64,000 nucleotides of DNA, taken from Spirosoma rhododendri. GTDB lineage: Bacteria > Bacteroidota > Bacteroidia > Cytophagales > Spirosomataceae. Under the pieces are notes generated by a model, which saw nothing but the letters and a program-made list of their open reading frames with translations, was not told the origin of the DNA and did no database searches. The stretch lies in contig NZ_CP051677.1 of assembly GCF_012849055.1 (NCBI RefSeq), positions 1,302,001 to 1,366,000 of the forward strand, in the 5' to 3' direction. The position numbers were made by a program, and so were the translations under genes. Positions 1-64,000 of the stretch are shown piece after piece. Every line of letters begins with the position of its first letter. Within the stretch, counting starts at the first letter, position 1.

Positions 1-711
1 ATGCGTATCCGTCTGGCAGTAGATAGGACGCTCTTTCTTGGCAACACCCAAGGCCGGTCTTATATCGATCAGCGGTACAGCCGATTTCTTTTTCAGGTAG
101 GTACTCAGCCGATCTAAATTCGACAGGCTATCCGCGCGTCTGATATCGTCGGGCAGGTACTCGGGATACATCGTGTACGAGTCCGGCACGACCATCACAT
201 ACAGCTTCGTACCCTGCCGGGCCAGCTGTTTCTGGTAGTACGTCAGTCGATTGTTGATGGCCCGCAGTTCCTGCGGTTGCAGGGGGCTAATACCCCGGTG
301 CTGATCAACGATTCCAGCAAAGTAATTGCCGGGGTAAAACCAGCCGTTCTTGCCAATCACCACTTTTTCGGGCAGGGGCGACTGCCCGAGGATGTTTAAT
401 TTCCAGCGGCTATAGGCGTAGAACAGCGCGTTGCGCCAGCCGAAGTTCTCATTGAAATACTGCTCATAATCGCGCACAAACGTTTTCACGTGCGGAAAGT
501 GCAGTTCAGGCCGAGCCGCCAATGCACGCTTCTCGGTACTCTGAAATCGGACCGACAGGTGCAGCCACTGATCGAGCGCCGGCATGAGCAGCAACACCGC
601 AAAACAACAGCCCGCCAGCATGGCCCGAAACCGCAGCGACGGCCGACGTACACCCGCCGTAAACACGGGCCTGGGCGCATCGAGACGATCGTTTTTCGGA
701 TAGGCGGTCAT
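1..711 (-). CDS. AlgJ/AlgX-like DHHW-family SGNH acyltransferase, 3' end outside window
   Basis: The minus-strand frame is open from an ATG at 711 to base 1 (237 codons) and continues beyond the window. A short cytoplasmic N-terminus is followed by one membrane segment (about residues 29-45, rich in A/V/L/M), then a periplasmic domain. The pattern of a charged EKRAL-ARPEL stretch, a YEQYFNENFGWRN segment, GKNGWFYPG, and a final visible D-T-H just at the edge (the start of the DHHW/DTHW box) is that of the AlgJ/AlgX DHHW family, which O-acetylates exported polysaccharides. The MBOAT gene lies 8 bp upstream on the same strand, the usual membrane partner that passes the acetyl group. The catalytic region is not in the window, so activity cannot be judged. 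No strong Shine-Dalgarno is seen. Confidence 0.85.
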   Translation of the reverse strand, partial: MTAYPKNDRLDAPRPVFTAGVRRPSLRFRAMLAGCCFAVLLLMPALDQWLHLSVRFQSTEKRALAARPELHFPHVKTFVRDYEQYFNENFGWRNALFYAYSRWKLNILGQSPLPEKVVIGKNGWFYPGNYFAGIVDQHRGISPLQPQELRAINNRLTYYQKQLARQGTKLYVMVVPDSYTMYPEYLPDDIRRADSLSNLDRLSTYLKKKSAVPLIDIRPALGVAKKERPIYCQTDTH

Positions 712-719
712 AACTGTGG

Positions 720-2165
720 CTAAAATCGGAAATAGATAAATGGATTGTATGTATCAGCGGCCAGATACATAACAGACATCACAAACAGACAAACCAGCCC
801 CAGCACATAAACCGAATCAAACAGGTAGTGCGGAGTAGGTCGCAGTGACCGCGTTTGTAACCGAAACCAGTTTTGTTGAAATTTATGATATACGGGGGTA
901 GCGAAAATGATGCCGATAATAAACGTGACAAGTACTTCGGCATTTAAAAAGAAAGCGGGCGGATAAGCAAGTGTATCAGGCAGTTCCGGCCCGGCACCGA
1001 CCATTTTTTTCAGGAAATCAATCGCTTCGGTGAGGGTCAGTGCCCGAAAAAAGACCCACCCGATCAGTACGGCCAGTAACGTATACAGGTGAGCGATCGG
1101 CGCCCATACCTTCGCCAGCCATTTGCCCAGCCCAGCCCGTTCGATGAGCAGGAATGCCCCATGGTACAAACCCCAGATGATGAAGTTCCAGCTGGCGCCG
1201 TGCCAGAGGCCCGTCACCAGAAATACGATCAGCAGGTTGACATACGTGCGGACATTCCCGACCCGGTTTCCGCCCAGCGGGATGTACACGTAGTCGCGAA
1301 ACCAGCTCGATAGCGAGATATGCCACCGGCGCCAGAAGTCCTGAATGGATTTCGCGATGTATGGGTAATTGAAGTTCTCCTTAAAATCGAAACCGACCAT
1401 TTTCCCCAGCCCGATCGCCATGTCGGAATAGCCCGAAAAATCGAAATAGATCTGGAGTGAATAAGCAATGATACCGATCCAGGCCGTGGCGGTACCGTAA
1501 CTGTTGGCGTTGGCGTTGAAAATGGTGTCGGCGATGTTGGCGAATGTATTCGCGATCAACACTTTTTTGGCCAGCCCGATCACGAACCGTTCGGCCCCGA
1601 TGCCAAACTTCTCCAGCGTCGTGGTGCGCTCGGTCAGCTCGGGGGCAATATCAGCGTACCGCACGATTGGCCCCGCGATCTGATGCGGAAACATGGCTAC
1701 GTACGTACCGTAGTCAAGAAAGCTTTTGTTGGCCCGGATACGGCCCCAGTAGATGTCGAGCGTGTAGGAGATCCCCTGAAAGGTGTAAAAGCTAATACCG
1801 ATAGGCAGTGCAATCTGGGCAAGCGTGAAATCGCTGGATACGGGAAACATAAACGCTTCGGCAAAGCCCCGTACCGAATCGAACAGAAAATTGGCGTACT
1901 TGTAGTAAAACAGCAGCGACAGGCTCCCGACCAGCGACAGCCACAACCCGGCTTTTCGCCTGCCCTGCTCAATGAGTTGTCCGGCAACGTAATTAATCAG
2001 GGCCGATAGCAGCAGTACCAAAACAACGATGCCTTCACCCTTTGCGTAAAATACTAGGCTAGCCCCAAACAGGAACGCGTTGTGCCATCGTTTAGGTAGT
2101 AGGTAATAAACGATCAGGAAGGCCGGCAGAAACAGAAACAGAAAAATTGCCGAACTGAACAGCAT
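720..2165 (-). CDS. MBOAT family O-acyltransferase (AlgI-like)
   Basis: This 481-residue polytopic membrane protein belongs to the membrane-bound O-acyltransferase family that carries acetyl groups across the inner membrane for polysaccharide acetylation. The family's hallmark region is present: FWRRWHISLSSWFRDYVYIP at about 277-296, and the invariant histidine of WHGASWNF at H322. An amphipathic QIAGPIVRY stretch lies near residue 162. Length is normal for AlgI/DltB relatives. A Bacteroidetes -7 word TACCTTTG lies 23-30 bp upstream of the ATG. The DHHW gene follows by 8 bp, so the two probably form one transcript for acetylating an exopolysaccharide or cell-wall glycan. The polymer modified cannot be inferred. 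Confidence 0.93.
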   Translation of the reverse strand: MLFSSAIFLFLFLPAFLIVYYLLPKRWHNAFLFGASLVFYAKGEGIVVLVLLLSALINYVAGQLIEQGRRKAGLWLSLVGSLSLLFYYKYANFLFDSVRGFAEAFMFPVSSDFTLAQIALPIGISFYTFQGISYTLDIYWGRIRANKSFLDYGTYVAMFPHQIAGPIVRYADIAPELTERTTTLEKFGIGAERFVIGLAKKVLIANTFANIADTIFNANANSYGTATAWIGIIAYSLQIYFDFSGYSDMAIGLGKMVGFDFKENFNYPYIAKSIQDFWRRWHISLSSWFRDYVYIPLGGNRVGNVRTYVNLLIVFLVTGLWHGASWNFIIWGLYHGAFLLIERAGLGKWLAKVWAPIAHLYTLLAVLIGWVFFRALTLTEAIDFLKKMVGAGPELPDTLAYPPAFFLNAEVLVTFIIGIIFATPVYHKFQQNWFRLQTRSLRPTPHYLFDSVYVLGLVCLFVMSVMYLAADTYNPFIYFRF

Positions 2166-2187
2166 AGGTTAAGTTTATGAATAGAGT

Positions 2188-2195
2188 CAAAGGTA
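2188..2195 (-). promoter_or_regulatory. Candidate -7 element for the MBOAT gene
   Basis: TACCTTTG on the minus strand matches the Bacteroidetes -7 consensus TAnnTTTG and lies 22 bp before the ATG at 2165. No clear -33 TTG is seen at the usual spacing, so this is a candidate only. Confidence 0.4.
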
Positions 2196-2436
2196 ACTAA
2201 TTACAGCATTCCGTTGGGTAGTCTTTCTGGGTAGTATTCGTATTAATCCGTTGATTGGCACTCTATTTGGTGAGGGGTCCGCTTTTTTCTCAATTGGTTT
2301 TTATATGCAGATGTCCGTTTTTGCGATCATACTGCTGATGTTCAGCGGGTCAACTGATTTGTCCTGTCTGTTGACAGTTTTGTCGGGTTGGCACACTTTT
2401 AGCCTCATGGCTGGTCAGCTAGTAATAATCTTCGGC

Positions 2437-3474
2437 ATGAATCAGCTTCTCAGGCATCTACGAGTCGGAACGGGCGCTATCCGTTTTGGCCTTACCTACC
2501 TCCTTTATTTTTCGTTCTGGCAGTTCGGCTGCGCCCAGGTCGAGCCGGCTACTACATCGGCTGCGGCCCTGACCGACCCCTCGTGCCGCACCATCACAAT
2601 TCAGCGCGTTACGACGCCCATCAACACGCCGGCACCAACGCCACAGGGCTTACCGATTCCGAGTTTTAACCAGCAAAGCGGCTCGGCAGCCTACGGCAGT
2701 ACCCTGAAGCTCTCTGCAAGCAACATGCCAAGCGGGGCTTATACGGAGTACTCGTACGACAACGGTACCACCTGGACGAAAGGCGATCAGGTACCCGTCG
2801 TTACGAAGAAGCCGATGCTGGCCCGCACGCGGATCAACGACCTGACTTCGCAGACGGCGCAGGCAACGGTAACGCCTTATTTCCAGCGCATGATGGTCAT
2901 TGGCAACAGTATCATGAGCCACGGCCCCGCCCCCAATCTGGGATGGAATAATTTCAACGGCATGGCTGCGTCGGCACTCGACAAAGATTATACGCATCTG
3001 CTGCAAGCCAAGCTGAACGGCCTGCGCGACAACGTACAGCTCCGAATGGTTTCGGGCGGTGCTTTCGAGCGGCAGTTTGGGCAGGCAGGCTACAGTGTCA
3101 CCGAGTTTCTGACGCCCCTTCAGGAGTTCAAGCCCGACATTGTCTTCGTTCGTATTGGCGAAAACATGGACGAGGGCGCTGTTCAGCAAAATAATCTGGC
3201 GGGTAACCTCCGGGTGCTGTTCGACTTCCTGAGGCAGAACGCAGGAGGACCGGTACAAATCATCTGCTCGACAAGCGTATGGAATCGGCCGCAGGCCGAC
3301 GCCGTCATCCGGCAGGTAGCTGCCGAAAAAGGCGTTCCACTGGCTGAACTGAAAAGTATGGTCGGTGTACCCTCCTACTTCGCCAGTCAGTACGCCAATG
3401 CGGGTGTTGCCGCCCACCCCAACGACGCCGGTATGCAGCGCATCGCCGACATCATCTGGGACACCATGCCGTAG
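2437..3474 (+). CDS. SGNH-type hydrolase, probable lipoprotein
   Basis: The open frame begins at 2251, but the ATG at 2437 gives a better start: a signal peptide ending in FWQFGCAQ, which looks like a lipobox with the Cys as lipidation site. This yields 345 residues. After a linker rich in T and P and a small beta-rich segment, the C-terminal half is an SGNH/GDSL-like fold: block I is GNS (G156-N157-S158, with S158 the predicted nucleophile), block III is RIGEN (N243), and the block V histidine is in HPND (H327). The usual Asp three residues before the His is replaced by Val, so the triad is atypical. It is divergent from the MBOAT gene and may act on the same acylated glycan, but that link is inference. 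Substrate unknown. Confidence 0.75.
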   Translation: MNQLLRHLRVGTGAIRFGLTYLLYFSFWQFGCAQVEPATTSAAALTDPSCRTITIQRVTTPINTPAPTPQGLPIPSFNQQSGSAAYGSTLKLSASNMPSGAYTEYSYDNGTTWTKGDQVPVVTKKPMLARTRINDLTSQTAQATVTPYFQRMMVIGNSIMSHGPAPNLGWNNFNGMAASALDKDYTHLLQAKLNGLRDNVQLRMVSGGAFERQFGQAGYSVTEFLTPLQEFKPDIVFVRIGENMDEGAVQQNNLAGNLRVLFDFLRQNAGGPVQIICSTSVWNRPQADAVIRQVAAEKGVPLAELKSMVGVPSYFASQYANAGVAAHPNDAGMQRIADIIWDTMP

Positions 3475-3517
3475 GATGGTTAAGGTATTCAGTTTACGGT
3501 ACTCGGTATATGACCGA

Positions 3518-3560
3518 ACACAGAAAGGCCCGGCTGATAATCAGCCGGGCCTTTCTGTGT
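3518..3560. terminator. 20-bp perfect hairpin between convergent genes
   Basis: Arms 3518-3537 and 3541-3560 are exact reverse complements with a 3-nt loop (taa). The stem core is GGCCCGGC. It sits between the ends of the SGNH gene (plus) and the outer-membrane gene (minus), with A/T-containing flanks on both sides, and so probably terminates both. Confidence 0.85.
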
Positions 3561-3591
3561 GTATGGAAGTCGGAATAGGACTCGATTTCTG

Positions 3592-4227
3592 CTAGAAGAA
3601 CGACAGCCGGATAACCAGCGGGCTACCATAGATTGCCTGCGCCACGGCCTGATTCTGGTTGTAATTCAGGTTGTACAGAGCTGTCAGGTTGATACCGAAT
3701 CGGCCCGAAATGGGTTGGGAGTACGTCAGACCAAGCAGCGGAGCGGTCAGGCTGTAGTTGCCGGTGGCACCACTTTGATCGTTACGCACCGAAATCGAAC
3801 TGTTTTCCACTTCACCATGCAGGTACAGGTTCGGCAGAATCGACGGAATAAACTCGTACATGGCAAATACACGTCCGCCGTACTGATTGTAGGTCTGGAA
3901 CGGCACGGTCGCGCCCGTATTCGAAATGGCTTTGTAGCGCGTGTAAGCGTATGTGCCACCCACACCAAGTAACAGTCGCTCAGTCGTTTGGTAGGCAATT
4001 ACGGGCGACACGCCAATGCTGAACGGATTACCAAAGCGCAGGTTGTTGATACCACCCCCAAAGCGGAGCCGCTGACTGAATGGCAGTGGCCGGCCTTCGG
4101 GCGTCTGCGTACGCAGGGGGTCTTTGCCCTGCTCGCGCCGGTCTTCGGGGTCGGCAGTTAGCTGCCCGAAAGCGACCGTGCTACTAAACAAAGCTATGAG
4201 TAACAGAAACTTCTGAAGCGAGTGCAT
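3592..4227 (-). CDS. Outer-membrane beta-barrel-like protein
   Basis: The 211-residue product has a signal peptide (cut after VAFGQ, about residue 22), a charged linker with EDRREQGKD, and then alternating hydrophobic/aromatic strands ending in LVIRLSFF. The terminal Phe after a beta strand is typical of outer-membrane barrels. Motifs such as RFGGGINNLRFGNPFSIGVSP and LLLGVGGTYAYTRY fit antiparallel barrel strands. No named family could be recognised. It appears monocistronic, sharing the 3518-3560 terminator with the gene opposite. Confidence 0.7.
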   Translation of the reverse strand: MHSLQKFLLLIALFSSTVAFGQLTADPEDRREQGKDPLRTQTPEGRPLPFSQRLRFGGGINNLRFGNPFSIGVSPVIAYQTTERLLLGVGGTYAYTRYKAISNTGATVPFQTYNQYGGRVFAMYEFIPSILPNLYLHGEVENSSISVRNDQSGATGNYSLTAPLLGLTYSQPISGRFGINLTALYNLNYNQNQAVAQAIYGSPLVIRLSFF

Positions 4228-4270
4228 GAGCTGGTTTGATAGTCTATAGATTACAAAAATAGAAACGAAA

Positions 4271-4900
4271 TCAGAACGTGAATTCTTTTACCTCCGGGTC
4301 GTTGAGCAACCGTTCGATGCAACGCTCGTGGTTTGCCTGCGACCCATCGACGCGCCAGCGTCCGATAATCTCGGTGCCGATGCGCTGCTGCTGCCCCCGC
4401 GTCGGCGACAGACCGCACGTCTGAAACAACGATTCGTACTGGTTCAGGGTTTTGTGGCGGAACGGCGTAACAATTTTATAATCACGAGTTTGATTTAAGC
4501 GCTCGATCCGCTTGGCCACTCCCGCCAGCAACAGCAGCGAACTGAAAATAAAGACGAAGCCCACCATGGCTATGTCGAAGTGACCGCTGCCCACGCACAT
4601 ACCTAACGCCGACGCGGCCCAGACCGTTGCAGCCGTGGTCAGCCCTTTCACCCGATTGTCTTCACGAAAGATGATGCCCGCCCCCAGAAAACCGATACCG
4701 TTGACGATGTTGGCGGCAATGCGGTCGCCGGTGCCGCCCATCCGGTTCGATACCATCGTAAACAGGGCCGACCCCACACAAATCATAATCATCGTGCGAA
4801 ACCCGGCGGCTTTCCCGTGGTACTCCCGCTCGGCCCCGATCAGCCCGCCCATGACCAGCGCGACTGTCAGCCGGATTAAATCGTCTGTTGCAAATTCCAT
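4271..4900 (-). CDS. MgtC/SapB family membrane protein
   Basis: This 209-residue protein has the MgtC hydrophobic domain: RLTVALVMGGLIGAEREYHGKAAGFRTM near the start, then GIGFLGAGIIFRED, which are diagnostic of the family. Four to five membrane segments are followed by a cytoplasmic C-terminal domain of about 75 residues. Family members bind or regulate membrane ATPases and magnesium or phosphate homeostasis, and the specific role here is unknown. It is divergent from uvrA, with 84 bp between the two starts. Confidence 0.9.
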   Translation of the reverse strand: MEFATDDLIRLTVALVMGGLIGAEREYHGKAAGFRTMIMICVGSALFTMVSNRMGGTGDRIAANIVNGIGFLGAGIIFREDNRVKGLTTAATVWAASALGMCVGSGHFDIAMVGFVFIFSSLLLLAGVAKRIERLNQTRDYKIVTPFRHKTLNQYESLFQTCGLSPTRGQQQRIGTEIIGRWRVDGSQANHERCIERLLNDPEVKEFTF

Positions 4901-4984
4901 AGTTGTTCAGCTCGACTCAGAAAGAACCTATCGCGCCGTAAAACCGTTAAAACCTAGATAGTTTATAGCCTGAAAAATCGCCGA

Positions 4985-7864
4985 ATGACTCATATACCGG
5001 AAGTCGAATCACCGCGTTCCGTCGACCATCTCGACCCCAAGCAATACATCATCATCAAGGGGGCGAAAGTACATAATCTGAAAGGAATTGATGTTGCCAT
5101 CCCCCGCAATCAGCTCGTTGTCCTGACGGGTCTGTCGGGGTCGGGCAAGTCGTCGCTGGCGTTCGACACCCTGTTTGCCGAAGGGCAGCGGATGTACGTT
5201 GAAAGCCTGAGCAGCTACGCCCGGCAGTTTCTGGGGCGGATGGAAAAGCCGGAAGTCGAATACATCAAAGGTGTGTCGCCCGCTATCGCCATCGAGCAGA
5301 AAGTGTCGACCCGCAACCCCCGCTCGACGGTCGGCACCTCGACCGAAATTTATGACTACCTGAAGCTGCTGTTTGCACGGGTGGGCGTGACCTATTCCCC
5401 CATTTCGGGCCACGAAGTCAAAAAAGACACCGTCAGTGACGTGGTCAATTATATGTATAGCTTCGAGGCTGGGCAGCGGGTAATGATTCTCGCTCCGTTG
5501 CGGCTGCACGACGGCCGTACACTCTCGCAGGAACTGAACATTCTGATTCAGAAGGGCTATACCCGGATTGCGGTCGACGGAGCGGTTCAATTTATCGAAG
5601 AACTGCTGCAACAGCCCGACGAAACCGATAAGCTGGTATCGCAGCCGCTGGAGATCCTGGTCGACCGGGGCACGGTGATCTACGACGAAGCCGGGCAACC
5701 CGACGAAGACAACCAATACCGCTTCTCCGACTCCGTACAAACGGCCTTCAGCGAGGGCAACGGCACCTGCCGCGTCGACATTGTTGGCAAGGAGTCGCGG
5801 ACATTTTCCGATAAGTTCGAGTTGGACGGCATTACGTTCGAAGAGCCAAGCGTGAATCTGTTCACATTTAACAACCCTTACGGTGCGTGCCGCCGGTGCG
5901 ACGGTTTCGGTAAAGTACTGGGCATTGACCCCGATCTGGTTATCCCCGACAAAAACCTGTCGGTGTTCGAGGGGGCCATCATGCCGTGGCGGAGTGAGAA
6001 AATGAGCGCCGAATACCTGAAACCACTGCTTCGTAACGGCATCCGCTTCGACTTCCCCATCCATCGACCGTACAAAGATCTTAGCCCCGCCGAGCAGGAA
6101 CTGCTCTGGACGGGAAACAAATACTTCGACGGTCTGAACACGTTTTTCAACTTCGTGGAAAGTCAGACGTTCAAGGTGCAGTACCGGGTGATGCTGTCGC
6201 GTTACCGGGGCAAAACCACCTGCCCGGAGTGCCGGGGGTCACGGTTGCGTAAAGACGCGGGCTACGTGAAAGTCGGCGGCAAGAGCATCACCGATCTGGT
6301 ACTGATGCCCATCGACAAAGCCACTGCTTTTTTCCGCGAACTCGAACTACCCGACCACCTGCGAAAAGTAGCCGACCGTATTCTGGTCGAGGTACAAAAC
6401 CGGCTGGACTACATGGAACGCGTCGGGCTGGGGTATCTGACGCTCAACCGCCTGACCAACACGCTGTCGGGGGGCGAGTATCAACGCATCAAGCTGGCGA
6501 CGTCGCTCGGATCGGCACTGGTCGGGTCGATGTACATTCTGGACGAACCCAGCATTGGGCTACACCCGCGCGATACAAAGCGGCTGGTGAGTGTGCTGGA
6601 ATCGCTGCGCGACATGGGCAATACCGTGATCGTGGTGGAGCACGAAGAAGAAGTGATGCGCGCGGCCGACCAACTCATCGACATTGGCCCCGACGCCGGT
6701 TCGCTGGGTGGGCACCTCGTGTTTCAGGGCACATGGCAGGACGTCGTAAACGGCGACAATCACGCAACCACCGACGAACACTATCCGTCGCACACGCTCG
6801 ACTTCCTGACGGGCCGCGAAACCGTACCCGTACCGTCGTTCCGGCGCAAATCAGCCAATTTTATCGAGTTGAAAGGCGCACGGGAGAACAACCTGAAAGA
6901 CGTATCGGTACGTTTTCCGCTCAACAACCTAACCGTCGTGACGGGCGTGTCGGGGTCGGGCAAGAGTACACTGATTCGCAAGGTATTGTACCCGGCCCTG
7001 ATGCGGCAGCGGGGCGACGCCACCGAAGAAACCGGCAAGTACGACGCCCTCGAAGGATCGCTCGACCGGATTCTGGCCGTGGAAATGATCGACCAGAACC
7101 CGATTGGTAAGTCGAGCCGGTCGAACCCGGTTACGTATATCAAAGCCTACGACTACCTGCGGCAGGTGATGGCCGATCAGCCGGTGTCGAAATCCCGCGC
7201 CTACAAACCCAGCCATTTCTCGTTCAACGTCGACGGGGGCCGCTGCGAAGTGTGTCAGGGCGAGGGTGAGGTCAAGATCGAGATGCAGTTCATGGCCGAC
7301 ATTTACCTCAAATGCGAAGGCTGTGGCGGCAAACGATTCAAGCAGGAAGTGCTGGAAGTCACGCTCGACAGCAAAAACGTATCCGACATTCTGGACATGA
7401 CCGTCGATGAAGCCGTCGACTTTTTCCGCACCGCCGATCCGAAAATGGCCGATAAGCTATTACCGTTGCAGGCGGTCGGGCTGGGGTACATCGGGCTGGG
7501 GCAGTCGGCCAATACGCTGTCGGGCGGAGAAGCGCAGCGGGTGAAGCTAGCGTCGTTTCTCGGCAAGGGTAATCCTAATAAAGGCAGCACGCTGTTTATC
7601 TTCGACGAACCGACGACCGGCCTGCACTTCCACGATATTCGCAAGCTGCTCGACGCCATAAACGCGCTGGTCGATCAGGGCGACTCGGTGATTATCATCG
7701 AGCACAACATGGAAGTCATCAAAAACGCTGATCACATCATCGACCTCGGCCCCGACGGTGGCGAAACGGGCGGCTACGTCACGTTTACGGGTACGCCCGA
7801 GCAGATGGTACAGCTACCCGAAGGCGAAAACTTCACCGCCGATTTCCTGCGCGGAAAAGTGTAG
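4985..7864 (+). CDS. uvrA: Excinuclease ABC subunit A
   Basis: The 959-residue protein is a full-length UvrA, the damage-recognition ATPase of nucleotide excision repair. Visible features in order: Walker A GLSGSGKSS at 49-57; zinc ligands C302/C305 and C413/C416; first signature LSGGE at 494-498; second Walker A GVSGSGKST at 654-662; C-terminal zinc module C754/C757 and C777/C780; second signature LSGGE at 845-849; and FDEPTTGLH Walker B. All key residues are intact. Two small genes (DUF4160, DUF2442) begin 8 bp after its stop and may be co-transcribed. Confidence 0.98.
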   Translation: MTHIPEVESPRSVDHLDPKQYIIIKGAKVHNLKGIDVAIPRNQLVVLTGLSGSGKSSLAFDTLFAEGQRMYVESLSSYARQFLGRMEKPEVEYIKGVSPAIAIEQKVSTRNPRSTVGTSTEIYDYLKLLFARVGVTYSPISGHEVKKDTVSDVVNYMYSFEAGQRVMILAPLRLHDGRTLSQELNILIQKGYTRIAVDGAVQFIEELLQQPDETDKLVSQPLEILVDRGTVIYDEAGQPDEDNQYRFSDSVQTAFSEGNGTCRVDIVGKESRTFSDKFELDGITFEEPSVNLFTFNNPYGACRRCDGFGKVLGIDPDLVIPDKNLSVFEGAIMPWRSEKMSAEYLKPLLRNGIRFDFPIHRPYKDLSPAEQELLWTGNKYFDGLNTFFNFVESQTFKVQYRVMLSRYRGKTTCPECRGSRLRKDAGYVKVGGKSITDLVLMPIDKATAFFRELELPDHLRKVADRILVEVQNRLDYMERVGLGYLTLNRLTNTLSGGEYQRIKLATSLGSALVGSMYILDEPSIGLHPRDTKRLVSVLESLRDMGNTVIVVEHEEEVMRAADQLIDIGPDAGSLGGHLVFQGTWQDVVNGDNHATTDEHYPSHTLDFLTGRETVPVPSFRRKSANFIELKGARENNLKDVSVRFPLNNLTVVTGVSGSGKSTLIRKVLYPALMRQRGDATEETGKYDALEGSLDRILAVEMIDQNPIGKSSRSNPVTYIKAYDYLRQVMADQPVSKSRAYKPSHFSFNVDGGRCEVCQGEGEVKIEMQFMADIYLKCEGCGGKRFKQEVLEVTLDSKNVSDILDMTVDEAVDFFRTADPKMADKLLPLQAVGLGYIGLGQSANTLSGGEAQRVKLASFLGKGNPNKGSTLFIFDEPTTGLHFHDIRKLLDAINALVDQGDSVIIIEHNMEVIKNADHIIDLGPDGGETGGYVTFTGTPEQMVQLPEGENFTADFLRGKV

Positions 7865-7872
7865 GTTTGAGT

Positions 7873-8088
7873 ATGCCTACCGTATTGTTGATCAGAGGGT
7901 ATCGTTTTTATTTTTATCTAAATGAACACGAGCCAATTCATATTCATGTCTCAAAAGGAGGCAGTGAAGCCCGATTCGTGCTGGTACCTGAAATTGATAT
8001 GACGTACAGTCGAGGCTTTAAAAAGAGTGAGATTCGTGATATCGTAACGATTATTTCTGACCACTATGAAACGATCATCAACGCCTAG
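7873..8088 (+). CDS. DUF4160 domain protein
   Basis: The 71-residue protein starts at the ATG at 7873, two codons inside the open frame that begins with TTG at 7867. It carries the DUF4160 pattern: a start of PTVLLIRGYRFYFYLNEHEP, then HIHVSKGGSEARFVL, with its cluster of His residues. It begins 8 bp after uvrA and overlaps the next gene by 23 nt. DUF4160 and DUF2442 proteins are commonly encoded as adjacent pairs and are often suspected to be toxin-antitoxin-like; their biochemical role is not established. Base composition is visibly richer in A/T than uvrA, which suggests a separate origin. Confidence 0.8.
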   Translation: MPTVLLIRGYRFYFYLNEHEPIHIHVSKGGSEARFVLVPEIDMTYSRGFKKSEIRDIVTIISDHYETIINA

Positions 8089-8455
8089 TACAACACCTTC
8101 GATTAGTAGTCGACTGGCGAACTGGTTACAAGACTCAGATGAAGCGACGCTCGTTTACGACGATCCGGTCGATGTGCTGATCGCGGAGGAAGGGTTGCAG
8201 ATTGCCCGGTTTGTCTGTCTTCGTGAACTGGATATGTTCCTCATCGTACTATCCAGCCGACAAATAATCAGTCGGTCGCTATCTGATTACTCGCTGTTGC
8301 ATCAGGCCAGCGATCAGCAGTTATCGGCCTATACGCTGTCGGCAGCGGGCATTCATTGGCCTGACATCGATGTAGATCTGAGTCTGCGTGGCTTTCTACT
8401 GGAAGAAGCCATGCAATCCTTGCGCAACGGGTTTTCTTCAAAGAAAGCAGCTTAA
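8066..8455 (+). CDS. DUF2442 domain protein
   Basis: The 129-residue protein overlaps the DUF4160 gene by 23 nt in another frame, so translation is probably coupled. A polar Ser/Thr-rich N-terminus precedes a segment with IAEEGLQIARFVC, and the C-terminal half carries the DUF2442 signature (LSAAGIHWPDIDVDLSLRGF), which normally marks the small partner of DUF4160. At 129 residues it is longer than the usual DUF2442 protein of about 80, because of the extra N-terminal region. A hairpin terminator follows at 8477. Function unknown. Confidence 0.78.
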   Translation: MKRSSTPSTTPSISSRLANWLQDSDEATLVYDDPVDVLIAEEGLQIARFVCLRELDMFLIVLSSRQIISRSLSDYSLLHQASDQQLSAYTLSAAGIHWPDIDVDLSLRGFLLEEAMQSLRNGFSSKKAA

Positions 8456-8476
8456 TTATAAAAGTTAGTCTGACCT

Positions 8477-8509
8477 AAAAGCGGGTGGCAACATCCGCTT
8501 TTGCGTTTT
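8477..8509 (+). terminator. Intrinsic terminator after the DUF4160/DUF2442 pair
   Basis: Arms 8477-8487 and 8492-8502 form an 11-bp stem with one G-T wobble and a gcaa tetraloop, followed by a T-rich tail (ttttgcgtttt). It ends the uvrA-side transcript. Confidence 0.8.
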
Positions 8510-8601
8510 ATGACCACTCGTTTGACTTCAGGCACATTTGGCAACGTTCGGCATAGGAAATGTATCAAGCGTACTACTATACGCTTTTACCCTTCGTTTC
8601 T

Positions 8602-11600
8602 ATGTCGCGTTCGCTACTGGCTTTCGTTTGCTGGCTTTGGCTCGGTTTGTATTCCCTGAAAGCGCAAAATGTGATCAGTGCGACAGCATTACGCTGTGAA
8701 AACCTGACCAACCCGGTCGCGCTGGAAACACTCAAACCCCGACTGGGCTGGCAGGTAAGCGGGGGCGAACGAGGATTGATTCAACAGTCTTATCACGTGC
8801 TGGTCGCCAGTTCAGCCGCGAAATTAAGCCGCAATGAGGGCGACCTGTGGGACTCCGGCGTCGTGCAGTCCGACCGGTCGATCTGGGTGCCCTACGGTGG
8901 CCAAACCCTCACCAGCCGGGCAGCCTACTTCTGGAAAGTGCAACTGACGACGACCAACGGCGTAACGTCGGACTGGAGCCAGCCTGCCACCTGGACGATG
9001 GGACTGGTACAACCCGGCGACCGGCATGCGCAGTGGATCGGGCTGGAGCAAACGTTTCCCTGGGATCAGCCCACGGCCAACCGCACCCGGCTGTCAGCGC
9101 GGTATTTTCGAAAAGAAACACAGCTCAGTAAGCCCATCCGGCAGGCTACTGCCTATATCTGCGGGTTAGGCCTGTACGAACTGCATCTCAACGGGCAGCG
9201 CATCGGCACGCAGGTGCTGGCTCCCGGCCCGACGGAATTCAACAAGCGCGTTTTTTACAACACCTTCGACGTCACGGCCCAGCTCCGCCAGGGTACCAAT
9301 GCGCTGGGTATTACGCTGGGGAACGGTCACTTTTTCCGGATGCGGCTCAACCAGTCGGGCCTGCCCGAAACAACGCACTACGGCCTGCCCCGCCTGTGGT
9401 TTCAGCTTGAAGTGACCTATACCGACGGCAGCAAACAAACTATTATCAGCGATACATCCTGGAAAGTGACGGCCGACGGACCGATCCGGGCCAACAACGA
9501 ATACGACGGCGAAGAATACGACGCGACCCACGAACTGACCAACTGGCACCAGCCCGGCTACGACGATTCGGGTTGGCTGGCGGCTGAGTCGGTCGCGGCC
9601 CCGGCGAGTCGGCTGGAAAGCCAGATTAACCCGCCGATTCGGGTTATGGAAACCCTTCGCCCCCGCTCGATCCGGCCATTGCGCGACGGCGTGTATATCA
9701 TGGATATGGGCCAGACCATGACCGGCTGGGTACGTATGCGGGTAAGTGGTCCGCGCGGCACCCGCCTGACGATGCGCTTCGCCGAGGGCCTGACCGGCGA
9801 CGGCTCACTGTACACCGAAAATCTCCGGTCGGCGCAGCAAACCGACGTCTACACGCTGCGGGGCGATGGCCCGGAAGTCTGGGAACCCCGCTTCACGGTT
9901 CACGGCTTCCGCTACGTCGAACTATCGGGTTTCCCGACAATGCCTACCGCCGATCAGTTCGACGGCTGCGTGGTCTACGACGAGATGGTGCATCATGGGC
10001 AGTTCACCTCATCGAATGCATTGCTGAATCAGATCGTGGCCAATGCGGACTGGGGTATCAAAGGTAACTACCAGGGTATCCCGACCGACTGCCCGCAGCG
10101 CGACGAACGGCTGGGCTGGCTCGGCGACCGCACGACGGGCGCCCAGGGCGAAAGCTTCCTGTACGACAATCAGGCTCTGTATGCCAAGTGGCTCGGCGAC
10201 ATCGAAGACGCCCAGTCCGACCAGGGTAGCATTCCCGACGTCGCTCCGTCGTACTGGAAAACCTATACCGACAACATTACCTGGCCAGCCGCTTACGCGT
10301 CCATCGCCAATATGCTGTACGATCAGTACGGCGACGACGGCCCAATTCGCCAGCACTACGCATCGATGAAACGCTGGATTCAGTACATCGACCGGTATCA
10401 GCAGAACTACAATTACTGGAAAGACGAATACGGCGACTGGGCCGTGCCACCCGAAGCGCCCGAGGTAATCATTACGCAGGACCCGACCCGCAAAACACCC
10501 GGCGATGTGCTGGGATCGACGCACTACTACTATGTTCTGAAACTGCTCGAACGCTTCGCTACCATCACCGGCAACGATACCGACCGAGCCTGGTTTGCCG
10601 AACGGGCGGGGCTGGTGAAGGACGCGTTTAACCGCAACCACTGGGACACCGACAAACAGCAATACGCCAACAACACGACCACTGCCAACGTGCTACCGCT
10701 GGCCTTCGGCATGGTGCCCGACGACCGGCGCGATCGGGTTACGAAAAATCTGCTGAACCGCCTGACGGGGGAATACAACACCCACGTCAGTTCGGGTGTG
10801 GTGGGCGTACAGTGGCTGATGCGTACACTGACCAGCCTTGGCCGCCCGGATCTGGCATATCAAATTACAACCAATACCACCTACCCCAGCCTGGGCTACA
10901 TGACGCAACAGGGAGCCACCACGATCTGGGAACTCTGGAACGGCAACACCGCCAGCGCATTTATGAATTCCGGTAACCACGTGATGCTGCTGGGCGATCT
11001 GCTGGTGTGGTTGTATGAAAACGTGGCCGGTATTAAACAAACCGAACCCGGTTTCCGGCGGCTGAGTATGGTTCCAACCCCCGTTGGCGACCTGAGCCGG
11101 GTCAGTGCCAGCCATTCGTCGCCGTATGGCCTGATCGGCAGCGACTGGCAGAAGAACGCACGCGGCTTCCGCTGGTCGGTGACGGTGCCGGGCAACTGCC
11201 GCGCCGAAGTGGCGGTACCGGCCAGCGCACCCGAACTGGTCTGGGAAGGCGGTCGGCGGGCCGTGGAATCGCCGGATCTGGTATTTCTGCGGCAGGATGG
11301 CGACCGTATCGTGTTTGCCGTCGGTAGCGGCACCTACGTGTTTACCAATATCCCCCCGGCCAATCTGACCATGCAGCTCATAACCGACAAGCGCGTTGTG
11401 CAGCCCGGCGACCCACTGCAACTGTACATGACGGTGCGGAATGAAGGGCCGGAAACAGCAACGAACGTATCGGTCGGAAACCGGCTACCAGCCGAACTGA
11501 CGCTCCTGTCGACGGCCGGCCTGTCGATGACCGATGGGCAACTAACAGGCCAGATTGCCCAACTCGGCCCTGGCAACCAGGTCACGTACTCGTTGCTACT

Positions 11601-12204
11601 ACGCCCGACACTGCCCGGCACGTACCGGCCGACAGCGCAGGTAACAGCCGCCGATCAGTTCGACCCAACTTCTATTCCAAATTCCGGCACGGGCGATGGT
11701 GAAGACGACATGGCGTCGGTGGATTTCCGCACCGCGCAGGTCGCTCCGGCGGTGTTTGTATCGCCCAATCCATTCCAAACGCCATTACCGGCCGTATTGA
11801 CCAACCAGCCCCGTTCCGACTCGACCAAAGCTGATTTGAGCCTGTCGATGCAAATCAGTCAGCCGGTGCTCATGGCCAGTGCGCCAACGGCGCTGTCGCT
11901 GCTGGTCACACATCAGGGAGGCCGGCCGGTAACCGGAATTTCCCTGCGGCTGGCACTCCCTACCGGGGTTTCGCTGGCCGACGGCAGCGCAGCCGGTAGT
12001 TCGATTTCGCTAACAGTCACGGGTACGCTGGCAACCGGCCAGACCACGCCGGTCGTTGTCATGATAAAAGCGACTACCGCACAGCCAGCCATTGTCCGGG
12101 CCGAAATCAGCGCGGCCAGCGTTGCCGATCCCGATTCAATACCGAACAATGGCCTGACCAACGGCGAAGACGATACCGCCCAACTTCAGATCCGTGTCCG
12201 ATAG
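8602..12204 (+). CDS. GH78 alpha-L-rhamnosidase with C-terminal DUF11-type repeats
   Basis: The start at 8602 gives a clear signal peptide ending in SLKAQ and a 1200-residue exported enzyme. An N-terminal fibronectin/beta-sandwich region (NLTNPVALETLKPRLGWQVS) and the carbohydrate-binding sandwich are followed by the (alpha/alpha)6 barrel with the GH78 acidic motif TDCPQRDERLGWLGD (about 495-509) and TIWELW with E777. These match the acidic residues known in the family. Beyond about residue 915 lie two DUF11-type beta-sandwich repeats with SGTGDGEDD and SPNPFQTPLPAV linkers and a terminal NNGLTNGEDDTA motif; no canonical T9SS domain is seen. It removes terminal rhamnose from plant or bacterial glycans. 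The next gene has the same tail design. Confidence 0.95.
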   Translation: MSRSLLAFVCWLWLGLYSLKAQNVISATALRCENLTNPVALETLKPRLGWQVSGGERGLIQQSYHVLVASSAAKLSRNEGDLWDSGVVQSDRSIWVPYGGQTLTSRAAYFWKVQLTTTNGVTSDWSQPATWTMGLVQPGDRHAQWIGLEQTFPWDQPTANRTRLSARYFRKETQLSKPIRQATAYICGLGLYELHLNGQRIGTQVLAPGPTEFNKRVFYNTFDVTAQLRQGTNALGITLGNGHFFRMRLNQSGLPETTHYGLPRLWFQLEVTYTDGSKQTIISDTSWKVTADGPIRANNEYDGEEYDATHELTNWHQPGYDDSGWLAAESVAAPASRLESQINPPIRVMETLRPRSIRPLRDGVYIMDMGQTMTGWVRMRVSGPRGTRLTMRFAEGLTGDGSLYTENLRSAQQTDVYTLRGDGPEVWEPRFTVHGFRYVELSGFPTMPTADQFDGCVVYDEMVHHGQFTSSNALLNQIVANADWGIKGNYQGIPTDCPQRDERLGWLGDRTTGAQGESFLYDNQALYAKWLGDIEDAQSDQGSIPDVAPSYWKTYTDNITWPAAYASIANMLYDQYGDDGPIRQHYASMKRWIQYIDRYQQNYNYWKDEYGDWAVPPEAPEVIITQDPTRKTPGDVLGSTHYYYVLKLLERFATITGNDTDRAWFAERAGLVKDAFNRNHWDTDKQQYANNTTTANVLPLAFGMVPDDRRDRVTKNLLNRLTGEYNTHVSSGVVGVQWLMRTLTSLGRPDLAYQITTNTTYPSLGYMTQQGATTIWELWNGNTASAFMNSGNHVMLLGDLLVWLYENVAGIKQTEPGFRRLSMVPTPVGDLSRVSASHSSPYGLIGSDWQKNARGFRWSVTVPGNCRAEVAVPASAPELVWEGGRRAVESPDLVFLRQDGDRIVFAVGSGTYVFTNIPPANLTMQLITDKRVVQPGDPLQLYMTVRNEGPETATNVSVGNRLPAELTLLSTAGLSMTDGQLTGQIAQLGPGNQVTYSLLLRPTLPGTYRPTAQVTAADQFDPTSIPNSGTGDGEDDMASVDFRTAQVAPAVFVSPNPFQTPLPAVLTNQPRSDSTKADLSLSMQISQPVLMASAPTALSLLVTHQGGRPVTGISLRLALPTGVSLADGSAAGSSISLTVTGTLATGQTTPVVVMIKATTAQPAIVRAEISAASVADPDSIPNNGLTNGEDDTAQLQIRVR

Positions 12205-12246
12205 GGCGCTTTACTAACAATCCGGCATAAACCCGTCCGAAGGCAT

Positions 12247-12254
12247 TACTTTTG
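12247..12254 (+). promoter_or_regulatory. Candidate -7 element for the esterase gene
   Basis: TACTTTTG matches the Bacteroidetes -7 consensus TAnnTTTG and ends 27 bp before the chosen ATG at 12282, giving a plausible short leader. It suggests the esterase can be transcribed separately from the rhamnosidase. No clear -33 element is visible. Confidence 0.4.
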
Positions 12255-12281
12255 TTTTCTATCTGGCTTTCGCACCTGCTC

Positions 12282-14672
12282 ATGTCGCTGCCCGTTCGTT
12301 GTCTTTTTCTGTTGCTATTTTTTCCCCTGATTGCAACTGCACAGCTTCAGATTTCACACCCCATGGCCCGGCTGGTTGTGCAGCGGGACGGCAGCAACAA
12401 CGGCCGGATTTACGTGTCTGGGCGTATAGCGGGGGCCGTCGACCGGGTCGAAGCGCAATTGACCCCCGTTACGGCCGGGCAGGGCACGGCAACCGACTGG
12501 CAGATCGTGCAGACCAGCCCGACGAATAATCTGTTTATCGGCTCCGTCGCCGGTACGGGCGGCTGGTACGTGCTGACAGTCCGCACGATTACCGGTGGGG
12601 CCGAGACAGCGCGGGCGAGCGTTCAGCCGGTTGGTATCGGCGAGGTGTTCGTAACAGCCGGTCAGTCGAACGCGCGCGGACTAGGTTCGGGCGACAACGA
12701 CCTCGGCACGGCTACCGACCGGGTCAATGCCATCGATACCATCAACCATTATTACCCGGCCGGTACCGGCAAGCAGTTGTTTTCATCCGGTGATCCATCG
12801 CCGGTGCCTGTTTATAAGGCACTGACAGCGGGTCGGCGGGTGTTTCCAATGGCCGAAAGTTCGTGGGGATGGGGCGAGCTGGGCGACTACATCGTCAATC
12901 GGTTCAACGTCCCCGTTGCGTTTTACGTGGCAGGTTGGGACGGCTCAACGGTCGAGAACTGGTACAAGACGGCCAACGGGCAACCAACCTGCAACCGCTA
13001 CAATTGCACAGAAGACTGGCCTAACCTGCAACCCTACACCAACCTGAAAAACGTTCAGAATTACTACCTGTCGGTGGCGGGTGTGCGGGCCGTTCTGTGG
13101 CACCAGGGTGAGGCCGAATATGACTTCGGCAATGGCAACTCCAGCATCCAGTATTACTACGATCGACTGGTCAATGTGATTCAGAGATCGCGGCAGGATT
13201 TCAACGGGCGCAACATTCCGTGGGTCGTTGCGCGGGCATCGTTCGACGGTTCGGTAACACGGCAGGCGGTAATCGACAAACAAAACGCGGTTATCCTGAC
13301 GCAGGGGTTGAGCGTATATCCGGGGCCATACAACGATACGATTCAGAACCGCAACGCTGGCAATACCGACGTCCATTTCCGCAACAGCTTCCGGCCCGAC
13401 GTGCACCCCCGGTATTACCTCAACCCGAATAGTATTCCGGTGGAAATGGGGCTATCGCGCTTCGCCCGGAACTGGAACGCCAGTCTGGATGGCAACTTTT
13501 TTCAAAATGCCACGCCGATCACTCCGACGCAGTTTGCCGCTACCGGCAACGTGGCGCGGTATGTAGTACCAGGCGGAACGATCAGCGTGTCATTTGCCAC
13601 GACCGGTACGTTCAACAGCGATAATCAGTGGCAGGTGCAGCTGATCGGCTCAAATGGCTATTATCTGGCCACGCTGGGTAGTGGCAGCAGCAGCCCCATC
13701 ACGGTCACATTGCCCAGCACCTACACCAGCGGCTCGTATAGCCTGCGGGTTGTATCAACGTCGCCAGTACTACCTGCTGTACCGTCCAACTCATTTGAAA
13801 TCAATTCGCAGGGTAACAATGCCGATCTGAGCTTAGGCATGGATATCAGTGCGCGCACACCCTCGGTTGGCGATGTTGTGACGGTCTCGCTGACCGTTCG
13901 CAACGACGGCCCCGTAACCAGTTCCAATATCGTCGTACGCGACCGGCTCCCGGCCAACCTGGCGTTTGTATCCGGCACGGGTGTAACAGTAGCGAATGGT
14001 GTCGTGACGGGCGTAATTTCTCAACTAAACGCAGGCAATAGTACCAGCCTGAACTTCACCGCCCAGCCCACCGCCGACGGACTCTACCGGAATGCCGCCG
14101 AGATTGCGCAAACCGAAACCAACGACCCCGACAGCCAGCCCAATTCCGGCACCGGCGACGGGCAGGACGACGCGGCACAGGCCGATTTACGCACACGGGG
14201 TGGCGGCAGCAGCGTCTACGCATCGCCCAACCCGAATCAGACGCCCCTACCCGCTGTACAAAGCAATCAACCCACGCCCGACCCTAACACTGCTGACCTG
14301 AGTCTGGGCATCGCCGTAAGCAACCGTACGCCGAAAGTCAACGACATAGTTACGTACACGCTGACGATCTACAACCGGGGGGGCGCAACGGCCACGAACG
14401 TATCAGCGCGGGCGTACCTGCCCAACGGCCAGACGTTTGCGTCGGGCACCAACATGACCGCCACGCAGAACGGAGCCCTCGGCACGGTCGATTCCATCGC
14501 GTCGGGCGGCAGCGTCACGCTCCAGTTTCAGGCCCGCATCACGGCCGCTGGTAGTGGTACCTGCACGTCAGAAATCACCGCATCGACCCCGTCTGACCCA
14601 GATTCAACCCCAAATAATGGTGTCGATACTGGCGAAGATGACACCGCCCGCGTCGACCTACGGGCGCAGTAA
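12282..14672 (+). CDS. Sialate O-acetylesterase-like SGNH esterase with DUF11-type repeats
   Basis: The open frame begins at a TTG (12252), but the ATG at 12282 gives a standard signal peptide (MSLPVRCLFLLL...ATAQ) and 796 residues. The N-terminal half is an SGNH esterase of the sialate-esterase/carbohydrate-esterase type: GQSNARG places the nucleophile at S129, WHQGEAEYD is at 273-281, and RPDVHPR supplies D373 and H375. The C-terminal part carries two DUF11-type repeats, each closing with a DPDS-PN-G-GxDD-A motif, almost the same plan as the upstream rhamnosidase. Both enzymes probably act together on an acetylated, rhamnose-containing polysaccharide; that is inferred from their adjacency. 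Confidence 0.85.
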   Translation: MSLPVRCLFLLLFFPLIATAQLQISHPMARLVVQRDGSNNGRIYVSGRIAGAVDRVEAQLTPVTAGQGTATDWQIVQTSPTNNLFIGSVAGTGGWYVLTVRTITGGAETARASVQPVGIGEVFVTAGQSNARGLGSGDNDLGTATDRVNAIDTINHYYPAGTGKQLFSSGDPSPVPVYKALTAGRRVFPMAESSWGWGELGDYIVNRFNVPVAFYVAGWDGSTVENWYKTANGQPTCNRYNCTEDWPNLQPYTNLKNVQNYYLSVAGVRAVLWHQGEAEYDFGNGNSSIQYYYDRLVNVIQRSRQDFNGRNIPWVVARASFDGSVTRQAVIDKQNAVILTQGLSVYPGPYNDTIQNRNAGNTDVHFRNSFRPDVHPRYYLNPNSIPVEMGLSRFARNWNASLDGNFFQNATPITPTQFAATGNVARYVVPGGTISVSFATTGTFNSDNQWQVQLIGSNGYYLATLGSGSSSPITVTLPSTYTSGSYSLRVVSTSPVLPAVPSNSFEINSQGNNADLSLGMDISARTPSVGDVVTVSLTVRNDGPVTSSNIVVRDRLPANLAFVSGTGVTVANGVVTGVISQLNAGNSTSLNFTAQPTADGLYRNAAEIAQTETNDPDSQPNSGTGDGQDDAAQADLRTRGGGSSVYASPNPNQTPLPAVQSNQPTPDPNTADLSLGIAVSNRTPKVNDIVTYTLTIYNRGGATATNVSARAYLPNGQTFASGTNMTATQNGALGTVDSIASGGSVTLQFQARITAAGSGTCTSEITASTPSDPDSTPNNGVDTGEDDTARVDLRAQ

Positions 14673-14910
14673 TAGGCTTCCTATAACCCATTACATTGTT
14701 CCAGACAGCAGGATGCTGCCGGGTACAGCGTATAGCCTTGCGCTCGTGATATAGAGCAAGCGAAGACACTGCGCCTGGTACATTTAGTGTCAGACTCCAT
14801 TCAGTAGTATACGATTTGTCGTTTGGTATAGATTATGCTGCAAAATCGGCAGCGCGATGGTCCATCAAACTGGCCGCGCCCATCTTCACCGCTAGCAGTA
14901 CCTACTCGAA
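14673..14910. other. 238-bp intergenic stretch without recognised feature
   Basis: I see no convincing gene, hairpin or promoter here, only short reading frames without family resemblance. Confidence 0.5.
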
Positions 14911-15630
14911 ATGGATAACTTCTTTATCACGCAGGAGCCGTATATACATATTGGTAACAAACGCTTTCTGGGCCGGGTAGGCAATACGCTGATTAAGTCG
15001 CTGGGCTTACGCTACACTCTGCACCAGCACCTGGATTGGACTACCGATATGAACTCGGTGGAGCAGCGGATCAATTATTTTCATTTGCTGGATGCCGTCA
15101 TTGCGTATCATGTTCCCGGCGACGTCGTGGAATTGGGCTGCTACACCGGTCAGTGTGCGTTGCTATTCCAGAAAATAATTGCCGATCATAACAGCGACAA
15201 GCAGCTGCATTTGTACGATAGCTTCGACACCCATTTCTCGTTCAAAGGCAACATCGAGCAGGAGTTAGTCAGCAACTTTGAGAGAGCGAACCTCAAACAG
15301 CCGGTTTTGCACAAGGGCTACTTTGAGCAGACCCTCCCGGCGAATCTGCCGGAGCAGATTTGCTTTGCGCACATCGACTGCGGTTTCGGCGGGGAGCCAC
15401 AACAGCACCGCGAAATCATGCTGCATTGCCTGACTCACCTTTACCCGCGCCTGTCTCGCGGAGCCGTCGTTGTCCTGATGGATTACCACGACGACCAAAC
15501 AGGGGATAAAGGCGCCGATGCGAATCCCGGCGTTAAGCTGGCCTGTGACGCTTTTTTCGCCGACAGACCCGAGAAGGTCGCTTCATTGTACGGCAATGAA
15601 TACTCCCACGGTTTTTTCCGAAAGCTGTAG
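14911..15630 (+). CDS. TylF/MycF-like class I methyltransferase
   Basis: The 239-residue protein has the SAM-binding motif VELGCYTG (73-80) and an acidic LHLYDSFD motif II, then HIDCGFGG and a VVVLMDYHDD segment. The C-terminal pattern of a gapped G-D-K-G-A-D-x-N-P-G-V-K-L-A followed by FFADRPEKV is typical of TylF-type sugar O-methyltransferases, which methylate deoxysugars or related small molecules. No sugar cluster is present beside it, so the substrate is open. It is monocistronic and followed by a strong hairpin. Confidence 0.8.
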   Translation: MDNFFITQEPYIHIGNKRFLGRVGNTLIKSLGLRYTLHQHLDWTTDMNSVEQRINYFHLLDAVIAYHVPGDVVELGCYTGQCALLFQKIIADHNSDKQLHLYDSFDTHFSFKGNIEQELVSNFERANLKQPVLHKGYFEQTLPANLPEQICFAHIDCGFGGEPQQHREIMLHCLTHLYPRLSRGAVVVLMDYHDDQTGDKGADANPGVKLACDAFFADRPEKVASLYGNEYSHGFFRKL

Positions 15631-15673
15631 AACATTAGTTCACTATTGCTACATAGGTTACTGACTACTCAAC

Positions 15674-15719
15674 AAGTACAACGCCCAGCTACTACTATTG
15701 GTAGCTGGGCGTTGTACTT
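15674..15719. terminator. 19-bp perfect hairpin terminator
   Basis: Arms 15674-15692 and 15701-15719 are exact reverse complements with an 8-nt loop. It lies between the methyltransferase (plus) and a small membrane protein gene (minus), so it probably serves both. Confidence 0.85.
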
Positions 15720-15767
15720 ATTTCATACCTACGGCTGCGTCCAGAAAATTAACTCGTTAGACTACAC

Positions 15768-15974
15768 CTAATTCCTTATCCAGTCAGTGAAGCTTTTGGG
15801 GCGACGATCGAGCCAACTATACCAGAAAGCCAGCCCGATGTTGATCAACACTCCTGTAAGAGCAATGCAGAGTTTCCCTCTCAAATTAGTCGCACCCCAA
15901 TAGATGATACCCGTTATGGGTATGACCATTGTCATCACAATACTAATCAGCCATTTACCGAGTTGTGAAGTCAT
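15768..15974 (-). CDS. Small two-helix membrane protein
   Basis: The 68-residue product has two hydrophobic helices (about 8-26 and 33-52, the second with IGLAFWYSW) and a basic C-terminal tail DRRPKSFTDWIRN, so both ends probably face the cytoplasm. No family is recognised. It starts at an ATG and lies between two intergenic hairpins. It could be a real small membrane protein or an unexpressed frame. Confidence 0.5.
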   Translation of the reverse strand: MTSQLGKWLISIVMTMVIPITGIIYWGATNLRGKLCIALTGVLINIGLAFWYSWLDRRPKSFTDWIRN

Positions 15975-16042
15975 GTTCGTACTGTCTGACGTCTAGCGTC
16001 TTGTGTGGCGAATCTACGGAGAGCTTATTAGCCAGCCACCAG

Positions 16043-16327
16043 CTACTCTAATACCTTCGGCACTTCGAAAAACTGCCCGTCCTGTTGGGGGGCGTTGGTC
16101 AGCGCTTGTTCGCGGGGGAGTTGGTTAGCGACGACGTCGTCGCGCAGGACGTTGGTTTCCAGCGAGATGTGCGTCAGTGGCTCAACGCCCGTCGTATCAA
16201 CTTCATTGAGTTGTTCCATCCACGTCAGTACGTCGTTCAGGCTGTTGACCATACCGGCTTCTTCCTCGGGCCGGACTTCCAGCCGGGCGAGGTGAGCGAT
16301 TTTGTGCAGGAGTTCGGGGGTAATCAT
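16043..16327 (-). CDS. gatC: Asp-tRNA(Asn)/Glu-tRNA(Gln) amidotransferase subunit C
   Basis: The 94-residue GatC starts at the ATG at 16327, with a TTG two codons further upstream. The family pattern is complete: LLHKIAHLARLEV near the start, a middle VNSLNDVLTWMEQLNEVDT, then GVEPLTH, LRDDVV and a C-terminal FFEVPKVLE. GatC holds the GatA amidase to the GatB kinase during transamidation of misacylated tRNAs; gatA and gatB are not in the window. Confidence 0.95.
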   Translation of the reverse strand: MITPELLHKIAHLARLEVRPEEEAGMVNSLNDVLTWMEQLNEVDTTGVEPLTHISLETNVLRDDVVANQLPREQALTNAPQQDGQFFEVPKVLE

Positions 16328-16342
16328 AATCAACGAGTTTGG

Positions 16343-16414
16343 TTAAACACAGAGGCACGGAGCTAACAGAGTCAGACACAACATTTTCTGTTATCTCCGT
16401 GCCTCTGTGTTTAA
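16343..16414. repeat. 28-nt arm inverted repeat (CACAGAGGCACGGAG type)
   Basis: Arms 16343-16370 and 16387-16414 match in 27 of 28 positions around a 16-nt loop. The arm core is ACACAGAGGCACGGAG. The right arm covers the stop codon of plsC (16411-16413), and the left arm ends 15 bp from the gatC start. It could act as a 3' end hairpin for plsC. The core word resembles palindromic intergenic repeats I have met in many environmental bacterial genomes. Confidence 0.85.
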
Positions 16415-17148
16415 AATATAGCCTGTTTGCTTGTCAAATTTAATTCATCCTGAATGATCTGATACGTCTGCTCTTTTACCGTTTCTACATCGTCCTGCGT
16501 CAAACCGGTGGTGGGAATGGGCGGATGAATAACGGCGCGTAACGGGTAATGACGCATCCGAATTGTTGGGACGTCGGGCAGGATCTGGTAATTCGTCAGC
16601 AACGTAATCGGGACGATGGGCACCTGCTGCTGAATTGCCATGATAAACGCGCCGTCTTTGAACGGATGGCGCATCTGCGGGATGTCTTTAGCGACGATGC
16701 CGCCCTCCGGGAAGATCATAATGCTACGCCCCGACGCCAGTGTCCGAATCGACTTCGCCAGCGAGTAAGCCCGGCTGTTGGCCTGCTCCCGGTCGACCTG
16801 TACGTGCAGTTTGGCGAACATATACCCCAGCAGCGGAATGTGCTTCACCTCACTTTTACCCACAAAAGCGAAGTAGTTATCCACAACAACACCCATCGCG
16901 GCAATATCGATGTACGAAAAGTGGTTGGCACAAAACACATATACCCCGTCGGGTTCCGGCCGGAACCGGTGTTCGATCTGCACGGGAATACCCACCAGCG
17001 CGAAAAATACCTTTCCCCACAACCGGTTGATCCAGTGCGCTGTCGGCTTCCACGCGGTCCGTTGCAAACAGACGAACTGCGCCGGAAAGAGCAGCAGATA
17101 CAGCCCCACCAGCACCACAGCACACCAAACCGTGTAGAGAAGACGCAT
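16411..17148 (-). CDS. plsC: 1-acyl-sn-glycerol-3-phosphate acyltransferase
   Basis: The 245-residue enzyme has an N-terminal membrane segment (5-24) and the acyltransferase motifs NHFSYID (H76, D81; the HX4D catalytic pair), GKSEVKHIPLLGY, and FPEGG (146-150). It transfers an acyl chain to lysophosphatidic acid to form phosphatidic acid at the inner membrane. The stop codon lies within the right arm of the 16343-16414 palindrome, and the start lies next to the 17156-17237 palindrome, so it is bracketed by two hairpin elements. Confidence 0.92.
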   Translation of the reverse strand: MRLLYTVWCAVVLVGLYLLLFPAQFVCLQRTAWKPTAHWINRLWGKVFFALVGIPVQIEHRFRPEPDGVYVFCANHFSYIDIAAMGVVVDNYFAFVGKSEVKHIPLLGYMFAKLHVQVDREQANSRAYSLAKSIRTLASGRSIMIFPEGGIVAKDIPQMRHPFKDGAFIMAIQQQVPIVPITLLTNYQILPDVPTIRMRHYPLRAVIHPPIPTTGLTQDDVETVKEQTYQIIQDELNLTSKQAIF

Positions 17149-17155
17149 GGAATGA

Positions 17156-17237
17156 GTTTAAGGCCTGTGGTTCAATGTTTAAGGTTAGTACTCCGTGAGA
17201 GAAAACAACCTTAAACATTGAACCACAAACCTTAAAC
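17156..17237. repeat. 31-nt arm inverted repeat, family A (GTTTAAGG type)
   Basis: Arms 17156-17186 and 17207-17237 match in 29 of 31 positions around a 20-nt loop. The arm contains GTTTAAGG twice. It lies just 3' of the purH stop and just 5' of the plsC start. The same 31-nt arm design recurs at 25000-25079 and in shorter form at 60550-60617. Confidence 0.88.
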
Positions 17238-17240
17238 GAA

Positions 17241-18785
17241 TTAATGTTTGAAATGCCGGACGCCGGTGGTGACCATCGCCATGTCGTGCTGATTGCAGTA
17301 GTCGATGGAATCCTGGTCGCGGATGGAGCCGCCGGGCTGCACGACCGCCGTGATACCCGCCTGACCCGCGATTTCAACGCAGTCGGGGAAGGGGAAGAAG
17401 GCGTCGGATGCCATGACCGAACCCGTCAGGTCGAAGCCGAAGGCATGGGCCTTCTCGATAGCCTGCCGCAGCGCATCGACGCGCGACGTTTGACCGACGC
17501 CACTCGCCAGCAGCTGGCCTTCTCTTGCCAGTACAATCGTGTTCGACTTGGTGTGCTTGCACACTTTCAGCGCGAACTCCAGTGCCCGTACTTCGCTGTC
17601 GGTCGGGGCTTTCAGCGTGACGGTCTTGAACTGGTCAGCGACCTCGGCGGTGTTATCTTTGTCCTGCTCCAGCACTCCGTTCAGGATGGTCTTGAACATG
17701 GCCGTAGGCAGCGCGACGGGCTTGCGTTTCAATAAAATCCGGTTCTTTTTCGATTTCAGCAGATCAAGCGCTTCCGGGGCGAAGTCGGGGGCGATCAGGA
17801 TTTCCATGAACAGCTTGTTCAATTCCTGCGCCGTCGCCAGATCGACCGGCACGTTGGTTATTACCACCCCGCCAAAAGCCGACACGGGGTCGCAGGCGAG
17901 GGCGTTGAGGTACGCTTCCTGCGCCGTAGGGGCCGTCGCGATACCGCAGGCGTTGGTGTGTTTGATGATCGCGTAGGTCGGCGTGCTGCCAAACTCGTCG
18001 ATCAGCCCCACACAGGCATCGACGTCGACGAGGTTGTTGTACGACAGTTCTTTACCATGCAGTTTATCGAACATCGCATTCAGATCACCGAAGAAACGGG
18101 CCTGCTGATGCGGGTTTTCGCCGTAGCGCAGGTGGTTTTCGGGAAGCTGCTGGAAATTGTGTACGTCGGCGGCATCAGCCGTATCAGGGCTGGTCGACTG
18201 GCCCAGGAAATAATTCTGAATAGCCGTATCGTAACCCGACGTTACGCTGAACGCTTTGCCCGCGTACTCGCGCCGGTCGGTCAGGTCGGTACCGCCGTTT
18301 TTCTCGGTCAGCAGGCTCACCACGCCGTCGTACTGACTGCGCGACGACACGATCAGAACGTCGTTGTAGTTTTTGGCAGCCGCCCGAATCAGCGAGATAC
18401 CGCCGATGTCGATTTTCTCGATAATGTCTTCATCCGACGCACCCGACGCGACAGTTTCTTCGAATGGATACAGATCGACCACCACCAGATCAATCGGCGG
18501 GATGCGGTGTCGCTCGGCTTGTGCGAGGTCTTCGGGTGTGTCGCGCCGGTACAGTATCCCGCCCATCACGGCCGGGTGCAGCGTTTTTACCCGCCCCCCG
18601 AAAATCGACGGGTAGCCGGTCAGGTCTTCAACGGCCGTAACCGGAATACCGAGGTTTTCGATAAATGTCTGCGTACCACCAGTTGAGTACAATTTTACGT
18701 TGTGCTGGTGAAGCAGGCGAACGAGAGGTTCGAGGCCGTCTTTGTAGTAGACGGAAATCAGCGCGGAGGCAATTGGAAGGGACAT
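17241..18785 (-). CDS. purH: Bifunctional AICAR formyltransferase/IMP cyclohydrolase
   Basis: The chosen start is the ATG at 18785, giving 514 residues. The frame is open further upstream to 18998, but that extension overlaps the divergent flippase gene and has no family resemblance. The N-terminal cyclohydrolase domain shows STGGT, GGRVKTLHP and DLVVVDLYPFEETV; the C-terminal transformylase domain shows LRYGENPHQ, KHTNACG and DPVSAFGG, and ends with GGSIRD and VTTGVRHFKH. It catalyses the last two steps of purine (IMP) synthesis. A -7 word TATCTTTG lies 22-29 bp upstream of the ATG. Confidence 0.97.
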   Translation of the reverse strand: MSLPIASALISVYYKDGLEPLVRLLHQHNVKLYSTGGTQTFIENLGIPVTAVEDLTGYPSIFGGRVKTLHPAVMGGILYRRDTPEDLAQAERHRIPPIDLVVVDLYPFEETVASGASDEDIIEKIDIGGISLIRAAAKNYNDVLIVSSRSQYDGVVSLLTEKNGGTDLTDRREYAGKAFSVTSGYDTAIQNYFLGQSTSPDTADAADVHNFQQLPENHLRYGENPHQQARFFGDLNAMFDKLHGKELSYNNLVDVDACVGLIDEFGSTPTYAIIKHTNACGIATAPTAQEAYLNALACDPVSAFGGVVITNVPVDLATAQELNKLFMEILIAPDFAPEALDLLKSKKNRILLKRKPVALPTAMFKTILNGVLEQDKDNTAEVADQFKTVTLKAPTDSEVRALEFALKVCKHTKSNTIVLAREGQLLASGVGQTSRVDALRQAIEKAHAFGFDLTGSVMASDAFFPFPDCVEIAGQAGITAVVQPGGSIRDQDSIDYCNQHDMAMVTTGVRHFKH

Positions 18786-18806
18786 ACAGTACGATGAACG
18801 TATCCG

Positions 18807-18834
18807 CAAAGATAGCCAAAGGTGCTTACCTTTG
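18807..18834. promoter_or_regulatory. Divergent purH/flippase promoter region with dyad
   Basis: Two Bacteroidetes -7 words face away from each other: TATCTTTG on the minus strand (18814-18807) for purH and TACCTTTG on the plus strand (18827-18834) for the flippase. Between and overlapping them is a 7-bp perfect dyad, CAAAGGT-gctt-ACCTTTG (18817-18834). Its arms include the plus-strand -7 element, so a bound protein would block that promoter. No -33 elements are obvious. Confidence 0.45.
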
Positions 18835-18864
18835 TTTGCCGGGCTTCGTGGTCCGCACTCGCGT

Positions 18865-20421
18865 ATGAGTACCTTCAAAAAGCTGGCTGGCGATACGGCC
18901 CTGTACGGACTGAGCACGATTGTGCCGCGCATGATCAACTTCGCGCTCGTGCCGTTGCAGACGTGGGTTTTCACCCGCCCCGGCGAACTGTCGTCCAACG
19001 TCGTGCTGTACTCCTACGTCGCGCTGATGCTGGCTGTGTACACGTTTGGGCTGGAAACGGCCTTTTTTCGGGGTGCTGCCCGCGCCAAAGGCCCGGAAAA
19101 CAAAGCCGTCCGCGACGAAACGTTCAACAATACACTTAGTATCGTACTGGTTATCACGGCCCTCTGCACGACCCTGATTCTGCTGTTGACCAAACCCATC
19201 GCGGGCTGGCTCGACTACCGGGGGCAGGAACTGTCGATTACGTGGTGTGCGCTGCTGGTAGCCGTCGATGCCACCATGTCTATACCCTTCGCGCGGCTAC
19301 GGGTCGAGAATCGGGCGCGGCAGTTTGTTACGGCTAAGATTGTCAACGTGGTCGTGATGGTCGGGCTGAACTTCTTTTTCCTGCTGTTCTGCCGCGACGT
19401 GTATATGGGGAAGTACCTCACTAGCCTGCAACCACTCGTCCGGCTGATTTACTTTCCAGCCGTCGGCCCCGGCTATATTTTCCTGGCGAACCTGCTGGCG
19501 AACCTGCTGTACGTCTACCTGCTGCGCGACACGCTGAAAAACTTCAAATTCCAACTTCGCCCGGAAGCCGTAAAACCACTGTTGATTTATTCGTTTCCGC
19601 TGATGCTCACGACGCTGGCCGGTTTGCTCAACACCCTAACCGACCGGATCGTACTGGCCCACTGGCTCCCAACCGGCTTCTACCCCGGCCTGACGACCAA
19701 TGACGCAGTGGGTATCTACGGCAACTGTTACAAGCTGTCGGTCTTTATGGCGCTGGCAATTCAGTCGTTCAAATTCGCGGCTGACCCGTTTTTCTTCGCA
19801 CAGGCGGACGACAAGCAGGCCCCCGATCTACTGGGCCGCGTCACGAAATGGTTTGTCATTATCTGCGTCGTGATCTGGGTGGGCGTCAGCCTGAACATCG
19901 ACGTGATCGGACAACTAATGCTGCGGTCGCCGTTGTACCGGACGGGGTTGGCTATTGTACCAATTCTGCTGCTGGCGAACCTGTTTCTGGGCGTTTACTA
20001 CAACATTTCGTTCTGGTTCAAACTCAGCGACAAAACCCGCTTCGGCACGTTGATTACTGTGATCGGGCTAGCCGTGACGGTCGGGGGCAACATACTGCTG
20101 ATTCCAGCAATTGGCTATATGGGCTGCGCCATCGCGTTTCTGGCGTCGTGCGTTGTGATGACCGCCGTGTGTTATCTGCTGGGTGAAAAATACTACCCGG
20201 TCCCTTATGACGTCGGTTCGGCGCTGGGGTACATCGCTGGCGCGGGTGCGCTGATCTGGGCGTCGGGCCTTATTAAAATCAGCAGCTTCTGGATTGCCAT
20301 TCCGTATCATCTGGCACTGTTCGCACTATTCCTCGGCGTTATCGCCATTGTTGAGCGTGACACAATTCAGGACGGCATACGCCGGTTCCGAAAACGGGGT
20401 ACGACTACGCCGGTGGTGTAG
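18865..20421 (+). CDS. Polysaccharide flippase (Wzx/MATE-like)
   Basis: The start at 18865 (ATG) is preferred to the TTG at 18832. The 518-residue protein has about 12-14 hydrophobic helices and begins with LAGDTALYGLSTIVPRM followed by NFALVPLQTWVFTRPGELS, the pattern of Wzx-type oligosaccharide/lipopolysaccharide flippases in Bacteroidetes. Later segments include FPLMLTTLAGLLNTLTDRI and NISFWFKLSDKTRFGT. It would translocate undecaprenyl-linked oligosaccharides to the periplasm. No glycan gene cluster is adjacent, so the substrate is unknown. Confidence 0.88.
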   Translation: MSTFKKLAGDTALYGLSTIVPRMINFALVPLQTWVFTRPGELSSNVVLYSYVALMLAVYTFGLETAFFRGAARAKGPENKAVRDETFNNTLSIVLVITALCTTLILLLTKPIAGWLDYRGQELSITWCALLVAVDATMSIPFARLRVENRARQFVTAKIVNVVVMVGLNFFFLLFCRDVYMGKYLTSLQPLVRLIYFPAVGPGYIFLANLLANLLYVYLLRDTLKNFKFQLRPEAVKPLLIYSFPLMLTTLAGLLNTLTDRIVLAHWLPTGFYPGLTTNDAVGIYGNCYKLSVFMALAIQSFKFAADPFFFAQADDKQAPDLLGRVTKWFVIICVVIWVGVSLNIDVIGQLMLRSPLYRTGLAIVPILLLANLFLGVYYNISFWFKLSDKTRFGTLITVIGLAVTVGGNILLIPAIGYMGCAIAFLASCVVMTAVCYLLGEKYYPVPYDVGSALGYIAGAGALIWASGLIKISSFWIAIPYHLALFALFLGVIAIVERDTIQDGIRRFRKRGTTTPVV

Positions 20422-20466
20422 TAGCTGACCTCGAATGAACTCACGGCAGCGGCCGACCGTCCCCGG

Positions 20467-20491
20467 CCCCTCTCCTAAAACAGGAGAGGGG
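20467..20491. terminator. 10-bp GC-rich hairpin after the flippase gene
   Basis: Arms 20467-20476 (CCCCTCTCCT) and 20482-20491 are exact reverse complements with a 5-nt loop (aaaac). There is no T-run, so it may be a terminator without a U-tract or another repeat. It lies 45 bp after the flippase stop. Confidence 0.6.
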
Positions 20492-20536
20492 TGACTCACA
20501 TGGGCACTCTTATCCGTTGTATCGGCTTTGGGTACT

Positions 20537-20641
20537 GTGTAGCCTGGACGTCCACGTCCGGGTGCCCGTCAGGGCAACCACTTTCGGCGGCAGCTATTTG
20601 GCCGCTACGCGTCCACCCGGACGTGGACGTCCAGGCTACAC
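20537..20641. repeat. 28-nt perfect inverted repeat with 49-nt loop
   Basis: Arms 20537-20564 and 20614-20641 are exact reverse complements; each contains GGACGTCCACGTCC, itself partly self-complementary. The loop is GC-rich. It sits between the convergent flippase and DUF4249 genes, and its right end overlaps the last bases of the shifted DUF4249 frame. It is probably a mobile or structural intergenic element, with no gene inside. Confidence 0.9.
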
Positions 20642-20662
20642 TACCGCGCCAAGTTGCACACA

Positions 20663-21558
20663 CTACCGCAAATTCTCTTTTTTAACAACGGCTGAGCGGC
20701 TGCGGATGGCCGTTGCAGTGAAAAAACCCGTTGCGGTCCGACCAGCCGCGTTGGTGTTGACGATGTTGGTGGGCAGGTTGGCGGGGGCGTGGCAAACAGA
20801 CCGCCGTTGGTAAGCTGCGTGCGCAGTTGGCCCAGAAAATCAAACGCTTCCGCCGTAATCGAGCTTACCTCGACCCGCACCGAATCATTCATACGGTACA
20901 AACTGTCGGGGTTGGCCGACTGGCGGATGGGCTGGATAAATTGAAGTCCGTCGGTGTCGGCGCTGCCCCGGAAGGCGGCATCCTGCACGGTAACGATGTT
21001 GCGGGGTCGGTTCTGCAATACACCATTCCAGAAAAAGCGGACGCGGTAATAGTCGCGGGCACCGGCGATGTCGGTAGCGTAAAAAATGGCCTGATACCCC
21101 ATTTGGCTGGAAATCGGGTTGATACGGGCCTGCCTGAACACCAGTGAGTCGATGGTGGGGACACGGTTAAGGGTTGAACTCGCAACGTACGTATCGCCCT
21201 GATACGCTATTGTCAGCTTGTAGGTATGGCCGATGCGGCCCATCGTGTCGCGGGCTGTGGGTTTCCAGACGTAATAACCGTCGTTGTCGGGGTCGGTGAA
21301 GGCGTAGATCCGGCCGGTGTTATCGGCAACGGTCACGGTAGCCCCTTTGGCGGCTGGGGTGATCGTGCTATCGAGGTAAGCCGCCGTCAGGCTAAGTCGA
21401 ATCGTTTGGGCCCCGACCTGATCGGTGATCGTACCATCAACCGATAGCTGCGTTGGCGACGTATCGAGGTCAGCGTTGATGACTGTCGTACAGGCCGTCG
21501 TCAAACCGGCTAGTACCAGCAGCATCCCCGAAAGGCGCAGAAATTTAGCAGTTGTCAT
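20663..21558 (-). pseudogene. DUF4249 lipoprotein, frameshifted near its C-terminus
   Basis: The protein has a lipoprotein signal (LAGLTTACTT) and the DUF4249 plan: an N-terminal LSVDGTITDQ segment, GATVTVAD, and GHTYKLTIAYQGDTY. These proteins accompany TonB receptors at the cell surface, and the receptor gene lies 7 bp upstream. The normal frame runs to a run of five Gs at 20783-20787 (TPP on the minus strand). After it, the family-like C-terminus (NLPTNIVNTNAAGRT, then VVKKENLR) continues in the next frame to a stop at 20663. One missing base in the run explains it. Without correction the frame ends at 20641, inside the neighbouring inverted repeat. Confidence 0.85.
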
Positions 21559-21565
21559 GCCCGGT

Positions 21566-23979
21566 CTAGAATTTAAAGTTGTAGGTGACAGATGGGATAG
21601 CGGTAGCGAAGACCGAGTACCGGATGGCCTGCGTCACGCGGGGATTGACAATTGGGTCACTCGTGTTACCCGGCTGGAAATACACTGAAAACGGGTTCTT
21701 ACGGGCGTAGACGTTGTACACGGAGAACACCCAGTTGTCGTCTTTGCGCTTGCCGGTTCGTTTGCGGCCCTGCAACGTAGCCGCCAGATCGAGCCGGTGG
21801 TACGGCGGTATGCGGTAGTTGTTGCGCCCGTTGACGGTGTACCCCACATAGCCTTCGTACTCGAACCGGCTGGTCGGGAAAGTAGCCGGGGTACCGCTGG
21901 TAAGGGTGAACGTGGCCGAAAAATTCCAGCGGCTGCGGCCTTCGGTGCGGCCGGGCGGATCGATCAGCAGCACCGACGTCAGCGTGTGGCGTTTGTCGAA
22001 GCGGGTAGCGTACCACTCGCCGTTGTTGATTCCCGCCACCTGCCGTTCGGTCTTCGCCAGCGTATAGCTGATCCAGCCATTGACGACGCCTGTGTTACGC
22101 TTTATGTAAAATTCCGCCCCGTAGGCCCGGCCGCGCCCGCTGAGCAGGTCGGCTTCGAGATACTGGTTCAGAATCAGGTTGGCCCCGTCGATGTAGTCGA
22201 TCTGGTTTTGCAGCCATTTGTAATACACCTCCACCGACGCTTCGAACTCACTACCGCGCGTGCTGCTCTTACCGAAGTTCCGGAAGTAGCCCCCCGCCAC
22301 CTGATCGGCAATCTGGGGTTTCACGTTGTTGGTCGAGGGGGTCCAGACGTCGAGCGGGGTTGAGGCTGTGGTGTTGGAAATCAGGTGGATGTACTGCGCC
22401 AGCCGGTTGTAGCTGAGTTTGAGCGAGCTGTTGGGGTCGAGGTCGAGCTTGGCGGCAAGGCGGGGTTCCCAATTACCATAGGTCTGAATTGGCTTGCCCC
22501 GGTCATAGGTCCGGGTCGAGACGAGTGATTTGCGGGTGCCCAACGCGCCGTCGGTGCTGAACGTATATGCCTCGCCGGGGCCGATGTAGGTGAACAGCGA
22601 ATACCGCAGGCCGTATTGCAGTTGCAGCCGCCGGGTTAGCTGCTGCTCGTTGCCGATGTACAGCGCATTTTCCAGTCCGTAGCGGCTGTCCAGTCCAAAC
22701 CTCCGCTCGACACCCGCACTCGTCGCTGTAGCTACGCCGGGCTGGAAGTCGTGCAGAATACTTTGCCCACCAAACGACAGGGTACTTTTCCCCAGAAACA
22801 GCGAGAAATCAGGCTTGATACTGTAGTCGACAATCCGCGAGTCGGTGCGGAAATTATCCTGCGGATTCTTACCGCTCTGGTCGGAGTTGAGGGCGTACTG
22901 ATAATTGCTGTAATAGGCCGTCGTATTGAGAAACAGTCTGTCACTGAACACGTGGTTCCAGCGGGCCGACAGCGTCGTACTACCCCAGTTGAAACCGAAA
23001 TCAGCCCCGAACACGTCGCGGCCGAGGTAGCCCGACAGGAACACCGTGTTGCGGTCGTTGATGCGGTAGTTGGCCTTTGTCGTCAGGTCGTAGAAGTAAA
23101 ATTTAGCCCCTTTCAAATCGCCCCGCAGGAACGGCTGCGCCAGAATATCGGCATACGACCGCCGGGCCGCGACGATAAACGAACCACGGTTTTTCAGGAA
23201 CGGCCGCTCATACGCCAGCCGACTGAAGATCAGCCCGATACCGCCGTTCAGTTCGCCTTTTTTGGCGTTGCCTTCTTTGAGCCGTACATCAAGAATGGAT
23301 GCGATACGCCCACCGTAGTTGGCCGGAATACCGCCCTTTATCAGCTTGACATCCTTTATCGCGTCGGGGTTAAAGACCGAGAAAAAGCCGAACAGGTGCG
23401 ACGAGTTATAGACCGGTGCTTCGTCGAGCAGCACCAGATTCTGGTCGATGCTGCCCCGCGCACGTTGAAACCCGTTGCGCCCTCCCCTACCGTACTGACA
23501 CCCGGCAACAGTTGAATACTCCGGATCACGTCGACCTCGCCGAGCAGTGCCGGAATGCGTTTGATGGTCTGTACGTCGATTTTATTGACGCTCATTTCCA
23601 CGCTTTTTACGTTGTCGTCGTCGCGCTGCGTCGATACCGTTACCTCCTGAAGCTGCTTGCCTTCCTGCGCCAGTTCCAGATCGAGTTTTACGCTGCGGTC
23701 GGTCAGCGTTACCGTGCGCGTTTGCTTCGCGTAGCCAACATAGCTGATGACGAGATTATACGTACCGGCGGGCATCGTCACGGCATAGAAGCCATAGTTG
23801 TTGGTTACGGCACCGGTACCGGTTTCTTTCACGTAGACCGACACCCCAATCAGCCCTTCGGCGTTGGCCGCATCTTTCACGTACCCGCTGACTGTCAGTT
23901 TGTCCTGCGCAAAAGCTGCACCGGCACCAACCAGCCAGCTGATCAGCAAGAGGTACCCTAGTCGTATTTGTTGATTCAT
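21566..23979 (-). pseudogene. TonB-dependent receptor with CarboxypepD_reg-like domain, frameshifted
   Basis: The gene starts at the ATG at 23979 (signal peptide ending AAFAQ). An N-terminal carboxypeptidase-regulatory-like domain (VSGYVKDAANAEGLIGVSVY) precedes the plug (TIKRIPALLGEVDVIRSIQL, GFNVRG) and the barrel (LLDEAPVYNSSHLFGF, then GGIPANYGGRI, to a C-terminal SVTYNFKF). The frame breaks at four Cs (23454-23457; GGGG on the minus strand). Upstream reads RGAAS where the family has RGGS-D, and the barrel continues in another frame from there. One missing G restores it. With DUF4249, it forms an outer-membrane uptake unit for an unknown ligand. Confidence 0.88.
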
Positions 23980-24018
23980 AATTTGTTGTTCCGGGAGCAG
24001 GAATGGGCTGTTTGACAG

Positions 24019-24026
24019 CAAAGGTA
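24019..24026 (-). promoter_or_regulatory. Candidate -7 element for the TonB receptor operon
   Basis: TACCTTTG on the minus strand matches TAnnTTTG and lies 39 bp upstream of the ATG at 23979. A -33 TTG is not obvious. Confidence 0.4.
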
Positions 24027-24141
24027 CGTCCTGCCGTAGGGCGACTGTTTTAAATTTGTTGAAAGCCCGGTTTGTCGGGTTGAGCGGTAATCGGCATTCG
24101 CCCCAAAACCCGTTTCTTTACAGCGCTAACTTTTATCAATC

Positions 24142-24999
24142 ATGCGCATTCTTCTTTTGATTCTGGTTCTTCTCGGGGGCCGGGTAAGCGGTCAGTCGAT
24201 GCTGTGGGAAGTGTCGGGCAACGACCTCAAACAACCCTCCTATCTGTTCGGCACCTACCATATTCTGAAAGACAGCTACCTCAAACAGGCACCCGCCGTG
24301 CAGCAGGCATTCGATAAGTCGGCGGGGGTAGTGGTCGAGACAACGGTCGACTCGGCGGCTATGCTGAGTATGGCGATGAAAGCGATGATGCCGGGTAAAA
24401 ACCTGAAACAGCTCATCTCCGCGCCCGACTATGACCTGGTGGCGAAGGAGTTCAAAACAACGACGGGTTATGACCTGGCGATGTTCAGCATGATGAAGCC
24501 GATCATGACCGCGACTACGCTCAGCATGGCTTACACGGAGAAAGAGTCAGACACGCTGAGCCACTTCACAGGCCAGCCCATCGACCTGTTTTTCGCCACC
24601 GAAGGCCATCGGAAAGACAAACTGGTAACGCCCCTCGAAACGATGGAACAGCAGATGAATTTTCTGTTCGACCACGACCCTGTCGAAAAGCAGGCAGCGG
24701 ACCTGGTAACGATGGTGAAAGAGAAGGCCGACATGCGAAAAGCCGCCGGTGACCTCACGAAACTTTACCTCAAAGGTGATCTGAACGGTCTGTATAAGCT
24801 CAGCCGGTCATACGAAGACAAATACGGCGACCTGTCGTTTCTGGTCACGGAGCGCAACCAAACCTGGATGAAACGGCTACCGGGCCTGATGGCTTCCCGC
24901 CCAACGTTTATCGCCGTAGGTGCCCTCCACCTCGCCGGCCCGGACGGACTCGTCAGCCTGCTCCAGAAACAAGGGTACAAGCTGAGGGCGGTTAAATGA
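24142..24999 (+). CDS. TraB/GumN family protein
   Basis: The 285-residue exported protein has a signal peptide (cut near VSGQS) and both family signatures: an N-terminal LFGTYHILKD with GTYH at 37-40, and a C-terminal FIAVGALHLAGPDGLVSLLQ with GALHL. The family folds like Tiki/erythromycin-esterase-type metalloproteases and may be a peptidase; no function is established in bacteria. It is divergent from the TonB receptor and converges with ppk2 across the 25000-25079 palindrome. Confidence 0.88.
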   Translation: MRILLLILVLLGGRVSGQSMLWEVSGNDLKQPSYLFGTYHILKDSYLKQAPAVQQAFDKSAGVVVETTVDSAAMLSMAMKAMMPGKNLKQLISAPDYDLVAKEFKTTTGYDLAMFSMMKPIMTATTLSMAYTEKESDTLSHFTGQPIDLFFATEGHRKDKLVTPLETMEQQMNFLFDHDPVEKQAADLVTMVKEKADMRKAAGDLTKLYLKGDLNGLYKLSRSYEDKYGDLSFLVTERNQTWMKRLPGLMASRPTFIAVGALHLAGPDGLVSLLQKQGYKLRAVK

Positions 25000-25079
25000 G
25001 TCTAAGGTTTGTAGTTTAACGTTCAAGGTTTCTGGCACATGCAGAAGCAACTTTAAACATTAAACCATAAACCTTAAAC
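25000..25079. repeat. 31-nt arm inverted repeat, family A
   Basis: Arms 25000-25030 and 25049-25079 match in 25 of 31 positions; every mismatch is a transition. The right arm read in reverse begins GTTTAAGGTTT and is clearly the same element as at 17156-17237. It fills the whole space between the convergent TraB and PPK2 genes, so it may serve as their shared terminator. Confidence 0.85.
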
Positions 25080-25082
25080 CTA

Positions 25083-25958
25083 TCAACTGTCCTGCTTTTT
25101 AATCAGCTTGCGCTGTTCGGTGACGGTTTTTTTGTCGGTTTCGGGGAAGGATGTGGGCAGGGCTTCGAGCAGCTCGGTCAGGATGTTGGCGATGATAAGC
25201 TGCTGGTTCTGCCGGTCGTCGCTGGGGATCACGTACCACGGGTTCTGCTTCGTGGCCGTCGCGTTGATCGTATCTTCGTAAGCCTGCATGTAGTCGCTCC
25301 AGAACTCGCGCTCTTTCAGGTCGCTGGGGCTGAGTTTCCACTGCTTCTCAACATCGTCGAGCCGGGCGAGCAGTCGTTTTCCCTGCTCCTGTTTGTCGAC
25401 ATGCAGGTAGAACTTCACGATGGGAAAGCCGTTCCGAAACAGGTAATCTTCAAAGTGGACGATGTCGCCAAAGCGCTGTTTCCAGAGCGTATCGATATTC
25501 TTAGGCACCAGATTCTCCGGTATCGACTGGTCGTCGAGCCGGTCGGGGTGTACGCGCAGGGCCAGCACCTCCTCGTAATACGACCGGTTGAAGACGCCGA
25601 TGTTGCCCCGCTCCGGCAGTTCCTGCCAGAACCGCCACAGAAAATCGTGTTTCAGGTCGGTGTCTTCGGGTTTCTTGAAAGCCGCCATGCGAAACCGCGA
25701 CGGGTTGACCCCTTTGAAAACCCGCCGGATGCTGCTGTCTTTGCCGGCTGCGTCCATCGCCTGAAACACGACCAGAAACCCGTATTTTTCATCGGCATGC
25801 ATCCGATTCTGGGCCTGATCCATGCGGGCCGCCAGAGCGTCGAGTTGCTGATTCAGATCATCAGCATCTTTATACAGCGGCTCAACACGCGTTGGCGTTT
25901 GCGCTGACTTAAACGGAGTCTTGTTGTCGAAACGGAACGGCTTGCTGGAGAATGCCAT
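25083..25958 (-). CDS. Polyphosphate kinase 2 family protein (copy 1)
   Basis: The 291-residue PPK2-type kinase has Walker A AMDAAGKDSS (67-76), a lid region with FKKPEDTDLKHDFLWRFW, and the Walker B-like GVFNRSYYEEVLALRVHPD. PPK2 enzymes use polyphosphate to phosphorylate nucleoside mono- or diphosphates. It lies 21 bp downstream of a second paralogue (25980-26861), so the two are probably co-transcribed. The copies differ markedly outside the motifs, for example at the position after GKD (SS versus GT), and may prefer different nucleotides. Confidence 0.92.
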   Translation of the reverse strand: MAFSSKPFRFDNKTPFKSAQTPTRVEPLYKDADDLNQQLDALAARMDQAQNRMHADEKYGFLVVFQAMDAAGKDSSIRRVFKGVNPSRFRMAAFKKPEDTDLKHDFLWRFWQELPERGNIGVFNRSYYEEVLALRVHPDRLDDQSIPENLVPKNIDTLWKQRFGDIVHFEDYLFRNGFPIVKFYLHVDKQEQGKRLLARLDDVEKQWKLSPSDLKEREFWSDYMQAYEDTINATATKQNPWYVIPSDDRQNQQLIIANILTELLEALPTSFPETDKKTVTEQRKLIKKQDS

Positions 25959-25979
25959 AATGTGCTGAGCGTACGATGG

Positions 25980-26861
25980 TTATTGACCCTTGATTACAGG
26001 AATCAATTTTTGAAGTTCCTTAAACCGATCTTCACCCGACTCCGGCTCTTCGATCGGCAGTTTCTTTAATTCTTCGATGATAATGCGCCCGACAATCAGC
26101 CGCATATTCTTTTTGTCGTCGGCCGGAATAATGTACCAGGGGGCTTTGTCAGTAGCCGTTTCGTTAATGCATTCTTCGTACGCAGCCTGGTAATCGTCCC
26201 AGAACTCACGCTCTTTCACGTCGCCCTCTTCAAATTTCCAGTTCTTCTCCGGATCTTCAATCCGGGCGATCAGCCGGTCGGCCTGCTCCTGTTTCGATAC
26301 GTTCAGGAAGAACTTAACCGTCGGGAAGCCATTGTGAGAAAGGAATTTCTCCATGTCGCGAATGGCTTCGTACCGATGTTTAAACAGCTTGTCCAGATCG
26401 TCGGTCGCTTTTTCCGGCAAGCGCTGGCTATCCGTGAGTATCTCCGGGTGTACTTTCGTTACAAGCACTTCTTCATAGTACGAGCGATTGAAGATGCCGA
26501 TCTTACCCCGCTCCGGTAGTTCACGCCAGCTACGCCATAGAAAATCGTGGTCTAGTTCCAGATCCGTCGGTCGCTTAAACGAATGCACCGTCACCCCCGT
26601 TGGGTTAGTGCCCGTAAACACGTGCTTGATCGTACCATCTTTTCCGGCCGCGTCGAGCGCCTGAAAAATAACCAGCAGACCATAGCGGTTGTGGGCAAAC
26701 ATCAGGTCCTGATACTTGTCGATCTCGTCGGCCTGATGCCGCAGCATTACCTCGTAATGGCCTTTATCGTCGTAGTAATCGTCAACTTTTGTCGGTACTT
26801 TTTTGAGCTTCAGCTTCTTGTCTCCGTCGTAGCGGAACTGGTCGGTATCTAGGTCTTTCAC
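25980..26861 (-). CDS. Polyphosphate kinase 2 family protein (copy 2)
   Basis: The 293-residue protein has all PPK2 motifs: FQALDAAGKDGTIKHVF (Walker A at about 70-77), FKRPTDLELDHDFLWRSW, and GIFNRSYYEEVLVTKVHPE, with a C-terminal EFWDDYQAAYEECIN and WYIIPADDKKN. It is the first gene of the tandem pair and would provide polyphosphate-dependent nucleotide kinase activity. It is divergent from msrA. No PPK1 or exopolyphosphatase lies in the window. Confidence 0.93.
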   Translation of the reverse strand: MKDLDTDQFRYDGDKKLKLKKVPTKVDDYYDDKGHYEVMLRHQADEIDKYQDLMFAHNRYGLLVIFQALDAAGKDGTIKHVFTGTNPTGVTVHSFKRPTDLELDHDFLWRSWRELPERGKIGIFNRSYYEEVLVTKVHPEILTDSQRLPEKATDDLDKLFKHRYEAIRDMEKFLSHNGFPTVKFFLNVSKQEQADRLIARIEDPEKNWKFEEGDVKEREFWDDYQAAYEECINETATDKAPWYIIPADDKKNMRLIVGRIIIEELKKLPIEEPESGEDRFKELQKLIPVIKGQ

Positions 26862-26992
26862 AGGCAGTGGGTGTAAACTTTACTGAATCAGACACTGTTG
26901 TATCTGTATCAACAACAATGAACAGTAGCAATAGTTATGGACCGGCTCAGCAGCTATTCCTGACCGTCGGGCTGTTCGCTTCTTAGACGTAA

Positions 26993-27550
26993 ATGGACAC
27001 AAACGTAAATACGGAGAAAGCTACTTTTGGCACTGGCTGCTTCTGGTGTACAGAAGCCCAGTTTAACTCACTCGACGGCGTTATTTCGGCTATTTCAGGT
27101 TACGAAGGTGGCCAGAAAGCCGACCCTACCTACAAAGAAGTATGCACGGGTACCACCGGCCACGCCGAATGTGTTGAAGTGACGTATGATCCCAACCGTA
27201 TATCCTACCAGGAATTGTTACAGGCATTCTTCCGGAGCCACGACCCCACCTCGCTCAACCGGCAGGGGGCTGACGTTGGTACGCAGTATCGCTCGGTGAT
27301 TTTCTACCACAACGACGAGCAAAAGCAACTTGCCGAAACGGCCAAGGCTGAACTCGACAAGTCGGGCGCTTACGACAGCAAGATCGTCACGGAAATTAGC
27401 CCGGCCGAACCGTTTTATCCCGCTGAAGACTACCATCAGGATTACTTCCTGAAGAACCCCAACCAGGGCTACTGCGCCTTTGTCGTGGCCCCCAAACTGG
27501 ATAAATTCCGCAAGGTTTTCAAAGAAAAGCTGAAGCCTGTCAACGCGTAA
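26993..27550 (+). CDS. msrA: Peptide methionine-S-sulfoxide reductase A
   Basis: The 185-residue enzyme has the active-site motif GCFWCTE with catalytic C16, then a GYEGG, GHAECVEVTYDP and YHQDYFLKNPNQGYC. It reduces methionine-S-sulfoxide with recycling by the C-terminal Cys; C19 in the FWC form is a common variant. It is monocistronic and ends at a strong palindromic terminator. Confidence 0.97.
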   Translation: MDTNVNTEKATFGTGCFWCTEAQFNSLDGVISAISGYEGGQKADPTYKEVCTGTTGHAECVEVTYDPNRISYQELLQAFFRSHDPTSLNRQGADVGTQYRSVIFYHNDEQKQLAETAKAELDKSGAYDSKIVTEISPAEPFYPAEDYHQDYFLKNPNQGYCAFVVAPKLDKFRKVFKEKLKPVNA

Positions 27551-27565
27551 CACGACTAATTCCTG

Positions 27566-27608
27566 TAAGCAAATGGGGCCACCTGATTCAGGTGGCCCCA
27601 TTTGCTTA
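27566..27608. terminator. 21-bp perfect palindromic terminator after msrA
   Basis: Arms 27566-27586 and 27588-27608 are exact reverse complements around a single base, so the real loop is probably a few bases wider. The core is GGGGCCACCTGA. It starts 15 bp after the msrA stop. Confidence 0.85.
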
Positions 27609-27823
27609 TATAATCCGGCCCGACTCAACAATTAAATTTTATCGGCGTATACAGCGTAATGAATTGTGTCTAATGGCATCTGCTTTGTCCTTTTCTAAGT
27701 TAATCACAAAAGCAGACTTACTCACATACAAAATCTAGTTGTTTTGTATACAAAGAGAAGTTGGTACTTGCTGGTGTACGTACTTTAACCGACCGTTGGC
27801 CTGTCACTCTGCCCAAACTACGC

Positions 27824-28093
27824 ATGAATACAACAGTAACGCCCCGTGACGCTGTGAACTGGCAGACGTTACTACAGATTGCCCGTTTGCTTCCTTCCGG
27901 TAATAAAACGCCCCTTGTTTCATTCACCAACCCCGATGATGCGGCTCAATTCATGCGGCAGCAGGATCCACCGGGCACGAAGCTGTGTCTGCTCACTAAA
28001 GATGCATCGCTCTTCTGGATTGTACCGATCAGCACCGCTGAACAGCTGTTACAGAATGGTTTTCAACAAATATTAAAAACTATCCGCCTGTAA
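27824..28093 (+). CDS. Small hypothetical protein
   Basis: The 89-residue product from the ATG at 27824 begins MNTTVTPRDAVNWQTLLQI and has mixed alpha/beta character, with LVSFTNPDDAAQFMRQQDPPG in the middle and LFWIVPISTAEQLLQNGF near the end. No domain is recognised. It could be a small PilZ- or TRAM-sized cytosolic protein, but nothing supports a function. It converges on the degenerate receiver gene with a 21-bp gap. Confidence 0.5.
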   Translation: MNTTVTPRDAVNWQTLLQIARLLPSGNKTPLVSFTNPDDAAQFMRQQDPPGTKLCLLTKDASLFWIVPISTAEQLLQNGFQQILKTIRL

Positions 28094-28114
28094 ATCAGCA
28101 GACTACTGATGGTT

Positions 28115-28516
28115 TTAGTTTGAGTACGATAGCATCCGGGCGGCATTCACCAGGTTACTGTAGTTTTTTGCTTTCTGGATCAGACCATTGCATCCCAACT
28201 CGAAACATCGCTTGATGACCCGTTCATGCGTCGTATCAACGAGCATCAGTATGGGTATGGAGCGAAATACGCTGTCCTTCTTTAGCACCTGCAACACCTC
28301 ATATCCGTTCATAATCGGCGTGTTGGTCGCCAGCAGGATCAAATCCGGCAACCGCCCGTCCAGACAGTGTGTGAGTCGGATCAGCAGCTCGGCCCCATTT
28401 TCTATATGGCAGAATATCGGAGTATCACGCCGGTCAATCAGGTTGTGCTGTGCGTAATCGGTAACTGAATCGCCCTGATCAACTACGTATATCAGGGGCG
28501 CATTAACGGTAATCAT
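28115..28516 (-). CDS. Degenerate response-regulator receiver domain protein
   Basis: From the ATG at 28516 the product is 133 residues, a single CheY-like fold without an output domain. The N-terminal acidic site reads VVDQGD rather than the usual paired acids, and the phosphoacceptor strand reads DLILLATNTPIMNGYEV, where the family has LLD in place of LLA, so A63 replaces the phosphorylated Asp. The switch lysine is kept (GLIQKAKN, K115). It is probably a pseudo-receiver used as a constitutive protein-interaction module. The open frame extends to 28594, but the upstream part has no receiver character. No histidine kinase is adjacent. Confidence 0.72.
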   Translation of the reverse strand: MITVNAPLIYVVDQGDSVTDYAQHNLIDRRDTPIFCHIENGAELLIRLTHCLDGRLPDLILLATNTPIMNGYEVLQVLKKDSVFRSIPILMLVDTTHERVIKRCFELGCNGLIQKAKNYSNLVNAARMLSYSN

Positions 28517-28819
28517 ACTAAATGAGTAGAGTATCTGTCGTTCATGTTGGTTCAATATCAACAATTGAACCAATTGATAATCGGACTCACCCACCTTGTC
28601 TGCGTAAATGTTTTAATCGGTTACTAACCTGAATTTTTAGCGGATCAGTCGCTTCTCCGCTCATCATATAACGGTATGACTGATATGGATTCGCGTTCGA
28701 CATTGCGTTACTTTCGGCTCAATTGAGCATAACCGATCAATAAGACGCAGCCGGCAAGGCTTGCCTGGTTCTATGCTCCCCGTTTTCTTTGTCCCGTTGT
28801 ACATCATTATCTACTACTC
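28517..28819. other. 303-bp divergent intergenic stretch
   Basis: This region lies between the pseudo-receiver and the outer-membrane protein, which are divergent. The first 78 bp are also an open N-terminal extension of the receiver frame. I see no strong hairpin or TAnnTTTG word in it. Confidence 0.4.
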
Positions 28820-29341
28820 ATGAAAAAACTGCACTATGCTTTTCTGCTGATCGTCCTGTCGCTCGTCAGCACACACTCATTTGGCCAGATGGCCATTGGT
28901 AAAGGAACCAGTTTCATCAATGCCGGTATCGGTGTTGGTGGTTACGGTTATTTTAATGGCAGCGGTGTAGCCCTGACAGCGGGTTACGAAACTGGTGTAT
29001 ACGAGAACATCACCGTTGGCGGTGTTGCCGGTTTTCGTACATACGGTAGCGGTGTCACTTCTTTCGACATTGGCGCACGGGGGTCTTACCACTTCAATGA
29101 GCTGATTAAGCTGACAGATGACAAGCTCGACTTGTATGCGGGTATTGGTGTGTCGTTCTACCGCTTATCCTATGGCGACAGCTATATCCGGTCATTGGGT
29201 ATCTCCGACAGTTACTCAACGGCTTACGTACCCATACACATCGGTGCCCGGTATTTGTTTGCGAATAATCTGGGCGGTTTTGCCGAGATAAGTTCGAGCC
29301 TGGCTACACTGCGTCTAGGGTTAACGTTTAAACTGAAGTAA
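28820..29341 (+). CDS. Small outer-membrane beta-barrel protein
   Basis: The 173-residue protein has a signal peptide (cut after HSFGQ) and glycine-rich strands such as FINAGIGVGGYGYFNGSG and LDLYAGIGVSFYRLSYG, ending in ATLRLGLTFKLK, consistent with an eight-strand outer-membrane barrel. The family is not named here. The ATG is followed by MKKLHY. It is followed by a stable terminator. Confidence 0.72.
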   Translation: MKKLHYAFLLIVLSLVSTHSFGQMAIGKGTSFINAGIGVGGYGYFNGSGVALTAGYETGVYENITVGGVAGFRTYGSGVTSFDIGARGSYHFNELIKLTDDKLDLYAGIGVSFYRLSYGDSYIRSLGISDSYSTAYVPIHIGARYLFANNLGGFAEISSSLATLRLGLTFKLK

Positions 29342-29358
29342 CTCAGCATCATAAACAA

Positions 29359-29396
29359 AGCCGCGGGCTATCGGATCACTCCGGTAGCCCGCGGCT
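29359..29396. terminator. 17-bp GC-rich hairpin terminator
   Basis: Arms 29359-29375 and 29380-29396 pair with one T-G wobble and a 4-nt loop, followed by gttttgta. It separates the convergent barrel and prolyl oligopeptidase genes. Confidence 0.85.
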
Positions 29397-29415
29397 GTTT
29401 TGTATCCCACCAAAC

Positions 29416-31554
29416 CTACTTCAACGTTTTCACACCCATATTCCAGAGGATGAACGAGTACGTTTCGGCGGCATCCTCGATATTTTTCTTTGTGTTGCTG
29501 GCTCCGTGACCAGAGTTGGTTTCGATCCGAATCAGCACGGGGTTGTTGCCTTTATAAACGTCCTGCAACGTAGCCGCGTACTTGAACGAATGCGCCGGAA
29601 CGACCCGGTCGTCGTGGTCGGCGGTGGAAATCAGCGTAGCGGGGTAGTTCTGACCCGCTTTCAGGTTGTGAATCGGCGAATAGGCGTACAGTGCCTTGAA
29701 CTCGTCAGGATTGTCGCTACTACCGTAGTCGGCGATCCAGTTCCAGCCGATAGTGAACTTGTGGAAGCGCAGCATATCCATCACACCCACCTGCGGAATG
29801 GCCACCCGGAACAAGTCGGGGCGTTGGTTCATCACGGCCCCGACGAGCAGGCCCCCGTTTGAGCCGCCCATGATCGCCAGTTTGGCCGGGCTGGTGTATT
29901 TTTCCTTAATCAGGTACTCGGCTGCCGCAATAAAATCGTCGAACACGTTCTGCTTTTTCAGCTTCATCCCCTGCTCGTGCCACGCTTCGCCGTATTCACT
30001 GCCCCCCCGCAGGTTAGCCTGAACGTAAATACCGCCCTGCTCCAGAAACGGAATCCGTAGCGGGCTGAAACCCGGCGGCAGGCTGACGTTGAAACCGCCG
30101 TAGCCGTAGAGCAGCGTCGGGTTGGTACCATCGAGTTTTAGTCCCTTGCGGTGCGTCAGGAACATAGGCACTTTCGTACCGTCTTTGCTGGTGTAAAACA
30201 CCTGCTTCGTTTCGTAATCGCCGGGTTTGAAATCGACTTCGGGGGCGCGGAACACGGTACTTTTGCGGCTGGCAATGTCGTAGCGATAGATAGTGGACGG
30301 GCTGGTAAACGACGTGAACGAGTAGAACACAAACGAATCTTCCGGCTGACCGCCAAACCCACCAACCGACCCCAGACCGGGCAGTTCGACGGTGCTTTCG
30401 TGCTTGCCCATATAGTCGAACACCTGAATCTCCGATACGACATCTTTGGTGTATTCGACAAACAGCTTGCGCCCGCCCGTACTGACGCCACCCTCAGCCA
30501 TCGGGTACTTCGTTTCGCCGATCAGCGTTGTCATGGCTTTCTTCTTCGTGTCGAACGCGACGACTTTGCCGTTGGGCGCTTTGTCGTTGGTCTGCATCAG
30601 TAACACGTCGCCCCGGTTGTCGATCAGGCTGTAGCGCGAGTCGGTCACGTCGGCAACGATGGGCGCGAACGTTTTGCTACCCGACTGACTGTCGATGAAA
30701 AACAGCGCGTTACCGTCTTTTCCCTGCCCCCGGTCGCTTACCGACAGGACGGCGAACCGTTCGTCATCGGTGGTGCTGAGGGTGTGAAAGCGTTGCCCGT
30801 TTTTGGCGTCTTCATACACCAGCCGGTCGGCCGACTGCGGGGTGTTGATCGCATGGAAGAATACCTGGTGGTTCTCGTTTTTAGCGGCCAGTGCGCTGCC
30901 TTCGGGTTTAGGATAGCGGCTGTAGTAGAACCCGTCGCCCTGCCAGGCAGCGCCGGATACTTTCACCCAGTCGAGTGTTTCGGGCAGGTATTTTTTCGTC
31001 GTCAGGTCCATAACGCGGTATGTGAACCAGTCTGACCCGCCCTGCGACGTACCAACAACAGCGTATCTGCCGCTTTTCGACGGCGAAAACACCGTCAGTT
31101 TAGTGGTTCCTTCCTTCGACAGTTCGTTCGGATCGATAACAACTTCGGGCTTGCCGTCCAGCCCCATCTGCCTATAAAGCACCGACTGATTTTGCAGGCC
31201 GTCGTTTTTGTAGAAGTAGTACCACTTCGCCATCTCGCCTGTCCCCTGATGAAAGGGCGACGAGTATTTGGGGTAGTTATAGATCTGCTCCATCCGCTGC
31301 TGCAACTGTTTGCGGTACGGAATCTGATCCATGTAGGCATCGGTGACTTTGTTTTCAGCCTTGACCCAGTCTGCCGTTTCGGCCGAGCGGTCGTCTTCAA
31401 GCCACCGGTACGGGTCCGCTACAACAGTACCGTGGTACGTATCTGTATGCTCGACCCGGCGGGCTTTGGGGTATTGAATGGGCGAATCAGACTGGGCGTC
31501 TGTCGTGGTAACGTCAAGCATAAGCAGGGCACAGAAAAGGAGAGGAACGCGCAT
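29416..31554 (-). CDS. Prolyl oligopeptidase family serine peptidase (S9A)
   Basis: The ATG at 31554 (nine codons inside the open frame) gives a signal peptide ending DVTTTDAQ and 712 residues. The N-terminal propeller follows with DPYRWLEDDRS and VKAENKVTDAYM; the C-terminal alpha/beta-hydrolase shows IMGGSNGGLLVGAVMNQRPD (nucleophile S565), TADHDDRVVPAHS (Asp) and SGHGASNTKK (His). It cleaves after proline in peptides, probably in the periplasm. The family usually has about 700 residues, as here. An inverted repeat lies upstream. Confidence 0.95.
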   Translation of the reverse strand: MRVPLLFCALLMLDVTTTDAQSDSPIQYPKARRVEHTDTYHGTVVADPYRWLEDDRSAETADWVKAENKVTDAYMDQIPYRKQLQQRMEQIYNYPKYSSPFHQGTGEMAKWYYFYKNDGLQNQSVLYRQMGLDGKPEVVIDPNELSKEGTTKLTVFSPSKSGRYAVVGTSQGGSDWFTYRVMDLTTKKYLPETLDWVKVSGAAWQGDGFYYSRYPKPEGSALAAKNENHQVFFHAINTPQSADRLVYEDAKNGQRFHTLSTTDDERFAVLSVSDRGQGKDGNALFFIDSQSGSKTFAPIVADVTDSRYSLIDNRGDVLLMQTNDKAPNGKVVAFDTKKKAMTTLIGETKYPMAEGGVSTGGRKLFVEYTKDVVSEIQVFDYMGKHESTVELPGLGSVGGFGGQPEDSFVFYSFTSFTSPSTIYRYDIASRKSTVFRAPEVDFKPGDYETKQVFYTSKDGTKVPMFLTHRKGLKLDGTNPTLLYGYGGFNVSLPPGFSPLRIPFLEQGGIYVQANLRGGSEYGEAWHEQGMKLKKQNVFDDFIAAAEYLIKEKYTSPAKLAIMGGSNGGLLVGAVMNQRPDLFRVAIPQVGVMDMLRFHKFTIGWNWIADYGSSDNPDEFKALYAYSPIHNLKAGQNYPATLISTADHDDRVVPAHSFKYAATLQDVYKGNNPVLIRIETNSGHGASNTKKNIEDAAETYSFILWNMGVKTLK

Positions 31555-31615
31555 AAAGTCGAGGAAGTAGGTTGATGGCAAATGGTTGTATGGTCAGTGT
31601 ATTTGGCCTGCCCGC

Positions 31616-31687
31616 TTACCCCCCAGCCCCCTGAAGGGGGAGCATTCCGTAAATGGACCACTCCCCCTTCAGGGGGCTGGGGGGTAA
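31616..31687. repeat. 27-nt perfect inverted repeat (CCCCCAGCCCCCTGAAGGGGG type)
   Basis: Arms 31616-31642 and 31661-31687 are exact reverse complements around an 18-nt loop. Each arm also has an internal CCCCCT-ga-AGGGGG fold-back, so two smaller hairpins are an alternative. It lies 3' of the exonuclease gene and 5' of the oligopeptidase gene. I have met similar CCCCCAGCCCCCTGAAGGGGG elements in other Bacteroidetes genomes. Confidence 0.9.
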
Positions 31688-31753
31688 ACCGAACGAAAAA
31701 AAGCAATTCCTAACGAATCGTTGTCAATTCGTATCAGTCGGGCTGACAGAAAA

Positions 31754-32299
31754 TCAATTGTCTTCCGAGTAAATGGCGGACGATGGCCGGGGAATATGAC
31801 CGTATTTGTCGTGTTCAAGCAGCATCTCGAACAGCTTCACCGTCGCGGCTGCGTCGCCAGCGGCCCGGTGACGACCGTTGAGCGGAATTTCCAGCGAACG
31901 GCACAGCTTGCCGAGACTATACGACGGGTGGCCGGGTAGAATTTTTCGACTCGACCGCACGGTGCAGATTGTCCGGCGGAGGAAATCATAGCCCAGCCAG
32001 TTGAGTTCTTTCTGAATAAAGCCGAAGTCGAAGCTGACGTTGTGGGCCACGAAGATCGCCCCTTCGGTGATACGCAGGATTTCATGGGCCACTTCTGAAA
32101 ACAAAGGTGCCTGCGCCACCATCTCGTCGGAAATACCGGTTAGGTGCCGAATAAAGGGCGGAATGGGGCATTCGGGGTTGAGCAGCGTGTGAAACGAGTC
32201 GACAACCTGCTGCCCATCGTGGCGAAAAATGGCTATTTCCGTAATGCGGGTCGGGCCTTTGATGCCGCCCGTTGTTTCAACGTCGACTATACAATACAC
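31754..32299 (-). CDS. DnaQ-like DEDDh 3'-5' exonuclease
   Basis: The family start YCIVDVETTGG fits a GTG at 32299 better than the upstream TTG at 32365, giving 181 residues. DEDDh motifs are all present: IVDVETTG (D6, E8), HNVSFDFGFI, and HRAAGDAAATV. It is related to the epsilon proofreading subunit or RNase T and is a stand-alone nuclease. It lies 68 bp downstream of the S41-like gene on the same strand. Confidence 0.86.
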   Translation of the reverse strand: MYCIVDVETTGGIKGPTRITEIAIFRHDGQQVVDSFHTLLNPECPIPPFIRHLTGISDEMVAQAPLFSEVAHEILRITEGAIFVAHNVSFDFGFIQKELNWLGYDFLRRTICTVRSSRKILPGHPSYSLGKLCRSLEIPLNGRHRAAGDAAATVKLFEMLLEHDKYGHIPRPSSAIYSEDN

Positions 32300-32367
32300 A
32301 GATAACCGGTTTTCGGTACGTGCTTCGACAGCCCACAAACAGGCTGTTGCGCAACTAAGATACAACC

Positions 32368-33872
32368 TCAGCGTGACGCCTGCAACGGACGAGTCCGAAT
32401 CGGCTGCCGGGCTACGACGCCTTCGCGAATCAGCCGGAGGGTATAATCCAGCACGTAGTCGCGGTTTGTCAGGAGGTCATCGTAAGAACGTGTGACGGTG
32501 AAATCCGGTTCAACCGTGAATCCATTGGCCCGATCAGCCGTAACAGCGTGGGTTAGTTTCTTCAGTGGAATGCGCACCTGAATACGGGAGTTGGGCAGCG
32601 TAATGGTTTTGAAATGACCGGCAAAATCACCCCAGTACGCGCTGCCGCTCGCTTCGCCGATGTAGGTACCCATGCCCGCATCGAGCGTTTTGGCCAGCAC
32701 GGTTGTCGTGGCCGAGAACGACGCACCATTCATCATAAAATAGAGGTTGCCGCGAAACGCCAGGTGCTGCCGGGGGCGGTAGCGCCATCGCGCCGACCGG
32801 CTCGCGAAGCCTCCGGCCTGACTCCGTTTGTACTGCCAGCTAAAGTGCAGGGCTGAGATCGGGTTCCAGCGGGTGACGAGTTCTTGCCGGGCGGCCGGGT
32901 TCATTTCTTCCCGCGCCATCATCGTAAACGGCTTCGGCATCCAGTACCGCAGCAGGTTAGCCGAATTCGTGACGACGCCCCCGCCGTTGCCCTGCATATC
33001 CACGATCAGGTTTTGTACGCCCTCGTCGCGCAGTTGCCGAAACGCCCGTTTGAGCCGCCGGTTGAATCCCCACTGAAAGGGGTCTTTTTTGCCCACGTTC
33101 ATAAACGACGATACGCGCAGTACGGCCGTCCGGGTCAGCGAATCGACTACGCGCACCGACAGGTTGGGGCGCCGGTCTATTTCGTTGCGGTAGCGTCGCT
33201 GCATCACCGCCCGAAACCGTTGCAGCGATGCGCAGCGTAGGCTGGTCCGGCGGGTCGTTGTGTCGCCAATGGCGCGGTACGAAATCGTTACCGAATCGGC
33301 CGAGCCATACCAGGCGGCATAGTAATCGGCGAACTGTACCAGACTCCACTGCCGCCGGCCTGTGAGATTATCGCCGTCGGAGCCGGAGCGGTCGGCTTCC
33401 ATCAGTTCGCGGTGCAGTTCGCCCACGGGCCGGTCGTTGATCGTCAGCAGTTCATAGCCCCGGTGCAGGCTCGTATCGGTCGACACGTTGTGGCTGATGT
33501 AATACTGATCACCGACGGGCCGGATAAAAAACGGGATGTAACGGGTTTGCTTCCCGATGTAGTTCCGGCGGTGGGTGATGTTGGTGTGCCCGTCTTTGAT
33601 AGCCGCCACGAGCGGGCTAACGGTATGATAAAACGTCAGGTACGGCATAGGAGCCGTAAGCCGGTTGAATAGCGAGTCATAGAGTTGTTCCATGCGCGGG
33701 CGGGGGTGTAAAAGCCCATGCCCGGATGCAGCAGATCAAGTTTGCGTTTGAGGAAGGCGATATCGGCGCGGGCCTGTCCGGGCGTCAGCGAATCGACAGG
33801 CTGGGCAAAAGCAGGGAAAAAACCGGTAAGGCAAATAAAGAGGAAGGCAAACAAACGCGTCGTCGGATTCAT
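32368..33872 (-). pseudogene. S41-like peptidase, frameshifted after its N-terminus
   Basis: A signal peptide (FFPAFAQ) and a helical N-terminus (LDLLHPGMGFYTP) lie in one frame, and the body (EQLYDSLFNRLTAPMPYLTF, then the S41 core GNGGGVVTNSANL, NGASFSATTTVLAKTLDAGM and GEASGSAYWGDF) lies in another. The shift falls near a run of five Gs at 33702-33706 (CCCCC on the minus strand), and one extra C joins the two parts. The protein resembles tail-specific peptidases without a PDZ domain. If the break is real the product is inactive; if it is a read error, about 500 residues are encoded. Confidence 0.78.
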
Positions 33873-34214
33873 CAGGCAGAGAGGAAGGCCAACCGTTTAC
33901 GGTACCGGCGGGTCTGTTTGTGAAATTAAAAATCGTGCCAACCAAAATCAACCTCTTTTGTTCAAAAACAGCATTAAATTTTGACTAATATTCAATTTAC
34001 AGAATTATGTATACTTCTCCTGTCCTCTACCGGAAGTTCGTACAGGTAGCTGCGAAACAGATGTAAACATAAACATAGAATACTGATTAGTAGACAGTTA
34101 AAGCAAGTACCGTACAGTAAAGTCAATTAGCGAAACGGGAATTTTCCCGTACAGGTCCTTAGAAAAATCGTGCTACTTCCCGGCGTTTCTCCACATCTTA
34201 ACAGCACTTGTTTC
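33873..34214. other. 342-bp divergent intergenic stretch
   Basis: This AT-rich region lies between the divergent S41-like and T9SS cargo genes. No TAnnTTTG word, hairpin or short gene could be recognised in it. It probably holds both promoters. Confidence 0.4.
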
Positions 34215-36851
34215 ATGAAAACAATTACCTGGTTATTCCTGAGAGGCCGTGCCCTTTTCAGAAGCTGCCTGACGTTGAAAAGTCAGTTAGCTGCCTTAGT
34301 CTACTTGGTGAGTTTTGGTTCGTTGCTGGCTCAGGCTCCGAAGAACTGGAACCCCGCCGATACCGACCCCACCTACGAAGCCCGCAAAATGCAAAGCCAG
34401 ACGGCGTCACCAAATCAGCAGGTATCTACCAATGCGTTCGTAGGCACTTTCGTGGCACTGCCATCGTGTTTTGAACCCTACGACACAACGGCTAATGGCG
34501 GCTGGACCCGCCTACCCCGGCAGGATGACAACTCGATCGGGCCAATCGCGCTGGGCTGGAGTTTTTCGTTGTTTGGCAGTGTGTACAGCAGCGTGTATAT
34601 TAATACAAACGGCAACGTAACATTTGCCGCTCCACTGAGTCAGTACACGGCCACCGGCTTTCCTATCGGTACACCGATGGTTGCCCCATTCTGGGCTGAT
34701 GTTGATACGCGCAATGCCAATAGCGGTAGTGTATGGTACAAAATCTTTCCGGACCGGCTGGTCGTAACCTGGAGTTTTGTCGGCTATTACAATACGCAGG
34801 CCGACAAGAAAAATACGTTCCAGCTTGTCCTCCGCAACAATACTGCGCCGGGCTTCTCTGGCGACGATGTGCTGTTTTCGTACGGCGATATGCAATGGAC
34901 AACGGGCAGTGCATCCGGGGGCGTCAACGGCTTCGGCGGATCAGCCGCAACGGTCGGCATCAACCGGGGCAACAGCGTCGATTATATCCAGACCGGCCGC
35001 TTCAATCTGGCTGGCGGGCAGGCTCCGACACTCAGCACACCTGGCGGTATCGACTGGCTCGACGGTAAATGCTTCACTTACCGGCTGGGCGGCACAGCGA
35101 CGAACCTGCCTCCTGTAGTGGCGGGTATGCCGACGGGCAACCAGATCGTACTTAACCAGGGCGAAACAAGAGTAGTCCCGCTGCAATTTACCGGGCCAGA
35201 ATCCAACCAGAATGTCAACGTGACGGCGAATCTGAATGGCTTGTGTAATGCCGTCGCTCCGATTACAAACAACGCTACCCCCAGCGCCACCGCATCGTTT
35301 TCTGTCACCGCCAGCCCCTGCAATGTGGGCACTAAGCAGGTGGTCTTTACCGCAACCGACAATGGTACACCAGCCGCGACGCAGAGTTTTACCCTGACCG
35401 TCGTTGTGAACCCGCCCCCGCCAACTAACCTGCCGCCTGTCTTCAATGGGCCATTACCAGCGTTGAGCGGCCAGGTTGGAATCAGCTTTGGGTATACCCT
35501 ACCGGCAGGAACGTTCACTGACCCCAACAACGACGCTCTTACTTACTCGGCCACCGGACTGCCGCCGGGCCTCTCCTTCACCGGAACGACCATCAGCGGG
35601 GTACCGACAACCGTGGGTACCTACACCGCTACAATTACGGCTACCGATCCGGGGCCGCTCTCCACTACCGGTACAATCGTCATCACCATTACTGACGTAC
35701 CGCCGACCAACCTCCCCCCAGTTTTCAACGGGCCGATACCATCGCTGAGTGGTCAGGTCGGGGTCAGCTTTGGGTATACCCTGCCAGTGGGGGTGTTTAC
35801 TGATCCTAATAATGATGCCCTCGTTTACTCAGCCATCGGGTTGCCACCGGGTCTGATCTTTAGTGGAACAACTATTAGTGGGGTACCGACAACCGTGGGT
35901 ACCTACACCGCTATGATCACGGCTACCGATCCGGGGTCGCTCTCGGCTACCGGCACAATAATCATTACCATCACCGATGCCCCAACTACTGGCCAGTTTG
36001 ATATTGCCACGGTTGAGACAGTCAGTTGCCTTACGGTTACGGCTTACGAAAGACGCCTGACCTTCCTGCCGAAATACACCGGTTTAACGGGGCAGCCGGT
36101 CACTTTCTCGGTCGTCAACGAACTCTCGCCAACGACTCAGCCCGGCCCTTACTCGCTGCGGGTGTATATCGACAATCCAACGATTACGCTGAAAGCCAGT
36201 CAGGCAGGAACGGCAGGAGAAGCCACCTATGCCTACAACTGGCTGGCGACCTGTGCGGGTACAACTCCCCCGCCACCCACCCCCGTGCCGGTCTCCTTCA
36301 CAATAACCAGTGTCTCGACGGTAGCCTGCACATCCGTAACTGCCTTCGAGCGTCGCCTGTCGTTTACACCACAGTACGCTGGCCTTACCGGGCAGCCGGT
36401 TACGTTCTCGGTCGTCAACGAACTCTCGCCGACGACTCAGCCCGGCCCCTACTCGCTGCGGGTGTATATCGACAATCCAACGATTACGCTGAAAGCCAGT
36501 CAGGCGGGAACGGCAGGAGAAGCCACCTATACCTACAACTGGCTGGCGGTTTGTGGCAGCACCAACGGACGACAGGCTGCATCGACGGAGTACGTAGCCC
36601 CACTTAATGCCCACATCTATCCCAACCCCGTCGGTGACGAACTAACAGTTGGTATAGCGAATGCTGAAGGGCAAACCGTTCGCTTCCAGCTGATAAACCC
36701 TGCCGGGGCACCCTTTGTCGAACGCGCCGTACCGATCAAAACGGCCGATCATCGTGAACACATACCGATGAGCCAGTATCCGGCAGGCTTGTACTTACTG
36801 CGCCTGACAACAGGGCAACAAACGACTACCCTTAAAGTGGTTCACCAGTAA
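34215..36851 (+). CDS. Modular T9SS type A cargo protein (NIDO, Ig-like and repeated domains)
   Basis: The ATG at 34215 gives 878 residues. A signal region (to about 40) is followed by a nidogen-like domain (GNVTFAAPLSQYTATGFPIG, APFWADVDTR), two putative Ig domains in tandem (94-residue period, each with GLPPGL-F-GTTISGVPTTVG), two near-identical repeats of 100 residues (ERRL-F, GQPVTFSVVNELSPTTQPG), and a type A sorting domain (HIYPNPVGDELTVGI to LRLTTGQQTTTLKVVHQ). It is probably secreted and anchored at the surface for adhesion. No catalytic domain is seen. Confidence 0.85.
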   Translation: MKTITWLFLRGRALFRSCLTLKSQLAALVYLVSFGSLLAQAPKNWNPADTDPTYEARKMQSQTASPNQQVSTNAFVGTFVALPSCFEPYDTTANGGWTRLPRQDDNSIGPIALGWSFSLFGSVYSSVYINTNGNVTFAAPLSQYTATGFPIGTPMVAPFWADVDTRNANSGSVWYKIFPDRLVVTWSFVGYYNTQADKKNTFQLVLRNNTAPGFSGDDVLFSYGDMQWTTGSASGGVNGFGGSAATVGINRGNSVDYIQTGRFNLAGGQAPTLSTPGGIDWLDGKCFTYRLGGTATNLPPVVAGMPTGNQIVLNQGETRVVPLQFTGPESNQNVNVTANLNGLCNAVAPITNNATPSATASFSVTASPCNVGTKQVVFTATDNGTPAATQSFTLTVVVNPPPPTNLPPVFNGPLPALSGQVGISFGYTLPAGTFTDPNNDALTYSATGLPPGLSFTGTTISGVPTTVGTYTATITATDPGPLSTTGTIVITITDVPPTNLPPVFNGPIPSLSGQVGVSFGYTLPVGVFTDPNNDALVYSAIGLPPGLIFSGTTISGVPTTVGTYTAMITATDPGSLSATGTIIITITDAPTTGQFDIATVETVSCLTVTAYERRLTFLPKYTGLTGQPVTFSVVNELSPTTQPGPYSLRVYIDNPTITLKASQAGTAGEATYAYNWLATCAGTTPPPPTPVPVSFTITSVSTVACTSVTAFERRLSFTPQYAGLTGQPVTFSVVNELSPTTQPGPYSLRVYIDNPTITLKASQAGTAGEATYTYNWLAVCGSTNGRQAASTEYVAPLNAHIYPNPVGDELTVGIANAEGQTVRFQLINPAGAPFVERAVPIKTADHREHIPMSQYPAGLYLLRLTTGQQTTTLKVVHQ
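36107..36542 (+). repeat. 300-nt period internal DNA duplication in the T9SS cargo gene
   Basis: Bases 36107-36242 and 36407-36542 match at an exact 300-nt offset with about four differences. The amino-acid sequences are almost the same. The preceding Ig-like pair repeats at a 282-nt offset (for example 35598-35629 and 35880-35911 are identical). These point to recent duplication or gene conversion. Confidence 0.88.
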
Positions 36852-36868
36852 CAGCGAGTTCCTTTCCC

Positions 36869-36918
36869 ATAAACGTCGGCGGCACGTACTGAAACCAGTA
36901 CGTGCCGCCGACGTTTAT
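36869..36918. terminator. 22-bp perfect hairpin terminator
   Basis: Arms 36869-36890 and 36897-36918 are exact reverse complements with a 6-nt loop (gaaacc). It lies 18 bp after the T9SS cargo gene. Confidence 0.88.
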
Positions 36919-36997
36919 ACCAGGCAGACTCATCAGAAATCAGTACCGCACCAGCCTGCTGCACCGCCCTCCCCCGCCTTTTTCGTTACTTTGACCC

Positions 36998-37831
36998 ATG
37001 AACTATACCGAAGTACAACTGACGGTTTCGCCCGACTTCGCCGACATCCTGACGGCCGAACTGGCCGAGCTAAATTTTGAATCGTTTGTCGAGACCGATG
37101 AGGGCCTGAACGCCTATGTTCAGGAGGCCGATTTCGACCCCGAAGCCCTGCGCGAACTGGTCGCCAAATACAGCCCGATTACCGCAATAGCCTATCAGAT
37201 CAATTCGTTAGAAAAACGGAACTGGAACGCCGAATGGGAGCGTGATTACGAGCCAATTGAGGTTGCCAACACCGTGCGCGTCCGGGCGTCGTTTCACCAG
37301 CCTGACCCGGCCTTTCGCTACGACCTCGTTATTAATCCGAAGATGTCGTTCGGGACGGGGCACCACGAAACGACGGCGATGATGATGGAGCAGCAACTCG
37401 CGCTCGATTTTACCGGCAAAGCGGTACTCGACGTGGGCAGCGGCACCGGTATTCTGGCCGTGCTGGCCGCCCGCATGGGAGCCGCGTCGGTACTTGCGTT
37501 CGACATCGAAGAGTGGGCCGTGGAAAACGCGCGGGAAAATGCAGACCTCAACGACTGCCCGCAGATCACGGTGTTTCAGGGCACGATTGCTGATGTTGAC
37601 CCGACGACCCGCTACGAGGTGGTGCTGGCCAACATCAACCGCAACGTGCTGCTGGCCGAAATCCCGACCTACACAACCCTGCTGCAACCCGGCGGGGCCT
37701 TGCTGGTCAGCGGCTTTTACCAGCACGACGCGGCCGACATCCGGCAGTGCGCCATCGACGCGGGGCTCATACCCGGCACCGCCCTGACCCTGCGCGACTG
37801 GTCGTCGCTCCTGTTTACCAAACCGGCATAA
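36998..37831 (+). CDS. prmA: Ribosomal protein L11 methyltransferase
   Basis: The 277-residue protein carries an N-terminal alpha/beta domain (MNYTEVQLTVSPDF) and a SAM methyltransferase domain with MSFGTGHHETTAMMM, DVGSGTGILAVLAARMG, and VVLANINRNVLL. It trimethylates L11. The upstream cgttactttgac is near, but not equal, to the -7 consensus. The exported 1613-residue protein gene begins 41 bp after its stop. Confidence 0.95.
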   Translation: MNYTEVQLTVSPDFADILTAELAELNFESFVETDEGLNAYVQEADFDPEALRELVAKYSPITAIAYQINSLEKRNWNAEWERDYEPIEVANTVRVRASFHQPDPAFRYDLVINPKMSFGTGHHETTAMMMEQQLALDFTGKAVLDVGSGTGILAVLAARMGAASVLAFDIEEWAVENARENADLNDCPQITVFQGTIADVDPTTRYEVVLANINRNVLLAEIPTYTTLLQPGGALLVSGFYQHDAADIRQCAIDAGLIPGTALTLRDWSSLLFTKPA

Positions 37832-37872
37832 GTAGCCGGGTTTGCACCAACAACTTGCTTTTGAACTTGCTC

Positions 37873-40800
37873 ATGAAACGCGTTTTATACCTGTTGCTTT
37901 GCCTGTCGTGCCCCCTGTTCAGTATGGGGCAGGCCGTGCGTATTTCCGATAAACCCGATCAGTTTGTGGCCGATGTGCAGAAGCTGATGGCAACGGGTGG
38001 CCCGGTGGCTGCCAGGGCGGGAACGAACTTGCAGGCCCTGTGGTCGGAAAACCGACTGTCGGCGCAGCAGCAGGAGCGCGTTATGGTCCTGAGCCGGAAA
38101 ATGAACCAGAAGCGGCTACCGGCAGCCACGCACTTCGCCCCGGTCTACGACGCGCTGTATTACGACATCACGACGCAGCAGGCCACCCCCGCCGGAGTCG
38201 ATGCGCTGCTGAGTCTGGCCGAAAAACTATTTGAAACGGTCGATTCCAAGACGTTTGCGCAGAGTATGCAAACGGCCCGGCAGTTTCTGGAAAAGCGCGA
38301 GCTCTACGCCGGTCGGTACAACAAGCTCTACGCAACGGGCGGCTCGTTTCAGTTTCGCCTGGTCGACGCGGTACCAACCAGCCCGGCGTCGATGACCGGT
38401 ACGATTACCCCTGCTGACTCGGCCGCTATCGCCAAAGCTGCCGCCGAACGCTCCCGCTTCGACGGGTGGGACGATCCCGCACCGGGTGATTCTGCCATGC
38501 CCCGGCAAATGGGTGTGCAATACGTACCGCAACGTCGGCCCATACCCAGCGTGTCGGGCGCCGTGCTGACACTGACAGGGGTAACGCTGGCCATCGTGGC
38601 TAACGGCGATTCGGCACTGGTCAACAATACGTCGGGCGATCTGATGCTGACCAATGGACAGTTCGTCGGGAAAGGCGGCACCGTAACGTGGGCCACGGCC
38701 GACCGACCCGACATTTCGGTGGCTCTGACCGAGTACGCCATGAATATCGCAAACCCGCGCTTGCAGGCCGATGACGTGACGCTGACCTACGAAGGGGCCA
38801 AGCCGGTCAAGGGCGTGTTTGAATACGTCAGCCGCAAGAAAAACGGACCGGCGCAGTACCCGCGCTTCATGTCGTGGCAAAACGACGCCCGTATACCCAA
38901 CCTCGGTGCCGACGTCGACTACCGGGGTGGGCTAGCATTGGCGGGCGCGCAGTTGGTTGGCTCGTCGGCAAGTGGGCAACCGGCCCTGCTCATCATCAAA
39001 TCGGCGGGGAAGCCGGTGATGAAAGTTAGCAGCCGCCGGTTCGACTTTCGCGATTCGACCATTTCGGCGCAGTCGGCCGCGTTTGTGGGCTACGTCGATA
39101 CCGATTCGATTACGCACCCCGCCACGCAGTTCAAGTTCGACAAGGCACAGCGAATCGCGTGGCTAAACCGCGAGGACAAGACGGGCAATGGCCGGATTCC
39201 TTTCGCCGATTCGTACCACAAATTTTACATTCAGCCTGAGGTGATGCGCTGGGATATGCCGCGCAAAAAAATCGATTTCTACCAGGTTGGTGCCAAGCAG
39301 GAAGTACCGGTCTACCTCGAATCATACGATTATTTTCAGCCGCAACGCTACGCCGACCTGACCGTCGATTACGGCTTTCACCCCCTGCAAATTGCCGCGA
39401 ACTACGTAGCCACGAAGAAAACGCAGCAGTTTACGCCCGAAGACCTGATCGCGTCGGTGAAGGTCAATCCGACGGCCCTGCGCGGGTCGCTGAACCGCAT
39501 GGTACAGGAGGGCTACCTCGACCGCGACGCCAACACGGGTATGCTGCGGCTAAGCCGGAAGGGCGTGCTGTACGTGCTGGCCTACGCGAACAAAAAAGAC
39601 TACGACAACTTTCAGGTGCGGTCGTACTTCCCCTCGAACGACAGCCTGAAAAATGCGACCATTAACCTCGACGACAAGATTCTGACCGTCCGGGGCGTCA
39701 CGCGCTTTACCATTTCCGATTCGCTGAAAGTCGTCGGTACACCGTCGGACAAGACGCTGCGGATTGGCAAAAACCGGGCATTTGCACTGAACGGGCAGGT
39801 TAAGGCGGGAACGCTGCGTTATGCCGGGCGCGACATCAAGTTCGATTACGACAAGTTTTCGATGAACCTGAGCAAAATCGATTCGATCACGTTCTCGTCG
39901 CAGAAAATGGCCGCGCAGGGGAAGACGGGCGAAGTCGGGGGCGACATCAAGTACGAAAACGCGGGGACGGTATTCCTCGCTGCTGCCGATAATAAATCGG
40001 GGCAGATCAAGGGGAAGAAAACCTCGCAGCGCATGGTGATGCCCGAAGGTATGACCGTGTACTTCAATCAGCCGGTGCGGGGCAACCTGGTCTACAATCA
40101 GAAGGTCTATTTCAAGGTGCCGCCGATTGATAAGGACAGTATGGGCTCGGACGATATTTCGTTCGTAGGTACGTTTTACTCCGACGGTATTTTCCCGCCC
40201 TTCAAAGCCGAGCTGAAAACCATGCCCGACAACACGCTGGGCTTCGTTTACAAAGCGCCGGCAGCGGGCTTTCCGGTGTACGGCAGTAAAACAGCCAACG
40301 TAAAGTTTGCCAGCGACATTACGATGGACAAAAACGGCCTGCGCGCCGAGGGGGTACTCAACCACCTGACCGCCAGCCTGAACACGCAGGGTATGCTGTT
40401 CACGGCCGACTCGCTGATCACGTCGGGCGAGAAAGGCACGATTCGGGAAGGGTTGGCCGGGCAGACGTATTTCCCGCAGGTTCAACTCAACAACTACGCG
40501 ATGAAGTGGTGGCCTAAAGCCGACAGCATGGTCATCACCACCCAGAAAAATAACTTCGTCTTCTACAACGCCACGACCAACCTGGAGGGCGGGCTGGTAC
40601 TGCGGTCGAAAGGCTTGTTTGGGCAGGGTACGCTGCGCCGGAAAGACTCGGAAACGGTGTCGAAGAGCATCAAATTCAACAAGGACGGTTTCCTGGCCGA
40701 CAATGCACAGTTTACGGTTCTGTCGGATAAGGAAGGCAATAAGCCGATTCTGGTGGGCAACGACATCGACGTCGATTTCAATCAGGTGAAGGGCGTCGTT

Positions 40801-42714
40801 GGCCTGGCGATTAACAACCGGCAGAACATCACCGATACGCTGAGTTCGAGTCTTGATTTCCCGTTTGCCGCCTACAAAACCAGCATCAACAAGGCGCAGT
40901 GGAACATCAACGCCAAGACGATTGCGATGAAAGGCGACGTAAAGACCTCGACGTTTACGGCAACCGCGGAAGAGCAGGAAAACCTGACGTTCAACGGGTC
41001 GGCCGCGCTGTACGACGTCGACAAGATGATGCTCAACATCAGCGGTGTCCCTTACGTCACCTCGGCCGACGCCCGGATTCAGCCCGACAAAGGACTGGTT
41101 ACAATTCGGCGCAACGGCGAGATGATGCCGTTTAAGAACGCCCGGCTCGAACTCGATACGACGAGCCGATTTCACCACCTGAAAAACGGCAATATCCAGG
41201 TACTGTCGCGCACCCGCTTCTCCGGCGACGCGACCTATCTGTATCCGTTGATGAAAGGCGACACGGCCAGCGTGAAGATGGGTAACTTCGAGTTGCAGGA
41301 AGCCGCTACGCCCGCATCGCCGACACTCACCGCCGACGCCCGCAAGGGTCGGGGCAGCCGCCGGTCAGGTACCGGCGCGCCGACAAAGACGTACACGACC
41401 GTGGCCAAAGCCGAAGTTGACGAGGCCGACAACCTGCAACTGGCACCCCAGATGCTGTACAAGGGCGCGATCCTGATGCAGGCATCGGCTCCCGACCTCG
41501 CGCTGGACGGCTTTATCAAACCCGCCCTGAAAAAACGGGCTGATCTGGTCGGCGGCTGGATTCCGTTCAAAGAAAAAGTCGCCGAACGGCTGGAAATTAA
41601 GGTTGATAAAAACCTGAAAAACGAAGGCGGACAGGAACTGGTAGCCGGTTTCCACTTCCGGGGTGGTGGCGCGGGCCTGTACCCGACCTTCCTGTCGCCG
41701 AAGGAAGACGGCCGCGATGAAGACCTGTTTACAGCAACGGGCATCATGCGCTACGACGAGAAAGACAAGCTCTACCGCATCACATCGGGCGGGGCCGATA
41801 CGGTCGCCGTTGCCGCCGATAGCGCATCCGATGACGTCGAAAACGCGTTTACGTTTAACGACAAACGCGGATTGATTACGTTCAAAGGTCCGATGAACCT
41901 GCTCAATTCAACGCCGAACAAGTACCTGCTGGCGTCAGGCTCGGCCCGGATCAACATCGATAGTAGTCAGTATCGGTTTAACACACTGCTGGCGTTCACC
42001 TTCCCCGTGCCGGAGGGCATCAGTACGTCGATTGCTGCCAAGCTGGTCAGCACGAATCAGGAAGAGCAAAATACCGAAGCCGCCGACGATGATCTGAACC
42101 GGCTCTCCGACAAGCTACTGCCGCTGATTGGCGCGAAAGAAGTGGAAGCCTACCGCACCAAAGCGCAGAATCAGCACGTACCGCTCAACCAAGCATCGCC
42201 CAAACTGCTGACGGCGCTGGTGCTGGCTAACGCCAACCTGCGCTGGTCCGACAAGTTCAACGCCTTCTACAGCACCGGTCAGCTCGGCGTATCGAATATC
42301 ATGGCAACGGATATCAACGCGCAGATGGACGGCTTTGTCGAAATCCGTAAATCGGCCAACGGCGACGAAGCAAGCATTTACCTGGAAGCTTCGCCCGACG
42401 TGTGGGTGTTCTACGATTTCAAGCCCGGCAACGGCCCCGGCTCGATGAGTCAGCTGGCAATCATTTCGTCGGTGCAGGAGATCAACGACCGCCTATTGGC
42501 GGGATCGAAAAACAGCGGCAAATCGGCCATTGAGGTTGTTCCAGCCACCGTCGATGAGAAAACGCTGTTCGTCGATCGTTACCTCGATCAGTACAAGACA
42601 AAAGTCAAACCTGCTCCGAAGCCAAAACCCAAGCCGGGCGAGAAGGTGACGAAAGAGATCGCCAAAGAGAAGGAGAAAAAGAAAGATAAGGAGGCCGAGA
42701 AGGAAGGGTTTTGA
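37873..42714 (+). CDS. Giant exported protein of unknown function (1613 aa)
   Basis: The open frame begins at 37747, but the ATG at 37873 gives a standard signal peptide (MKRVLYLLLCLSCPLFSMGQ). The mature protein has a helical N-terminal part (about 20-160), then a very long region of repeated beta strands with a recurrent pattern of hydrophobic-D/N turns (for example TLRIGKNRAFALNGQVKAGT, FDYDKFSMNLSKIDSI). It includes a winged-helix-like stretch near 530-570 (SLNRMVQEGYLDRDANTGML) and ends in a Lys/Pro/Glu-rich low-complexity tail. No named domain is recognised. The strand pattern could form a beta-helix or jelly-roll stack such as those in lipid- or polysaccharide-handling envelope proteins; that is inference. 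It lies 41 bp after prmA. Confidence 0.75.
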   Translation: MKRVLYLLLCLSCPLFSMGQAVRISDKPDQFVADVQKLMATGGPVAARAGTNLQALWSENRLSAQQQERVMVLSRKMNQKRLPAATHFAPVYDALYYDITTQQATPAGVDALLSLAEKLFETVDSKTFAQSMQTARQFLEKRELYAGRYNKLYATGGSFQFRLVDAVPTSPASMTGTITPADSAAIAKAAAERSRFDGWDDPAPGDSAMPRQMGVQYVPQRRPIPSVSGAVLTLTGVTLAIVANGDSALVNNTSGDLMLTNGQFVGKGGTVTWATADRPDISVALTEYAMNIANPRLQADDVTLTYEGAKPVKGVFEYVSRKKNGPAQYPRFMSWQNDARIPNLGADVDYRGGLALAGAQLVGSSASGQPALLIIKSAGKPVMKVSSRRFDFRDSTISAQSAAFVGYVDTDSITHPATQFKFDKAQRIAWLNREDKTGNGRIPFADSYHKFYIQPEVMRWDMPRKKIDFYQVGAKQEVPVYLESYDYFQPQRYADLTVDYGFHPLQIAANYVATKKTQQFTPEDLIASVKVNPTALRGSLNRMVQEGYLDRDANTGMLRLSRKGVLYVLAYANKKDYDNFQVRSYFPSNDSLKNATINLDDKILTVRGVTRFTISDSLKVVGTPSDKTLRIGKNRAFALNGQVKAGTLRYAGRDIKFDYDKFSMNLSKIDSITFSSQKMAAQGKTGEVGGDIKYENAGTVFLAAADNKSGQIKGKKTSQRMVMPEGMTVYFNQPVRGNLVYNQKVYFKVPPIDKDSMGSDDISFVGTFYSDGIFPPFKAELKTMPDNTLGFVYKAPAAGFPVYGSKTANVKFASDITMDKNGLRAEGVLNHLTASLNTQGMLFTADSLITSGEKGTIREGLAGQTYFPQVQLNNYAMKWWPKADSMVITTQKNNFVFYNATTNLEGGLVLRSKGLFGQGTLRRKDSETVSKSIKFNKDGFLADNAQFTVLSDKEGNKPILVGNDIDVDFNQVKGVVGLAINNRQNITDTLSSSLDFPFAAYKTSINKAQWNINAKTIAMKGDVKTSTFTATAEEQENLTFNGSAALYDVDKMMLNISGVPYVTSADARIQPDKGLVTIRRNGEMMPFKNARLELDTTSRFHHLKNGNIQVLSRTRFSGDATYLYPLMKGDTASVKMGNFELQEAATPASPTLTADARKGRGSRRSGTGAPTKTYTTVAKAEVDEADNLQLAPQMLYKGAILMQASAPDLALDGFIKPALKKRADLVGGWIPFKEKVAERLEIKVDKNLKNEGGQELVAGFHFRGGGAGLYPTFLSPKEDGRDEDLFTATGIMRYDEKDKLYRITSGGADTVAVAADSASDDVENAFTFNDKRGLITFKGPMNLLNSTPNKYLLASGSARINIDSSQYRFNTLLAFTFPVPEGISTSIAAKLVSTNQEEQNTEAADDDLNRLSDKLLPLIGAKEVEAYRTKAQNQHVPLNQASPKLLTALVLANANLRWSDKFNAFYSTGQLGVSNIMATDINAQMDGFVEIRKSANGDEASIYLEASPDVWVFYDFKPGNGPGSMSQLAIISSVQEINDRLLAGSKNSGKSAIEVVPATVDEKTLFVDRYLDQYKTKVKPAPKPKPKPGEKVTKEIAKEKEKKKDKEAEKEGF

Positions 42715-43032
42715 CCGCTGATTTTTTTCTTGAACTGTGATTCTTGTGATTACGCTGATGGACTGTGATTTTTTCTTGAACTATGATTCTTGTGATTGCA
42801 CTGATAGACTGTGATTTCTTTGTTGAATCTGGGCAATCATATAATCACAAGAATCACAGTTCAGGAAAATGGATTACGATTCAAGAGAAAAAGAAATCAC
42901 AGTCTATCAAAGCAATCAGGCGAATCACAGTTCAAGATTGTCTGAACTATGATTGACGCTGATTGCTTTGATTTCGCTGATTGAGAAGAAATCATAGCCC
43001 ATCAGCGTAGTCACAAAAATCACAGTTCAGGG
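42715..43032. repeat. Composite intergenic repeat of TGATT words
   Basis: The 318-bp convergent spacer is made of short related words (GTGATT, CTGATT and their complements). Direct repeats: 42719-42751 and 42767-42797. Perfect inverted pairs: 42731-42751 with 42843-42863 (21 bp) and 42802-42817 with 42894-42909 (16 bp). A further set of complementary words lies at 42950-43030. No gene is seen. The stop of the giant protein gene lies at its left edge. Confidence 0.85.
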
Positions 43033-43947
43033 CTACAACCCAAACGCAGATAGCTTCACAAATTCATCCACGCGAGATTTGATCTCCTCGTCGGTGAGGT
43101 TCATGATGCGCTCGGCACCGAACTTCTCGACGCAGAATGACGCCATCGCCGAGCCGTAGATGATCGCCCGCTTCATGTTGTCGAACGAGATGTCATCGGT
43201 TTTGGCAAGGTGTCCGATGAAGCCACCGGCAAACGTGTCGCCCGCGCCCGTGGGGTCGAAGACTTCGGCGAGGGGCAGGGCGGGTGCGAAGAAGACCTGA
43301 TCGTTCTGGAACAGCAGCGCGCCGTGCTCACCCTTCTTGATAATCACCGTCTGCGGACCCATCTCTTTGATCTTCGCAGCGGCTTTCACCAGCGACGGCT
43401 GCCGAGTTAACTGCCGCGCTTCTTCATCGTTCACAACGAGCACGTCGACCAGCTTGAGCAGGTTCATCAGGTCCGCGTTGGCGATGTCGATCCAGAGGTT
43501 CATCGTGTCGAGGACGATCAGCTTGGGCCGGTTGGTAAGCCGCTCGATCACTTTCTGCTGAATGGCCGGGGCCGTGTTGCCCAGCATCAGGTACTGGCAA
43601 TCCTGATAAGCGTCGGGGATGATGGGGTCGAAATGCTCCATCACGTTGAGTTGCACCTCCACCGTGTCACGGGTGTTCATGTCGTCGTGGTACTTGCCCG
43701 ACCAGAAGAACGTTTTCTCGCCCTGCCGAATCTCCAGCCCTTCGGTGTTGATGCCGTGCTGATTCAGGTCGTTGATCATGCTCTGCGGGAAATCGTCGCC
43801 CACAACAGCCACCAGATTATTGTCTTTGGTGAAGTACGACGCCGACAGCGTGATGTAAGTAGCCGCGCCCCCGATGATCTTGTCGGTTTTGCCAAAAGGT
43901 GTTTCGAGGGCGTCGAATGCAACTGACCCAACGGTAAGTAGACTCAT
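43033..43947 (-). CDS. PfkB family carbohydrate/nucleoside kinase
   Basis: The 304-residue protein has the ribokinase/PfkB fold with an N-terminal GSVAFDALETPFGKTDKIIGG, central VLDTMNLWI and VLVVNDEEARQL, and the C-terminal PfkB signature DPTGAGDTFAGGFIGHLAKT with the catalytic Asp. It phosphorylates a sugar or nucleoside (ribokinase or adenosine-kinase-like); the substrate is not clear. A palindrome separates it from the next gene on the same strand. Confidence 0.9.
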   Translation of the reverse strand: MSLLTVGSVAFDALETPFGKTDKIIGGAATYITLSASYFTKDNNLVAVVGDDFPQSMINDLNQHGINTEGLEIRQGEKTFFWSGKYHDDMNTRDTVEVQLNVMEHFDPIIPDAYQDCQYLMLGNTAPAIQQKVIERLTNRPKLIVLDTMNLWIDIANADLMNLLKLVDVLVVNDEEARQLTRQPSLVKAAAKIKEMGPQTVIIKKGEHGALLFQNDQVFFAPALPLAEVFDPTGAGDTFAGGFIGHLAKTDDISFDNMKRAIIYGSAMASFCVEKFGAERIMNLTDEEIKSRVDEFVKLSAFGL

Positions 43948-43955
43948 AGTTGTTA

Positions 43956-44017
43956 GTTTGTGGTTTGTAGTTCGTGGTTTTCTGGCGGCAGCTAACTACG
44001 AACTACAAACCACAAAC
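43956..44017. repeat. 20-nt perfect inverted repeat between PfkB and GNAT genes
   Basis: Arms 43956-43975 and 43998-44017 are exact reverse complements (core GTTTGTGGTTTGTAGTTCGT). The right side carries one extra copy of the CCACAAAC word. It lies between the GNAT stop and the PfkB start on the minus strand. Confidence 0.87.
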
Positions 44018-44028
44018 CACAAACTGAT

Positions 44029-45224
44029 TTACTTCTTTCGCCCGATTACCGGGCAACGTTTGAATGGTTTAGTTCGGTCGAACAGGTATCGGTACGTAAC
44101 GTGCGTCTTGACAATTGTCGACCCAAGCTGACTCACAAAACGAACCATAATCGGGTTGAAATCGCCCACCCAGTTCATTTCGAGTTGAGTGTACTGGAAG
44201 TCGGGGTTGTTGTCGGCTTCGTGCGGCATCCGCAGCGCAATGGCCGCTTCCAGCCCTTTACCCTGATGGGACGGGGCCACGCCAAACACGACGCCAAACG
44301 CCTTCCGGTTCGTCTTGCGAATCGTATGCCACAGAAATTTCAGCTTCCCGATCAAATCGAGTTTGCCGTTGACGTGCTTGAAGATCTGATTCAGTTCGGG
44401 CAGACAAACAAAAAACGCGACGGGTTCGCCCTGATAGTAAGCGAAGTAAATGATCTTCTCATCGAGCACCGGCTTCAGCTTCTGCATCAGCAACTGCGCC
44501 TGTTCGGCGGTCATCTCGTGCACACCGGCGTGGGCACCCCATGCCGCGTTGTAGATGTGCCGGAACTGTTCGGCGGCAGCGGGCAGGTCGCGCTTGTCGA
44601 GCGTACGGAAATCGTAATCGGGGTTGTCGTAAATGCGCTTGGCCCGGTCTTTCACCGCCTGCGACATCTCCGTCAGCCGCGCCCAGGTCGTCGGAATACC
44701 GAAGGTGAACTGCTTGAAGTAATCCTGAAAGCCGTAGTTCTCGAAAAACTGAATATAATACGGTTTGGTGTAGGGCATACAATAGTTCGGCTCCCGGTCG
44801 AACCCGTCGATCAGCAGGCCCCACCAGCGGTCGCGGTCGCCGAAATTGATCGGGCCGTCCATCGCTTCCATACCCTTCGTCTGCAACCACGCTTTCGCCG
44901 TGTCGAACAGGGTAAAAGCTGCTTTCTCATCGTCGATGCACTCGAAAAAGCCAACGCCACCCGTCGGCTGCTCGTTGTCGAGATTGGCGATGTCGTAATC
45001 GACGAACGCGGCAATGCGGCCGATAGTCTCGCTTTTGTCGTTCAGCAGTAGGTAACGGATGCAGTCGCCGTGCTCGAATCGCTTGTTGCGGGTCGGGTCG
45101 AATACCTCGTCTACGTCGGTATCGAGGGGCGAATCCAGTACGGGTCAGTACGGTAGAGCCGAACGGGCAATTGGATAAATTCGTTTTGATACCGGGCATT
45201 GGTGCCCACCTCAACAACCTGCAT
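44029..45224 (-). pseudogene. GNAT-like acetyltransferase, frameshifted near its N-terminus
   Basis: The long frame from an internal ATG at 44886 (MQTKGMEAMDGPINFGDRDR onwards) is truncated compared with family members of roughly 380-400 residues. Upstream, a MQVVEVGTNARYQNEFIQLP start at 45224 continues into RTDPYWIRP and then hits a stop. Adding one base in a run of four Gs (45126-45129) joins it to a good continuation (DTDVDEVFDPTRNKRFEHGD and FVDYDIANLDNEQPTGGVGF). The C-terminal GNAT part has GVAPSHQGKGLEAAIAL as the acyl-CoA site. Target unknown. Confidence 0.85.
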
Positions 45225-45322
45225 AACGGACTGCCCAGCGGGCACTTCTAAAAACAAAATGCGAATATAGCCAAAACCGCCGGGCGGGTCGACCTGCCTG
45301 CCGTTTTCCAGCCGACAATGCG

Positions 45323-45330
45323 TAGTTTTG
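45323..45330 (+). promoter_or_regulatory. Candidate -7 element for cysS
   Basis: TAGTTTTG matches TAnnTTTG and ends 27 bp before the cysS ATG at 45358, giving a short leader. No clear -33. Confidence 0.4.
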
Positions 45331-45357
45331 CCTCGTTTCGCAGTCTATTTCTGCCTT

Positions 45358-46860
<1,503 letters not shown>

Positions 46861-46861
46861 T

Positions 46862-47290
46862 ATGGCTCGCGATCTATTTCACGATGCTGTTCGTGAGGCA
46901 CTGCTTGCGGATGGCTGGTCGATAACACATGACGGCTATCGCTTAATTACCGACCTGCTCAAAGATGCGTTGACTGTGGATTTAGGCGCACAGCGACTGA
47001 TTGCAGCCGAACGTAACGTGGAGAAAATCGCCGTTGAAGTGAAAAGCTTTCTGGGCGATTCACTGATTTACGATTTTCACAGCGCTTTGGGGCAAATGCT
47101 GGTTTATCAGGTCAATATGGACTTGCAGGAGCCAGAGCGCGTTTTGTATCTGGCAATACCGCAGCCCAGCTTTGAACGGATGAGCCGGCAACGAGTCTTT
47201 GACGTCGTTACGCAGCGATATTCCGTTAATATTGTCGTGTATGATCCGATTCACCAAACGATTGTTCAATGGATACGGCACAGCAAATAG
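46862..47290 (+). CDS. XisH family protein (PD-(D/E)xK-like)
   Basis: The 142-residue protein matches XisH, first known as an fdxN-element excision controlling factor in cyanobacteria: MARDLFHDAVREALLADGW, ITDLLKDALTVDLGAQ, AAERNVEKIAVEVKSFLG. The family belongs to the PD-(D/E)xK nuclease fold, and D40, E59 and K61 fit the catalytic pattern, with Q78 in GQMLVYQ. No excision recombinase or fdxN-like element is nearby, so excision is unlikely to be its job here. It overlaps xisI by 22 nt. Base composition looks richer in A/T than cysS. Confidence 0.88.
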   Translation: MARDLFHDAVREALLADGWSITHDGYRLITDLLKDALTVDLGAQRLIAAERNVEKIAVEVKSFLGDSLIYDFHSALGQMLVYQVNMDLQEPERVLYLAIPQPSFERMSRQRVFDVVTQRYSVNIVVYDPIHQTIVQWIRHSK

Positions 47291-47619
47291 AAACGTATCA
47301 GACGCTGATTATTGATTTTCTATCGGAACATCAGGATCAGAATTTGAATACAGAGGAGTACCGGCGTATGATGCTTGCCGATAAAGAACACCGGCATTAC
47401 CAGCTAATCGCTACGGGTTGGGCATCGCCGAGCCAATACGTCGACGCACTGCTGATTCATCTGACAATTAAGCCAACCGGTAAGGTATGGCTGCTTGAAA
47501 ATAGCACGGAGTTGCACGTAGCGGAAGAACTGGTTGCGCGGGGCGTTTGCAAGACAGATATAGTTCTGGCATTCCACCCACCCCAATACCGCGCGTTGTC
47601 TGGTTATGCCGCGGCTTAG
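47269..47619 (+). CDS. XisI family protein
   Basis: The 116-residue XisI-type protein starts inside the end of xisH (22-nt overlap), so translation is probably coupled. Family features: IETYQTLIIDFLSEH, DKEHRHYQLIATGW, LIHLTIKPTGKVWLLENSTE, VARGVCKTDIVLAFHPPQYR. XisH/XisI pairs occur far beyond the fdxN element and are often suspected to be a toxin-antitoxin-like or regulatory pair; that is not demonstrated. Confidence 0.88.
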   Translation: MDTAQQIETYQTLIIDFLSEHQDQNLNTEEYRRMMLADKEHRHYQLIATGWASPSQYVDALLIHLTIKPTGKVWLLENSTELHVAEELVARGVCKTDIVLAFHPPQYRALSGYAAA

Positions 47620-47653
47620 TTACAGTTCACAACGATACAGCTTTTTCACTCTC

Positions 47654-48682
47654 ATGACCAAACCCACCCTATTACTCGTTGCCGCTGTGCTGACACTGGC
47701 GGGCTGCAAAGAAAAACAGAGTCAGCAAACCGATACCGCTACCACATCGCCAACGATGGTGGCGGCTCCGGCCTTCAACGCGGATTCAGCCTACCAGTAT
47801 ATCGATCAGCAGGTCGCGTTTGGACCGCGCGTGGTCAATACGTCGGCGCACGCGAAGGCGGGACAGTACCTGATCTCGAAACTCAAGCAGTTTGGCTGCG
47901 AGGTAACGGAACAACCCTTTACGACGACGGCCTGGGACGGCACCAAGCTGAACTGCCTGAACATTATCGGTAGCATCAACCCCAAAGCGACCAAACGCAT
48001 CGTGCTGGCGTCGCATTGGGATTCGCGCCCGGTCGCGGATCAGGACCCTGACAAAGCCGATCAGAGCAAAGCCGTTCCGGCGGCTAACGACGGAGCAAGT
48101 GGCGTCGGCGTACTGCTCGAACTAGCCCGCACGGTTCAGCAGGCGAAAACGAAACCCGATGTAGGTGTCGACATTATCTTCTTCGATGCCGAAGACTGGG
48201 GCAATGGCGAGAAAGCGCAGAACGATACCAAAGACGGGCTAACTGTCAATGGGCAACCGATTGACTTTGTTGGTTTCTGTCTGGGATCGCGGTATTGGGC
48301 CAAAAACCTGCACAAGCCGGGCTATTCGGCTTATTACGGTGTTCTGCTCGACATGGTCGGTGCGAAGGGTGCCACGTTTACCCGCGAAGGCTATTCGCAG
48401 CAACTAGCCGCCAGCGTAGTCGACACCGTGTGGAGCACGGCCGCGCGATTGGGCTACAGTCCGTTTTTTGTCGATCAGCCAGGCGGCACGATCACCGACG
48501 ATCACCTGGCCCCGAATCTGGTCGCGAAAATTCCGATGATTGACCTGATTCACACCAACCCGACGATGGGCGGCTTCTTCCCGGCCTGGCATACCGCCGA
48601 CGATACGATGGCTAACATCGACAAAACAACCCTGAAAGCCGTTGGGCAAACACTGACGCAGGTTATCTACAATGAAAAGTAA
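47654..48682 (+). CDS. M28 family peptidase / glutaminyl cyclase-like lipoprotein
   Basis: The ATG at 47654 gives a lipoprotein signal with lipobox TLAGCKEKQ and 342 residues. The metallopeptidase core has ASHWDSRPVAD, NDGASGVGVLLELAR, FFDAEDWG, DDHLAP and WHTADDTM, which supply zinc ligands in the M28 glutaminyl-peptide cyclotransferase-like group. It is probably anchored in the periplasm or at the outer membrane, processing peptides or N-terminal glutamine. Its end overlaps a small lipoprotein gene by 11 nt. Confidence 0.9.
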   Translation: MTKPTLLLVAAVLTLAGCKEKQSQQTDTATTSPTMVAAPAFNADSAYQYIDQQVAFGPRVVNTSAHAKAGQYLISKLKQFGCEVTEQPFTTTAWDGTKLNCLNIIGSINPKATKRIVLASHWDSRPVADQDPDKADQSKAVPAANDGASGVGVLLELARTVQQAKTKPDVGVDIIFFDAEDWGNGEKAQNDTKDGLTVNGQPIDFVGFCLGSRYWAKNLHKPGYSAYYGVLLDMVGAKGATFTREGYSQQLAASVVDTVWSTAARLGYSPFFVDQPGGTITDDHLAPNLVAKIPMIDLIHTNPTMGGFFPAWHTADDTMANIDKTTLKAVGQTLTQVIYNEK

Positions 48683-49055
48683 CGTATTTCTCCTGCTGGC
48701 TTTGCTGGGGCTGTTTAGCTGCGAGCCCCCACCCGACCAATTCGGTCGGCTCGACCTGAAAAAATGGCGCAGCGACCGGGGCGGCTGCAACGGTATTCGG
48801 GCGGCTATTCTGCCCGATTTCCGCGCCGAAATACAAAATCTGAAAGGCAAACGGTCCGATACCATTGGCGATCTGCTGGGTCGCCCCGATATCAATGAGA
48901 TTGCCGATCGAAACCAGAAGTTTTACATTTATTTTCTGGAGAAAGGGCCTCAATGCGACAAACCGGGAGCCAAATCGACAAGTCGATCGGTCGCTATTCG
49001 TATGAGTGCCATTGGCTTAGCTACCGAGATCACGTTTCAAAATGGACTCCCCTGA
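48672..49055 (+). CDS. Small hypothetical lipoprotein
   Basis: The 127-residue product has a lipobox (LLGLFSCEPPP), a Lys/Arg-rich segment and four further Cys-containing or aromatic stretches (GGCNGIRAAI, KFYIYFLEKGPQC). It resembles small conserved Bacteroidetes lipoproteins with a BamE-like SDTIGDLLGRPDINE segment, but I cannot assign a family. It overlaps the M28 gene by 11 nt and is translated in another frame, which suggests coupled translation. Confidence 0.7.
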   Translation: MKSNVFLLLALLGLFSCEPPPDQFGRLDLKKWRSDRGGCNGIRAAILPDFRAEIQNLKGKRSDTIGDLLGRPDINEIADRNQKFYIYFLEKGPQCDKPGAKSTSRSVAIRMSAIGLATEITFQNGLP

Positions 49056-49218
49056 TACATGATCATGCGGAAGACATTATTTTAAATTTTTTAAGTAATT
49101 ATCGTCCACTTCAATCTTTTCTTAATGAATAGCTGTATATTTACTGACATGATACGATAACCCAATCGGGTTTTTGTGTCTGAAAACATACAGTCTTATC
49201 ATAGGTTAAGGTAGTTTT

Positions 49219-49250
49219 AAAGAGGATGGGAGTTTGCACCCGTCCTCTTT
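49219..49250. terminator. 12-bp hairpin between convergent genes
   Basis: Arms 49219-49230 and 49239-49250 pair with one T-G wobble around an 8-nt loop; the right arm ends cctcttt before attgtttt. It serves the lipoprotein gene and may serve the T9SS gene opposite. Confidence 0.75.
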
Positions 49251-49271
49251 ATTGTTTTCAAACCAGTCCAG

Positions 49272-51644
49272 TTAATCCCGAATCAGCATAAGCTGACCAC
49301 GCATAACAGGTCGGTTCGGAGCGGTAGACACCGTGTACGCATACATACCAGCGGGAAGTTCGCGACCATTCGTCAGGCCAGCGAAGGGTTCGTGATAGCC
49401 CTGACCGGAGCGAAAAATAACCTCGCCCCAGCGGCTAAAGATCGTAATGACCGCTTCGGGAAATGCCTCAATCCCTACCAACTTCCAATCGTCATTCAGG
49501 CCGTCGCCGTTGGGCGAGAACGCATCCGGAATATATAGCCGCTCAACAATCCGGATGCTGATGCTGTCGGAAGCCGGGCAACCCGACGCGTTGCTAACGC
49601 GGAGCGTGTACACGATCGGGGCAAGAATCTGAACCACCGATGGATTCGCCACGGCAGGGTCGTCCAGAAACGTAGCAGGCGACCAGGTAAAGCGCGTAGG
49701 ATCACCGGTAAACGTTGGCGACAGCGTGAACGTATTCCCGTAATAAGTGACCATCGAGTCAGGCAGATTGATCGTCGGGATAGGGGCGACAATCGCCCGG
49801 CGGGCCGTCGTTACGCCCTCACAAAAGGGGGCGGGCTTTACGGTGTACGTGACGGTATGCGGACCGATACCTGCCGAGCGGGCGTTAAACAAATTTCCCG
49901 TTACACCCGGCCCCTCGAACAGCCCGCCGGCCGGTTGCCCTTTGAGCGTAACGAGGGGCACATCGACACCGCACATGTCGGGTATCGAGTCCAGTTGTGG
50001 CACGACGGGCGGTACGGCTGTTACAACAAACGGGACCGACGTACCGGTACAGCCGTAAAAATCGGTTGCGGTCACCACATAGCTGCCTGTGGTCGTGGCG
50101 GAAAACGTTGCAGCTGTCGTTGGCGGGCCGGGCGGTTGCGCATCCTGTTGCCACGCGTACTGTACCCCGCCATTCGTTTCGAGCGTCAATACACTGTTCG
50201 GACAGAGCTGCGGCTGCTGCGCCTGTATCGTCGGTACCACTGCCGCCGACCGGCTTATAGCAACAGGGTTTGTTTTTGACACACATCCCGCCAGTGCGTA
50301 AGTCAGCTGTGCATAAAACTGCCCCGGCTGCTGCGTACTGATTTCGTTGGCAGTTTGTGGCAGCAACTGTCCGTTCTGGTACCACTGTACGGCGACACCA
50401 GCCGCATTACCGACCGTGAACGATACCGTACCCGTTGTTGCGCAGAGATGCCCACTGTTTGTTAGTGCTGCTTCAGCTCCGACGACGCTGATTTGAATTG
50501 TCGGGGAGTCGGCGGCTTTACTGCAAACCGTTTTCAACGACACATACACCGAGTAGTCCCCAGCCTCACGGACGATCAGGCTCGATCCGGTAGCGCTTGG
50601 CAGGTTGACCCCGTTTTGTCGCCACTGATAGTTCCAGTCGGGGTTATCAGCGGCCTGTATCGTCGCCGTTTGTCCCTGACAAAGCGTAAGGCTGGTCATG
50701 TCGGCGGGTTTGGCCTGAATACGCACGGCCGGATCGGGGGTCGACTGTGGGGGGCATTCAACAACCAGCAGCTGAAAGTCGCGCCGGACTTCCCCGATTT
50801 TAACCCCGTTCCGGTATTCCTCTACATTTACGGCGAAGACGAACAAGCCGGTTTTCGAGGGTGTGCCGGTAAGCTGACCGGTGCTCCTGTTGACACTCAT
50901 AGCAGGCACCCCCGGTATGGCACTGCCTGCACTATACCCCGATTGCCAGGTTACTTCGGGGTATGGACCCGCCGATACGCTATTGTTCTGCCCATTGGTG
51001 TTGCCTTTCTGATTGAGGGGCGTCACCAGTGAATAGCGCAGCTCATCGCCGTCAGGGTCGGTACCGCCGAAGGGAAAGGTAAACGGCTCACCCAGGCAGA
51101 GGTATTCGCCGTTGATAGCCGTGAAATGGGGCGACGAATTCTCGAAAATACGGCCGTTCTGTTGCAGGGCGGGGAATTCCAGATAGAACGTGTACCCCAC
51201 CTGCGACGGATTGACGATGTTGCTGATGCCACCGTTTCGGTTGCGGGTCTGGTACGACATGTAATAGCCCTGCGAATCGGTGTAGCTCGCGGGCGTCAGA
51301 TACAATTCATAGCCGAACGTAGCCACGATAAAATCCAGATTCTGCTGTTTGGCACAGTATGCGTTGGTAAACGGAACCGATGATCGACTGCCGGTTTCAA
51401 CCAGCGTAAACGACTGCATGAATACATTATCGCGCTTGCGGTATATCCCGACCAGCCCTCCCATCTGCTGATTGGCCCGCTGCCCGGCTTCCAGGTAATT
51501 GGTCACCGTGATTCTGTAATGGCCCGGTACGTCGCCCACCAGTTTCATTTCGATCTGTCCACCCACCTGATGCGTCGCCCAGCCCGTGTAATGCAACAGG
51601 AGCGCAATGACCAATAAGCCCAACCGAACGGAGATGTGACGCAT
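49272..51644 (-). CDS. T9SS type B sorting domain protein with Ig-like domains
   Basis: The ATG at 51644 (signal peptide LLHYTGWA) gives 790 residues. A long N-terminal beta-rich domain contains the FTNAYCAKQQNLDF and LGEPFTFPFGGTDPDGDELR segments. Several Ig/PKD-like modules with CPNSVLTL and W-Q repeats follow. The C-terminal 90 residues form the gliding-motility-associated type B domain: LYIPDAFSPNGDGLNDDWKL, IFSRWGEVIFRSG, and LPAGMYAYTVS to QLMLIRD. It is a T9SS-exported surface protein with no enzyme domain seen, likely adhesive. Confidence 0.88.
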   Translation of the reverse strand: MRHISVRLGLLVIALLLHYTGWATHQVGGQIEMKLVGDVPGHYRITVTNYLEAGQRANQQMGGLVGIYRKRDNVFMQSFTLVETGSRSSVPFTNAYCAKQQNLDFIVATFGYELYLTPASYTDSQGYYMSYQTRNRNGGISNIVNPSQVGYTFYLEFPALQQNGRIFENSSPHFTAINGEYLCLGEPFTFPFGGTDPDGDELRYSLVTPLNQKGNTNGQNNSVSAGPYPEVTWQSGYSAGSAIPGVPAMSVNRSTGQLTGTPSKTGLFVFAVNVEEYRNGVKIGEVRRDFQLLVVECPPQSTPDPAVRIQAKPADMTSLTLCQGQTATIQAADNPDWNYQWRQNGVNLPSATGSSLIVREAGDYSVYVSLKTVCSKAADSPTIQISVVGAEAALTNSGHLCATTGTVSFTVGNAAGVAVQWYQNGQLLPQTANEISTQQPGQFYAQLTYALAGCVSKTNPVAISRSAAVVPTIQAQQPQLCPNSVLTLETNGGVQYAWQQDAQPPGPPTTAATFSATTTGSYVVTATDFYGCTGTSVPFVVTAVPPVVPQLDSIPDMCGVDVPLVTLKGQPAGGLFEGPGVTGNLFNARSAGIGPHTVTYTVKPAPFCEGVTTARRAIVAPIPTINLPDSMVTYYGNTFTLSPTFTGDPTRFTWSPATFLDDPAVANPSVVQILAPIVYTLRVSNASGCPASDSISIRIVERLYIPDAFSPNGDGLNDDWKLVGIEAFPEAVITIFSRWGEVIFRSGQGYHEPFAGLTNGRELPAGMYAYTVSTAPNRPVMRGQLMLIRD

Positions 51645-51989
51645 AGCGCAGCGGAAAAACGCACTGAAGAGGAAAACGACAATCCGCAACTTAATCCAGC
51701 CAGACCAGTACGGCGGCTAGTTTTCAACAAGTGGTTCGTCTATTTATCAGGCCGTTACGCTGGACTCCATTTATTCGTTGCAGGCCCTTTCCGTTTAAAG
51801 TCTCTCTTTCGCTGCTTATACGCTTCATCCGTCAACAACAACCTGTTTTTTAGGATTTTACACATATGAAACGTGCGCTCACCAACTGCCTTCCATGACA
51901 GGTAATGAGCGCACGTTACCGTTTGCTACCAGATAGTGAATTGACTGATAAGGTCATTACGAAACCTTATCATTAGATACAGACGGCGG
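51645..51989. other. 345-bp intergenic stretch with two inverted repeats
   Basis: This stretch between two minus-strand genes has no gene I can support. It holds a 12-bp hairpin (51870-51917) and a 9-bp one (51946-51954 with 51964-51972, loop 9 nt, TGATAAGGT arms), both downstream of DUF4270. Confidence 0.6.
51870..51917. terminator. 12-bp inverted repeat downstream of the DUF4270 gene
   Basis: Arms 51870-51881 (AACGTGCGCTCA) and 51906-51917 are exact reverse complements around a 24-nt loop. No T-run follows on the minus strand, so it may be a weak terminator or other structure. Confidence 0.45.
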
Positions 51990-53357
51990 CTACTGAGCCG
52001 ACGTCAGAAAAAGCCGTAGCCGAATCCGGTCAGACGAGCGTTGCTGATCGCCAATCGTAACTCGTCGGGCCAGCGTACGCAAATCCGTCGATGTGTTGGT
52101 GATGATAATCGGCCGGTTGGGCAGGCGTCCCCGGATAAGGTTTGTCGCGTATTGTGTGATGTCGAATGTGTAGCTGTCGGTCAGTTCGGGCTGTGCGGGG
52201 TCGTAGAAATAGCCCGCAGCATTGTTCTGCGCCACATTCCCGATGGCTCCAATTGGCACGACAGACAGCAATTCATTCTGTGCGTTTGCTTCAAAAATAG
52301 CCAGGTCTGGCGGGACCAGATTGTCCCGCAGCGTCTGCCGGATGGGCTCCAGCACCAGCTGAGCACTATTGACACCGGCATAACCAGTCGGTAATTCAAA
52401 CTGGTTGATGTACGGAAACTCAATCCGCGTACGCAGCCCCATACCCGGCACAAGAGACGAACTCCGACCGGTCAGGTTACTGCTGACGGCGTCTGATCTT
52501 GTTTGCAGGGCAGCCAACGGCGTACCACTTCGATCGCTGATAAACTGCGTAAAGTGAGTGGTCTGTAGCGGAAAATGAATTGACGATGACCGCACAACGA
52601 CGTCGGTATTGTTGTCCACCGCGTGGTAATAGAGTCGCAGCCCCGTCAGATTGTTCGTTGAAAAACCAGCCATCGTATTGCCAGATGCTGGCGTAAGCAC
52701 GACGAAGCCTTTCCAGAATTCATCCATCGTTACGTTGTCGACAATCGAGCCGTCGGTCAGCGCGGTAAAGAACGACTGGGCCACGGTTGTATTCATCCGA
52801 AAGCGAATCTGCCGATAGGCACGGGAAAGAGGGGTACCGGCAGAGGTTGTGACAGGGGTACCGGGGCCGGGCGTTACCGTCCGGGCAAAAAGGGCTTTAC
52901 TGTCGTACGGCACTGAGCTGGTGTTGTAATAAACTTTACTCCGGTTTAGTGCCGTCTGTAGTTGATGCACCTCAACGCTGAAAGCCGTCGTGGTATCGCC
53001 GTACGCATAAGCGTAGCCCAGCTCGAATACAAGCGAATCCAGCGTCAGATTTGAGGTCGATGCCAGTGGGTTCGATGCGTAGTCAACGTTACCGTAGCCC
53101 CGCGTCGTCAGCGTACCCGTATTGGAGTCGGCCCAGCGACCAACCAGAAAGGCGGTGTCGGCTGACGACTGAGCCGACGTCACGAACGAGTCGGGCGACA
53201 GCACCGTCGACACCCGGATACTGATCGTATCGAGTGCCTGAATGGAAAACTCCTGCGGATTGATAATGGCCTGCCCGATGTCAAGCCTTCCCGACTGACA
53301 GGCACATAAGCAGAGCGCAGCCATCAGCAACCCGGCAACTCGGTGAATAAAATGCAT
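51990..53357 (-). CDS. DUF4270 lipoprotein
   Basis: The 455-residue protein has a lipoprotein signal (LMAALCLCACQSGR) and the DUF4270 plan: IISIRVS-like strands, TAFLVGRWADSNTGTLTTRGY, LDSLVFELGYAYAYGD, and repeated beta strands ending in RVTIGDQQRSSDRIRLRLFLTSAQ. The family is restricted to Bacteroidetes and its function is unknown. It lies downstream of the DUF4907 and Kelch genes on the same strand. Confidence 0.85.
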   Translation of the reverse strand: MHFIHRVAGLLMAALCLCACQSGRLDIGQAIINPQEFSIQALDTISIRVSTVLSPDSFVTSAQSSADTAFLVGRWADSNTGTLTTRGYGNVDYASNPLASTSNLTLDSLVFELGYAYAYGDTTTAFSVEVHQLQTALNRSKVYYNTSSVPYDSKALFARTVTPGPGTPVTTSAGTPLSRAYRQIRFRMNTTVAQSFFTALTDGSIVDNVTMDEFWKGFVVLTPASGNTMAGFSTNNLTGLRLYYHAVDNNTDVVVRSSSIHFPLQTTHFTQFISDRSGTPLAALQTRSDAVSSNLTGRSSSLVPGMGLRTRIEFPYINQFELPTGYAGVNSAQLVLEPIRQTLRDNLVPPDLAIFEANAQNELLSVVPIGAIGNVAQNNAAGYFYDPAQPELTDSYTFDITQYATNLIRGRLPNRPIIITNTSTDLRTLARRVTIGDQQRSSDRIRLRLFLTSAQ

Positions 53358-53379
53358 CTGAAAAGTAAATAGTAAATAC

Positions 53380-53730
53380 TCAGGGCAGCGAAACGTTCAT
53401 CGCCCGTAGTTCTTCCTGTGTGATGGCCGGCATACCCCGCCCCTGCTGTAGTTTGCTGATAACCCGTTCGCCCACCCGCCGGGCCTGCGCTTCGTCGGCA
53501 AACCCACGATCGCCAGCGATACCGGGTATGGCTGGTTGGTGAATAATCAGGTTACCGTGGTTAAGTACGTCGTAGCCCCAGCCCATTGGTGTCTTGTACA
53601 GACTCAGCTCGTAAGCCGTCCGGGACCGATAGTACTGATAAGCCGTCAGCATGGCCAGTACGGCCAATATGACAAACAGAACGCGCCGGACAGCAACTGA
53701 CCGCCCGGCGCGTTCCAAACTAGAAGGCAT
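53380..53730 (-). CDS. DUF4907 domain protein
   Basis: The ATG at 53730 gives 116 residues and overlaps the Kelch stop by 11 nt; the open frame extends further up, but only into the Kelch gene. A basic N-terminus and one membrane helix (about 18-30) are followed by the DUF4907 signature: YELSLYKTPMGWGYDVLNHG, LIIHQPAIPGIAGDRGF, FADEAQARRVGERVISKLQQ. Function unknown. Overlap with the Kelch gene implies a shared transcript. Confidence 0.85.
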   Translation of the reverse strand: MPSSLERAGRSVAVRRVLFVILAVLAMLTAYQYYRSRTAYELSLYKTPMGWGYDVLNHGNLIIHQPAIPGIAGDRGFADEAQARRVGERVISKLQQGRGMPAITQEELRAMNVSLP

Positions 53731-54712
53731 CCGTATTCTGTACCGTTGCGGGGTCGAACACCCACAGGTCGTCATAACGGCTCGATGAGCCACCCGTCGT
53801 TACGTACCCTTTGTTGCCGATAGCAAAACCCTGTGCATACTGCCGGTCGGCTCCTTCAAACACACCCAGCGTTGCCCACAGGTCGGTAGCAGGATCATAC
53901 TGCCACACAGTTGTTCCGTTCCCCGTCACGATATAACCTTTGCCGCTGATCGCAAAGCCAACAGCGTAGCTACGGGCAATGGCTGCCTGATCGGTCGTAA
54001 ACTGAAGCTTCTGAGTCCAGAGGTTCTGGGTAGGATCAAACATCCACCAATCGCGCAGCGACGTACCGTTGTTATTGCCCGTACCCATGTACGCTTTTCC
54101 GTCGATAACGAAGGAAACCGCACCAACCCGCTTGTCGCCACCGTAGCTGGCGGCCTGCGTCCAGGCTGCGGTAGTTGGGTTGTACGACCACATATCCTTC
54201 ACGAAGTTTCCGTCGAAGCCAGTGCCTACATAACCAACGTTGTTGATCGAGAAAGCAGTGGCATTCCGCCGGGCGCTGCCGCCGAAGTCAGCAATTTTCT
54301 TCCATGTATTGGCCGATGGATCGTACTCGTAAAAATCCTTGAGCCGGTCGCCGTTGGTATTGACGCCGGTGCCGATATAGCCTTTCGTGCTCGTTGCAAA
54401 CCCGACGCCATAGTAGCGACCTACACCAGCGTACGTTGCTTTTTGGGTCCAGGCGTTACGCGCAGGATCAAAAGCCCAGAAATCGGTCAGACGGTTGTTA
54501 TCGGAGTCGATACCCGTACCGACATAAGCGATGCTACCGATTACGAAGCTGGACGCTCCCGTCCGGGCCACACCATCCAGCGACGATCCTTTGGTCCAGT
54601 CGCCCAGCGTACCGGTCGTGCTCGAACTATTACAACTAGCCAGCCCACCGGCCCAGCCCAGACAACCTACGAACAGCAGGGCGTTGACCCACTGACCACG
54701 AAAACGAGACAT
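53720..54712 (-). CDS. Kelch repeat lipoprotein
   Basis: The ATG at 54712 gives a lipoprotein signal (GGLASCNSS) and 330 residues. About six Kelch-type repeats follow, each with a YVGTG or similar glycine pair and a W-x-FDP segment (DFWAFDPARNAWTQ, DMWSYNPTTAAW, DWWMFDPTQNLW, DLWVFDPATVQ), forming a beta-propeller at the outer membrane. The function is probably protein- or glycan-binding. It overlaps DUF4907. Confidence 0.87.
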   Translation of the reverse strand: MSRFRGQWVNALLFVGCLGWAGGLASCNSSSTTGTLGDWTKGSSLDGVARTGASSFVIGSIAYVGTGIDSDNNRLTDFWAFDPARNAWTQKATYAGVGRYYGVGFATSTKGYIGTGVNTNGDRLKDFYEYDPSANTWKKIADFGGSARRNATAFSINNVGYVGTGFDGNFVKDMWSYNPTTAAWTQAASYGGDKRVGAVSFVIDGKAYMGTGNNNGTSLRDWWMFDPTQNLWTQKLQFTTDQAAIARSYAVGFAISGKGYIVTGNGTTVWQYDPATDLWATLGVFEGADRQYAQGFAIGNKGYVTTGGSSSRYDDLWVFDPATVQNTDAF

Positions 54713-54828
54713 AAATGAACGATTAGTAGTATGGGCAGGCAATTGCTCCTGACCACTGATTTGATGCAAACTCATGAGAAACGTAACGGAAAAACAAGGC
54801 AAAATTAAACGAAATCTCTTCTATATAA

Positions 54829-54864
54829 CAGACCCGCAACGCACCATCGTACATTGCGGGTCTG
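54829..54864. terminator. 11-bp hairpin after the S41 gene
   Basis: Arms 54829-54839 and 54854-54864 (CAGACCCGCAA and complement) are exact with a 14-nt loop. It lies 35 bp after the minus-strand S41 stop, followed on that strand by ttatat. Confidence 0.72.
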
Positions 54865-54898
54865 ATTATTCCTCCGCCACTGAACGCTGGAACCCGTT

Positions 54899-56359
54899 TT
54901 AGGGGTGACTTATTTTTATGTTTTTCACCATCAGCCCTCCACGCATCTTCTGCTGAATCGACGAACCGAGTTCCGGCAGCGGGTTACGCACTGCCGTCGC
55001 AGAATGACGACCCGACGCGGCCGTACCGGCAATCTGATACAACGCTTCGTTCAGCAGTGCATCCCGCACGTCGCCCAGCGGGTACAGCGTGATGGGTTCT
55101 TCAACCTCAACCGTCGGGGTAAAACCAGCCGAATAATCCGACTGCCCCAGGCTGTTGTACGACCGGAACACAATGGGCTGCATACCCCAGTTGATCTTGC
55201 CCGTATCGTCGGTTATTGTGATAGACCCCACATTCTTGCCATAGGTTGTAGTGCCAATCGTATTTACTGTCATATAGGGCCGAAGACCATTGATAATCAG
55301 CTCACTGGCCGATGCAGTTCTGTCGGTAGTCAGTACATATAGCCGGTTCAGATTGCCACCGATGTTCTGCGCTTTAGTGCTGAATTTTTGCAGGAAAAAG
55401 TCGCTGCCGTATTGCTTTTGCAGCGCCGGTGTAATGGTACTGTTCCAGTTTTCGCGGAAGTACAGCTTCGAGTCATCAACCCCTTTCCCGATCAGGCTGG
55501 CCAGATTCGCCGACGACGATGTGTACCCACCCGGATTGTAGCGCAGGTCGAGCACCAGTTCATTAACGCCAGCCGCCTTGAACTGGGCAAAAACCGCGTC
55601 GACCTGATTATCGTATTCCGAACCGTTGCTGCCGTTGGGTGCCGGTACGAATTGATTGTAAACTAGATAGCCAATTTTTTTGCTACCCACCGTATAAATT
55701 GAATCGAGATAGACCGGATTCGCCTGAAAAACAGTAGCTGTCACCGTCTTCGTCACGTTGGAATCGACAATCGACTGATTGCTGACCGTTGCCAGGCCGA
55801 ACGTGTAGTTAGTCACCGAATCATCAAATAGCAGCGACTGGTAGTTGGTCGTTGTAACGCCCTGCCCGTTCACTTTGGTGATGATGTCGCCCCGTTTCAG
55901 GCCCGCGCTGGCGGCTGGCGAATTGGGCAGCACGTACAGCACCTGCGCGATCACATCCGTCGAACCGCTGGCCCGCAGGTACAGCGCAAACTCCATTCCC
56001 GTCGTCTTGCTTTCTCCGCTCAGGCTCGACGTCAGGTCTGTGGCACTTTCTTCGATCCACGAAAACCGGTCACCTTCCGGGTTCGTCGTCGCATTATACG
56101 TATTCAGGATGGAGTTGAAGAAATCAGATGGGGCCAGGGTTTTGTCGGGATTCGCCGGAATCTTGTCGTTCCAGTAGTAGTACGTCTGCATGTTGTCAAG
56201 AATCCATGCATCGACCGTCTGATTATCGTTTGTCGACGTCGTTGTCGATTGGGGCGTCACCGCATCGTCGGCTTTCTTACAGCCTGCTACCGCTACCAGG
56301 AGGCCGATCAGCAGAACGCCCTGCTTAACTCCCCACACGTTCAAGATACTGTTTTTCAT
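54899..56359 (-). CDS. S41 family peptidase with PDZ domain, lipoprotein
   Basis: The 486-residue protein has a lipobox (VAVAGCKKADD), a S41 N-terminal helical cap (DAWILDNMQTYYYWNDKIP), a PDZ domain (SPAASAGLKRGDIITKVNGQ) and the S41 catalytic core with LVLDLRYNPGGYTSSSANL and TDRTASASELIINGL supplying the serine. It is a C-terminal processing-like protease at the cell envelope. It is the first gene of the minus-strand block with Kelch, DUF4907 and DUF4270, after a 186-bp gap, so its own terminator separates it. Confidence 0.9.
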   Translation of the reverse strand: MKNSILNVWGVKQGVLLIGLLVAVAGCKKADDAVTPQSTTTSTNDNQTVDAWILDNMQTYYYWNDKIPANPDKTLAPSDFFNSILNTYNATTNPEGDRFSWIEESATDLTSSLSGESKTTGMEFALYLRASGSTDVIAQVLYVLPNSPAASAGLKRGDIITKVNGQGVTTTNYQSLLFDDSVTNYTFGLATVSNQSIVDSNVTKTVTATVFQANPVYLDSIYTVGSKKIGYLVYNQFVPAPNGSNGSEYDNQVDAVFAQFKAAGVNELVLDLRYNPGGYTSSSANLASLIGKGVDDSKLYFRENWNSTITPALQKQYGSDFFLQKFSTKAQNIGGNLNRLYVLTTDRTASASELIINGLRPYMTVNTIGTTTYGKNVGSITITDDTGKINWGMQPIVFRSYNSLGQSDYSAGFTPTVEVEEPITLYPLGDVRDALLNEALYQIAGTAASGRHSATAVRNPLPELGSSIQQKMRGGLMVKNIKISHP

Positions 56360-56506
56360 AGTCGTATCGCTAGTTCATAGTCGTCTATTTAAGCAATACG
56401 CTGCCTGCATTGGGGCTGTTGCCTGTTACCGGTTAATAAACGATTAACCTGGTAGACCAATCTACGAATTGGCGGATTGAGTCGACCAATCGACCGGCAG
56501 ATGATG

Positions 56507-57088
56507 CTACAGATAGAACTTCTTCCGCCGGATTACTTCTTCGACCACATCGGGCACCATGTAGCGAATCGACCGGTCAGACCGGATGGCGTCGCGGATA
56601 AACGTGGCGGAAATATCGAGTAGGGGCGCGTCGACCAGCTGCACCTGATCGTGATGGCGCAGCGTGTTCTCCGCCGTGCCGGATACGCCCGGCCGGGGGT
56701 ATACGTAAAGCCCGTATTTGTCGAGAATTTGCTGGTAGTTTTTCCAGTTGACAAACTGGGTCAGGTTGTCTTCGCCCATGATGAGCCGGAACGTATGCTG
56801 CGGAAATTTCTCGCCCAGCCGGGTCAGCGTATCGATGGTGTAGCTGGGCTTGGGCATTGAAAATTCAATATCTGTAGCTCGTAGACGACTGTTATCCGCG
56901 ATGGCCTGCTGCACCATGTCAAAGCGATCGAAGGCATGGAGCAGGCTGGTCGCTTTTTTAAAGGGGTTCTGGGGCGACACAACAAACCACACCTGATCCA
57001 GATCCGTTGTTGTCGCCATCGTGTTGGCAATAATCAGATGCCCGATATGAATAGGGTTGAACGACCCAAAAAACAGCCCAATTTTCAT
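56507..57088 (-). CDS. nadD: Nicotinate-nucleotide adenylyltransferase
   Basis: The 193-residue enzyme has the nucleotidyltransferase motif GSFNPIHIGH (8-17), SPQNPFKK, and IMGEDNLTQFVNWKNYQQI, then the C-terminal ISATFIRDAIRSDRSIRYMVP. It makes nicotinate adenine dinucleotide in NAD synthesis. It lies downstream of gmk on the same strand across a palindrome. Confidence 0.96.
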   Translation of the reverse strand: MKIGLFFGSFNPIHIGHLIIANTMATTTDLDQVWFVVSPQNPFKKATSLLHAFDRFDMVQQAIADNSRLRATDIEFSMPKPSYTIDTLTRLGEKFPQHTFRLIMGEDNLTQFVNWKNYQQILDKYGLYVYPRPGVSGTAENTLRHHDQVQLVDAPLLDISATFIRDAIRSDRSIRYMVPDVVEEVIRRKKFYL

Positions 57089-57100
57089 GTATGAAGTTTT

Positions 57101-57172
57101 AGAGTCGTAAAGTTATAGGGTTGTAAAGTTAGCTGACGCGTCCAGTGACAGCGGAGCTAACTTTACGACTCT
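57101..57172. repeat. Intergenic inverted repeat with two alternative pairings
   Basis: AGAGTCGTAAAGTTA (57101-57115) pairs perfectly with 57158-57172 (15 bp), while GTAAAGTTAGCT (57123-57134) pairs perfectly with 57155-57166 (12 bp). The two right arms overlap, so the two hairpins exclude each other. It is located between the gmk stop and the nadD start on the minus strand. Confidence 0.82.
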
Positions 57173-57186
57173 TCAACTGTAAAACC

Positions 57187-57786
57187 TTACAACACTATTC
57201 CTCTTTCCGGCACTTCGTTCTTTTGCACGAAATCATCGACTAGTTTCTGCGCTTTCTGGAGCGAGGTGTCCAGGTCGTCATTGACGAGAATAACGTCGAA
57301 TTGATCCTGAAAACTCATCTCGAAGTGAACTTTGAACAGCCGCTTCGATAAGCTCTCATCCGTTTCAGAACCACGACCGATCAGCCGCTGCCGCAACGTC
57401 TCTTCGTCGGGCACTTTTACAAACACCGCCAGCGCTTTGTCGCCGTAGTAGTGCTTTAGTTTCAGCCCACCCTGCACATCGACATCGAATAGTACATGCT
57501 TACCGCTATCCCACAGACGTTGAATTTCGGATTTGAGCGTACCGTAGAACGCTCCGGTATATACTTCTTCCCATTCCACGAATTCGTCGGCGTCAATTTT
57601 GTGCTTAAACTCATCGGGCGTCAGGAAATAATAGTCCTTTCCGTTTTCTTCGCTACGCCCCCGCCGGTCGCGTGTACAGGCCGAAATAGAGAATCCGAGG
57701 TTGTTGTTTTCTGCCAGCAGATGCTTAACGATGGTTGTTTTACCGGAGCCGGAAGGGGCCGAGAAGATAATAAGTTTACCGTCCAA
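57187..57786 (-). CDS. gmk: Guanylate kinase
   Basis: The 199-residue product has the P-loop [10 protein letters not shown] (9-18), [19 protein letters not shown], and [18 protein letters not shown]. It starts at a TTG at 57786, since no in-frame ATG lies close upstream. It phosphorylates GMP to GDP. The nadD gene lies downstream, and the sigma/anti-sigma operon ends just upstream at its own terminator. Confidence 0.94.
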
Positions 57787-57815
57787 TGTGGTAGAGATGA
57801 ATGGTGTTAAAACTA

Positions 57816-57859
57816 ATTGGGGTGAATAGAGCGCCGAAGGCCACTCTATTCACCCCAAT
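57816..57859. terminator. 16-bp perfect hairpin terminator after the sigma/anti-sigma pair
   Basis: Arms 57816-57831 and 57844-57859 (ATTGGGGTGAATAGAG core) are exact reverse complements with a 12-nt loop. On the minus strand a TTAGTTTTAAC tail follows, fitting intrinsic termination of the operon ending at 57876. Confidence 0.86.
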
Positions 57860-57875
57860 CTATAATCAGCTTTTC

Positions 57876-58166
57876 TCAGCTGAACGTCAGTATTTTAGAC
57901 TTAATCGTTGCAATCAGTTGATCCGGGCAGCATTTCTTCTCCATCCGTTTTGTCAGGAGTTCTTTCACTTCCCGTTCGAGATGATACATCTCGATGCAGG
58001 GGCGGCAGGTTTCCAGGTTATCTTTCAACCGGGCAAGCTGCTGTTCGGTGGCTTCCCCATCCACTATCAACTGAATCATCTTCAGACAGTCCGCCCGATG
58101 ACCGCACTCATGTTTCATCCCGGGCTTATCAGCCGATGAAGACGACGATGGCAATGACGTTTGCAT
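57876..58166 (-). CDS. Putative anti-sigma factor (ZAS/RsrA-like)
   Basis: The 96-residue product (or 80 from the ATG at 58118) has the zinc-type anti-sigma plan: HECGHRADCLKMIQLIVDGEA, then CRPCIEMYHLEREVKELL and a CCPDQLI tail. The CxxC is present, but the His normally four residues before it is Asn (NLETCRPC), so zinc binding may differ. It lies 80 bp downstream of an ECF sigma factor and probably holds it inactive, with thiol changes as the likely signal; this is inference from the family. Confidence 0.75.
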   Translation of the reverse strand: MQTSLPSSSSSADKPGMKHECGHRADCLKMIQLIVDGEATEQQLARLKDNLETCRPCIEMYHLEREVKELLTKRMEKKCCPDQLIATIKSKILTFS

Positions 58167-58246
58167 TGGAAAAATATTATTTATTCCAAGAATAATATTA
58201 AGTTATGATATCAGCACAACCTATTAATCGATAGAAAAGGTTCGTT

Positions 58247-58924
58247 TTATTCGTCACTTTCTTCGTCATATCCCATTGACGATGCATAGTCACGGAGCTT
58301 CTCTTTAAGCAGGTTACGGGCGCGGTGAAGTCGAGACCGAACCGTACCAATTGGAATGTCCAGAATCTTGGCCATTTCCTCATACGTGAACCCCTCGATG
58401 TCGCAAAGAATGATTACCGTTCGGAAATCGACGGGCAGCGAGTTAAGTGCCGTTGCCACTTCGTCACCGATCAGATCAGAGACTGTTTCAGCCCGCAGAT
58501 CGACAGTGTGTTCGGTTTCGGCGTCTTCCGAATTATAGGTCGTTTCCACGTCCTGATAATCGACTTTGGCCGGTTCCTTACTTTTCTTCCGGTAATCGTT
58601 TATGAAGCTGTTCTTCAGAATCCGAAACAGCCACGCTTTTGCGTTAGTTCCTTGCTCAAACGACGAAATAAACCGGAACGCTTTCAGGTACGTGTCCTGA
58701 ACGAGATCATTGGCATCGTCCTCATCCATCGTCAGCCGAAACGCGAAATTGTACATGGAGTCGATGTGCGGCATAAACTCCTTGTTGAATATCTGGTATT
58801 TCTGCTGATCGGTGTAGCTGGCACGAGCAGGCGTTTCGGCAGTCGGTTGCGGGCTGTCGGGTTGTTGCGTTTGGTCGTCGTCGCGAGTCGGCGTATCTGA
58901 CATAACTTGGGGTATGTTCGCCAT
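58247..58924 (-). CDS. ECF-type RNA polymerase sigma factor
   Basis: The 225-residue protein (starting at the ATG at 58924; 58903 is also possible) has an N-terminal acidic/Pro-rich stretch not usual in ECF factors, then region 2 (MYNFAFRLTMDEDDANDLVQ, TYLKAFRFISSFEQGTNAKA) and region 4 (LPVDFRTVIILCDIEGFTYE, IPIGTVRSRLHRARNLLKEKL). It directs RNA polymerase to promoters for stress or envelope functions. The anti-sigma gene follows by 80 bp. A 10-bp inverted repeat lies just upstream of the start. Confidence 0.88.
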   Translation of the reverse strand: MANIPQVMSDTPTRDDDQTQQPDSPQPTAETPARASYTDQQKYQIFNKEFMPHIDSMYNFAFRLTMDEDDANDLVQDTYLKAFRFISSFEQGTNAKAWLFRILKNSFINDYRKKSKEPAKVDYQDVETTYNSEDAETEHTVDLRAETVSDLIGDEVATALNSLPVDFRTVIILCDIEGFTYEEMAKILDIPIGTVRSRLHRARNLLKEKLRDYASSMGYDEESDE

Positions 58925-58938
58925 AAAAGTAATCGTTA

Positions 58939-58982
58939 ATTGCCGTTTACCATCGGCATAATCAGCCAATCAAAACGGCAAT
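58939..58982. promoter_or_regulatory. 10-bp inverted repeat upstream of the sigma factor start
   Basis: ATTGCCGTTT (58939-58948) and its exact complement AAACGGCAAT (58973-58982), separated by 24 nt, lie just 15 bp upstream of the ATG at 58924. It could be an operator or leader hairpin; no known site is recognised. Confidence 0.4.
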
Positions 58983-59097
58983 TTTTCCGTAAAACGCTGA
59001 TCAGTATTTGGTTGAGACTGCAAAAATTAATCCTTTGTTTGAAAAAAAGGGTTTCCCTGCCGATTTGTCAGCGAACGTTTCACCCAACCTCAACGTT

Positions 59098-59147
59098 AAA
59101 GCCGACTTTACTGACCAGTAGCATCAGTAAAGTCGGCTTTTTTACGG
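59098..59147. terminator. 17-bp hairpin with T-run after the 59159 gene
   Basis: Arms 59098-59114 and 59124-59140 are exact reverse complements with a 9-nt loop, and a run of Ts follows on the plus strand. It lies downstream of the minus-strand gene ending at 59159, so its orientation is atypical; the hairpin may act in both directions. Confidence 0.7.
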
Positions 59148-59158
59148 AGGTATCTACC

Positions 59159-59671
59159 CTATGCGGCAACCGGCGTAAAGTATCGTTTTAGCCAGCTATC
59201 GCCCGCCCTGACCTGCCAGCCTGTCCGAAAAGCACCGGCGGTTTGCACCAGCGTATCGTACAGCAGCGTATCGGGCGTAAGCTGCCCCGCCGTAACAGCC
59301 GCTTTGACAGCAGGCAGCGCAATCGTACTGACCGCACCGTTTTCAGCCACCAATGCCACCGCGCGATCCGTAAAATTAATGGCTTCGCCCGACTGACTAA
59401 GTTGCTGTGCCAGCGTCGTCAGCATCCGGACCGACGCGTCGATCGAGCAGCCGCTCGGTAGGTTGAACCCTTCATCGACACCTAGCACAACGAAGCGGTT
59501 AGCCACGACCTGCGCCGATGCCAGCAACGCCTGCCCGTGGGCGGCCCAGCCCGTTAGCGACTGTTCCATACCGGCCCGAACCTGCTCGCTTTCCGCATCG
59601 GTTAATTCCCGGCTAGCCTGATAAACCCAAACGCGGGCCGAATCGGGCAATTGGTTGAATTGGACGTACAT
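59159..59671 (-). CDS. Conserved Bacteroidetes protein, often misnamed ABC transporter ATPase
   Basis: The 170-residue product begins MYVQFNQLPDSARVWVYQAS and has LTGWAAHGQALLASAQVVANR and FVVLGVDEGFNLPSGCSID in the middle. It has no Walker A, so an ATPase role is not supported. The hydrophobic C-terminal half with LPAVKAAVTAGQLTPDTLLY may be a small globular domain. It lies 63 bp downstream of the Fe-S protein genes on the same strand and may be co-transcribed. Function unknown. Confidence 0.72.
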   Translation of the reverse strand: MYVQFNQLPDSARVWVYQASRELTDAESEQVRAGMEQSLTGWAAHGQALLASAQVVANRFVVLGVDEGFNLPSGCSIDASVRMLTTLAQQLSQSGEAINFTDRAVALVAENGAVSTIALPAVKAAVTAGQLTPDTLLYDTLVQTAGAFRTGWQVRAGDSWLKRYFTPVAA

Positions 59672-59734
59672 AGTTGATACGTTGAAAATGCAGTAATTCT
59701 TACTTTCTCCGTCGTCGGGGCGACAGTCATGAAA

Positions 59735-60538
59735 TTACAACCCTTGCCCCTGCGCGATGAGTTCCGACACGTCGAACACCCGTACGCTGTCTTCGCGGTT
59801 CTTGTTTTTCACCCCGTCCGACATCATCGTCATGCAGAACGGGCAGGCTACGGCAATCGTGTCGGCACCCGTTGCGAGAGCTTCCTCGATACGCTCAACG
59901 TTGACGTCTTTGCTGCCCGGCTCCGGCTCCTTGAAATATTGCCCGCCACCGGCTCCGCAGCAAAGCCCGTTGGCCCGTACGCGCTTCATCTCGACCAGAT
60001 CGGCGTCCAGAGCCGCCAGCACCTCGCGAGGGGCTTCGTAGACCTTGTTAGCCCGGCCCAGATAGCACGAGTCGTGAAACGTAATCTTACGCCCTTTGAA
60101 CGACTGCCCACCCTCGACTTTAACGCGCCCTTCGTCGATCAGCCCCTGCAAAAACTGCGAGTGGTGGATAACTTCATAGTTGCCACCCAGTTCGGGGTAT
60201 TCGTTTTTCAGCGTATTGAAGCAGTGCGGGCAGGCCGTTACGATCTTCTTGACGTTGTAGCCGTTCAACACCTGAATGTTCGACATCGCCTGCATCTGGA
60301 ACAAAAACTCGTTACCGGCCCGACGCGCCGGATCGCCCGTACAGGCTTCTTCCGGCCCCAGCACGGCAAACTTGATACCGACGTGGTTCAGGATGCGGAC
60401 AAAGGCGATGGTTACGCGCTTATACCGGTCGTCGAATGAGCCAGCGCAGCCCACCCAAAACAAGATTTCCGGGGCCTCACCCGACGCGGCCATATCAGCC
60501 ATTGTCGGTACGGTGTATGTTTTTTCGTTGACAGTCAT
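59735..60538 (-). CDS. CCG-domain (Fe-S)-binding protein, HdrB/GlpC-like
   Basis: The 267-residue protein has two cysteine-rich CCG domains (ACPHCFNTLKNEYPELGGNY; HDSCYLGRANKVYEAPREVL, GLCCGAGGGQYFKEPEPG, VACPFCMTMMSDG), as in heterodisulfide reductase subunit B and glycolate/lactate oxidoreductases. It probably forms the electron-accepting partner of the membrane-bound Fe-S protein encoded just upstream. No catalytic flavoprotein is adjacent, so the substrate is open. Confidence 0.88.
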   Translation of the reverse strand: MTVNEKTYTVPTMADMAASGEAPEILFWVGCAGSFDDRYKRVTIAFVRILNHVGIKFAVLGPEEACTGDPARRAGNEFLFQMQAMSNIQVLNGYNVKKIVTACPHCFNTLKNEYPELGGNYEVIHHSQFLQGLIDEGRVKVEGGQSFKGRKITFHDSCYLGRANKVYEAPREVLAALDADLVEMKRVRANGLCCGAGGGQYFKEPEPGSKDVNVERIEEALATGADTIAVACPFCMTMMSDGVKNKNREDSVRVFDVSELIAQGQGL

Positions 60539-60549
60539 CTTTTTGTCTA

Positions 60550-60617
60550 AGGTCTAAGGTTTACAGTTTAAGGTTGTCTGAAAGCAGAACATTGACCCTT
60601 AAACATCAACCGTTAAA
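60550..60617. repeat. Family A-like imperfect inverted repeat between Fe-S genes
   Basis: The spacer between the two Fe-S genes holds words of the same family as the 17156 and 25000 elements (GTTTAAGG on the left, and GTTTAA and TTTAAGGG on the complement of the right side), with a shorter and poorer match. The stop of the 60618 gene lies at its right edge. I give it as a relic of the family. Confidence 0.65.
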
Positions 60618-62000
60618 CTATTTTGTTAGGGGTTCATTAACCTGCTCGGCCCAGTTGAACCGGTCGCTGGGAGAGAATTTCCAGGGGGCCATATTGTTTT
60701 CGATGTTGCTGAACATTGCATTCCACGACGCCGGTGCTTCCGATTCTTCCATGACCCGGTACCGGCGCAATTGCAGGATAATGTCGAGCGGGTTAATGTT
60801 GATCGGGCAGGCATTGACGCATGCCTGACAGGTCGTGCAGGCATTCAGTTCTTCGGCCGTGATGTAGTCGCCCAGCAGCGATTTGTCGTCTTTGTAGTCG
60901 GGTCCGTTCGTTTTCCAGCCCTTCTGAATATCTTCGAGCCGGTCGCGGGTGTCCATCATAATCTTGCGGGGCGACAGTTTCTTACCCGTAATATTTGCCG
61001 GACAAGCCGCCGTACACCGCCCGCACTCGGTGCAGCTGTAGGCATTCATCAGGTTGATCCATTTCAGGTCTTCGACGTCTTTTGCCCCAAACCGCCCGAT
61101 CTCCGCAGGCTGCTCACCATTGTCATTAGCCTGCGAACCATCAGGCTCAGTCGTGACGGGCAGGCCCAGTGCCAGTTGCACTTCTTTCGTGATCTCTGGC
61201 ATATTCTGCATCTCACCCTTCGGTTGCAGGTCGGAGAAATACACGTTCGGGAAGCCCAACGCGATATGCAGGTGCTTCGAGTAGGTTACGTAGATGGCGA
61301 AGGCCAGAATCCCCAGAATATGCAGCCACCAGGCCGTCCGTTCGTAAGCTACAAGTGCGGTGTCGCTAAAGCCGGTGAACAAAGGCTTGAGGTATTGGCT
61401 CACCAGAAAGTCCGGAACGACGCCCTGCAACTCGCCGTAGTGCCCAACGCCCCGGTCGCGCAGCACACTGTCGGCCGCATTCCAGGTCAGGAAGGCAATC
61501 ATCAGCACAATCTCAGCCGTTAGGATGATCGTAGCGTCTGAAATGGGCCAGCCACGCAGCTCCCGGTGCCGGCTCGCCTGCAACCGGCTGACGCGTGCAA
61601 TGAACCGGCGACACAGAAACACGACACAGACCGCCAGCACACCGAAGGCCAGCACCTCGAACACGTCGATCAGGACCGGGTAAATGGGCGTGATGATAGG
61701 TGCAAACAAGCGGTGCGTACCGAGAATGCCGTCCAGAATAATTTCCAGAATCTCGATGTTAATAATGATGAACCCCGCGTAGATTACAAAGTGCATAACA
61801 CCCACCAGCAGGTTGGTGAACATCTTCTTCTGCCCAAACGCCACGAGCAACATCGTCTTCAGCCGCTCGTCGGCATGATCGAAGCGATTTTCGGCCCGAC
61901 CCAGCCGAATTGCCTTCGCAATAAGCTTTACCCGGCCGGTTATGAACCAGGCCGTAGCCGCTAAGGCCGCTATGAACAAAATTTGCTGTACGATTTCCAT
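60618..62000 (-). CDS. Membrane-bound 4Fe-4S protein (HdrC/NarI-like fusion)
   Basis: The 460-residue protein has about four membrane helices in its first 260 residues (with FDHADERLKTMLLVAFGQKK and FVIYAGFIIINIEILEIILD), as in NarI-like cytochrome domains, and then two ferredoxin-type clusters, CTECGRCTAACPANITG and CTTCQACVNACPININPLD, linked by Lys/Arg-rich turns. It would transfer electrons from the membrane quinone pool to the downstream CCG protein. Length and plan match similar proteins in Bacteroidetes. Confidence 0.88.
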   Translation of the reverse strand: MEIVQQILFIAALAATAWFITGRVKLIAKAIRLGRAENRFDHADERLKTMLLVAFGQKKMFTNLLVGVMHFVIYAGFIIINIEILEIILDGILGTHRLFAPIITPIYPVLIDVFEVLAFGVLAVCVVFLCRRFIARVSRLQASRHRELRGWPISDATIILTAEIVLMIAFLTWNAADSVLRDRGVGHYGELQGVVPDFLVSQYLKPLFTGFSDTALVAYERTAWWLHILGILAFAIYVTYSKHLHIALGFPNVYFSDLQPKGEMQNMPEITKEVQLALGLPVTTEPDGSQANDNGEQPAEIGRFGAKDVEDLKWINLMNAYSCTECGRCTAACPANITGKKLSPRKIMMDTRDRLEDIQKGWKTNGPDYKDDKSLLGDYITAEELNACTTCQACVNACPININPLDIILQLRRYRVMEESEAPASWNAMFSNIENNMAPWKFSPSDRFNWAEQVNEPLTK

Positions 62001-62083
62001 TTATTTTTCTTCGCTTACAGAGTTGACTATCAGGCGTATGGCAGATAGGCCTATTATTTTGTCGTTTTTTTTTATTGAAACAG

Positions 62084-62114
62084 TTGTGGAAAGTCCGCCG
62101 GATTCCTAGTTTTG
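62084..62114 (+). promoter_or_regulatory. tRNA-Phe promoter
   Basis: A -33 TTG at 62084-62086 is followed at 20-bp spacing by the -7 word TAGTTTTG (62107-62114). The expected start lies about 7 bp further on, a few bases before the tRNA at 62127. It is the best -33/-7 pair I could find in the window. Confidence 0.68.
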
Positions 62115-62126
62115 CACCCACGTTTC

Positions 62127-62202
62127 GGTGATGTAGCTCAGTTGGTAGAGCAAAGGACTGAAAATCCTTGTGTCGGCGGTTCGATTCCGTCCATCACCAC
62201 CA
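62127..62202 (+). tRNA. tRNA-Phe (anticodon GAA), CCA encoded
   Basis: The 76-base gene folds as a normal cloverleaf. Acceptor stem GGTGATG pairs with CATCACC (62192-62198), the discriminator is A at 62199 and the CCA end is encoded at 62200-62202. The anticodon GAA is at 62160-62162 (positions 34-36) in a 5-bp stem (AAGGA/TCCTT), and the T-arm is GGCGG-TTCGATT-CCGTC with one G-T pair. A promoter and a terminator flank it, so it is a single-gene transcription unit on the plus strand. Confidence 0.97.
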
Positions 62203-62211
62203 CCTTAACGT

Positions 62212-62239
62212 AAGCCTTCCCACTGGGAAGGCTTTTTTT
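62212..62239 (+). terminator. Intrinsic terminator after tRNA-Phe
   Basis: Arms 62212-62221 (AAGCCTTCCC) and 62225-62234 are exact reverse complements with a 3-nt loop, followed by a run of seven Ts to 62239. Confidence 0.92.
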
Positions 62240-62286
62240 ATGTCCGTGCTGTTCGCTCACTCTCTTCCGTAATCCCATATTGACTG

Positions 62287-62310
62287 AATTAGTATGCAAG
62301 CATACTAATT
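62287..62310. terminator. 11-bp perfect palindrome after the MutS-like gene
   Basis: Arms 62287-62297 (AATTAGTATGC) and 62300-62310 are exact reverse complements with a 2-nt loop, followed by tttttgag on the plus strand. It lies 112 bp downstream of the minus-strand MutS-like stop and may terminate that gene, or be a protein-binding dyad. Confidence 0.5.
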
Positions 62311-62422
62311 TTTGAGTAAGCAAAGATACGTTCTTCTGTGTAGAGAACAAGCACTAAACAGCCTTGTTTTGGACAACTTCAGGAGAAAACAGTATAAACC
62401 CACGGCCTTGCTGTTCCAGCTA

Positions 62423-64000
62423 TCACAGGTTCATCTGTATACCGATAGCCTGCATGAGCTGACTGGCGTTGAACGCTGTACAAACACCGGGGCGCAATTG
62501 ATAGTCAAACAGAAGTTCGCCGTCGCGCAGGTCCGACTGAAAGTGGTAGTTACGAATAAAATCGGCTGCGTTGGTGAGCTGCCCCAACTCAAGGTCGTGC
62601 GTCGATACGAAGCCGGACGCGGTTGTTTTGTGCAATTGCCGGATGAGTGCTTCGGCACCCCGATGCCGATCAGCGGAGTTGGTACCTTTCAGAATTTCAT
62701 CCAGAAAATACAACACTGGCAACGTCGACGGTGTATTGGTTAGCGTAATCAGGGCTTGCAGGCGTTTGAGTTCGGCGTAAAACGACGACGTGCTTTCTTC
62801 GAGCGAATCCTGCGTCCGCATACTGGTAAACACCTGCACCACGGAACAGCTGAACCGGTCGGCACTCACAACCGCCCCGGCCAGTGCCAGCACGACGTTG
62901 GCCCCTACCGTCCGCAAAAACGTACTCTTCCCCGACATATTCGAGCCAGTAATCAGGATGGTTTGCCCCGAATTAGCCATCGTCAGCGAATTGGCAACAC
63001 TGCGGTTCGGCGGCAGCAGCGGGTGCGAAGCGGCTTCCAGTTCGAGCCTCAGTTCACCGTCGGTAATCGTTGGCCTAGCATAGGCGGGGTGAGCGTAGGC
63101 AAACCCGGCCAGGCTGTTGAGGGCTTCGAGTTCGCCCAGTGCGTCAAACCAGCGACGCAGGGCAGTGCCGTGTTGCTGCCGCCAGCGGTTCAGACCACTC
63201 AGGTAATGCCAGTCCCAGAGCGACGCGACGCCGAAAAACAGGTAGAAATATGGATTGAGCCGGAAGTTCAGCCCCTCGGCCAGCGACGCCAGTTGCCGGA
63301 CTGCGTCGGATGCCTTCTGATTATGGCTCGACAACGCCTGCCGAATCGCCTTCAGCCGGATCGCTTCGCCCGGTACCTGCTCGGCCTGCACAAACAGCGT
63401 GTTGACGGTTTTCAAAGCCGTAGCCAGTTCAGCCGTCTGCTCGCTCAGCCGCCTGACCTGATCGGTAGTTTGTCGTAATGCCAGCCACGATACTGCCAGC
63501 GACGTCAGCACAGCCGCCCCCGGCACGTAACCCGTAAGCCACGCGACAAACAGCGCAACCGTCGCAACCGGCAACGCAAACCGCCCGGCGTTGACATAGC
63601 CCGGTACGGGCGTATGTGGTGCTTCGGCCCAGCCGATCAGCGATTCCGGCGAACGCCCGATGGTTTCTTCGATGCGGGCTAGTGCTTCGAACTGCTGCCG
63701 CCAGTCGAGTTGGGGAACGAGTGCCTGCGCGGCTTCCTGCCGCAGCCGGATCGTATCGGCGGTCGACGGATTAAGTAGCCACGTTGCGAGCCGTATTTGC
63801 CCTTCTCGCGTGTGCGTCCGGTTGAGGAGCCGGAATAGCGAGTGAGCGCCGAACACGTCCAGATCGCCCGCATACGGGTGCGTGGCCGAGGCAAACAACT
63901 CCCCCGTTTCGGGTCGCCGGTACTGCCGCCGAAGCCGCGCCGACTCATCTTCGTTGATAAACGCCAGTTGACGCGCCAGATCTCGTTCGCGCCGGATCGC
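62423..64000 (-). CDS. MutS-like ATPase, 5' end outside window
   Basis: The frame is open to the window edge (526 codons seen, without an ATG that must be the start). It has a Walker A (TGSNMSGKSTFLRTVG), a signature-type TSMRTQDSLEESTSSFYAEL, a Walker B (PVLYFLDEILKGTNSADRHR) and an H-loop FVSTHDLELG, as in the MutS family. Its middle has two hydrophobic segments (VATVALFVAWLTGYVPGAA, YFYLFFGVASLWDW), a form of membrane-associated MutS-like protein seen in Bacteroidetes. It is not MutS1 or MutS2 as far as can be seen, and its role in repair is unclear. The N-terminal mismatch-binding part is either outside the window or absent. Confidence 0.83.
   Translation of the reverse strand, partial: AIRRERDLARQLAFINEDESARLRRQYRRPETGELFASATHPYAGDLDVFGAHSLFRLLNRTHTREGQIRLATWLLNPSTADTIRLRQEAAQALVPQLDWRQQFEALARIEETIGRSPESLIGWAEAPHTPVPGYVNAGRFALPVATVALFVAWLTGYVPGAAVLTSLAVSWLALRQTTDQVRRLSEQTAELATALKTVNTLFVQAEQVPGEAIRLKAIRQALSSHNQKASDAVRQLASLAEGLNFRLNPYFYLFFGVASLWDWHYLSGLNRWRQQHGTALRRWFDALGELEALNSLAGFAYAHPAYARPTITDGELRLELEAASHPLLPPNRSVANSLTMANSGQTILITGSNMSGKSTFLRTVGANVVLALAGAVVSADRFSCSVVQVFTSMRTQDSLEESTSSFYAELKRLQALITLTNTPSTLPVLYFLDEILKGTNSADRHRGAEALIRQLHKTTASGFVSTHDLELGQLTNAADFIRNYHFQSDLRDGELLFDYQLRPGVCTAFNASQLMQAIGIQMNL

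Follow-up and report, generated by a model that had tools for sequence, protein, structure and literature searches.

Four frame-broken genes in a Spirosoma rhododendri assembly are very probably consensus errors at short G/C runs

Are four genes of Spirosoma rhododendri that change reading frame at short runs of G or C true pseudogenes, or has the assembly lost one base in each of them? The genes lie on the minus strand of a 64,000-nucleotide stretch of contig NZ_CP051677.1 (positions 1,302,001 to 1,366,000), here called the window, within an assembly (GCF_012849055.1) of 6,049,537 bases (6.05 Mb) that comprises three contigs and is 99.86% complete. The initial annotation of the window had named the four runs, and all of them are found where it had placed them, with positions counted from the first base of the window:

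20663..21558, minus strand: DUF4249 gene, downstream of the TonB receptor gene, with the frame break at the run 20783-20787.
20783..20787: GGGGG run of the DUF4249 gene, one base below the relatives; HMM deletion (see below) at 20789.
21566..23979, minus strand: TonB-dependent receptor gene, start inferred from a relative, with the frame break at 23454-23457.
23454..23457: CCCC run of the TonB receptor gene (read as G on the coding strand), one base below the relatives; HMM deletion at 23454.
32368..33872, minus strand: S41-like peptidase gene, start inferred from a relative, with the frame break at 33702-33706.
33702..33706: GGGGG run of the S41-like gene, one base below the relatives; HMM deletion at 33698, at the looser cost only.
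44029..45224, minus strand: GNAT-like gene (weak family label), start as in the initial annotation, with the frame break at 45126-45129.
45126..45129: GGGG run of the GNAT-like gene, one base below the relatives; no HMM call at either cost.

The nearest relative available in long contigs, G045, is ~80% identical at the DNA level. In tblastn searches, its genes map onto the S. rhododendri DNA as two pieces on the same strand but in differing frames, which join at each run (20770-20785 for DUF4249, 23449-23482 for the TonB receptor, 33702-33723 for the S41-like gene and 45126-45129 for the GNAT-like gene), in agreement with the annotated frame switches. Most of the proposed family labels were recovered with Pfam. 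The first DUF4249 piece matches positions 2-237 of the 269-position profile PF14054, which the intact G045 protein matches from 2 to 268; the TonB receptor carries PF13715 in its first and PF07715 in its second piece; and PF03572 (Peptidase_S41) is found in the second piece of the S41-like gene. The GNAT label proved weaker than claimed, as the 371-aa piece matched no family at E 1e-3 in NCBIfam or Pfam, and in the intact relative the GNAT matches stayed under the Pfam cut-off (PF00583, E 0.013).

To place the breaks among relatives, the long piece of each gene was used as a query against the other Spirosoma genomes. The TonB receptor forms a single open frame of at least 806 aa in 23 of 24 genomes, the S41-like gene one of 499-518 aa in 35 of 35, and the GNAT-like gene one of 400-484 aa in 32 of the 33 genomes with a match, the two of 35 without a match both being fragmentary. 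The exception for the TonB receptor and for the GNAT-like gene is the same genome, S. telluris HMF3257 (G016), itself a break-ridden assembly; breaks common to the relatives, which would have spoken for real mutations, are thus not seen. A break inherited by descent was rejected, since the relatives are open for the TonB, S41 and GNAT genes. The runs themselves gave the same picture in counts of loci, which are not independent species and include some genomes twice (two collections): for DUF4249 an additional base in or next to the run in 28 of 29 relative loci, the 29th (L188) being a stretch without the gene; a net gain of one base in 31 of 32 loci for the TonB run, with one poor alignment; for S41 a net gain of one base, in or next to the run, in 29 of 29 loci; and a net gain of one base in all 29 for GNAT. 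With shorter flanks, DUF4249 gave 27 loci with a net gain of one, one with no net change and one poor alignment, and S41 gave 22 loci with a net gain of one and 7 with a net gain of two; in the three closest relatives the second S41 gap lies at the flank edge and vanishes with wider flanks. The orthologue comparison that the initial annotation had proposed therefore comes out in its favour, with one more base and intact genes in the relatives at all four sites.

A gene-by-gene comparison extended this beyond the window. Six of 98 well-mapped G045 genes, more than chance would give, change frame in the S. rhododendri assembly, namely the four described above and two outside the window: a clear break at C1:1382461 in an arginine-decarboxylase-like gene, and a weaker one near C1:1290660, where identity over the first piece is only 53%. 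In the reverse direction, one of 104 S. rhododendri ORFs changes frame in G045, and this is the wrong-frame ORF over the GNAT break; the unfiltered comparison gave an additional 107-aa ORF with 58% identity. All 98 mapped genes lie within a 420-kb stretch round the window. As further stretches of both assemblies contributed no more mapped G045 genes, we switched to a hidden Markov model (HMM) of the coding frame.

The detector is a three-periodic Markov model, trained separately for each set of sequences (G042 and G016 share one), in which the Viterbi path pays a cost for each frame change. For S. rhododendri it was applied to 1,159,319 bases, made up of the 420 kb round the window and 37 further stretches, each no longer than 20 kb. 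Calls resembling gene overlaps were removed before counting (at the strict cost 44 for S. rhododendri, 23 for G045, 2 for G042, 0 for G008, 1 for G015 and 1 for G016). At the strict cost, deletion-type switches exceed insertion-type switches beyond background in S. rhododendri, with 54 versus 18, compared to 6 versus 10 in 712,925 bases of G045. The further assemblies gave 0 deletions and 2 insertions in 200,000 bases (G042), 4 and 3 in 140,000 bases (G008), 0 and 0 in 160,000 bases (G015), and 7 and 0 in 40,000 bases (G016). At the looser cost, the deletions and insertions numbered 79 and 37 in S. rhododendri, 23 and 25 in G045, 1 and 5 in G042, 8 and 5 in G008, 4 and 2 in G015, and 7 and 1 in G016. 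The detector itself is symmetric: when breaks were simulated at G/C runs of at least 5 in G045, 200 of each type, 161 deletions and the same number of insertions were recovered with the correct direction, and one insertion was miscalled as a deletion. The uniform direction pointed out for the four sites is borne out by relatives that are longer by one base at each of them and by a deletion bias that is assembly-wide. Among the window sites, DUF4249 and TonB were called at the strict cost and S41 was added at the looser one, while GNAT was missed at both. That two of the four were missed at the strict cost counts against the error reading. The first piece of the GNAT gene is short.

The lost bases carry a common signature. 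In 37 of the 54 S. rhododendri deletions, the longest run within ~14 bases is a G/C run of at least 4, a feature found near ~15% of random positions of the same assembly, near none of the 6 G045 deletions, 4 of the 18 S. rhododendri insertions and 3 of the 10 G045 insertions. Under equal rates, the finding that all 37 run-type deletions belong to S. rhododendri has P = 2e-8; in G008, 2 of 4 deletions (140 kb) lie near G/C runs, which blurs the control contrast. The loss grows with run length, as at least 1.1%, 8.2% and 14% of runs are affected at presumed lengths of 5, 6 and 7 (13, 18 and 4 events). In none of the 54 deletions is an A/T run of at least 4 the longest nearby run, and one is present somewhere near in 4 of the 54; in sequence called coding, A/T runs of at least 6 number 459 and G/C runs of at least 6 number 220. 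The run-type breaks affect genes on both strands (20 minus, 17 plus), and deletions occur on two of the three contigs, with none in 19 kb of C3. The other 17 deletions lack a nearby G/C run of at least 4, a point against the error reading; gene ends have probably given rise to some false calls among these and also among the 18 insertions. When each run is oriented as G, a C precedes it in 24 of the 37 events, compared with 53% of all such runs, and follows it in 27, compared with 49%, a mild tendency.

These counts bear on the possibility that one or more of the four breaks are real, recent and strain-specific frameshifts, which would make the genes true pseudogenes. Breaks missing in relatives are what is expected of young mutations, and all four genes appear to be of dispensable kinds. 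The real background seems low, however, with none of the 6 G045 deletions in 0.71 Mb at G/C runs of at least 4, a point weakened by the two G008 deletions. Four breaks in 64 kb, of one direction and at one kind of run, fit the error class, and beyond the breaks the genes are still well conserved, with 82-95% identity to G045. We consider true pseudogenes improbable, although they are the least improbable of the alternatives. A second possibility is a mismatch-repair mutator strain in which run-length mutations have truly accumulated throughout the genome. Many run-length changes are indeed seen across the S. rhododendri sample, but mutS (profile 2-838 of 840) and mutL (1-554 of 555) are both open over their full length, on which ground a mutator was rejected. 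A mutator would also be expected to gain bases and to strike A/T runs; here insertions stay at the background rate and A/T runs are spared. A mutator is accordingly given hardly any weight, and consensus errors remain the preferred reading.

To evaluate which functions are hit, NCBIfam was run on a single piece of every run-type broken gene beyond the window, 35 in all, and assigned a family to 24 of them; partial profile matches included prolyl-tRNA synthetase, TrmD and ketol-acid reductoisomerase. The sole proS of the assembly consists of two abutting pieces in different frames, which match positions 4-197 and 192-475 of the 475-position profile. Neither piece is above the family cut-off, which was exceeded in 19 of a sample of 20 other Spirosoma genomes, the exception again being G016. 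Likewise, the sole trmD is split over two frames (profile 1-139 and 137-227 of 233), while all 20 of the other genomes drawn are above the cut-off and G016 has a partial match. Both genes were chosen because their breaks were already known; four loci of class I synthetases, picked without that bias, each form one open frame, as the low rate allows. Prolyl-tRNA synthetase is indispensable to any cell. Since the only proS is split and the cell cannot live without it, the deletion class must be at least largely error and not present in the organism, and a mutator, too, could not tolerate this break. The error class thus strikes genes regardless of function, sole essential ones included.

Breaks in proS and trmD at the DNA level would be permitted if the consensus were right and slippage of the polymerase or the ribosome at G/C runs restored the frame, so that the proteins are made; the location of the breaks at runs is in line with this. 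It would mean that ~200 or more coding G/C runs, that of proS included, are one base short and rescued by slippage at runs of 4-7 bases, so that frameshifts would be tolerated throughout the genome. Runs of 4-5 bases are very short for slippage. Moreover, slippage this strong would corrupt the 4668 G/C runs of 4 and 1139 runs of 5 in sequence called coding, nearly all of which lie in unbroken frames, and the relatives do not depend on it at the TonB, S41 and GNAT genes. Slippage on a correct consensus is therefore very unlikely, clearly more so than true pseudogenes. Phase variation, in which slipped-strand mispairing toggles the genes, would likewise produce frame changes at mononucleotide runs, and surface-type genes are among those affected (DUF4249, TonB receptor). 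A phase-variable locus needs a long unstable run at the switch, however. The runs here have just 4-5 bases, as had been argued from the outset, and the housekeeping genes proS and trmD are affected alike; phase variation was rejected on these two grounds and is the least credible of all the explanations considered.

We therefore conclude with high confidence that the four breaks are consensus errors, in which some short G/C runs stand one base short in the assembly. The four sites have the same features as the error class, which shows little background in the main control; we therefore assign them to it, as members of a class and not by proof of each site singly. Unbroken relatives, a one-sided, length-dependent loss bound to G/C runs, and the split proS and trmD together support the proposal that bases were lost in base-calling or assembly, for the individual sites by way of the class. 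The likely cause is homopolymer under-calling in single-molecule long reads, combined with too little polishing; 6.05 Mb in three contigs would suggest an assembly made mainly from long reads. The organism, judging from the class, most likely carries four ordinary working genes.

Such an artefact is ordinary, and the four apparent pseudogenes should not be taken as biology. Counts of pseudogenes, gene losses or missing pathways from this assembly will be inflated. Scaling up the 37 run-type breaks, which come from 19% of the genome, at a detection of ~80%, we estimate ~240 such breaks genome-wide, and the completeness figure of 99.86% does not reveal them. Such errors can be tested for simply, and without reads, by looking for an essential gene whose only copy is broken at a short G/C run.

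The breaks resemble phase variation by slipped-strand mispairing in that frames change at mononucleotide runs, but differ from it in the shortness of the runs, 4-5 bases, and in the sole housekeeping copies that are also struck. They agree better with the homopolymer errors of long-read sequencing. Bacterial assemblies from long reads only are described as usually retaining errors in homopolymer length (Polypolish, PMC8812927), and in one MinION assembly (Kastor, PMC12007338) most indels are reported to be false deletions, linked to homopolymers of 2-8 bases and most often found after 4-5 equal bases. The shared features are mostly false deletions at homopolymers, often in runs of 4-5, and many apparent pseudogenes in a near-complete assembly. 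The same MinION assembly is reported to have more A/T than G/C deletion errors, unlike the S. rhododendri assembly, where the losses are at G/C only; this counts against our explanation, and the platform or the polishing here may therefore differ from that of PMC12007338. A further point against it is S. foliorum (G042), according to its description sequenced with Nanopore and polished with Medaka (PMC10482864), whose Nanopore-only assembly has 0 deletions in 200 kb; long-read assemblies of Spirosoma therefore do not all have this fault. The S. telluris HMF3257 assembly differs from that of S. rhododendri in its higher rate and in its runs, as the nearby run of at least 4 is G/C in 4 and A/T in 2 of its 7 deletions. 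It is like it in the split TonB, GNAT and proS genes and in the one-sided loss, with 7 deletions versus 0 insertions in 40 kb.

The public assembly of a Spirosoma relative, G016, which we take to be S. telluris HMF3257, is of poor base accuracy. In 40 kb of this genome (stretches L200-L201), the coding-frame HMM called seven deletion-type breaks versus no insertion-type break. The TonB, GNAT and proS genes of G016 are split as well.

Outside the window, at C1:1382461 of the S. rhododendri assembly (window coordinate 80461; L195:2213-3765), an arginine-decarboxylase-like gene loses its frame at a GGGG run, and this break is of the same class as those in the DUF4249, TonB receptor, S41-like and GNAT-like genes, which are read as single-base deletion errors. 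About 11.3 kb to the left of the window, comparison with a 406-aa gene of G045, the nearest relative in long contigs, indicates a possible additional frame change at C1:1290660, which is uncertain because the first piece is just 53% identical to the G045 gene. On the second contig, an S41-like remnant (C2:996-2137, minus strand) consists of two pieces, one of them containing two internal stops, and may be a true pseudogene.

Within the window, a 542-aa ORF (39550-41178, minus strand) lies antisense within a 1655-aa ORF (37747-42714, plus strand) and is likely to be a shadow ORF produced by high-G+C coding sequence. At the right end (62483-63175, minus strand), another MutS-family protein, with an open frame of 602 aa, matches the MutS1 profile over 522-751 with 106 bits; it is additional to the full-length mutS located elsewhere in the same assembly, at C1:3270901.
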